NCBI GenBank assembly: GCA_945874225.1
Contig: CAMCFT010000032.1
Span: forward strand, 1-33,554
Direction: 5' to 3'
Length of the DNA: 33,554 bases
From: Flavobacterium psychrophilum
GTDB lineage: Bacteria; Bacteroidota; Bacteroidia; Flavobacteriales; Flavobacteriaceae
The notes beneath the pieces were generated by a model. That model was given only the letters and a program-made list of their open reading frames with translations. It searched no databases and was not told the DNA's origin. How positions within the stretch are numbered: the stretch's first letter is position 1; each line of letters opens with the position of its first letter. Below are positions 1 through 33,554 of the stretch, one piece after another. A program made the position numbers and the translations under genes.

Positions 1-86
1 GCCAAACCCAACACCCACACCCATTCCCCCTGTCATTGCGAAGTATAAGCAATCAGGAGCTAGTGGGCAACCACCCACCACCCAAT

Positions 87-212
87 GTCATTAAGTTAGA
101 AGTTTTGTCGATGATTTTGTCATTCTGACGAAGGAAGAATCTCAACAAACGTGAGCAACTAACACGAGATTCCTCCTTCGTCAGAATGACAAATAAAGGG
201 TAACTTAATGAC
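87..212. repeat. Nested inverted repeat, MITE-like
   Basis: The outer arms are GTCATTAAGTTA (87-98) and TAACTTAATGAC (201-212), exact reverse complements. The inner arms at 119-143 and 166-190 pair over about 24 positions around GTCATTCTGACGAAGGA, with one mismatch. The second copy of the duplicated unit has nothing comparable between its C/A-rich stretch and its promoter, so this looks like a small insertion into copy 1. No target-site duplication is obvious. Confidence 0.75.
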
Positions 213-283
213 GAGACAAACCACCCCAAAATATAATAACATCAAAATGAGGAAAACCGTAAAGGAATTATTTTAGAGGACAT

Positions 284-291
284 TACTTTTG
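284..291 (+). promoter_or_regulatory. Bacteroidota -7 promoter element, copy 1
   Basis: TACTTTTG matches the TAnnTTTG consensus of the primary sigma factor in this phylum. The same octamer lies at the same place in the leader of the downstream paralogue (2004-2011), where the flanks have drifted, which supports a functional role. No clear -33 TTTG is visible. Transcription would start near 297, leaving a leader of about 75 nt. Confidence 0.6.
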
Positions 292-317
292 TAAAAATAT
301 AGCAACAGAACATTTCA

Positions 318-327
318 TAACTAGTTA
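318..327. promoter_or_regulatory. Perfect 10-bp palindrome in leader, copy 1
   Basis: TAACTAGTTA is a perfect palindrome 26 nt downstream of the -7 element. It is kept with the same spacing in the paralogous leader (2037-2046). It could be an operator or an RNA element, but no function can be assigned from sequence alone. Confidence 0.4.
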
Positions 328-372
328 ACCCATTAACACGAAGCCTCACCAACACCAAGACCCCAAAATCTT

Positions 373-1797
373 ATGTCTATTTTAAAAATATTTTCAACCT
401 ACCGTTTTTCACGTTACTACAAGTTGGGTCTAGTTGTTTGGGATCTAGTGCTGCTTAATGTGTCTATAGCACTTTCCTTTCTGTTCCGATATGGAAATTT
501 TGACTTAGAAGACGGCAGAGAGATTCGGACTGTTTCTTTACTATCAAACGTATTCTGGATTTTCTTATTATTATTCATAGATTCCTATAGAATCATCCGG
601 ACTGAACGAATTGAGACTATTCTGATGCGAACATTTCGGTTACTTCTAGTTCATTTTGCCATGATTGCGGTATTTATTATTATTCTGGGCTATGACGAGA
701 TATCTCGGTTGAGGATGTTTTATTTTTATATAACCTTTTTCATCTTTCTTATCGTCTTCCGAATAGTATTTATGAAAGCCTTAAAGTACGTTCGGGCAAA
801 GGGATATAATTATAGAAAGGTAGTTATAGTAGGTGCTAATGCAGCAGGGGAACGTATGAACAGAATACTCTCCAATGACCTTACTTATGGGTATCGGGTA
901 ATGGGATTTTTTGATGATGAAATAGATTCGGATATACAGCTAATGAGTCCAATTTTAGGTAGATTTGAGGATGTTGAAGATTATATTCTCGCCGAAAAAA
1001 TAGATGAAATGTATATTGCTCTTCACATCAGCAAAATTGAAGTTATCAATAGCCTCACCGCGCTTTGTGAGCGCTATATGGTTCGCATTAAGTTTATTCC
1101 TGATTTTCAGCAATACACTAAAACGAACAGGGTTGAAATATCTTTTTACGGGAATGGTAATGTTCCCGTTTTGATGCTGCGCAAAGAACCTCTTGAAATA
1201 ACACTCAATCGTGTGATTAAGAAATTATTTGACCTTTGTTTTTCGGTGTTTGTAATAGTAATCCTCTTTCCGTGGTTGTTTCCTATCCTGATGCTACTGA
1301 TTAAAGTAAATTCTTCTGGACCTGTTTTTTTTGTGCAACAGCGCTCGGGCAGAGAAAATGAATCGTTTCCGTGTTATAAATTTAGAACGATGCGCATCAA
1401 CAAGGATTCCAATAACATGCAGGCCACCCAAGACGATATGCGGATAACTAAAATAGGAGCCTTTCTACGCCGAACCAGTATGGATGAGTTGCCACAATTT
1501 TTTAATGTATTATTAGGAAATATGTCCGTCGTGGGACCTCGTCCGCATATGTTGTCGCATACAGAACAATATTCAGAATTGATCAACAACTTTCTTGTGC
1601 GGCATTATGCCAAACCAGGCATAACTGGCTGGGCTCAGGTGAATGGCTTCCGTGGCGAAACCAAGGAACTTGCCGACATGAAAAACCGAGTGGAACACGA
1701 TATATGGTATATCGAAAACTGGAGTTTGCTGCTGGATATAAAGATTATATGGAATACTGCAACCAGTATATTTAAAGGAGATAAAAATGCTTTTTAG
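373..1797 (+). CDS. Exopolysaccharide polyprenyl glycosylphosphotransferase (WcaJ/WbaP type), copy 1
   Basis: This 474-residue membrane enzyme transfers a hexose-1-phosphate from a UDP-sugar to undecaprenyl phosphate, the priming step of polysaccharide assembly. The N-terminus has about four hydrophobic segments (roughly 18-40, 57-72, 90-107, 116-134), followed by a nucleotide-fold domain (VIVGAN, 151-156). A further membrane segment lies at about 291-311. The catalytic bacterial sugar transferase domain follows, with KFRTM (336-340), [10 protein letters not shown] (371-380; Asp-Glu dyad), VGPRP (387-391) and [11 protein letters not shown] (415-425). Length and order fit full-length WcaJ-like proteins. 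The next gene is a close paralogue with a matching promoter and leader, so the pair arose by tandem duplication. The exact sugar cannot be read from the sequence. Confidence 0.93.
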   Translation: MSILKIFSTYRFSRYYKLGLVVWDLVLLNVSIALSFLFRYGNFDLEDGREIRTVSLLSNVFWIFLLLFIDSYRIIRTERIETILMRTFRLLLVHFAMIAVFIIILGYDEISRLRMFYFYITFFIFLIVFRIVFMKALKYVRAKGYNYRKVVIVGANAAGERMNRILSNDLTYGYRVMGFFDDEIDSDIQLMSPILGRFEDVEDYILAEKIDEMYIALHISKIEVINSLTALCERYMVRIKFIPDFQQYTKTNRVEISFYGNGNVPVLMLRKEPLEITLNRVIKKLFDLCFSVFVIVILFPWLFPILMLLIKVNSSGPVFFVQQRSGRENESFPCYKFRTMRINKDSNNMQATQDDMRITKIGAFLRRTSMDELPQFFNVLLGNMSVVGPRPHMLSHTEQYSELINNFLVRHYAKPGITGWAQVNGFRGETKELADMKNRVEHDIWYIENWSLLLDIKIIWNTATSIFKGDKNAF

Positions 1798-2003
1798 TTT
1801 CGTTTGTCGGGATAATAGTTTTAACGGATTAATCAACACGCAAACCCCCACACCCAATTCCCCTGTCATTGCGAGTGTAACGCGGCAATCTGGGGCTAGG
1901 GAGCCTGTCCCGACTTTTCGGCAACCAGGGGTCAACCATCAACCCCCAAACGATAATATCATTAAAATGAGGAAAACCGTAAAGAAATTATTCTAAAAGG
2001 TAC

Positions 2004-2011
2004 TACTTTTG
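2004..2011 (+). promoter_or_regulatory. Bacteroidota -7 promoter element, copy 2
   Basis: TACTTTTG matches TAnnTTTG. It sits at the same distance from the start codon region and from the conserved palindrome TAACTAGTTA (2037-2046) as in the upstream copy. No -33 box is obvious. Confidence 0.6.
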
Positions 2012-2036
2012 TAAAATACAGCAACAGCATAATCCA

Positions 2037-2046
2037 TAACTAGTTA
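2037..2046. promoter_or_regulatory. Perfect 10-bp palindrome in leader, copy 2
   Basis: TAACTAGTTA is identical in sequence and spacing to the site at 318-327. Its survival in both duplicates while the surrounding bases diverged is the only evidence of function. Confidence 0.4.
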
Positions 2047-2088
2047 ACCTATAAACACAAAGCCTCACCAACGCCAAGCCCTAAATCA

Positions 2089-3507
2089 ATGTCATTTATA
2101 AAACTATTAGCTACATACCGTTTTTCCCGCTACTTCAAGCTGGGTATAATACTATGGGATATTGTGTTGCTGAATGTCGCTATAGCAATTTCCTTTATGT
2201 TTCGATACGGGAACTTTGACATCTCAAATGATAAAGAGGTTCGGACAATTTCTTTTTTATCAATGGTGGTATGGGTTCTTTTGTTGTACTACAATAATTC
2301 CTATAAAATCATCCGAACGGAACGAATTGAGAACGTTCTGCAGCGGATATATCTTATGACAGTAGAGCATTTAGCTATCATTTCGATAATTATTGTGGTC
2401 CTGGACTATGACGGAATTTCTCGTTTGCGTATAATGTATTTTTATGGAACCTTTTTTGTCCTTTTGTTGGTCTTCCGAATTATATTTTTGAAGATTCTCA
2501 AGCATTTCAGGGCACAGGGCTATAACTATCGAAAAATTATCATAGTGGGAGCTAATGACACTGGACAACGCATGTACGACATCCTGTCAAAAGACCTGAC
2601 CTTTGGATATAGGGTAATGGGTTTTTTTGATGATAAAGACGTTGTAAAAAATAGTCTTTCAGCTCCTCATTTGGGTCAATTTTCGGAAATCGAAAAGTAT
2701 ATTATTGCTGAAAATATTGATGAAATATACATTGCTCTGGGTATCAGCAAAATTGGAGTAATCAATACCATCACCACCATTTGTGAGAAGCATATGGTTC
2801 GCGTGAAGTTTATCCCTGATTTTCAGCAATATACAAATTCTAGCAAGGTTGAAATCGTTTTTTATGGAAACATCCCCGTTCTGATGTTACGGAAAGAACC
2901 TCTTGAGATAACGCTCAATCGCGTGATCAAGAAGCTATTTGATTTTTGTTTTTCCTTGTTTATCATTGTGTTCATATTTCCTTGGTTATTCCCTATCCTG
3001 ATAGTGCTAATTAAAATAAATTCTCCTGGGGCTGTTTTTTTTGTACAGGAACGCTCGGGCAGAGACAACCAGCCGTTTCGCTGTTATAAGTTTCGGACGA
3101 TGCATACCGATACCGGATTCCATAAGGATCAGGTCACTCAGAATGATAGTCGCGTGACTCGAGTGGGTGGCTTCTTGCGCCGCAGCAGCATGGATGAGTT
3201 GCCGCAATTTTTTAATGTGTTAAAAGGAGATATGTCGGTAGTGGGTCCGCGTCCTCATATGTTGTCGCATACGGAGCAATATTCAGGACTGATCAACAAC
3301 TACATGGTGCGTAATTATGCAAAGCCAGGAATAACGGGCTGGGCACAGGTTAATGGGTTTCGTGGAGAAATCAAGAAATATTTCGACGTGAAAGGCCGGG
3401 TGGATCATGACATTTGGTATATCGAAAACTGGAACTTGTTCTTGGATATAAAAATTATTTGGAAAACTTTCTTTGATGTTTTTAAAAAGGATAAGAATGT
3501 GTATTAG
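2089..3507 (+). CDS. Exopolysaccharide polyprenyl glycosylphosphotransferase (WcaJ/WbaP type), copy 2
   Basis: This 472-residue paralogue of the preceding gene aligns along its whole length. Shared landmarks include YRFSRY near residue 10, YNYRK at 145-149, [10 protein letters not shown] at 173-182 and [17 protein letters not shown] at 269-285. It has the same N-terminal membrane segments, nucleotide-fold IIVGAN (151-156) and catalytic motifs KFRTM (334-338), DELPQFFN (369-376) and VGPRP (385-389). All key residues are intact, so both copies look functional. The catalytic domains are conserved, while the central loop (about 183-205) and the C-terminal tail vary, so a different sugar or regulation is possible. 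It has its own promoter, so it need not be transcribed with copy 1. Confidence 0.93.
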
Positions 3508-3509
3508 TG

Positions 3510-3533
3510 TCCTTCGACAAGCTCAGGATGACA
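3510..3533. repeat. Dispersed Bacteroidota repeat half-site
   Basis: CCTTCGACAAGCTCAGGATG followed by ACA is a sequence I recognise as a common dispersed intergenic repeat in Bacteroidota genomes. Only one arm is present, so it cannot form the usual hairpin alone. Confidence 0.5.
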
Positions 3534-3561
3534 GTGAGCAGTGAGCAGTAAAAAGTAAAAA
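3534..3561. repeat. Heptanucleotide tract GTGAGCA/GTAAAAA
   Basis: Four consecutive 7-mers in register: GTGAGCA twice, then GTAAAAA twice. It lies in the 81-bp gap before the short sugar transferase and belongs to the 7-bp-periodic intergenic tracts seen across the window. Confidence 0.7.
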
Positions 3562-3588
3562 GGGATTGGTGTGAAAACCTTAAAATAG

Positions 3589-4134
3589 ATGATAAAGAGA
3601 TTTTTTGACCTATTGTTTTCTTTCGTTGGTCTGCTTGTTGTAGGTTGGCTGATAATTATTTTTTGGATACTGGCCTCCATCGACACTCGATCTAACGGCG
3701 TTTTTATTCAGGAACGAATCGGACAATGGGGAGGTATTTTTAAAATAGTCAAACTTAAGACAATGCATCCCACAACAGCTAAAATCTCTAGACTGGGTAT
3801 GTTTTTAAGGAAGACAAAAATTGATGAATGGCCCCAATTGTGGAATGTTCTGATAGGGAATATGAGTTTTGTGGGTCCACGACCGGATATTCAGGGGTAC
3901 TACGATTTATTGGAAGGAGAAACCAGAAAAATTTTGGAATTAAAACCAGGGATTACCAGTGAGGCTTCTATTAAGTATAAAAATGAAGAAATGCTGCTGG
4001 CAGGACAAGAGAATCCATTGCACTATAATGACAGCGTTATTTTTAAGGACAAGGTGCTCATGAATCTGGATTATTTTTACAATCGAAGTTTTTGGGGAGA
4101 TCTTATGATTATAAGCAGGACAATTTTCGGCTAG
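3589..4134 (+). CDS. Short sugar transferase (PglC-like monotopic phosphoglycosyl transferase)
   Basis: This 181-residue protein consists only of the catalytic bacterial sugar transferase domain. It starts with a basic/hydrophobic re-entrant segment (RFFDLLFSFVGLLVVGWLII, 4-23), then QERIG (41-45), a KLKTM motif (55-59), the catalytic Asp-Glu (KIDEWPQLWNV, 77-87), VGPRP (95-99) and PGITS (120-124). This is the minimal size seen for PglC/WsaP-type enzymes, which add a sugar-1-phosphate to a polyprenyl phosphate without the N-terminal domains. It is the third priming-type transferase in a row. It may start a different glycan or replace the upstream pair. The donor sugar is unknown. Confidence 0.88.
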   Translation: MIKRFFDLLFSFVGLLVVGWLIIIFWILASIDTRSNGVFIQERIGQWGGIFKIVKLKTMHPTTAKISRLGMFLRKTKIDEWPQLWNVLIGNMSFVGPRPDIQGYYDLLEGETRKILELKPGITSEASIKYKNEEMLLAGQENPLHYNDSVIFKDKVLMNLDYFYNRSFWGDLMIISRTIFG

Positions 4135-4159
4135 TTAGGAGTATAGCCTCTTTGATTGG

Positions 4160-4187
4160 ATGCCTTTAGAAAAGGCATTGTCTATTT
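4160..4187 (+). terminator. Hairpin with weak T-run after the transferases
   Basis: ATGCCTTT (4160-4167), a 3-nt loop and AAAGGCAT (4171-4178) form a perfect 8-bp stem, followed by TGTCTATTTT. The T-run is interrupted, so termination may be partial. It separates the priming transferases from the export genes. Confidence 0.5.
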
Positions 4188-4252
4188 TGGCAGATGCAAT
4201 TGAATCTGTCCATTTATTAATAATAATTAATTTAAAGCAAGAGGTTAATGCC

Positions 4253-4260
4253 TATATTTG
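4253..4260 (+). promoter_or_regulatory. Bacteroidota -7 promoter element before wza1
   Basis: TATATTTG matches TAnnTTTG exactly. Transcription would begin near 4266, between an upstream in-frame ATG (4248) and the ATG at 4284. This argues for the latter as the true start. Confidence 0.55.
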
Positions 4261-4283
4261 CAACCATTAAAAAATTAAAAATT

Positions 4284-5078
4284 ATGAAGTATTTTTTTGT
4301 ATTAAAAAAATCAATTCCCTTTCTTTTTGCCGTTTTATTTTTTTCCTGCGCGCCTAAAAAAAGCGTGGTATATTATCAGAATATTGATGGTTTGGCATCA
4401 GGGGAAAAATCAAATTCCTATGAGATAAAAATTCAGCCCGATGATTTGCTCATGATTATTGTTTCAGCCGAAGATCCCGAAACCGCCATTCCTTTTAATT
4501 TGAGTACACTAAGCATTCCTTCGGCTTACAGCCTAAACCCTTCAAAAGGACAGGAAACGATGCAGTCTTATTTAGTGAGCGCAGATGGTTATATTGATTT
4601 TCCCGTATTAGGAAAACTCAAAGTGGCCGGACTGACTCGTTCCGAAATCATGCAATTGTTTCAGGATAAAATCTCGAAATACATTAAAAATCCCATTATA
4701 AACCTGCGCATCCTGAATTTTAAAGTCTCTGTACAGGGAGAGGTTACTTTGCCGGGTACTTATACTATTGCTTCAGATCGCATTACTTTGATAGAAGCCC
4801 TTACTCTGGCCAAAGATTTGACTATCTATGGCAGAAGAGACAATGTCTTGATCATAAGAGAAATAGATGGAGTAAAATCCTATAACCGAGTAGATATTAC
4901 CAAGGCTGATTTTATCAACTCCCCTTTTTATTACCTGGCTCAGAATGATGTGGTCTATGTGGAACCCAATAAAGTCCGAATTAACGGAGCTGCTGTAGGT
5001 GCCAATACCGGAGTAATTATCTCCATTACCTCTCTATTCATTACCCTAATTACATTAATCGTTACTACTAGCAAATAA
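4284..5078 (+). CDS. wza: Wza-like outer-membrane polysaccharide export lipoprotein 1
   Basis: A 264-residue periplasm-facing lipoprotein of the Wza/poly_export family, which forms the outer-membrane channel for the polymer. I start it at 4284, not at the in-frame ATG at 4248. From 4284 the protein begins with a basic N-terminus and a lipoprotein signal ending in LFFSCAPKK, and the promoter element lies between the two ATGs. The body has the poly_export segment (IQPDDLLMIIVSAEDPET and a DGYIDFPVLGKLKVAGLT stretch) and an SLBB-like fold (VSVQGEVTLPGTYTI). It ends in a hydrophobic segment (VIISITSLFITLITLIV) that may span the membrane. The wzc gene starts 8 bp after it, so the two are surely one operon. 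Confidence 0.9.
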   Translation: MKYFFVLKKSIPFLFAVLFFSCAPKKSVVYYQNIDGLASGEKSNSYEIKIQPDDLLMIIVSAEDPETAIPFNLSTLSIPSAYSLNPSKGQETMQSYLVSADGYIDFPVLGKLKVAGLTRSEIMQLFQDKISKYIKNPIINLRILNFKVSVQGEVTLPGTYTIASDRITLIEALTLAKDLTIYGRRDNVLIIREIDGVKSYNRVDITKADFINSPFYYLAQNDVVYVEPNKVRINGAAVGANTGVIISITSLFITLITLIVTTSK

Positions 5079-5086
5079 ATTTTTCC

Positions 5087-7492
5087 ATGGAAGATAATTT
5101 TATGTCAGACGAATATCAGGAAGACGATATTCATTTAAGAACTATTTTAGACAAGTATCTCGTCCATTGGCAATGGTTCGCATTGGCTGTGATAGTGTGT
5201 CTTTTTGTAGCCTATGCCTACTTACGCTACACGATCCCTCAATACAAGGCAACCACAACTGTATTGGTCAAAGACGACAAAAAGGGTGGTGTGCTTTCGG
5301 AACTTTCTGCTTTTGCCGATATGGGACTTGGGTCTGGAATGAAAAGCAATGTGGACAATGAAGTCGAAATTTTGAAGTCAAGGACCTTGGTCGAAAGTGT
5401 GGTCCGAAAACTGAATCTGAACACTAGCTTAATTGTGAAAGGAAATATTGTCGACAGAGAAATTTACAAGCAAACACCCATTACCGTTAATTTCAGCAAT
5501 GCCAAACCGGATTTTGACACGTCAAAAATGCGTCTTAAATTTACGGAGTTAACGTCCAATACCTTTGCATTGGAAAGTGAATCGGAGACTGATTTGGTAT
5601 CTGTAATTCTAAAGAATAAAAAAGAATTCCGCTATGGGGAACTAATTGCCACCAAGAATGCTGACCTGGTTATTAACAAAATGGCGGGTATTGTATTTCG
5701 TTATAAAAACGATGACAAATCGGTTGTCATTGTGGTGAGTCCACTTGAAAATGTAGTGGCAAGTTTTAAGGGCAGACTCGATGTGACTCCCATCAGTAAA
5801 ACGAGTAGTGTGGTTGCCATTTCGCTTAACGATGTCGTGGTTAATAAAGCAGAGGATTTCCTAGATAATCTGATTCAGATTTACAATGAAGATGCTGCTG
5901 CCGACAAGAATTTTATTTCAGAAAGCACCTCAAAATTCATTGCGAACAGACTAATCTTAATTACCCAGGAACTGGATGGAGTGGAGCAGGATGTGCAAAG
6001 TTTTAAAACATCGAACCAGTTGACCGATATCGAATCAGAAGCCAAGCTTTTTATTGAAGGGTCTAGTGACTATAATAAAAAAGTAGCTGAGACCGAAATA
6101 CAAATGAATGTGGTCGCTTCGATGCTTGATTACATGAAAAAAAGCAGCAATGGTGATTTGCTGCCTTCCAATATTATTGCAGGTCAGGGTGATGCATCCG
6201 GACTAATAAGTGCGTTCAATGAATTGGTTTTGCAACGCAACCGGATTTTGAAATCGGCTACTGTGGCGAACCCTTCAGTGGTTAAATTAGATCAGCAGAT
6301 TACTTCCCTAAAAGCCAATGTAGTGGAAAGTTTAAGCCGTATGCAGTCCACCTTAACCATTCAAAAAAGAGATTTAAATAGCCGTGAAGGAATGATGAAT
6401 TCTAAAATTGGCAAAATTCCGGTTCAGGAACGCCAGTTTAGGGTAATCGCCAGACAACAAAAGGTAAAAGAAGAATTATATCTGTATTTACTGCAAAAAA
6501 GAGAAGAAACTGCCATTACGCTAGCTGCTACCCAACCTAATGCGCGGGTTATAGATGATGCGAAAGCTTCTAAATCACCGGTTTCTCCAAAAAAGAATAT
6601 CATTTACCTGGCCGCCTTATTGTTGGGTTTACTGATCCCATATTTAATTATTTATATAAATGAGCTCTTAGACACCAAGGTAAAAAGTCAAAGGGATCTG
6701 GAAGGAAAAACACAAATTCCTTTTATCGGAGACCTGCCCAATTCAGAATCTTCAACCCAATTGATTGATTCTGAAAGCAGAACCAGCTCGGCCGAAGCAC
6801 TGCGAATTATAAGAACCAATCTTGACTTTATGCTGAATGAGGTTCCTGAAGGCAGGGCCAGAACCATCATGATGACATCGACCATTCCCGGAGAAGGAAA
6901 AACATTTGTCGCCGTTAATATGGCGGCTATTTTTGCCCTTTCAGGCAAAAAGGTGCTGTTGGTAGGATTGGATATCAGAAACCCCAAGCTGTCTGATTAT
7001 TTCGATGCACCCCTTAAACAAGGTCTGACGAATTATCTGTCTTCCAAAAATGTTTCGATCGCCGATTATATCACAAAAGTAGAAGGCTTTGAAAGTCTCT
7101 ATGTCCTTCCCACAGGAATTGTACCTCCGAATCCGGTGGAGTTACTGATGAATAAAAAGGTTGACGAACTCTTTGCCCAACTGAAAAAAGAATACGACTA
7201 TATTATAGTTGATACGGCTCCGGTGAGTTTAGTTACCGATACCCTGATTCTGGCAAAATACGTTGATACAACAGTCTATGTGGTCCGGGCCAATCATCTG
7301 GATAAAAGGATGCTCCCAATTCCCGAAAGACTATACAAAGAAAATAAACTGCCTAATATGGCCTTGTTGCTCAATGATACCCAGACCTCAAAAGGATATG
7401 GTTATGGTTACGGCTATGGATATGGCTATGGATATGGCTATGGTGTCAAGGTTGAAAAAAAGCCGTGGTACAAGACCATTTTTAATAAATAA
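5087..7492 (+). CDS. wzc: Wzc-type polysaccharide co-polymerase with BY-kinase domain 1
   Basis: This 801-residue inner-membrane protein sets chain length and couples polymerisation to export through tyrosine autophosphorylation. It has a Wzz-like N-terminus with a membrane segment at about 29-48, a large periplasmic region with coiled-coil character (about 270-470) and a second membrane segment (about 503-525). The cytoplasmic kinase has Walker A PGEGKT (GEGKT 602-606), Walker A' GLDIRNPK (D629) and Walker B YIIVDTAP (D709). The first Asp of the classical DxD Walker A' is a Gly. The C-terminus has eight Gly-Tyr pairs (770-785), which would be the autophosphorylation cluster. They are encoded by a hexamer repeat. 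A second start 15 bases downstream is possible. Confidence 0.93.
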   Translation: MEDNFMSDEYQEDDIHLRTILDKYLVHWQWFALAVIVCLFVAYAYLRYTIPQYKATTTVLVKDDKKGGVLSELSAFADMGLGSGMKSNVDNEVEILKSRTLVESVVRKLNLNTSLIVKGNIVDREIYKQTPITVNFSNAKPDFDTSKMRLKFTELTSNTFALESESETDLVSVILKNKKEFRYGELIATKNADLVINKMAGIVFRYKNDDKSVVIVVSPLENVVASFKGRLDVTPISKTSSVVAISLNDVVVNKAEDFLDNLIQIYNEDAAADKNFISESTSKFIANRLILITQELDGVEQDVQSFKTSNQLTDIESEAKLFIEGSSDYNKKVAETEIQMNVVASMLDYMKKSSNGDLLPSNIIAGQGDASGLISAFNELVLQRNRILKSATVANPSVVKLDQQITSLKANVVESLSRMQSTLTIQKRDLNSREGMMNSKIGKIPVQERQFRVIARQQKVKEELYLYLLQKREETAITLAATQPNARVIDDAKASKSPVSPKKNIIYLAALLLGLLIPYLIIYINELLDTKVKSQRDLEGKTQIPFIGDLPNSESSTQLIDSESRTSSAEALRIIRTNLDFMLNEVPEGRARTIMMTSTIPGEGKTFVAVNMAAIFALSGKKVLLVGLDIRNPKLSDYFDAPLKQGLTNYLSSKNVSIADYITKVEGFESLYVLPTGIVPPNPVELLMNKKVDELFAQLKKEYDYIIVDTAPVSLVTDTLILAKYVDTTVYVVRANHLDKRMLPIPERLYKENKLPNMALLLNDTQTSKGYGYGYGYGYGYGYGYGVKVEKKPWYKTIFNK
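7394..7441 (+). repeat. Hexanucleotide repeat encoding the Gly-Tyr tail
   Basis: Eight GGNTAY units (GGATAT, GGTTAT, GGTTAC, GGCTAT and so on) in frame encode (Gly-Tyr)8 at the end of the kinase. Gain or loss of units would change the tyrosine number without a frameshift. Confidence 0.85.
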
Positions 7493-7517
7493 AAAAGTAG
7501 GCGAAAGCCTCTTTTTT
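7491..7517 (+). terminator. Rho-independent terminator after wzc1
   Basis: AGGC, a GAAA tetraloop and GCCT (7499-7510) are followed by C and six T. Six A (7491-7496) upstream can pair with the T-run and extend the stem. It overlaps the end of the wzc stop codon region and should close the wza1-wzc1 transcript. Confidence 0.85.
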
Positions 7518-7566
7518 CTATGGGTTGCTCCCTGACTCCCGAAAAGGAGGGACTGGCTCCCTAAAG

Positions 7567-7799
7567 AGAGGAATTTATTTATAGAATGGTCATAGGTTTT
7601 TTCTTCACCCTTTAGGGTAGAGGAAAAAAGAAAAAACAATCCTAGAGGAATTTATAGAATGGTTATAAGTTTTTTCTTCACCCTTTAGGGTAGAGGAAAA
7701 AAGAAAAAACAAATCTAAAAAGAGGAATTTATTTATAGAATGGTTATAAGTTTTTTCTTCACCCTTTAGGGTAGAGGAAAAAAGAAAAAACAAATTTAG
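7567..7799. repeat. Three tandem hairpin repeats of 73-79 bp
   Basis: The copies span 7567-7643, 7644-7716 and 7721-7799. Each starts AGAGGAATTTAT and carries TTCACCCTTTAGGGTAGAGG flanked by T6C on the left and A-rich GAAAAAAG on the right. This folds into a long stem with a CCCT/AGGG core and two G-T wobbles. Copies differ by a 4-bp TTAT unit and a few substitutions. There are no unique spacers, so this is not a CRISPR. The stems could terminate transcription in either direction. Confidence 0.85.
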
Positions 7800-7812
7800 A
7801 GGAAGGAATCAC

Positions 7813-7820
7813 TACATTTG
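7813..7820 (+). promoter_or_regulatory. -7 promoter element of recR
   Basis: TACATTTG matches TAnnTTTG. Its last base is only 5 nt from the recR ATG, so transcription would start at or next to the start codon, predicting a leaderless or nearly leaderless mRNA. Confidence 0.55.
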
Positions 7821-7825
7821 TCTTT

Positions 7826-8443
7826 ATGGAATTTTCATCAAAACTTTTAGAAAAAGCAGTCAACGAAATGGCGCAGTTGCCGGGAATCGGAAAGAGAACA
7901 GCACTAAGGCTGGTTTTGCATTTATTGAAGCAGCCCAAAGAGCACACTGGTTTTCTGGCTCAGTCTCTGACAACCATGCGCGAAGAGGTGAAGTTTTGTG
8001 TGAGCTGCCATAACATTTCGGATGTGGAGGTTTGCGAGATTTGTTCGAACAATAAGAGAGACCATCAGATTATTTGCGTGGTCGAAGATATTCGCGATGT
8101 AATGGCTATCGAAAACACTGGGCAATTTAGAGGGATTTATCACGTTTTAGGAGGTAAGATTTCGCCTATAGACGGTGTGGGTCCTAGCCAATTAAATATC
8201 AATTCTCTGGTCGAAAAAGTGAAATCAGGTAATGTCAGCGAGATTATTTTTGCTTTGAGCTCAACGATGGAAGGGGATACCACCAATTTTTATATCTATA
8301 AGCAAATACAGGATTGCGACATCATTACCTCTACCATTGCCCGTGGAATATCTGTTGGAGATGAACTGGAATATGCAGATGAGGTTACATTAGGAAGGAG
8401 TATTCTGCAGCGCGTTCCGTTTGAAAAGTCTTTTAAGGCATAG
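7826..8443 (+). CDS. recR: Recombination mediator RecR
   Basis: This 205-residue housekeeping DNA-repair protein works with RecO (and RecF) to load RecA on single-stranded gaps. It has the helix-hairpin-helix LPGIGKRTA (18-26) and four zinc-binding cysteines (C58, C61, C70, C73). A Toprim domain begins [14 protein letters not shown] (83-96), followed by [16 protein letters not shown] (105-120). Length and N-terminus match known RecR, which supports the start despite the very close promoter. It is unrelated to polysaccharide synthesis and sits between two export operons, isolated by terminators upstream and a minisatellite downstream. Confidence 0.97.
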
Positions 8444-8532
8444 GGTTATCGGTTATTGGTTATCTGTTATTGGTTATCTGTTATTGGTTATCTGTTATTG
8501 GTTGTGGGTTATTGGTTGTGGGTTATTGGTTG
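8444..8532. repeat. Heptad minisatellite after recR (14-bp higher-order unit)
   Basis: It begins directly after the recR stop. The unit GGTTATCTGTTATT and variants repeat 6.4 times without loss of register over 89 bp. Each 14-mer is two 7-mers of the form GTTATYK. Variants are GGTTATCGGTTATT (first) and GGTTGTGGGTTATT (last two), which suggests slippage with partial homogenisation. It is the most regular heptad tract in the window. Confidence 0.92.
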
Positions 8533-8623
8533 TTTTTTCAAAACAGGCATTTGATACAAACAAGCTATTAACAATTAATCCATTTAATGAATGGCGATAT
8601 TTTTAAATTATTAAATGAAAAGC

Positions 8624-8631
8624 TATATTTG
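8624..8631 (+). promoter_or_regulatory. -7 promoter element of the wza2-wzc2 operon
   Basis: TATATTTG matches TAnnTTTG and lies 17 nt before the wza2 start codon, which fits a short leader. No clear -33 element is visible. Confidence 0.55.
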
Positions 8632-8648
8632 TTATCTAAAATATAAAA

Positions 8649-9437
8649 ATGAACAAATCCGTATTCTATATATTGCTGGGAATTAGCCTGTTTTTTACTT
8701 CATGCATTCCTGTCAAAGACCTTGTTTATCTCCAAAATAAAAGTGGAACTCCCGCCGATGTTCCAATTTCGGAGGTGATGTTAAAACCCTACCGACTTCA
8801 GGTGAATGATGTTTTGAGTATCACCATTAAAGCCGATGATCCCAAACTAGTTTCTATTTTTAACCCTACCAACAAGGGTGAAACCGATAATGCAGGTTCT
8901 TCTTTGTATTTTTCTGGTTACACAGTAGACAATCACGGGAATATCCGCATTCCGGTTTTGGGTGAAATCAATGCCATTGGTTTTACGGTCGAAGAATTAA
9001 GGATAAAAATTGAGCAACAACTTCTTGATGAATATTTTAAAAAAGAAGCTAATATTTTTGTCATCGTACGATTGGCTGGATTTAAATACACCATTAATGG
9101 GGAAGTGGGCAGTGTAGGAACCAAGTTTTTATTTCAGGATCACGTCAACATTATGGAAGCCATCGCTAATTCAGGGGACATTACCATTACAGGAGACCGT
9201 AAAGCAGTGACAATTATTCGTCAGTTGCCTTCCGGAACTGAAATGCACGATATTAATCTTACGGATATCAATGTGATGCAGTCTCCCTATTATAATTTGC
9301 AGCCCAACGATTATATTTATGTAAAACCACTCAAACAAAAAACTTGGGGAACCGGTAAAACAGGTATAGAATCTATAGGTACCATCATCACCCTGCTTTC
9401 GTTATTTACGACCACCTTAGTACTATTAAAATTATAA
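8649..9437 (+). CDS. wza: Wza-like outer-membrane polysaccharide export lipoprotein 2
   Basis: This 262-residue Wza-family protein is a divergent paralogue of the one at 4284. It has a lipoprotein signal with the lipobox FTSC at about residues 16-19, then VYLQNKSG, which parallels VYYQNIDG in the first copy. The poly_export part includes LQVNDVLSITIKADDPK and GNIRIPVLGEINAIGFTVEE. A SLBB-like part follows (YTINGEVGSVGTKFLF). It ends with a hydrophobic segment (IGTIITLLSLFTTTLVLL). The next gene is wzc2, 12 bp on. Having a second complete export pair suggests either two polymers or a division of labour. Confidence 0.9.
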   Translation: MNKSVFYILLGISLFFTSCIPVKDLVYLQNKSGTPADVPISEVMLKPYRLQVNDVLSITIKADDPKLVSIFNPTNKGETDNAGSSLYFSGYTVDNHGNIRIPVLGEINAIGFTVEELRIKIEQQLLDEYFKKEANIFVIVRLAGFKYTINGEVGSVGTKFLFQDHVNIMEAIANSGDITITGDRKAVTIIRQLPSGTEMHDINLTDINVMQSPYYNLQPNDYIYVKPLKQKTWGTGKTGIESIGTIITLLSLFTTTLVLLKL

Positions 9438-9449
9438 TAAAAGTCAAAA

Positions 9450-11918
9450 ATGTTAGATATAAAAGATTTTTCTATTTTTGAAGCAGAGACTGGATTTGAT
9501 TTTAAGGGATTCCTAATTAAAATCGGTAGTTACTGGAGATGGTTTTTGCTGAGCTTAGCCATTACATTCACTATAGCTTACCAAGTGAATATACGTAAGG
9601 AAAAGATTTTTGCCATGGAGTCTATGATTTCCGTGAAGGAAGAAAGCAATCCGCTGTTCACTTCTAATACTAGTCTGGTTTTTAATTGGGGAGGCACTTC
9701 TGATCAGGTGCAAACGGTAGCCACCACATTGCAATCCCGCTCTCACAATGAGTTGGTTGTGGATAAACTGCAATATTACATTGGGTATCTGGCACAGGGA
9801 AAATATAATTTGGTAGACGCTTATGGTGCCGTGCCTTTTTATGTCGATATCAACAAATCTAAAGGGCAACTCGCCGGAACCCTCATTGGTGTTAAATTCC
9901 TGAGTGAAAACGAATATCAAATAAGAATTCCTTTTGCAGGTAATTCGGTTTCTATCATTACCTATGCGGATAATTCCTATAGCAGTACAGCTGTGTCCTC
10001 AGGTGATTTTATCAAAAGTTACAAAGTGGGTGCTCCCGTGACATTGCCTTTTTTGAATTGGAAACTCCAGATAAAAGACAATCCTGGTTTTTATAAAGGG
10101 AACGAATATTTTGTCCAATTCAATGATTTTGATGGTACTGTTTCTGGTTACAGAGGAATCAATGTCAAGTCGGATGATAAAGGAGGTTCCATTATTACAC
10201 TTGGAATGCAGGGTACCAATAAAGCCCGAATGGTCGAATATCTGAATTCTACTGTCAAAATGCTCATTAAAAGACAACTAGACAGTAAAAACCAATTTGC
10301 CACTAATACTATCCAATTCATTGACAGCACGCTTGTGGCTATGGAGTCACAACTCAAAGAAACCACTAACGAGTTGAAAACCTTCCGGAAAGATAAAAAC
10401 ATCTATAACATTGAAGGAGATGGATCTAAATTTTCGGATAAAGCATTGGAATACGATGTAAAGAAAGATGAGATTAGCCGAAAAATAGCCTATTATAATT
10501 CCTTAAAATCCTATTTAAAAAGCAGTGACGATTATGGCAAGCTTCCGGCGCCTTCTGTAGCCGGAATTGAAGACCCGAATATTGTTGTGAATGTTTCGAA
10601 ATTAATTTCGCTTTCTACCCAAAGATCAGAGATGGCTTATGCCGTAAAAAGCGAGAAGATATTCAGGGATTTTGACAATCAGATGGAAGCCGTGAAAAAA
10701 GTATTACTCGAAAATATTGCTACAGCCAAATCTTCCCTGCAGTTTGATCTGGCAATGGTCACCAGTAAAATAAATGAAACCGAAAGTACCATCAAGCAAC
10801 TTCCGGAAGACCAGCAAGAGTTGATTAAAATCAAACGGAAATACGATTTAAGCGACAATATCTACAGCACTTTTCTTCAAAAACGAAGCGAAGCTGATAT
10901 TGTAAAAGCGGCATCACTGTCAGACATTCACTTTATAGATCCTGCAAAAGACATCGGCGGCGGCCTTATTGGACCGAAAACATCAGTAAACTATGTACTG
11001 GCCTTATTCTTGGGATTATTGTTTCCCCTCCTTTTTGTTTTTGCCATTTTCTTCATCAACAATTCTATTCAAAACACAGAGGACATCAATAAACTGACCA
11101 AGATTCCGTTGATTGGAGTCATTGGTCTGAGTAAGGATAATAGTAATTTAGCGGTTTTTGAAAAACCAAAATCAGCTTTGTCAGAGTCTTTTCGAGCCAT
11201 CCGATCTTCGCTCCAGTTTCTGTACAAACAGCAAAAAGCGGATGGAGCCAAAACGCTGATGATTACTTCCTCGGTCAGCGGGGAAGGTAAAACATTCTGT
11301 TCGCTGAACATTGCCACGGTATTTGCCTTAAGCGAAAAAAAGACTGTAATTATCGGCTTGGATTTACGAAAACCCAAAATGTTTGAAGAATTTAATATTT
11401 CGAATGAAATCGGTGTGGTGAATTATCTCATTAAACAAAAAACACTGGACGAAATTATAATTCCTACTCACATTCCTTTTCTGGATGTTATTGTTTCCGG
11501 ACCCATCCCGCCAAATCCCGCCGAGATGATTATGAGCGACGCGATGAAGGAGATGATTGAAGAGTTAAAGAAAAAATACGATTATATCATTTTGGATACA
11601 CCACCCGTTGGTTTAGTTTCGGATGCCTTGGAACTAGCTCAATATTGTGATGTTACCTTATACATCGTAAGACAGAATTTCACTAAGAAAGACATGATAA
11701 CCTTATTAAATAATAGGGTAAAACGTGGTGAGCTCAACAATACCAGTATTATTTTGAACGGATTCCAAAACAAAGCCAAGTACGGAGCTGGTTATGGGTA
11801 TGGATATGGGTATGGATATGGAAGTACAACCTACTCGAACGGATACAATGATGATGATAAACCAAAAAGTATTTTAGAAAAGATTTTAGGCCAATTTAAA
11901 AAAAAACAAACTCGATAA
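9450..11918 (+). CDS. wzc: Wzc-type polysaccharide co-polymerase with BY-kinase domain 2
   Basis: This 822-residue protein has membrane segments at about 31-45 and 514-536 flanking a periplasmic region with a helical part (about 290-500). The cytoplasmic tyrosine kinase has Walker A SGEGKT (GEGKT 611-615), Walker A' GLDLRKPK (D638) and Walker B YIILDTPPVG (D716). The tail carries five Gly-Tyr pairs (781-790), then further tyrosines in TTYSNGY and an acidic DDD. It is a paralogue of the kinase at 5087 but clearly diverged in the periplasmic part, which may recognise a different partner. It is co-transcribed with wza2 and probably with the 4-epimerase 13 bp downstream. Confidence 0.93.
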   Translation: MLDIKDFSIFEAETGFDFKGFLIKIGSYWRWFLLSLAITFTIAYQVNIRKEKIFAMESMISVKEESNPLFTSNTSLVFNWGGTSDQVQTVATTLQSRSHNELVVDKLQYYIGYLAQGKYNLVDAYGAVPFYVDINKSKGQLAGTLIGVKFLSENEYQIRIPFAGNSVSIITYADNSYSSTAVSSGDFIKSYKVGAPVTLPFLNWKLQIKDNPGFYKGNEYFVQFNDFDGTVSGYRGINVKSDDKGGSIITLGMQGTNKARMVEYLNSTVKMLIKRQLDSKNQFATNTIQFIDSTLVAMESQLKETTNELKTFRKDKNIYNIEGDGSKFSDKALEYDVKKDEISRKIAYYNSLKSYLKSSDDYGKLPAPSVAGIEDPNIVVNVSKLISLSTQRSEMAYAVKSEKIFRDFDNQMEAVKKVLLENIATAKSSLQFDLAMVTSKINETESTIKQLPEDQQELIKIKRKYDLSDNIYSTFLQKRSEADIVKAASLSDIHFIDPAKDIGGGLIGPKTSVNYVLALFLGLLFPLLFVFAIFFINNSIQNTEDINKLTKIPLIGVIGLSKDNSNLAVFEKPKSALSESFRAIRSSLQFLYKQQKADGAKTLMITSSVSGEGKTFCSLNIATVFALSEKKTVIIGLDLRKPKMFEEFNISNEIGVVNYLIKQKTLDEIIIPTHIPFLDVIVSGPIPPNPAEMIMSDAMKEMIEELKKKYDYIILDTPPVGLVSDALELAQYCDVTLYIVRQNFTKKDMITLLNNRVKRGELNNTSIILNGFQNKAKYGAGYGYGYGYGYGSTTYSNGYNDDDKPKSILEKILGQFKKKQTR
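11790..11819 (+). repeat. Hexanucleotide repeat encoding the Gly-Tyr tail of wzc2
   Basis: Five GGNTAT units in frame (GGTTAT, GGGTAT, GGATAT, GGGTAT, GGATAT). It is shorter than the eight-unit tract in wzc1. Confidence 0.8.
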
Positions 11919-11931
11919 GAGGTTTGTTTAA

Positions 11932-12924
11932 ATGAAAAGAATGAAAGAAAGTACAAAAAGCACGATATTAATTACAGGTGGAGCAGGTTTTATAGGTTCC
12001 AATCTATGTGACTATTTTTTATCAAAAGGACATCAGGTAGTTTGTCTGGATAATTTTGCCACAGGACACAGGCATAATCTAAAGGATTTCATCACGAACG
12101 AAAACTTCCGTTTGATAGAAGGTGATATTCGGAATTTGCTAGATTGCCAGAATGCCGTGCAAGGTGTGGATTATGTTTTGCATCAGGCAGCTTTGGGTTC
12201 TGTTCCAAGATCAATTAATGATCCCATTACCACTAACGATGTGAATGTCTCCGGGTTTTTAAATATGCTCGTGGCTTCTCGCGATGCTAAGGTGAAACGA
12301 TTTATGTATGCCGCCAGCTCTTCGACTTATGGAGATTCAGAGGGATTACCCAAAGTGGAGGAAGTGATCGGGAAACCGCTTTCGCCTTATGCGATTACCA
12401 AATACGTCAACGAACTCTATGCTGAAATATTCAGTCGGACTTATGGATTGGAAACCATAGGGTTGCGCTATTTTAATGTTTTTGGAAGAAAGCAAGATCC
12501 CAAAGGAGCTTATGCCGCCGTTATTCCAAAATTTGTGATGCAGCTGATGCAGCTCGAAAGCCCAAAAATAAACGGTGATGGGAATTATTCGCGTGATTTC
12601 ACGTATATCGATAATGTGATACAAATGAATGAACTGGCGATGACTACCCAAAATCCGGCAGCCGTCAATACGGTTTATAATACGGCTTACGGCGACCGAA
12701 ACACCCTTAATAATTTGGTAGAATATTTAAAAGAATATTTGGCGGAATACGATCCGCGAATAGCTGATGTTGCTATAGAATATGGTCCTAACCGAGCAGG
12801 CGATATTCCCCATTCTCTGGCCAGTATTGAAAAAGCAAAAACTCTGTTGGGGTATGACCCACAATTTTCGTTGCAGCAAGGGTTGAAAGAAGCGGTGAGT
12901 TGGTATTGGGAGAATTTGAAGTAG
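11932..12924 (+). CDS. wbpP: WbpP/TviC-type UDP-N-acetylhexosamine 4-epimerase
   Basis: This 330-residue short-chain dehydrogenase/reductase interconverts UDP-GlcNAc and UDP-GalNAc, and in this subfamily also the uronic acids. It has the NAD-binding GxxGxxG (G16, G19, G22), then DNFATGH and DIRNL. HQAALGSVPRSINDPIT closely matches what I recall of Pseudomonas WbpP. AASSSTYGDS and the catalytic Tyr-x3-Lys (Y153, K157; YAITKYVNELYAEIFSR) follow. It starts 13 bp after wzc2, so it belongs to that operon. An in-frame Met at residue 4 is an alternative start. With the TviB/WbpO-type dehydrogenase at 14764 it would supply UDP-GalNAc and UDP-GalNAcA. Confidence in the subfamily is high; the direction in the cell is inferred. 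Confidence 0.93.
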   Translation: MKRMKESTKSTILITGGAGFIGSNLCDYFLSKGHQVVCLDNFATGHRHNLKDFITNENFRLIEGDIRNLLDCQNAVQGVDYVLHQAALGSVPRSINDPITTNDVNVSGFLNMLVASRDAKVKRFMYAASSSTYGDSEGLPKVEEVIGKPLSPYAITKYVNELYAEIFSRTYGLETIGLRYFNVFGRKQDPKGAYAAVIPKFVMQLMQLESPKINGDGNYSRDFTYIDNVIQMNELAMTTQNPAAVNTVYNTAYGDRNTLNNLVEYLKEYLAEYDPRIADVAIEYGPNRAGDIPHSLASIEKAKTLLGYDPQFSLQQGLKEAVSWYWENLK

Positions 12925-12951
12925 TTGTTGGTTGTTGGTTGTCTGTTGTTA
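12924..12951. repeat. Heptad tract after wbpP
   Basis: Four 7-mers in register, GTTGTTG, GTTGTTG, GTTGTCT, GTTGTTA. They start at the last base of the epimerase stop codon. Confidence 0.8.
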
Positions 12952-13042
12952 GGGGCTTATGATAAAAAATCGACTATTAATAAAAAAATAAAGTTATAAA
13001 GTTAAATATATAAATGATTTATGGGTTATCGTTAATCAGTGC

Positions 13043-13070
13043 AAAACTGAAAACTGAAAACTGAAAACAG
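13043..13070. repeat. Heptad tract AAAACTG before ugd
   Basis: AAAACTG three times followed by AAAACAG, ending 11 nt before the ugd start codon, so it would form the ribosome-binding leader of that gene. Confidence 0.8.
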
Positions 13071-13081
13071 AAATACAGAAA

Positions 13082-14473
13082 ATGAAAATTACAAAAATTT
13101 GTTGCATTGGAGCAGGATACGTTGGAGGACCGACGATGGCAATTATTGCGCAAAAATGTCCTCACATTCAGGTTACCGTTGTAGATTTGAATGCGGAACG
13201 CATTGCAGCTTGGAACGATGAAGACCAAAATAACATTCCCATATACGAACCAGGATTAAGCGATATTGTTGCCGAAGCCAGAGGCCGAAACCTGTTTTTT
13301 TCGACTAATGTGGATCAGGCGATTGATGAAGCCCAAATCATTTTCATATCAGTAAACACTCCAACAAAAACATACGGTAAAGGCAAAGGAATGGCGGCCG
13401 ATTTGAAATACATCGAATTGTGCGCCAGACAAATTGCTAAAATTGCCAAAGACGATAAAATTGTGGTCGAGAAATCGACCTTGCCCGTACGTACTGCCGA
13501 AGCTATCAAGAGCATTTTGGACAATACTGGGAATCACGTAAAGTTTCAGATTCTTTCCAATCCGGAGTTTCTTGCCGAGGGAACAGCTGTTCAGGATTTA
13601 TTGAATCCCGACCGCATACTGATTGGCGGAGATCCGTCGGCTGAAGGTCAGGAAGCGATACAAGCCCTTGTGGATGTTTATTCCAACTGGGTGGCTCCTG
13701 AAAAAATACTGACTACCAATGTGTGGTCATCTGAATTATCGAAACTGACTGCCAATGCTTTTTTAGCACAAAGAATATCATCTATCAATTCCTTGTCAGA
13801 ACTTTGTGAAAAAACGGGTGCCGACATCAATGAAGTGGCCAAGGCTATAGGAACGGACAGCAGAATAGGACCCAAGTTCCTCAAAGCTTCTGTTGGTTTT
13901 GGAGGTTCTTGTTTTCAGAAAGACATTCTGAATTTGGTTTATATCGCCAAATCCTATGGGCTAAACGAGGTAGCCGATTATTGGGAACAGGTGATTATAA
14001 TGAACGACCATCAGAAAAAGCGGTTTGCCAATAAAATTGTACAGACACTTTACAATACCGTTTCCGATAAGAAAATTTCATTTTTAGGATGGGCTTTCAA
14101 GAAAGATACTAATGACACTAGAGAATCAGCGGCGATTTATGTAGCCAATGATTTAATTAACGAACACGCACAAATAGCGGTTTATGACCCCAAAGTCTCC
14201 CGTAAAAAAGTGCTGAATGATTTGGATTATTTAGAAAGCAGAACTTCTGAGAAAAATGCCAATGCCATCAGTTCCTTTGACAGTCCTTATGAAGCTTGCA
14301 AGGGGGCACACGCAATTGCCGTACTGACGGAATGGGATGAATTTGTTTACTATGACTGGCAAAAAATATATGACGGTATGCAAAAACCAGCCTTTGTCTT
14401 TGATGGAAGAAATATTCTGGACAAGAAAGCATTGGAGGCTATTGGATTTGAATTTCATGGGATAGGGTCGTGA
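13082..14473 (+). CDS. ugd: UDP-glucose 6-dehydrogenase, animal-like subfamily
   Basis: This 463-residue NAD-dependent enzyme oxidises UDP-glucose to UDP-glucuronic acid. It has the Rossmann motif [13 protein letters not shown] (G10, G12, G15), [39 protein letters not shown] and [20 protein letters not shown]. The catalytic cysteine is C277 in [12 protein letters not shown]. The C-terminal domain contains [14 protein letters not shown] and IAVYDPKV. These motifs and the ~460-residue length resemble animal UGDH (catalytic Cys276 in human) much more than the shorter Ugd of Gram-negative models, as far as I recall the sequences. It opens the nucleotide-sugar block. No TAnnTTTG is visible in the 157-bp gap before it. 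Confidence 0.96.
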
Positions 14474-14477
14474 AGGA

Positions 14478-14519
14478 GTTGTCGGTTGTAAGTTATGGGT
14501 TGTCGGTTTTGGGTTATGT
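14478..14519. repeat. Heptad tract after ugd
   Basis: Six 7-mers in register, GTTGTCG, GTTGTAA, GTTATGG, GTTGTCG, GTTTTGG, GTTATGT. GTT opens every unit while the last four bases vary. Confidence 0.85.
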
Positions 14520-14560
14520 GTCTTAGCCGCAATATCATTTAGTTAAGAATAAATATACAA

Positions 14561-14670
14561 TAACTTTGTCATTTCGACTTAGGAGAAATCACATTAGTTG
14601 CTCTCGTTATTTGGTTTACTTCGTCCGTTCGCTTTGCTCGGGTCTCCCGTTGGTCGAAACGACAAAGTAA
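14561..14670. repeat. Inverted repeat, MITE-like
   Basis: ACTTTGTCATTTCGAC (from 14563) pairs with GTCGAAACGACAAAGT (ending near 14668), with one mismatch. The 70-80 bp between the arms has no gene. The design, with GTC-ending arms and an unrelated middle, is like the element at 87-212 but the sequence differs. The left edge contains TAACTTTG (14561-14568), a chance or real match to the -7 consensus. Confidence 0.7.
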
Positions 14671-14763
14671 CTCTTTACTTAATATCGTAGAAATTGAACT
14701 GATGCGGTTCTGAATTAAAAAGAATAAAACAATGGTTTTCTCATTGGAAACAAAAAATAAAAA

Positions 14764-16047
14764 ATGAAAACAGATATAAAAATAGCTATTATTGGTTTAG
14801 GTTACGTAGGCTTGCCCTTGGCGCGATTGTTTGCAACAAAATATTCAGTGGTAGGATTTGACATCAATCAGTCCAGAATCGATGCACTTAAACAAGGAAA
14901 CGACAGTACTCTCGAGATCGATTCTGTCAGCTTGCAGCAGGTATTAGTTGAAACTTCGACTAATGGCATTGGTTTGTATTGTACTTCAACACTTTCTGAT
15001 ATAGCGGATTGTAATTATTTTATTGTTACCGTTCCCACGCCAGTGGACAAAAATAATCGCCCTGATTTAACGCCTTTGTACAAGTCCAGCGAGACAGTGG
15101 GCAAAGTATTGAAAAAAGGAGACATTGTCATTTATGAATCTACCGTTTATCCAGGAGTTACTGAGGAGGAATGTGTGCCAGTTCTGGAAAGAATTTCAGG
15201 TTTGCAATTCAATGTTGATTTTTTTGCGGGGTATTCACCTGAAAGAATCAATCCTGGCGACAAAGAGCATACTGTGGATAAAATTCTGAAAGTCACTTCG
15301 GGTTCCACTCCTGAAATCGGACAGAAAGTCAATCAATTGTACCAATCGGTGATTACGGCAGGAACACATCTGGCTCCTTCGATAAAAGTGGCGGAAGCTG
15401 CTAAGGTAATTGAAAATTCACAGCGCGATATCAACATTGCTTTTGTTAATGAATTGGCTAAAATATTCAATATTTTAGAAATCAATACGCATGCCGTGCT
15501 TGAAGCAGCGGGAACCAAATGGAATTTCCTGCCTTTCAAACCGGGTTTGGTTGGTGGTCACTGCATTGGCGTTGATCCCTATTATTTGGCTCAAAAAGCT
15601 CAGGAAATGGGATATCATCCCGAAATTATTCTGGCAGGACGCCGTTTGAATGACAGCATGGGTGAGTATGTGGCTTCGCAGGTGGTCAAACTCATGATTA
15701 AAAAAGGAGTCACAATAAACGGAGCAAGTCTTTTGATGTTAGGCATTACTTTTAAGGAAAACTGCCCCGATGTTCGCAATACTAAAATTGTTGACGTTAT
15801 CAAAGCATTGGAAGATTATGGGATTAAAGTGAGTATTTTTGATCCTTGGGCCAATCCAGTTGAGGTCTTGCACGAATATGGATTGAATACCAGCAATCAA
15901 CCACCAACAGTCACTTTTGACGCTGTGGTTTTAGGTGTGGCACATCATGAATTTTTAACATTGGACATTGATGCCCTCAGAAATCAGAACAGTGTTCTTT
16001 ATGACGTAAAAGGAGTTTTAGGCGATGGTGTTGACGGGAGGCTTTAA
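14764..16047 (+). CDS. tviB: UDP-N-acetylhexosamine 6-dehydrogenase (TviB/WbpO type)
   Basis: This 427-residue NAD-dependent nucleotide-sugar dehydrogenase makes a UDP-N-acetylhexosaminuronic acid. It has the Rossmann motif IIGLGYVGLPLA (G11, G13, G16), TVPTPVD, YESTVYPGVTEEE, YSPERINPGD and ENSQRDINIAFVNELA. The catalytic cysteine is C267 in VGGHCIGVDPYY. The C-terminal domain has LGITFKENCPDVRNTK. I place it in the TviB/WbpO subfamily on YSPERINPGD, AGTKWNFLPFKPGLVGGHC and the pairing with a WbpP-type epimerase, which is the arrangement in Vi antigen and Pseudomonas O6 loci. The product would be UDP-GlcNAcA or UDP-GalNAcA. Confidence 0.92.
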   Translation: MKTDIKIAIIGLGYVGLPLARLFATKYSVVGFDINQSRIDALKQGNDSTLEIDSVSLQQVLVETSTNGIGLYCTSTLSDIADCNYFIVTVPTPVDKNNRPDLTPLYKSSETVGKVLKKGDIVIYESTVYPGVTEEECVPVLERISGLQFNVDFFAGYSPERINPGDKEHTVDKILKVTSGSTPEIGQKVNQLYQSVITAGTHLAPSIKVAEAAKVIENSQRDINIAFVNELAKIFNILEINTHAVLEAAGTKWNFLPFKPGLVGGHCIGVDPYYLAQKAQEMGYHPEIILAGRRLNDSMGEYVASQVVKLMIKKGVTINGASLLMLGITFKENCPDVRNTKIVDVIKALEDYGIKVSIFDPWANPVEVLHEYGLNTSNQPPTVTFDAVVLGVAHHEFLTLDIDALRNQNSVLYDVKGVLGDGVDGRL

Positions 16048-16055
16048 GATTTGTA

Positions 16056-16083
16056 GTTATCAGTTATCGGTTGACGGTTTGAG
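16056..16083. repeat. Heptad tract after tviB
   Basis: Four 7-mers in register, GTTATCA, GTTATCG, GTTGACG, GTTTGAG, nine bases after the stop codon. Confidence 0.75.
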
Positions 16084-16086
16084 GTA

Positions 16087-16159
16087 GCAGAAGGCAGAAG
16101 GCAAATTTCAGAGAAAAGAGAAAAGAGAAAAGAGAAAAGAAGAAAGAGAAAAGATAAAT
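16087..16159. repeat. Purine-rich heptad tracts up to the rmlB start
   Basis: GCAGAAG twice plus GCAAATT (16087-16107), then from 16111 GAGAAAA four times, GAAGAAA, GAGAAAA and GATAAAT without loss of the 7-bp register (16111-16159). It ends three bases before the rmlB ATG and provides its purine-rich leader. Confidence 0.85.
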
Positions 16160-16162
16160 AAA

Positions 16163-17209
16163 ATGAAAAAAATATTGATTACCGGTGGTGCAGGATTTAT
16201 TGGTTCGCATGTGGTGCGACTTTTTGTTCAAAAATATCAGGAATACCATATTTATAATTTAGATGCCCTTACTTATGCGGGGAATCTTGAAAACATTACC
16301 GATATCGAAAAAGAATCCAATTATACATTTGTAAAAGGGGATATTACTGACGAGCCTTTTATTGCTCAGTTGTTTCAGGAGCATCAGTTTGAAGGTGTCA
16401 TTCATCTGGCTGCCGAATCGCATGTGGATCGCTCCATCGAAGATCCGATGGCTTTTGTAAAAACTAATGTGATAGGAACTGTGAATTTACTTAATGCGGC
16501 TCGAAAACAATGGGCGAATAACAGTGAAGGGAAACGTTTTTATCATGTAAGCACTGATGAGGTATATGGTTCCTTGGGTGCCGAAGGTTTGTTTACTGAA
16601 ACTACTCCTTACGATCCCAATTCTCCTTATTCGGCTTCCAAAGCCAGTTCAGATCATTTTGTGAGAGCCTATGGCGAGACCTATGGTTTGCCGTTTGTGC
16701 TGACTAACTGTTCCAATAATTATGGGCCCAACCATTTTCCTGAAAAATTAATTCCGTTGTTTATCAATAATATTATTAATAATAAACCCTTGCCCGTTTA
16801 TGGGGACGGAAATTATACCCGAGACTGGTTGTTTGTAAAAGATCATGCCGTGGCGATTGATTTGGTTTTTCATCAGGGAAATAATCATGAAACTTATAAT
16901 ATTGGAGGTTTTAACGAATGGAAAAATATTGATTTGGTTAAGGTGTTGTGCCAAATTATGGATCAGAAATTGGGCAGAGCAGCAGGTGAATCGTCAAAAT
17001 TAATTACTTATGTCAAAGACCGACCGGGACATGACTTGCGTTACGCTATTGATGCTTGTAAAATAAACAGGGAATTGGGATGGAAACCCTCAGTCACTTT
17101 CGAACAGGGACTGGAAATTACCATTGATTGGTACTTGAATAATCAAGAATGGCTGAACAATGTGACTTCGGGAGATTATGAGAAGTATTATGAGAAGATG
17201 TATTCGTGA
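16163..17209 (+). CDS. rfbB: dTDP-glucose 4,6-dehydratase
   Basis: This 348-residue enzyme (RmlB) converts dTDP-glucose to dTDP-4-keto-6-deoxyglucose, the branch point to dTDP-rhamnose and other 6-deoxysugars. It has the NAD-binding GGAGFIGSH (G8, G11, G14) and LAAESHVDRSI. Catalytic Asp-Glu are in STDEVYG (D132, E133) and Tyr-x3-Lys is in YSASKASSDH (Y156, K160). NCSNNYGPNHFPEKLIP and GDGNYTRDWL follow. Length is normal. The usual partners rmlA, rmlC and rmlD are absent from this window, so they must lie elsewhere or the product feeds another deoxysugar. The GT2 at 28726 resembles rhamnosyltransferases, which would fit. Confidence 0.96.
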   Translation: MKKILITGGAGFIGSHVVRLFVQKYQEYHIYNLDALTYAGNLENITDIEKESNYTFVKGDITDEPFIAQLFQEHQFEGVIHLAAESHVDRSIEDPMAFVKTNVIGTVNLLNAARKQWANNSEGKRFYHVSTDEVYGSLGAEGLFTETTPYDPNSPYSASKASSDHFVRAYGETYGLPFVLTNCSNNYGPNHFPEKLIPLFINNIINNKPLPVYGDGNYTRDWLFVKDHAVAIDLVFHQGNNHETYNIGGFNEWKNIDLVKVLCQIMDQKLGRAAGESSKLITYVKDRPGHDLRYAIDACKINRELGWKPSVTFEQGLEITIDWYLNNQEWLNNVTSGDYEKYYEKMYS

Positions 17210-17213
17210 GAGG

Positions 17214-17241
17214 GTTGTCGGTTATGAGTTATCGGTTATGA
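17214..17241. repeat. Heptad tract after rmlB
   Basis: Four 7-mers in register, GTTGTCG, GTTATGA, GTTATCG, GTTATGA. The first ten bases (17214-17223) are the exact reverse complement of 17337-17346 and of 17344-17353. Confidence 0.8.
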
Positions 17242-17332
17242 AACATGATATTGAACCTACAACTTAACAATAAAAGAGATCTGTTAAAAGTATTTTTGAA
17301 TAAATATACCTTCGTTTAAATTAAATAAGATC

Positions 17333-17353
17333 CGACAACCGACAACCGACAAC
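17333..17353. repeat. Antisense heptad tract before upxY
   Basis: CGACAAC three times in perfect register, the reverse complement of GTTGTCG. It ends 17 nt before the upxY start codon and can pair with the tract at 17214-17241. Confidence 0.85.
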
Positions 17354-17370
17354 AGAAAACAGAAGAAACT

Positions 17371-17841
17371 ATGAATTGGTATGTAGTGTACACCAAGCCC
17401 AAGTGGGAAAAAAAGGTAGCAGAGCGATTGAATGAAATTGGAGTGGTGACTTATTGTCCGTTGGTTACAAAAGTGAGTCAATGGTCTGATCGGAAAAAAA
17501 TTGTAAGTGTGCCTTTGTTTAATTCCTATATATTTGTTCATATTGAAGAAAAGGAACGGAATCGTATATTTGAAGTAACGGGTGCCGTTCGTTATTTGTT
17601 TTGGTTGGGAAAACCTGCAATAGTTAAGGATTCAGAAATTGAAGCCATTAAAAATTGGCTTTCTGTACCAGAAGTTTACGAAGTTTCTTTGGATCAATGG
17701 AAAAAAGGAGATAAAATTGTGTTGGATTCGGGTCCGTTTATAAGCCAGTCTGCCATAATTCAGGAAGTAAAACAGCATCATTATATTTTAATTTTGGAAT
17801 CGTTGGGTTGTGTGCTCCGAGTGGATAAAAAAGAGCTTTAA
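17371..17841 (+). CDS. upxY: NusG-like transcription antiterminator (UpxY/RfaH type)
   Basis: This 156-residue protein is predicted to join RNA polymerase and suppress early termination in long polysaccharide operons. It has a NusG N-terminal domain that starts MNWYVVYTKPKWEKKVAERL and includes YCPLVTKVSQWSDRKK and the VPLFNSYIFVHI strand. A C-terminal KOW-like part follows (KGDKIVLDSGPF at 112-123). Bacteroides UpxY proteins are similar in size and start the capsule operon. Here the gene lies in the middle of the locus, just before the third export module. Its probable targets are therefore the leader at 17842-18221 and the long AT-rich cassette beyond. No good -7 consensus precedes it; TACCTTCG at 17307 is one base off. 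Confidence 0.9.
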   Translation: MNWYVVYTKPKWEKKVAERLNEIGVVTYCPLVTKVSQWSDRKKIVSVPLFNSYIFVHIEEKERNRIFEVTGAVRYLFWLGKPAIVKDSEIEAIKNWLSVPEVYEVSLDQWKKGDKIVLDSGPFISQSAIIQEVKQHHYILILESLGCVLRVDKKEL

Positions 17842-17894
17842 ATATTTTTTAAGCATTTATATTTAAAAATAATTGGGCATTAGAATTGAATTTA

Positions 17895-18026
17895 TCAGGC
17901 AAGTGGTTTGTATATAGTAAATTATGCATAAGAAATCTGCATAATTTTATCTGTTTAAAAGCACTATATTGTGCGAATAAAAGACGGCAAATCTTTTTAA
18001 TTTACTATAAATTTGCAAATGCCTGA
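17895..18026 (+). ncRNA. Candidate structured leader RNA or cruciform element
   Basis: Outer arms TCAGGCA (17895-17901) and TGCCTGA (18020-18026) pair. TATAGTAAATTA (17913-17924) pairs exactly with TAATTTACTATA (17998-18009). Inside are two more hairpins: TTATGCA/TGCATAA (17922-17928 with 17938-17944, followed by TTTT) and GCAC/GTGC (17961-17964 with 17971-17974). The TTATGCA stem overlaps the outer arm by three bases (17922-17924), so the two could be alternatives, as in an attenuator. It could instead be a MITE. The type is inferred. Confidence 0.45.
18008..18015 (+). promoter_or_regulatory. -7 promoter element before the third export module
   Basis: TAAATTTG matches TAnnTTTG exactly and overlaps the right arm of the inverted repeat, so DNA folding or binding there would block it. 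It would give a leader of about 200 nt. No clear -33 element. Confidence 0.4.
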
Positions 18027-18074
18027 AGTTATGGTGCACCTGTTATGGGAGTCACTAAGGCGAAGCCATGAAAA

Positions 18075-18109
18075 GTTGTCGGTTAGCAGTTTTGGGTTGA
18101 GGGTTATTT
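18075..18109. repeat. Heptad tract in the SLBB exporter leader
   Basis: Five 7-mers in register, GTTGTCG, GTTAGCA, GTTTTGG, GTTGAGG, GTTATTT. Confidence 0.75.
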
Positions 18110-18221
18110 TAGCATATTACATAATACCCTGAAATAGCAGAAAGAGATTACTTTTTTAACAATAATAACCATTTAATTGCGTTTACTTTTTTTAAAATTT
18201 AATATTAATTACTATAGCATT

Positions 18222-20642
18222 ATGAGAAAAATAGTTACTGTCATTTTATTTTTGTTTGTCCTTTTTCAATCGGGAACACTGATGGCTCAGGATTTGTTAA
18301 AAGGCTCTGACTTGAGCACGCTCAAAGTGGATTATTTATCAGATACCGATATTTCTAAAATAAAATCACAGTTGCAAGCGAACAACACCACTATTGAGCA
18401 GGTGGAGCCGATGGCATTGGCCAAAGGGATGTCGGCAACTGAGTTTGCTAAATTAAAAGTGCGATTAGGAGTTCCGATTACTACGACGGCAGTTCCAAAA
18501 AAAGAGAATGTGGATGAGAATACAGTAGAACTGACTCGGAAACAAGATAAAATTGTCAACAAGAAGGTGAAAGACACCTTGAATTCGCTGGTTTTTGGAT
18601 CGGAGTTGTTTGATAATCCTACCTTGAATTTTGAGCCCAATTTAAAATTAGCCACCCCGGTAAATTATATTTTAGGTCCTGGAGATGAATTGCAAATCAG
18701 TGTTTATGGAGTGCAGGAGTTTAATGCCAGTATTCCCGTAACAATGGAAGGCAAGGTTAATATTCAAAATGTAGGCCAAATTCCGGTTTCGGGAATGACT
18801 ATTGAGGCAGCCACCCAGAAAATAAAGGGAGCTATAGCCAGAGTATATAGAACAGTACAATCAGGACAATCTCAAGTCGGAATTAGCCTGAGTCGCATCA
18901 GGACCATTAAAGTAACCATTATTGGCAGTAAACAACCCGGTAATTATTCTGTTTCTTCTTTGGCAACCGTGTATAACGCCTTATTTTTAGGAGGTGGACC
19001 CGGGAAAAACGGAAGTTACAGAAACATTGAGCTGTTAAGAAACAACAAAGTATACAAGAAAATTGATATTTATAATTTTTTGGTCAACGGCAATCAATCG
19101 GATAATGTTGGTCTGAAGGACAACGATGTCATTCGAATTCCAACCTATACGCAAAGAGTTACTGTGGAAGGTCAGGTAAAACGTCCCGGTATTTTCGAGA
19201 TGAAAGCAGGGGAGACTTTCAAAGATTTACTGACCTTTGCTTCCGGATTCAATGAGTTTGCCTACACGGCATCGGTGAATGTGCTACAAAAAACATCCAG
19301 AGATTTTAAGGTAAAAGACATACAAGCGGCTGAATACAATAGCTACAAACCACTTGCCGGCGATGTGTATCGGGTTTCTAAGATTTTAAACCGATTTGAG
19401 AATCGTATTAAAATTGAAGGAGCGGTTTTTAGACCCGATGTCTATTCCTTTTATGAGGGAATGCGTATTGCTGATTTGATCGCTCAGGCCGATGGACTTA
19501 AAGAAGATGCTTATACCAATAGGGCTACCATTGTTCGATTGAAAGCAGATTTGACATCAGAAGTAACCAATGTAAATTTGGCCAAAGCTATGGCAGGAGA
19601 TCCCGATGCCAATATCAGCCTGAAAAGAGAAGACATTGTAACGGTCTATTCTGTTTTAGATTTCAAGGAGGAATATAAAATCACCATTGACGGGGAGATT
19701 AAAAAACCGGGAGTATTTGAGTATCACGATAACCTGACTTTGAATGATTTATTGGTTCAGGCAGGCGGATTGACGGGTTCAGCATCCAAAAGAGTGGAGA
19801 TTGCCCGAATGATCAAATCGGATGAAATAGACGAAACTAATCCTAGCAGAGTACAATTGTTTAATCTGGAGATTACAGCGGGGTCCAATGAGCAAATCAA
19901 AAATTTTGAATTGCAGCCCTTTGATGTAGTCAATATCCGCAGAATGGCTGTTTATGAAAAACCAGAGATGGTAACCATTAGCGGAGCAGTAAATTATTCC
20001 GGGAAATATGTGTTGGCCAATAAAAAGGAAAAAATATATGATGTCATTCAAAGAGCTGGAGGGCTGACTTCGATAGCCAATTTAGATGGAGTAAAAATCA
20101 AACGCCCTATCCAGGCCAAACAAATTGAAGAATTGGAAAATGTGGATCTTAATTTAGGAAAGAAAGACTCTATTCAAAATAAACTAACCAAAAAATTAAA
20201 AGAAGATTTAAAATATTCAACCATTCCTGTTGAGTGGAGAAAAATTCTAAAAGACCCTAGCGATAACACCAATGTTACTTTATTTCCTGGTGATGAAATC
20301 GAAGTTTCTTTTTACAATGAAAGCGTAAAAGTAACAGGTAGTGTTCTTTTGACCTCGGAGATTCCCTACGAGAAAGGCAAAGAATTTGGATACTATCTAG
20401 GAGCTGTTGGCGGCACTGATGCCAAGGGCTGGAAGAAAAAATCCTATATCATTTATCCCAACGGTAAGGCGGCAGTTTCGAGTACTTTCTTTTTTATACG
20501 ATCTTATCCTAAGGTTTTGCCGGGTTCTCAAATTGTAGTTCCTGAAAAACCGGAAGGCAAAAAGATGAGTACCGGAGAATGGGTGAGTATAGGTAGTGTT
20601 ATGACGAGTCTGGCCTTATTGATTGTAACGGCGTTTAAATAG
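18222..20642 (+). CDS. Large SLBB-domain polysaccharide export protein (Wza family)
   Basis: An 806-residue outer-membrane export protein, about three times the size of the two other Wza-like proteins here. I start it at 18222 rather than at an in-frame ATG 45 bases upstream. From 18222 it begins MRKIVTVILFLFVLF and has a normal signal peptide ending near LMAQ. After a charged linker comes the poly_export domain (YILGPGDELQISVYGVQEF, then a VTMEGKVNIQNVG stretch). Several SLBB repeats follow, with recurring VTVEGQVKRPGIF, IKIEGAVFRPDVY, ITIDGEIKKPGVF and VTISGAVNYSGKY strands. It ends in a hydrophobic segment (WVSIGSVMTSLALLIVTAF). It is not lipid-anchored, unlike Wza1 and Wza2. A kinase-less Wzz follows after 60 bp. 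Confidence 0.92.
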   Translation: MRKIVTVILFLFVLFQSGTLMAQDLLKGSDLSTLKVDYLSDTDISKIKSQLQANNTTIEQVEPMALAKGMSATEFAKLKVRLGVPITTTAVPKKENVDENTVELTRKQDKIVNKKVKDTLNSLVFGSELFDNPTLNFEPNLKLATPVNYILGPGDELQISVYGVQEFNASIPVTMEGKVNIQNVGQIPVSGMTIEAATQKIKGAIARVYRTVQSGQSQVGISLSRIRTIKVTIIGSKQPGNYSVSSLATVYNALFLGGGPGKNGSYRNIELLRNNKVYKKIDIYNFLVNGNQSDNVGLKDNDVIRIPTYTQRVTVEGQVKRPGIFEMKAGETFKDLLTFASGFNEFAYTASVNVLQKTSRDFKVKDIQAAEYNSYKPLAGDVYRVSKILNRFENRIKIEGAVFRPDVYSFYEGMRIADLIAQADGLKEDAYTNRATIVRLKADLTSEVTNVNLAKAMAGDPDANISLKREDIVTVYSVLDFKEEYKITIDGEIKKPGVFEYHDNLTLNDLLVQAGGLTGSASKRVEIARMIKSDEIDETNPSRVQLFNLEITAGSNEQIKNFELQPFDVVNIRRMAVYEKPEMVTISGAVNYSGKYVLANKKEKIYDVIQRAGGLTSIANLDGVKIKRPIQAKQIEELENVDLNLGKKDSIQNKLTKKLKEDLKYSTIPVEWRKILKDPSDNTNVTLFPGDEIEVSFYNESVKVTGSVLLTSEIPYEKGKEFGYYLGAVGGTDAKGWKKKSYIIYPNGKAAVSSTFFFIRSYPKVLPGSQIVVPEKPEGKKMSTGEWVSIGSVMTSLALLIVTAFK

Positions 20643-20643
20643 T

Positions 20644-20671
20644 AATTCAGGTTTCAGGCAGCAGATTTCAG
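20644..20671. repeat. Heptad tract before wzz
   Basis: ATTCAGG, TTTCAGG, CAGCAGA and TTTCAGA occur in 7-bp register directly after the stop codon of the SLBB exporter. The rest of the gap (to 20702) is A-rich and holds two similar 15-mers. Confidence 0.6.
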
Positions 20672-20702
20672 AAAAACAAATAATTGAAAAACGAATAATC
20701 GA

Positions 20703-21764
20703 ATGACAACAAAAGAACCAATAGTTAAGGAAGAAATTTCTTTGAAAGGGCTTATAGAAAAAGGGAAGGAATGGTTTTATTATTTTTTGTCGAAGTGGAA
20801 AATCATTTTCTTGGCCGGGTTTGTCGGTGCTGTGCTTGGCTTATCATATTCCTTAATAAAAAAACCAGTTTATACCGCTACTTTGTCTTTTGCTTTGGAA
20901 GACGAAAAAAACGGAGGAGGGTTAGGTGGTGTATTGGGGCTCGCGAGTTCTTTTGGATTTGATTTAGGAGGAAGCGGGGGTAGCATTTTTACGGGTTCTA
21001 ATTTGACAGAATTGTTTAAATCACGTCAAATGGTGGAAAAAACCTTGTTGTCTCCTGTTGTAGTAGATCAAAAGACAATTTCTTTGGCCGAAATGTATAT
21101 TCAAAATGCAAAATGGCGAAAAGATTGGAACAAGAAACCAAAATTGGCAAGCATCCAGTTCTTACCAAATGCTGATCGTAGAAATTTCACTCGTGTACAC
21201 GATAGTATTTTGGGGGTAATCTATTTGAATTTATCAAAAAGTAGTTTGACAGTAGCACAAAAGGACAAGAAAATATCCATTATTAGTATTGATGTATTCT
21301 CCAGTAGCGAATTATTTGCTAAGTATTTTTGTGAAGCATTGGCTAAGGAAGTCGGAAAATTTTATGTAACGACCAAAAGCAAGAAGGCCAGGCTCAATAT
21401 GGCTATTTTACAAAAACAAACCGATTCTATCCGTGGTGAATTGAATAGAGCCATCACAGGCCTTGCGGTAGCCAATGACAATACTTTTGGATTGAATCCT
21501 TCACTTAATGTACGCCGGGTTCCATCAGCACGAAGACAGGTCGATGTTCAGGCCAATACAGCTATACTTACCGAGTTGGTAAAACAAACCGAATTAGCTA
21601 AAGTGACTTTGAGGCGAGAGACGCCATTAATACAGGTTATTGACAGACCTATCTTGCCTTTAAAGATGGAAAAATTTGGAAAAGCCAAAGGTATTCTTTC
21701 CGGGGGTTTTTTGGTGGGGCTTTTTTTAGTTATCATTTTGATTATCAAAAAAATATTTTTGTAA
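20703..21764 (+). CDS. wzz: Wzz-type chain-length determinant without kinase domain
   Basis: This 353-residue inner-membrane polysaccharide co-polymerase has a first membrane segment at about 33-52. It is followed by the Wzz hallmark KKPVYTATLSFALEDEKNGG and a glycine-rich stretch typical of Bacteroidota Wzz (GGVLGLASSFGFDLGG). A periplasmic helical region precedes VIDRPILPLK, the usual Pro-containing segment before a second membrane segment (about 330-347). The protein ends in KKIFL, with no cytoplasmic kinase, unlike the two Wzc proteins. It is the likely partner of the large SLBB exporter and of the Wzy that follows. Confidence 0.9.
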   Translation: MTTKEPIVKEEISLKGLIEKGKEWFYYFLSKWKIIFLAGFVGAVLGLSYSLIKKPVYTATLSFALEDEKNGGGLGGVLGLASSFGFDLGGSGGSIFTGSNLTELFKSRQMVEKTLLSPVVVDQKTISLAEMYIQNAKWRKDWNKKPKLASIQFLPNADRRNFTRVHDSILGVIYLNLSKSSLTVAQKDKKISIISIDVFSSSELFAKYFCEALAKEVGKFYVTTKSKKARLNMAILQKQTDSIRGELNRAITGLAVANDNTFGLNPSLNVRRVPSARRQVDVQANTAILTELVKQTELAKVTLRRETPLIQVIDRPILPLKMEKFGKAKGILSGGFLVGLFLVIILIIKKIFL

Positions 21765-21891
21765 ATCCATAGTATAAGCGGCTGCATTCAACTAACAATT
21801 GGAGTATAGTAGTGCTAATCTATTCTGATGTTTTTAATCCAATACCCTTTTTAGGGAAGCTTCTTGTAGTTAGAAGATTTACAAATTTAGA

Positions 21892-23172
21892 ATGTTCAAA
21901 TCAAACCAATTATTTTTAAACAATTTTTCGATTTATTTTTTAGGATTAATATCCAGTGGTGTGATTAGTTTTATTACAATACCTCTGATTGTTAAATATT
22001 ACGGAATCGAGAGTTACGGTAGGTTTTCATTGGTACAGAATGTGATTTTAGTTTTGATTTCATTTGGTGGAGGATGGCTGAATCAGTGTGTTTTGAGATT
22101 TAATGATTACAGTACCCATTTTAAGTTTACCATTTTCCAATTGTATTTTGTTGTTTTTTTTCCATTAGGTCTTTTCTGTTTTGGTATTTTATCACTGATG
22201 GAAAATGGCATTTTAATTTCGACATTAGGCACTATAACAATGTTTTTGGGTAGTTTCGTGTCCTTATCCATTGTTTTTTATCAATCGAAATTCAATGCTC
22301 GAAAATCCTTTTATTTTGATTTTGTCAGGATTTTGATTTATGTATTGATGGTAGTGTTTTTTAACTTTGTGTTTTATCAAACATCAAGTTTACTGAGATT
22401 GATTTTAAGTTTTTTTATTAGCTATTTAATATCCTTTTTTTTTCTGCTTCGGATAGATTATAAATTTTTTAAAATTTCGGTCGATTTATTTATTAAGAGG
22501 TTTAACATAGATTATTTTAAGTCACTTATTAAACAAAATAATTATTTATTACACTATGGTTGGCCTTTGGCTTTCTGGTTTACCATATACTCCATATTGA
22601 ATGTATCCGACCGATACATTATTGATTATTACCTGACCGATAAAGAATTAGGCACTTATTCCGCTATTTATGATTTATTATATAAAGGGGTATCACTTCT
22701 CTATGCCCCTATTTTAGTGGCCGGGTTTCCTATTATGTCGCAAAAATATAATTCTGGGAATAAAAAAGAGGCTTTTCAGTTTTTAAAAAAATTAATTCTG
22801 TTTGAAGTACTGATCTTTATTGTAATTGTGGTTACCGCATTCTTTTTGAGAGGTTTTTTTCTTGAAAAAATTGTGGGTATAATTATTACTGACCAAGCGC
22901 TGGAGCTCATTTTGCCAATAATATTTGGAGCATTCATTTGGCAATTAGCGGTGCTAGTCCATAAACCTCTGGAATTTGAATTAAGGACCAAAACAATGCT
23001 TCTTTTTAGCATCATAGCTTTGTTGGTTAATATGGTTTTGAATATTGTTTTTATTCCTAAATATGGAATTGTATTTGCGTCTTACACAACATTTGTGAGC
23101 GCATTAGTATATTTAATGTTAAGTGTTTTATTTATTGGCTATAGAAAGAAAAAGAAGGTATGTGGTACATAG
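21892..23172 (+). CDS. wzx: Wzx-like lipid-linked oligosaccharide flippase
   Basis: A 426-residue, very hydrophobic protein with about 12 membrane segments, in the MATE/polysaccharide transport family. It moves undecaprenyl-linked repeat units across the inner membrane. It starts NFSIYFLGLISSGVISFITI and has YYGIESYGRFSLVQNV in the first loop, both typical of flippases. The middle has YGWPLAFWFTIYSILNVSDR and the end a basic tail (YRKKKKVCGT). Codon and base use are markedly more AT-rich than in the nucleotide-sugar genes upstream. Its end overlaps the next gene by 13 bp, indicating translational coupling with the polymerase. Confidence 0.88.
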   Translation: MFKSNQLFLNNFSIYFLGLISSGVISFITIPLIVKYYGIESYGRFSLVQNVILVLISFGGGWLNQCVLRFNDYSTHFKFTIFQLYFVVFFPLGLFCFGILSLMENGILISTLGTITMFLGSFVSLSIVFYQSKFNARKSFYFDFVRILIYVLMVVFFNFVFYQTSSLLRLILSFFISYLISFFFLLRIDYKFFKISVDLFIKRFNIDYFKSLIKQNNYLLHYGWPLAFWFTIYSILNVSDRYIIDYYLTDKELGTYSAIYDLLYKGVSLLYAPILVAGFPIMSQKYNSGNKKEAFQFLKKLILFEVLIFIVIVVTAFFLRGFFLEKIVGIIITDQALELILPIIFGAFIWQLAVLVHKPLEFELRTKTMLLFSIIALLVNMVLNIVFIPKYGIVFASYTTFVSALVYLMLSVLFIGYRKKKKVCGT

Positions 23173-24392
23173 TTTTTTTATTCATTATTGGGCTCAATGT
23201 CTTGTTTAATTATTATATTAATAAAACAGCAGGATATCCGCCATTCTTATATAGTCTGGTTTGGTTTGTTGTCATTTTTTTCCATTTTTTATGTGTTACA
23301 TTTAATCTGATAGTAGTTTACGAATTATCCTTTTTATCTTTACTTATTTACAGTTTTGGTGTTCTTATCTTCACCTTGGGAGGTTTGGCGATTAAATTGA
23401 AATTTAAAGTTGAAAAGGTTAATTTAGAAGAAAATTTATATTTTGAAATTAGAAAGAAAACAGATGTAATTCTCATTATTATAACATTGATTTTTTTGCC
23501 TGTTTTTATACTAAAAAGTTACGAATTGGCTATTGAATATATGATATATGATAGTTTGTTTGCTGGATTAAGAAATTCTTCTGTACAAGATCAGGATGTT
23601 GGCTTTTCTAAATATGGTTTAAATTTTGCCTATGTTAGTTTCTTTCTTCAAAGCTACCAATACGTATGCTATAAAAACAATAAATTTAAACTGTTTCTTT
23701 CGGCTTTAATTTTATTAGTCTTTTGTGTTTTCTCCACAGGCAGAACTTTTTTTATTCTGTATCTCTGTCTGATTTTTGGAATACTGATTATTTTTAAAAA
23801 ATTAAGAAAGAAACATTTGGTTTATGGAATATCAAGTGTATTAGTATTGTTTTCAACAATTGGTATTTTGCTAAATAAAGGAGGGTCAACCGAGAATAAT
23901 TTACAAGAAAACATTTCCGGAGTATTTGAAAGTTTTATGGTTTATTTTATTGGGAGTTTAAGCGCTTTTGACTCCTTTATTCATTCGAATTATATAAACA
24001 CCTTTGGAGAAAATTCCTTTCGTTTTTTTTATAGTATGTTATACAAAATTGGTATAGTGGAAAATAAACCAAGTGATTTAGTAGATCAATATGCATCAAT
24101 CCCATTTGAAACTAATGTTTATACTATTTATAAAATTTATTTTCAAGATTTCGGATTTTTATTTATGACAATTGTTGTATTTAGTATGGCTCTTTTGCAT
24201 ACTTTTTTTTATTTAAAAGCTATTAATGGGCGTAAATTTATGGATACATTCATATATTCCATTATGTTGTATCCCCTATTTATGTCTTTCTTTCAGGAAC
24301 AATACATGTCTTTATTGCCCACTTGGATTTATATGATTTCTATTGTACTTTTTTTTAAATTTTTTTTTAAAAATGTTAATTTAAATTTGTAA
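23160..24392 (+). CDS. wzy: Wzy-like oligosaccharide repeat-unit polymerase
   Basis: This 410-residue integral membrane protein has about 11-12 hydrophobic segments and a large extracytoplasmic loop (about residues 235-310). The loop contains a YFIGSLSAFDSFIHS stretch, followed by FETNVYTIYKIYFQDFG. Such a pattern, with a loop of this type and a partner Wzx, is typical of O-antigen polymerases that join repeat units at the periplasmic face. These proteins have little sequence conservation, so the call rests on topology, motif style and context. It overlaps the flippase by 13 bp in another frame. Confidence 0.8.
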   Translation: MWYIVFLFIIGLNVLFNYYINKTAGYPPFLYSLVWFVVIFFHFLCVTFNLIVVYELSFLSLLIYSFGVLIFTLGGLAIKLKFKVEKVNLEENLYFEIRKKTDVILIIITLIFLPVFILKSYELAIEYMIYDSLFAGLRNSSVQDQDVGFSKYGLNFAYVSFFLQSYQYVCYKNNKFKLFLSALILLVFCVFSTGRTFFILYLCLIFGILIIFKKLRKKHLVYGISSVLVLFSTIGILLNKGGSTENNLQENISGVFESFMVYFIGSLSAFDSFIHSNYINTFGENSFRFFYSMLYKIGIVENKPSDLVDQYASIPFETNVYTIYKIYFQDFGFLFMTIVVFSMALLHTFFYLKAINGRKFMDTFIYSIMLYPLFMSFFQEQYMSLLPTWIYMISIVLFFKFFFKNVNLNL

Positions 24393-24420
24393 TACTATTT
24401 AACTGTTTATGCAAAACTAA

Positions 24421-24466
24421 TGGGTTCTGTTTTGTAGTAAAATCAAAAAACAACTTTTAGAACCCA
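24421..24466. repeat. Inverted repeat in the gap before the methyltransferase
   Basis: TGGGTTCT (24421-24428) and AGAACCCA (24459-24466) are exact reverse complements, separated by 30 nt, with GTTTT and AAAAC able to extend the stem. It could be an attenuator, a terminator without T-run or an element remnant. Confidence 0.5.
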
Positions 24467-24478
24467 CATCAAAAAACA

Positions 24479-25219
24479 ATGAATAAAACTATCAAGAAAA
24501 TTTTGGAAGTAGGATTTAAATTACCAGTATTAATTGAGTCACTATTTGATAAACAATTTTTAGCCGCAGATGTGCCTATGTCTAAAACAGTCAGTCATCA
24601 AAATTGGCGAAAACATTTATATGAAATTGGGAATAAGCCCGGAATGAGAATTTTAGAAATCGGTAGTCGTGAGGTAACAGGAAAATCAAATGCCCGAAAA
24701 GAATTCTCTAATGCAACATATATAGGATTTGACTTTTATGCTGGAGATAATGTCGATGTTGTAGGCGATGTCCATAAGCTTTCTTCCTACTTTAGAGAAG
24801 AAGAAAAATTCGATTTGATCTACTCAAGTGCTTGTTTTGAGCATTTTGCAATGCCTTGGGTTGTAGCTACTGAAATTTCAAAGCTTTTAAAAATTGGTGG
24901 AATTGTTTTTGTTGAAACTCATTTTTCGTTTTCCTCTCACGAAAGGCCTTGGAATTTTTTCCAATTTAGCGATATGGGATTAAGGACTTTATTTTCAAAA
25001 GCTCTTGGATTTGAATGTATAGAAGCGGGTATGTCAAATCCGATAGTTGGTAGATTTTCATCCTTAGCGGATGGGTATTTAAAAAACAAACCAATAGGAG
25101 GGCTTTATTGCCATAGTGAGTTTCTCGGTAAAAAAATCAGAGAGGTTGAGAATTTTGATTGGGGGACAGTTGATTTGATTGATGTTGTTGGAGAAACAAA
25201 ATACCCGGAGCCTAAATAA
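24479..25219 (+). CDS. Class I SAM-dependent methyltransferase
   Basis: A 246-residue cytoplasmic enzyme with the SAM-binding motif I MRILEIGSRE (56-65). IGFDFYAGDNVDVVGDVHKL corresponds to the adenosine/acidic loop region. FDLIYSSACFEHF and LLKIGGIVFVETHFSFSSHE follow, the usual order of the Methyltransf_11 family. The N-terminal ~45 residues are not part of the fold and may bind substrate. In this context it could methylate a sugar hydroxyl or terminate a chain. The substrate is not known. Base composition matches the AT-rich cassette. Confidence 0.8.
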   Translation: MNKTIKKILEVGFKLPVLIESLFDKQFLAADVPMSKTVSHQNWRKHLYEIGNKPGMRILEIGSREVTGKSNARKEFSNATYIGFDFYAGDNVDVVGDVHKLSSYFREEEKFDLIYSSACFEHFAMPWVVATEISKLLKIGGIVFVETHFSFSSHERPWNFFQFSDMGLRTLFSKALGFECIEAGMSNPIVGRFSSLADGYLKNKPIGGLYCHSEFLGKKIREVENFDWGTVDLIDVVGETKYPEPK

Positions 25220-25337
25220 GTATTAAAATATGGTGCACAACAAAGTGTAATAATAGTATGGGTTTCAATAGTGTTTCATTTGAATTTATAGTGAATATAT
25301 TGTCGAATTAAATACAAAACCAAAAACACTATACAAT

Positions 25338-25817
25338 ATGAGATTTATTTTATTAAACTTGAATGTTTTGTCTTATGGGCAAACAATAATTCATCATCAA
25401 GCACTTTCTTCTCAAGGCACGGGTGTAAAACTCAACAATGGGGTGTATATTAATCAAACTATTGGGCAACAAAGTGTTATTGGAAATCAATCAAAAAGCA
25501 GGCATGCTTATGTTCAAGGTTACCAACAAGGGAATAGGAAAAAGCATCAAAAAAAAAACTTATTTCCAGTTAATACAACTATTAATTATCCAAATCCTTT
25601 TATTGAATCAATAAATTTTCAATTTTCTAAGTCTATAGGAGATTTAATTACTGTAACCGTTTCTGATATGCAAGGCAGAATAGTGTTTCAGCAGAAAAAA
25701 AGAGCTAATGAAAATATTTTGACTATTGAATTAGGACTTTTACCTGCAAGTAATTATATGGTTCAACTCTCGGCTTTAAACTATACTTATTTTGCAAAAA
25801 TTTTAAAACAACAATAA
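25338..25817 (+). CDS. Small secreted protein with type IX secretion sorting domain
   Basis: A 159-residue protein with a hydrophobic N-terminus ending in SYGQ, the usual cleavage site style in Flavobacteria, and a small mature part (QALSSQGTGVKLNNG, QTIGQQSVIGNQ, VQGYQQG). A C-terminal domain begins at TINYPNPFIESINFQF and ends KILKQQ. This pattern (YPNPF, VSDMQGRIV, GLLPASNYMVQL) is the type A sorting signal that directs proteins through the type IX secretion system to the cell surface. The predicted signal peptide is only about 15 residues and has a single basic residue, shorter than usual. No upstream in-frame Met is visible, so the N-terminus may be trimmed. Its role in the locus is unknown. 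Confidence 0.75.
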   Translation: MRFILLNLNVLSYGQTIIHHQALSSQGTGVKLNNGVYINQTIGQQSVIGNQSKSRHAYVQGYQQGNRKKHQKKNLFPVNTTINYPNPFIESINFQFSKSIGDLITVTVSDMQGRIVFQQKKRANENILTIELGLLPASNYMVQLSALNYTYFAKILKQQ

Positions 25818-26007
25818 AAAGAAAAGTTAATTTTTTTGATTTAAAAAATTTAATTTTTTTTCTAACTTGAGATACAGGAAAAATCAATTTTCTTAATAAG
25901 TGAGAAACACAAAGCTTTTAAATAACAAATAATCCTGTAGATTAAATTAATACAGATATAATGTAATAAAAAAAAATAGTTTTTTTTAAAATGCTATGTA
26001 TACAATT
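25818..26007. other. AT-rich gap with possible terminator
   Basis: AATTTTTT (25829-25836) and AAAAAATT (25843-25850) can form a weak stem followed by TAATTTTTTTT, perhaps a terminator. TACAGGA (25873-25879) and TCCTGTA (25933-25939) form a wide 7-bp inverted repeat. Nothing else is visible. Confidence 0.4.
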
Positions 26008-28608
26008 ATGAAAAAAATACAATTCTGGTTTTTAATTCTTTTTAGTTCTTTCGTTTATTCCCAAACTAACGGAATAAGCTATCAGGTAGTAATTCTTGAT
26101 CCAAACGGGAACACACCCTTGGCGAATCAAACTATATGTTTGCAATTTAAAATTTTAAATAGTAGCTCACTGATTGATTATCAAGAAACCATTACTTCAT
26201 CTACTGATGATTTTGGAATGATTAATACAATAATAGGCAGTGGTCTTCCTTCTGGAGGTTCAGCGGCAACTTTTAATGATATTGTGTGGAATAAAACGTC
26301 AAAGAGCCTAATAGTCGAAGTAGATTTGAATGGTACTTGTTCTTCTTTCGTCGAAATTAGTAATCAACCCTTTACTTCGGTTCCTTTTGCTTTGCATGCC
26401 ACAAATGGAGGTTCAACAAACTTATCTTTCACTGCAGGTCCCACCAATGGAGTTGTAGTTTCAGATACTGGTGATGATGCTATTGTCCCTATAGCATCTG
26501 AGACTAATTCTGGACTTCTCGCTCCTAATGAGTATATTCAATTATTGAATTTGACTTCTAATTTAGCGAATAAACAAGATGTTTTAGTTGATGCTGTAAA
26601 TATTAAGACTATAAATGGAAATTCCCTATTAGGTAATGGTGATTTAGCTGTAGAGGGTAAAATATCTCAAACTATTACAAATGACGTTACCACAACTGCC
26701 CCAAGTGAGGATGTTGTATATGATGCTTTAGATTTAAAAATAAATAAAAACACGAGTCAAATTGCAGAAACGACTTCGTTAAACTTATTTAAAATTACTC
26801 CTTCTACAGCAGGAAATGAAACTTTTGGATTAGATTTTAATTCTTTCCCTAATCCAGGAGCAGGAGCCGGAACCTACAATCACGGAACTTTCTTAGGGTA
26901 CAATACAGGATGGCATTCAGGACAAGCTACAACAGCAGGAAAACCAAGTATAATGATTGGTTTAGAGGATAATTATTTTGACTACATTGGGGATTTAAAG
27001 TTTGGAACAGAATTTTATGTTCAGGCATTTTCTCCAAATGGTACAACAGTTCAGATATCAAGACCTTATTATGCGAGGGGTTATCAAAAAGATGATGGCA
27101 CAGATGGCTGGGCTGTAATTTCTAACATTGGTTCAAGTGGAACTGATAGAAGTTTTACTGTTAGAGAAGGAGTAAATAATTTATTTCAAATAACTCCAAC
27201 AAGTACTAATTTTTATACTGCTGAAACAAGGATAAACAATATTCTTAAAGTACAATCAGGGAATATATTAATGGATAATGGAAGGTATTTTCAATATAAA
27301 AATAATGCTGGGGGAGTTGCTTCGGTATTTAATTTATCACCTGATAATACTTTTTATATTGGAGACATTTTTAATAATATTGGGGGGAATGTAATTTTAA
27401 GAAGTGGAGGGCTTTCGTCCTTAACATTAAATCCATTAGGTGATGCCACTTTTTATGGAGCAACAACGGCAACTTCGTTTATAAAATCTGGAGGGACATC
27501 TGCACAATTTCTTATGGCTGATGGATCTGTTAGCACACCCACAATTCCTCTTATGGGAACCGGACAGACTGGTTTTTTGCCAAAATTTACAGGTACTACA
27601 ACTTTAGACAATAGTGCTATAATTGAAAATGGCTCATCGGTTTCATTAAATTACCCCGCCACAGCTAGCATTGATACTCGTCTCTCCATATCAAACTCAG
27701 GGAATGGAGGAGCAGGAAGAGGAACAGCAATAGTTATGGGAGTGCCAGGAAGTTCAAGTAATGTTGATGGTGTAAAAATCAATGTCTATACAGTAGGTGG
27801 AGCCACTGCCACACAATCAGCGGATTTAGCATTTGATGTTGCGTTATCAGGGACACTAACCGAAAGAATGAGAATGACATCTAATGGTAACTTATTAATA
27901 GGGACAACGACAGATGATAATCTTAATAAATTGCAAGTAAACGGAACAACAACAGCCACTTCGTTTATAAAATCAGGAGGAACTTCGTCTCAGTTTTTAA
28001 AGGCGGATGGGAGTATAGATGCAACTATTTATCAACCGCTCTTGAATAATCCGGTGACAGGTAGTTTGGCTGTAGGCTATTTGCCAAAAGTAATAGGAAC
28101 TTCAATTTTAGGCAATAGTGCTATTCAAGAAAGTGGCTCATCAGTTTTATTAAACTACCCAGCCACAGCTAACATTGATACACGATTATCTATATCAAAT
28201 TCAGGAAATGGAGGAGCAGGAAGAGGGACAGCAATAGTTATGGGGGTACCAGGAAGTTCAAGTAATATTGATGGTGTAAAAATCAATGCCTATACAGTAG
28301 GTGGAGCGACTGCTTCACAATCAGCAGATTTAGCATTTGATGTCGCATTATCCGGAGAACTTACAGAAAGAATGAGAATGACATCTAATGGTAATTTATT
28401 AATAGGGACAACGACAGATGATAATGTTAATAAATTACAAGTATCTGGAACAGTAGAATCAACACAATACAAATTATCAGCATTAAACATCGCTCCAGTA
28501 AGTGCAACGGCTCCAGGAACACTTGGTGAAATTAGATATGATGAAAACTATATGTATTTATGTGTAGCAACTAATACTTGGAAACGCTCATCGTTAAAAA
28601 CTTGGTAA
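26008..28608 (+). CDS. Secreted tail-fibre-like surface protein with internal repeats
   Basis: An 866-residue protein if started at 26008 (MKKIQFWFLILFSSFVYSQ), which gives a proper signal peptide cleaved at YS-Q. The ATG 12 bases upstream is less likely. The N-terminal ~120 residues (VVILDPNGNTPLANQTICLQ, then TSVPFALHAT) form a module I recognise from many Bacteroidota surface proteins. After it come tail-fibre-type segments (NGNSLLGNGDLAVEG, FIKSGGTSAQFLMADGS, GNLLIGTTTDDN with LQVNGT) and a C-terminal tip GTLGEIRYDENYMYLC. A block of ~165 residues is present twice in tandem. There is no type IX sorting signal and no S74 chaperone domain. It may form a trimeric fibre or adhesin linked to the polysaccharide, but this is inference. 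Confidence 0.75.
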   Translation: MKKIQFWFLILFSSFVYSQTNGISYQVVILDPNGNTPLANQTICLQFKILNSSSLIDYQETITSSTDDFGMINTIIGSGLPSGGSAATFNDIVWNKTSKSLIVEVDLNGTCSSFVEISNQPFTSVPFALHATNGGSTNLSFTAGPTNGVVVSDTGDDAIVPIASETNSGLLAPNEYIQLLNLTSNLANKQDVLVDAVNIKTINGNSLLGNGDLAVEGKISQTITNDVTTTAPSEDVVYDALDLKINKNTSQIAETTSLNLFKITPSTAGNETFGLDFNSFPNPGAGAGTYNHGTFLGYNTGWHSGQATTAGKPSIMIGLEDNYFDYIGDLKFGTEFYVQAFSPNGTTVQISRPYYARGYQKDDGTDGWAVISNIGSSGTDRSFTVREGVNNLFQITPTSTNFYTAETRINNILKVQSGNILMDNGRYFQYKNNAGGVASVFNLSPDNTFYIGDIFNNIGGNVILRSGGLSSLTLNPLGDATFYGATTATSFIKSGGTSAQFLMADGSVSTPTIPLMGTGQTGFLPKFTGTTTLDNSAIIENGSSVSLNYPATASIDTRLSISNSGNGGAGRGTAIVMGVPGSSSNVDGVKINVYTVGGATATQSADLAFDVALSGTLTERMRMTSNGNLLIGTTTDDNLNKLQVNGTTTATSFIKSGGTSSQFLKADGSIDATIYQPLLNNPVTGSLAVGYLPKVIGTSILGNSAIQESGSSVLLNYPATANIDTRLSISNSGNGGAGRGTAIVMGVPGSSSNIDGVKINAYTVGGATASQSADLAFDVALSGELTERMRMTSNGNLLIGTTTDDNVNKLQVSGTVESTQYKLSALNIAPVSATAPGTLGEIRYDENYMYLCVATNTWKRSSLKTW
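27460..28440 (+). repeat. In-frame tandem duplication inside the fibre gene
   Basis: The segment from about 27460 to 27947 recurs from about 27948 to 28440. Offset is about 488 bp in the first part and 504 bp later, a difference of 16 bp across a diverged linker. The stretches 27660-27920 and 28164-28424 are nearly identical, so the duplication is recent or kept alike by recombination. Confidence 0.85.
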
Positions 28609-28725
28609 GATAATTATGCATACTCAGTTTTACTTTTTGTTTAGCTTTTATTTACATATCAATAAACTAATGAAAAATAATATCCCTATCAAGTTTGGCG
28701 TAATTGTTATAAATTCTATTTCAAA

Positions 28726-29553
28726 ATGAATACAATTCTAGGGGTAATTATAACCTATAACCCAGATTTAAATTTATTAAATAAAAACATCACTTCTTTT
28801 ATTGATTCTGTAGATGCCGTTATTATTGTTGATAATGGCTCTAAGGCAATTTCAGAATTGTTTCATTTGGAAAGTGATACTATAAAAGTACTGAGCAATA
28901 GTTCAAATCTTGGTATCGCTGATGGATTAAATCAGGCTCTTTTTTATGCTCAGGAACATCATTTTGATTATGTTTTGACCATGGATCAGGATTCTTTTTT
29001 TGAAAGTACCACGATACAAAATTTGCTTTTAGGCTTCAAAAACGACAAAATAGCTATTGTTTGCCCAAGTTTAAAAGACATGAATAGTCATCATTTTGTA
29101 ACGGTGTCTGAAGAATATGTCGAGATATTTACGGCCATAACTTCAGGATGTCTCTGCAATGTTGCGATTCTGACATCAGTTGGAGGATTTGATTCTAAAA
29201 TGTTTATTGATTATGTCGATTTTGAGTTATGTCTTCGGCTTCAGAAAAACGGATTCAAAATCATACAATCCCAGCAGAGTGTATTGTGTCATCATTTAGG
29301 AGAAAGTAAAATTCATTATTTTCTGGGAATGCCTATAATTTGTACCAATCATTCTCCTTTGCGAAGGTTTTATTATGCGCGCAATAAAATTTATATATAT
29401 AAAAAGTATTTTTTAGTCTTCCCTCTTTTTGTCCTAAGAGATGTTTTATCATTTGGCAAAACGATTGTAAGTATTCTCTTTTTTGAAAAATTGAAAAGGG
29501 AAAAAATTAAGATGATTACAAAGGGAATCTGGCAGGGTTTGTTTTTTATTTAA
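28726..29553 (+). CDS. Glycosyltransferase family 2 (rhamnosyltransferase-like)
   Basis: A 275-residue cytoplasmic or membrane-associated glycosyltransferase with a GT-A fold. It begins GVIITYNPDLNLL, then IIVDNGS and NLGIADGLNQAL. The metal-binding DxD motif is in TMDQDS (D87-x-D89). The acceptor side shows GGFDSKMFIDYVDFELCLRL, followed by SPLRRFYYARNKIYIYKKYF, a C-terminal signature of the RfbF-like rhamnosyltransferase group. RmlB upstream would supply the precursor of dTDP-rhamnose if rmlCD exist elsewhere. The next gene starts 9 bp downstream. Confidence 0.87.
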   Translation: MNTILGVIITYNPDLNLLNKNITSFIDSVDAVIIVDNGSKAISELFHLESDTIKVLSNSSNLGIADGLNQALFYAQEHHFDYVLTMDQDSFFESTTIQNLLLGFKNDKIAIVCPSLKDMNSHHFVTVSEEYVEIFTAITSGCLCNVAILTSVGGFDSKMFIDYVDFELCLRLQKNGFKIIQSQQSVLCHHLGESKIHYFLGMPIICTNHSPLRRFYYARNKIYIYKKYFLVFPLFVLRDVLSFGKTIVSILFFEKLKREKIKMITKGIWQGLFFI

Positions 29554-29562
29554 AATGAAACT

Positions 29563-30618
29563 ATGAAAATTTTATTTTTTACAAAATACAACGAGTTGGG
29601 TCCCAGTAGCAGGTATAGGGTGTATCAATATTTAAACTCTTATGAAAAAGCGGGAATTCAGGTTGCTGTTGCCCCTTTGTTTGGCCCCCATTTTTTTACC
29701 AATAATAAAGTACAAAAAACAGTATATACACTATATTATTATTTAAGAAGGGCTTTTAAATTATTTCAAATTTATAAATATGATTTGATCTATATAGAAT
29801 ATGAATTGTTTACATACTTCCCTGCTGTTTTTGAGAATCTACTCAAACTACTCAAAATAAAATATATTGTTGATTATGATGATGCCATTTTTCATAATTA
29901 TAACGCCTCTAATAATTTTTTTATTAAATTATTTCTCCATAATAAAATTGATCATGTTATAAATAACGCCAACTATGTGGTAAGTGGGAGTCCCTATTTG
30001 ACAACTTATATAAGCAGGCTTAACACTAATGTTATTGAAATACCTACATCAATTCCTAAAGAAGTGTATACTCAAAAACCGGAAAGCAAAACCAACACTA
30101 TTTTTACAATAGGCTGGATAGGTTCAAGAGCTACAAGTTTTAATGTTATAAAACTTATTCCCGCATTTGAGGAACTAAGCAAAAAACTAAAATTTCAGTT
30201 AAACTTAATTGGGTTTGATGCAAATGAACAAAGGAAATTTGCTCATTTGAACGTAAACTTCATCAAATGGGATTCTAAAACCGAAATAGAAGAAATACAT
30301 AAATTTGACCTAGGAATAATGCCTTTAGAGAATACTCCTTTCAATCAAGGAAAATGCGGTTTTAAATTAGTACAATATATGGGATGTTCTTTGCCTACCA
30401 TTGCTACTCCACTTGAAGCAAATGTTAAAATTAACAGGAGCAAAAAAAATCTGCATGCCATTACGATAGAAGATTGGGTTAATGCTTTTGAAAAAGTGTA
30501 TCATAATCAGGATTATTTTAGAGAAGTAGGGAAAGAAAATTATGTGGATTATACAAAATATTATACTGTAGAAGGGAATAGTGAGGCTTATATTGCAGTT
30601 TTTAAAAGATTTAAATAA
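29563..30618 (+). CDS. Glycosyltransferase family 4-like (GT-B fold)
   Basis: A 351-residue enzyme that begins MKILFFTKYNELGPSSRYRV, typical of a GT4 subgroup in Bacteroidota in which (S/A)SRYRVYQY follows the first strand. It continues with DLIYIEYELFTYFPAV and YIVDYDDAIFHNY. The C-terminal nucleotide-binding half has IGWIGSRATSFNV and the GT4 signature GKCGFKLVQYMGCSLPTIAT. Donor and acceptor are unknown. It lies 9 bp after the GT2 and 96 bp before the amidotransferase, in one transcription direction. Confidence 0.85.
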   Translation: MKILFFTKYNELGPSSRYRVYQYLNSYEKAGIQVAVAPLFGPHFFTNNKVQKTVYTLYYYLRRAFKLFQIYKYDLIYIEYELFTYFPAVFENLLKLLKIKYIVDYDDAIFHNYNASNNFFIKLFLHNKIDHVINNANYVVSGSPYLTTYISRLNTNVIEIPTSIPKEVYTQKPESKTNTIFTIGWIGSRATSFNVIKLIPAFEELSKKLKFQLNLIGFDANEQRKFAHLNVNFIKWDSKTEIEEIHKFDLGIMPLENTPFNQGKCGFKLVQYMGCSLPTIATPLEANVKINRSKKNLHAITIEDWVNAFEKVYHNQDYFREVGKENYVDYTKYYTVEGNSEAYIAVFKRFK

Positions 30619-30714
30619 AATTTTACAAGGAATAAAAGGGGCTGTTCTGTTTATGAATCGTTTCAATCGTCTTGTTTGCCCTAAAGAAGGTATTATAAAA
30701 AATTTATATAATGT

Positions 30715-32625
30715 ATGTGCGGAATAAATGGATTCGTATCAAAGGGCTTTAAAGAATCGAAAATCATTGATGGGATTCTGGATAAAATGAATAACGAGAT
30801 TATCCATCGAGGCCCTGATCAAGATGGTTTTTTTACCGAAAGCAATCAAAATTTTTCGATAGGAATGGCGATGCGCCGGCTGTCAATTATAGATTTATCA
30901 ACAGGAAAACAACCTATCTTTTCTGCTGATAGTCAGAAAATAATTGTTTTTAATGGAGAGATTTATAATTACAAATTACTAAGACAAGAACATTTAAGCG
31001 ATTATAATTTTAAAACTAATTCAGACACCGAAGTAATTATTGCTTTGTATGAAAAATATGGAGTGCTGTCATTTGCGATGCTCGACGGGATGTTTGCTTT
31101 TAGTATATACGATAAAACCGTAAACAAAGTATTTCTTGCCCGTGATTTTTTTGGTGAAAAACCACTTTACTATACTTTGAATAGCGATAATTTTTATTGG
31201 TGTTCTGAACTAAAATCGCTGATGAAGGTTTTGCCTTATAAACCTGAAATTTCCAAGCAAGGATTAAACTTATATTTTCAGTTAACTTATATTCCAGCAC
31301 CCTTCACGATTTATGAATCTATTTTAAAACTGGAAGCAAATCATTATTTAGAATTTGATTGCGATAATTTTAATTTCACAATTCAGGAAATTAAACAAAA
31401 CATAGTTTCCAACTATTCTAATTTAAGTAAGAAGGAGGCAGCGAAAATAAATCATGATCTAGTACATAAAAGTGTTGAAAGTCGTTCAATCTCTGACGTT
31501 CCAATTGGCACATTTCTTTCAGGTGGTGTAGATTCCTCCATAGTTTCTTTATGTTTAGCCCATCAATCCAATACAAAAATAGAAACATTCTCGGTGGGAT
31601 TCGATAAAAAATCATTCGATGAAACGGATAAATCCCGTACCATCGCAAAAATCATAAACAGCAATCATCATGAGTTTATATTGGCCGAAAATGATCTGGC
31701 CGAAAATATAAGCAACATCATATTAAATTTTGACGAACCTTATGCCGATTCATCAGCTTTGCCTACCTATTTAGTGGCCAGTAAAACCAAAAAGTTTGTA
31801 TCAGTTGCCCTAACAGGAGATGGTGGTGATGAAGTTTATGGAGGTTACAACAAATATTATATGGGAAGGCTGAATCATTATTATACCCAATGTATTCCAA
31901 AACCCGTTCATAATTTTTCTTTTACTGTTTTAGACCGTATGTTGCATTCTAAAGATGATCAACGCGGTTTGATGTTTAAAGCGAAAAGATTTATGAAAGC
32001 AGTAGATTTTGAAGGTGATTTTTATTATGATATTATTTCACTTGCCTTTTTAGAAAAGGAGCGAAAAGAGATTTTTAATTTTAATAATTATATAATTGAC
32101 CCACTGGGCTATTATAAAAAAACAATCGGATTAAAGAATAAATCACTTACGGATTTCAGAAACATTGACAGGATCTTGAGTCTGGAAGGAGATTTGTTAG
32201 TAAAAGTAGACCGTTCTGCTATGATGACTTCATTAGAATGCAGAGCACCATTTCTCAACAAAGATTTATGGGGTTTTACTAATAGTTTGCCGGAAAGTTA
32301 TTTGATACATAACTGGGATAAAAAACACTTGCTCAAGGAATCCTTCAAACATTATTTTCCTAAAGATTTTTTAAATAAATCAAAACAAGGGTTTGGAGTG
32401 CCTGTTGGAGACTGGTTACGAGGTATTTTAAAAGAGGAATTGCTAACTTATATTGATAAAAAATTTATTGAAGAGCAAAACATATTTAATCACGAAATTA
32501 TTTCAAAGCTAGTATACAATCATTTAGAAAGTAAAATAGACAATGCTTTTAGAGTTTGGACATTTTATTGTTTTCAATTATGGTATAAAAAAATGTATTC
32601 CAAAATAAATGAACTAAAAATTTAA
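30715..32625 (+). CDS. asnB: Glutamine-hydrolysing asparagine synthase-like amidotransferase
   Basis: A 636-residue cytoplasmic enzyme of the AsnB family. The glutaminase domain begins MCGINGF, with Cys2 as nucleophile, and contains RGPDQDG and MAMRRLSIIDL. The synthetase domain has the ATP pyrophosphatase loop SGGVDSS (269-275) and LTGDGGDEVYGGY. The start at 30715 is fixed by the required Met-Cys. It is longer than E. coli AsnB (about 554) and fits the long subgroup often found in polysaccharide loci, such as WbpS in Pseudomonas O6, which amidates GalNAcA. As UDP-GalNAcA genes are present here, uronic acid amidation is a good guess. Ordinary asparagine synthesis remains possible. Confidence 0.92.
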   Translation: MCGINGFVSKGFKESKIIDGILDKMNNEIIHRGPDQDGFFTESNQNFSIGMAMRRLSIIDLSTGKQPIFSADSQKIIVFNGEIYNYKLLRQEHLSDYNFKTNSDTEVIIALYEKYGVLSFAMLDGMFAFSIYDKTVNKVFLARDFFGEKPLYYTLNSDNFYWCSELKSLMKVLPYKPEISKQGLNLYFQLTYIPAPFTIYESILKLEANHYLEFDCDNFNFTIQEIKQNIVSNYSNLSKKEAAKINHDLVHKSVESRSISDVPIGTFLSGGVDSSIVSLCLAHQSNTKIETFSVGFDKKSFDETDKSRTIAKIINSNHHEFILAENDLAENISNIILNFDEPYADSSALPTYLVASKTKKFVSVALTGDGGDEVYGGYNKYYMGRLNHYYTQCIPKPVHNFSFTVLDRMLHSKDDQRGLMFKAKRFMKAVDFEGDFYYDIISLAFLEKERKEIFNFNNYIIDPLGYYKKTIGLKNKSLTDFRNIDRILSLEGDLLVKVDRSAMMTSLECRAPFLNKDLWGFTNSLPESYLIHNWDKKHLLKESFKHYFPKDFLNKSKQGFGVPVGDWLRGILKEELLTYIDKKFIEEQNIFNHEIISKLVYNHLESKIDNAFRVWTFYCFQLWYKKMYSKINELKI

Positions 32626-33554
32626 TGGCGAATTCCATCCTGTTCCTGATTTTAATAATTTATATTTTATATATCACGAATTCTTATTATGTAAGACGAG
32701 TAGGGGTTCAGAAGTTGCTTTTAATAGTGCTTTTTATAGTCCATTTTGCGGGCATGGGATTCGCATATAAAAATACCATTGACTTTCCCGTAAATGATGC
32801 TTTTTCTTTTTATGAAATTGCTGGAAATGCGAATTCGTGGATATCACTTTTTGGATTAGGGACCTCATTTATGGTTTTTTTAATTTATCCTTTAGTTCAA
32901 GCTGGAGTGAGCTTATTTGTCCTTTTTTTACTTTTTGCGACAATTAGTTATCAATGTTTTTTGTGGTATTTTGATCAGATGTCCGGGCATTATACAAAAA
33001 GTCTCGTTTTTAAGGGAATTCCGCTAATACAATTGCTTTTTTTGATACCTTCGCTGCATTATTGGACCGGTTTTTTGGGAAAAGATGTTTTGGTTTTCTT
33101 TTTTTTGACTTATTTATTGTTTGAATTTAAAAATAAATCTAAAGTACATTTTTTACACATTATTGTTTTAATAGCATTCATACTTCTAAGGCCTCATGTT
33201 TTTTTAGCTACAATGGTGGCTTTTGCTACTTATTGTCTTACTCAAAAGAATATCTCAAAAAGCATAAAAATAAAGTTGTCGATTCTGTGTTTGACTATTA
33301 TGGCTATTTCGGTTCCCATATTAATGTTTTTTGCTCATATGAAAACCTTGACTTTTGAAAGTATTTCGCAAAAATTCTATGAATTCAATGATTATGCTAA
33401 GCAAAGTGGAAGTGGTATTAGTTTAATTGAGACTTCTTATCTGGAACGAATTTGGCTGCTCTTATTCAGGCCTTTGTTTTATGGTGCAAAGACGAACTAC
33501 CAATATATTATTTCTTTTGAAAACAGCATTGTATTTATTTTTTTTATTTTTATT
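32625..33554 (+). CDS. Polytopic membrane protein, Wzy/EpsG-like, partial (cut by window end)
   Basis: It runs open for 310 codons to the end of the window. Its ATG shares one base with the stop of the amidotransferase gene (TAATG), so the two are translationally coupled. It is very hydrophobic, with at least seven predicted membrane segments. Between them is a stretch containing FLIPSLHYWTGFLGKDVLVF. That Pro-Ser-x-x-Tyr-Trp-x-x-x-x-GKD pattern occurs, as I recall, in EpsG-like polymerases and related membrane proteins of glycan loci. A second polymerase or an acyl or glycosyl transferase is possible; the C-terminus is missing. Confidence 0.65.
   Translation, partial: MANSILFLILIIYILYITNSYYVRRVGVQKLLLIVLFIVHFAGMGFAYKNTIDFPVNDAFSFYEIAGNANSWISLFGLGTSFMVFLIYPLVQAGVSLFVLFLLFATISYQCFLWYFDQMSGHYTKSLVFKGIPLIQLLFLIPSLHYWTGFLGKDVLVFFFLTYLLFEFKNKSKVHFLHIIVLIAFILLRPHVFLATMVAFATYCLTQKNISKSIKIKLSILCLTIMAISVPILMFFAHMKTLTFESISQKFYEFNDYAKQSGSGISLIETSYLERIWLLLFRPLFYGAKTNYQYIISFENSIVFIFFIFI

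Follow-up and report, generated by a model that had tools for sequence, protein, structure and literature searches.

In Flavobacterium and its relatives, tandem arrays of heptanucleotides in the gaps between genes have a polarity that is tied to the gene edges: within 15 nt of an edge, three-unit arrays read GTT after stop codons in 60 of 60 cases and AAC before start codons in 56 of 56. This polarity is our main new result; the heptamer arrays themselves were already known from various bacteria here and there, and there is no consensus on how they arise or what they do. The window, i.e., the whole stretch of 33,554 nucleotides from Flavobacterium psychrophilum (GCA_945874225.1, contig CAMCFT010000032.1), provided the starting tracts; counts beyond it come from relatives and not from the window's own genome.

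An earlier note on this DNA had claimed that its intergenic tracts share a 7-bp register, and this register is real. In the 18 window gaps of at least 30 bp (3,235 bp), a search for strict lag-p runs with at least eight matched positions found eight period-7 tracts, as compared to a mean of 0.16 and a maximum of 3 in 300 dinucleotide shuffles. Among the other periods from 3 to 15, period 14 was found four times and is alone in being clearly overrepresented, period 8 was found once and the rest not at all; a period-spectrum comparison with shuffles, which the note had proposed, puts 7 above 5, 6, 8 and 9 in the window gaps (8 tracts vs 0, 0, 1, and 0). The coding DNA of the window, with two period-7 tracts where 1.13 were expected, has no excess. 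Seven of the eight strict tracts had been listed in the note and the eighth (70-84) had not; the long tract at 8444 is counted in this test under period 14 rather than 7. Tandem Repeats Finder (score 30) returned period-7 or period-14 rows at 3532, 8444, 12924, 13043, 14477, 16087, 16110, 17214, and 17332, and none for 16056 as a GTT tract, 18075 or 20644. The 12 tracts of the note lie in eight gaps, in six of which (3508-3588, 8444-8648, 12925-13081, 14474-14763, 16048-16162, and 17210-17370) the best lag-7 segment exceeded that of 500 out of 500 shuffles; the gaps of the 18075 and 20644 tracts were not significant alone.

The first tract (3532-3562), CAGTGAG repeated 2.6 times and then AGTAAAA 2.3 times, lies between two sugar-transferase genes and outside the GTT family; its gap beats 500 of 500 shuffles. 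Directly after the TAG stop codon of recR (8441-8443) follows on the plus strand a GTT-family array (8444-8534), in which two heptamers alternate and the repeat unit is therefore a 14-mer (94% vs 74% matches). A GTTGTTG array (12924-12951, plus strand) starts on the final G of the TAG that ends an epimerase gene, and an AAAACTG array (13043-13088, minus strand) reaches the start codon (13082) of a UDP-sugar dehydrogenase gene, 4 nt after whose TGA stop lies a degenerate GTTNTNN array (14478-14521, plus strand). With 7% indels in the 13043 tract and 70-75% matches in the 14478 tract, the "perfect" register of the note was an overstatement. A second UDP-sugar dehydrogenase gene is followed by a short degenerate GTT array (16055-16084, plus strand) and then by the heptamer tracts GCAGAAG and GAGAAAA (16087-16158), which lead to a start codon at 16163. 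After a dehydratase stop codon lies a GTT array with a 14-mer period (17214-17241, plus strand), and before the start codon (17371) of a NusG-like gene a CCGACAA array (17332-17364, minus strand). Two weak tracts are not significant alone, the GTT-like one at 18075-18105 (plus strand; shuffling its gap reached the score 230 times in 500) and TTCAGGx at 20644-20669 (32 of 500).

The tracts had been regarded as unrelated in sequence. They are less so than was claimed, as most belong to a single degenerate family, GTTNTNR, that may lie on the plus or the minus strand; the arrays at 13043 (AAAACTG) and 17333 (CGACAAC) are GTTTTCA and GTTGTCG read on the other strand. As the note had seen, the first three bases of the unit are fixed, but the last four do not all drift: positions 1, 2, 3, and 5 (a T) are held and 4, 6, and 7 are variable. 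GTT-family units in the window are GTTATCG/T, GTTGTTG, GTTGTCG, and GTTTTCA. GTTATCA occurs there in the 16055 tract, mixed with other units only; exact GTTATCA arrays were found in one of the relatives' genomes, G057. The minor units are TACGANN, GTTTCAR, AGTGANN, and GATTTNN. A preference for GTTNTNR throughout the phylum was considered and given up: 320 matches of four units, spread over 36 of 148 genomes, stand against 230 in 35 for a backward-read control, itself not clean because GTTGTTG matches in both directions, and specificity is thus not demonstrated. In 18 genomes of the Flavobacterium group, chosen partly for recR loci rich or poor in tracts, the overlapping matches (summed by hand) number 469 vs 114 in the backward control.

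In 80 recR-region loci of relatives, the gaps contain 116 period-7 tracts where 10.4 were expected, 104 of period 14 and 34 of period 8, and the coding DNA contains 39 where 38 were expected. Period 7 dominates at these loci, but other periods are raised in places: 8, 10, 11, and 16 at the same loci, and 6, 8, 9, 10, and 16 in F. ammonificans. In F. agrisoli period 7 reaches just 11 vs 3.0 expected, and its counts in F. ammonificans and F. agrisoli may be inflated, some relatives' stretches lying partly over matches listed earlier. Only the window and loci L001-L080, which were picked by RecR, are free of pattern-based choice; further stretches were centered on matches, and orientation played no role in their selection. 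Overlapping, pattern-centered loci (L081-L110 and L171-L200) were excluded from every count, arrays identical including their flanks were counted once, and the counts disregard fuzzy arrays whose inner period is shorter as well as gaps of less than 30 or 40 bp. Genes in relatives were called with a simple longest-ORF script.

As the note had stated, the arrays sit at gene edges: among 182 three-unit GTT arrays in relatives, 116 lie within 15 nt of an edge, where random placement gives 57. Two-unit arrays near edges obey the polarity in 137 of 142 cases (70:4 after stops and 67:1 before starts), as do 37 of 41 arrays from 10 further genomes of the phylum. Beyond 100 nt the polarity fades (13 of 23). 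Of 140 arrays, 124 point inward into the gap, reading away from the nearest gene; counted per genome, with sister species not independent, 22 of 26 are inward, two outward and two tied. TACGA-family arrays near edges are also inward (19:4) although the lone TACGA motif has no side bias (34:29 left, 20:22 right), and base composition is therefore not the whole story.

By hand count, 23 of the 49 distinct stop codons adjoining arrays are TAG (25 of 52 with duplicates included) vs 496 of 2,883 genes overall, which indicates that the arrays extend to the last free base. Phase locking of arrays to the stop or the start codon was not significant (p 0.16 and 0.41). Within called genes of 201 loci there are 32 three-unit arrays, by sense strand 22 AAC and 10 GTT. 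Some of the AAC arrays sit midway in long frames, and the orientation rule therefore applies to gaps. Four of the 10 GTT arrays lie within 101 nt of a called start, two of them in frames made by the repeats; 40 regions of the further genomes add four in-gene arrays, one of them GTT, 14 nt after a called start. In the worst case for gene-calling bias, with all five taken as GTT before a start, the ratio becomes 56:5.

The excess of period 7 in gaps and its absence from coding DNA, both in the window and at the 80 loci, place the window tracts among the intergenic heptanucleotide tandem arrays that are known from Beggiatoaceae, cyanobacteria and Xanthomonas. The STRR of cyanobacteria are heptamer repeats of this general class, and we know of no edge polarity for them or for long simple sequence repeats. 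In most genomes heptanucleotides are the commonest class of 5-11 nt repeats (Mrazek, 2007, as cited in PMC4679880). The earlier note was not aware of such arrays having been described in genomes of this type; they have been, as in 2015 MacGregor reported TAACTGA arrays in Beggiatoaceae, cyanobacteria and five Bacteroidetes (MacGregor, 2015; PMC4679880). Read from the opposite strand, TAACTGA becomes GTTATCA and is hence a member of GTTNTNR, and both systems are heptamer arrays in gaps. In a Beggiatoaceae genome 147 of 170 TAACTGA sets point toward start codons (Table 1 of PMC4679880), the same orientation as the AAC sense before starts here, and the paper also has long arrays and other heptamers in Bacteroidetes, as here. 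However, in the system as that paper presents it, one exact heptamer dominates and related ones are rarely repeated, whereas here positions 4, 6, and 7 vary and the exact unit is not the dominant direct repeat in the window; the opposite orientation after stops appears there in single cases only (PMC4679880).

The GGGAATC repeats, (GGGANTN)n, of Xanthomonas and GGGGA(C/T)T of Nostoc (PMC4692102) are likewise mostly intergenic heptamers with fixed and free positions. They occur in convergent pairs (70 and 75 cases), like the GTT-AAC pairs here, and of the two flanking ORFs the one at their 5′ side is the closer (28 nt vs 160 nt), which is the same inward geometry; long arrays are not common to the two species (PMC4692102). 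These repeats differ in being G-rich and possibly quadruplex forming, whereas the GTT units contain no GGG run except at unit junctions reading GGGTT, and no quadruplex-capable G-tract; their polarity is not presented as a two-edge rule in the part of PMC4692102 drawn on here.

Sister species have other units or no array at the same gap, as seen for the recR array and the array in the dehydratase gap, and turnover is therefore fast. Between species, units and lengths of the arrays are wholly different.

We tentatively favor, at somewhat less than an even chance, that slippage generates these arrays and that they persist in a single orientation as leaders and trailers of mRNAs. Copies would be gained and lost fast, most likely via replication slippage by 7 nt together with unequal exchange. 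For long simple sequence repeats, slippage of the polymerase across 7 nt has been proposed as the cause (cited in PMC4679880), and Cyanothece strains differ by 7-nt steps (PMC4679880). The arrays, which lie right up to stop and start codons, would sit where extra DNA is tolerated. By geometry the AAC strand would be the leader before starts and the GTT strand the trailer after stops. A possible reason is that Flavobacterium starts translation without Shine-Dalgarno sites and would prefer adenine-rich, unstructured leaders; in F. johnsoniae adenines at −3, −6, −12, and −13 and low structure favor translation (PMC6847099). Selection would then act against a GTT leader, or against an AAC stretch beside a stop. 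The fading of the polarity with distance is what one would expect if position counted in leaders and trailers alone. Against the leader and trailer model, the trailer half of the rule is as strict as the leader half, yet without a known reason; the fixed positions 1, 2, 3, and 5 are not predicted by slippage; edge enrichment of the favored orientation requires more than loss of the opposite one; and the poor conservation of arrays among sister species speaks against an important role.

It is unlikely, though worth weighing, that a directional, sequence-guided process builds the edge arrays, for instance by templated 3′-end extension during repair or gene-cassette insertion, the GTT strand running 5′ to 3′ outward from both gene ends in the geometry of telomere repeats. 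Such a builder would fit the exceptionless polarity of three-unit arrays within 15 nt in called gaps, its recurrence in several unrelated unit families, the fixed and free unit positions, and whole arrays at gaps where relatives have none. Synthesis of repeats in the manner of a telomerase is known in bacteria: the DRT10 reverse transcriptases make antiviral cDNA, tandem-repeat DNA with a fixed ruler like the arrays here, but the repeat is 9 nt in the main example, and PMC12632851, in the part used here, demonstrates neither chromosomal entry nor a link to chromosomal arrays. A telomerase-like reverse transcriptase was rejected as the agent: RVT_1, one Pfam model searched in 22 draft genomes, matched 10 of them and not the array-rich G009, G013, G014, G057, and G164. 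Single-sided arrays are the majority (58 vs 12 in pairs), and a builder does not explain ends exactly at the coding edge. The note had also taken the shared period to mean one generating mechanism; the common 7-bp ruler is there, but no agent was shown. Quite improbable is the wider proposal of one directional gene-edge system common to Bacteroidota, and perhaps to Beggiatoaceae, cyanobacteria and Xanthomonas, with a 7-nt ruler, a partly fixed unit, one strand outward from both gene ends as in linear DNA, and fast rewriting whatever the gene does.

We likewise consider it rather unlikely that the arrays are binding platforms kept for regulation, with a protein (RRM, cold-shock or S1-type) reading one heptad of RNA or DNA per contact. 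Position-specific constraint in the unit and the edge position agree with this, and for the TAACTGA repeats MacGregor suggested proteins of the S1, Csp or Csr type (PMC4679880). However, turnover between sister species is fast, and the neighboring genes include housekeeping genes and have no common function. An RRM protein as required reader was rejected, RRM_1 being single copy in 20 of 22 genomes, array-rich and array-poor alike, and not found in the array-rich G057 and G131.

Plain slippage on biased gap ends, amplifying whatever is there, is more doubtful still. Gap ends are slightly G/T-rich after stops and A-rich before starts, and single RGTTNT motifs lean as the arrays do (294:120 left, 195:130 right), but the arrays lean far more strongly (69:6, p 5e-5, and 55:10, p 1e-4), as do the TACGA arrays relative to their unbiased motif. 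Plain slippage does not account for a polarity that is near-absolute close to both edges of genes and limited by distance, for a unit in which some positions are fixed and others free, or for the fast replacement seen at the same gap between sister species; all three are open to testing in Flavobacterium, which can be cultured.

A role of paired arrays as the arms of hairpins between cistrons, of terminators, or of a small mobile element whose inverted repeats are heptamers is very improbable and was rejected as a general account. In its favor, gaps with both orientations always have GTT then AAC (6 of 6), one gap, in 24 of the 80 recR-region loci, has clear heptamer arms, and left-right pairing at score 24 is raised in array gaps (10.7% vs 4.0% in mismatched controls) and in array-free gaps (3.7% vs 1.2%). 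Against it, clear arms are found at that gap only, most arrays are single, and the folds of two window gaps do not surpass those of their shuffles (z −1.1 and −1.0).

Should the arrays act on leaders and trailers, they would control expression in a way that changes rapidly, and surface polysaccharide loci would be among those concerned. The arrays are also relevant to annotation, because open frames can consist of them in some cases. The idea that arrays mark seams of gene shuffling was examined through orthologous neighbors, which were non-adjacent at four array gaps in 5 of 69, 9 of 65, 7 of 53, and 29 of 35 loci but in none of 74 for the array gap of recR; at array-free gaps, three of them just 8-13 bp, the values were 0 of 6, 0 of 6, 0 of 72, 0 of 70, 2 of 3, and 2 of 2.

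The earlier note had claimed that intergenic gaps in the window share a 7-bp period, and this signal proved to be genuine: eight strict period-7 tracts (runs of lag-7 matches) were found in the window gaps where 0.16 were expected from shuffled gaps, and 116 against 10.4 in the 866 gaps of 80 loci of relatives picked by RecR. When the gaps it had named were compared with shuffles, six of eight exceeded all 500 and two did not. The only other clear excess in the window gaps was at period 14, and the window coding DNA showed no period-7 excess. In the 80 loci period 14 was also raised (104 tracts against 10.0), as were periods 8, 10, 11 and 16 (counts of 24–34). The broader tests further included 20-kb stretches from F. 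ammonificans (G011), F. soyangense (G001) and F. agrisoli (G014), partly covering known matches, and additional stretches selected around matches; array orientation was not a criterion of selection. F. soyangense yielded 31, 33 and 30 tracts at periods 7, 14 and 21 (about 3 expected) and 13 at period 8, F. ammonificans 17 at period 7 (2.7 expected) with periods 6, 8, 9, 10 and 16 elevated too, and F. agrisoli a weak 11 at period 7 (3.0 expected). Period 7 came out in front of the other periods, but since some of these were elevated in F. ammonificans and the 80 loci, it is foremost, yet not exclusive everywhere.

Arrays of the heptamer family GTTNTNR (AAC on the other strand) have a polarity: the GTT strand reads from the nearest gene edge into the gap, GTT following stops and AAC preceding starts. 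Among fuzzy arrays this inward sense prevailed by 28:6 behind stops and 31:2 ahead of starts, and by 11:0 where gaps were convergent and 6:1 where they were divergent; 53 of 58 single arrays followed it. Inward were also 124 of 140 three-unit arrays in 201 loci, all six arrays of the window and, by genome (n = 26), 22 genomes, with 2 outward and 2 tied. In 40 regions around matches from 10 further genomes of the phylum, hand-picked among 36 with matches, 37 of 41 arrays pointed inward; four more lay within called genes.

Polarity was strictest at the edge itself. In all data, three-unit arrays within 15 nt were 60 GTT and 0 AAC at stops, and 56 AAC and 0 GTT at starts; at 16–40 nt the inward:outward ratios were 8:3 at stops and 8:1 at starts, at 41–100 nt 11:4 and 6:2, and beyond 100 nt 5:3 and 8:7. 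Two-unit arrays within 15 nt gave 70:4 and 67:1. Other families near edges were likewise mainly inward (TACGA 19:4, AGTGA 7:0, GATTT 10:1, and GTTTCA 17:0, the last mostly from a single orthologous gap); away from edges their orientations were mixed.

Three-unit arrays lay within 15 nt of an edge in 116 of 182 cases (57 under random placement), and the median distance of rule-abiding arrays was 6 nt from stop to first unit and 9 nt from last unit to start. The stop beside an array was TAG in 23 of 49 distinct cases (hand count) against 496 of 2,883 genes overall, the final stop-codon base frequently being the first array base (TA-GTT), and the in-register motif can be followed into the coding end for roughly one unit, but not beyond. 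The arrays therefore push to the last base that is free to change. In L012, one of the RecR-picked loci, open frames at 15288-15587 and 16148-16435 consist mainly of GTT heptamers, with 27 and 26 matches when overlaps are counted; such arrays may be mis-called as genes.

The units are partly held. Unsupervised phase alignment of 198 arrays from the window, the 80 loci and the three species' stretches gave GTT-N-T-(C/G)-N as the sharpest class. In the GTT class (124 of 334 arrays) deviation at positions 1–7 was 0.19, 0.14, 0.12, 0.30, 0.17, 0.30 and 0.36, a contrast that may be slightly sharpened because arrays were classed by their majority unit. Positional unevenness was 1,099 against 571 ± 30 for even spread in the 95 GTT arrays that deviated sufficiently, 121 against 97 ± 13 in 16 TACGANN arrays and 881 against 822 ± 38 in the remaining 137. 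TACGANN arrays occurred in 12 of 28 genomes searched, their backward-read control in none of the 28.

Turnover is rapid. In most relatives compared, the recR 3' gap measures about 70 bp and includes an element resembling TATATTTG or TATCTTTG, and only F. soyangense among them has an array there. The window gap retains the relatives' end, the array and about 45 bp being added directly after the stop; at this point F. soyangense has an array in the same register but of different units. The 17210 gap is about 50 bp without an array in three RecR-picked loci (L002, L004, L006), contains a GTTATGR array several hundred bp long after the stop in F. soyangense, and in L003 combines a short GTT tract after the stop with a long AAC array ahead of the start. 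Elsewhere the adjoining genes include housekeeping genes. The closed chromosome of F. ammonificans has 11 distinct arrays, and 8 of them lay inside one 180-kb stretch, a width set after the data were seen (random maximum 7 in 5,000 trials).

The data establish a 7-bp ruler, units that are constant only in part, a position at gene edges, polarity and rapid turnover. Slippage would be the source of the arrays, and selection on mRNA leaders and trailers would cause their polarity; the leader half agrees with passages of published F. johnsoniae work (PMC6847099). Lone GTT motifs lean the same way as arrays, less strongly; lone TACGA motifs lean in neither direction. Because the published work backs the leader half only and TACGA is at odds with the composition argument, we propose slippage with leader and trailer selection only tentatively, as an account with a little less than an even chance of being right, and consider it unlikely that a directional generator lays down the arrays. 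Their nearest relatives are described in MacGregor 2015 (PMC4679880) and PMC4692102. Searches of the open-access PMC literature brought up no article describing arrays of this kind in Flavobacterium, and the portions covered do not formulate a polarity that applies to both edges of a gene.

The window is a Flavobacterium polysaccharide locus, as seen from RecR (7826-8443; 96% identity to its F. soyangense counterpart in L001) and a Pfam scan of ten genes (sugar transferases, RecR, polysaccharide export proteins, epimerase/dehydratases, UDP-sugar dehydrogenases and a NusG-like protein). The NusG-like gene (17371-17841; PF02357), perhaps encoding a specialised antiterminator, has a CCGACAA array in its leader. 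Tandem sugar-transferase genes (357-1811 and 2079-3508) with similar upstream stretches both align to one and the same F. soyangense site (L001 4701-6158), at 89% and 72% identity, which indicates that a copy was gained or lost in one lineage.

Other repeats were also seen. In the gap upstream of recR (7561-7795) an 81-bp unit with a hairpin-like core occurs three times in tandem (87% matches), and downstream of a GTT array lies a palindromic stretch (14560-14680; TTTGTCATTTCGAC ... GTCGAAACGACAAA) resembling a dispersed intergenic repeat. In one F. ammonificans gap (L128:901-1214) a unit of about 126 bp stands three times in a row, with AAC heptamers in every copy. In L022:7571-7655 and the matching short gap of 23 other loci two heptamer-array halves form a hairpin with the arms GTTTCAA and TTGAAAC. 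These are replaced by GTTTAAA and TTTAAAC in L068 and L010, so the two arms change together.
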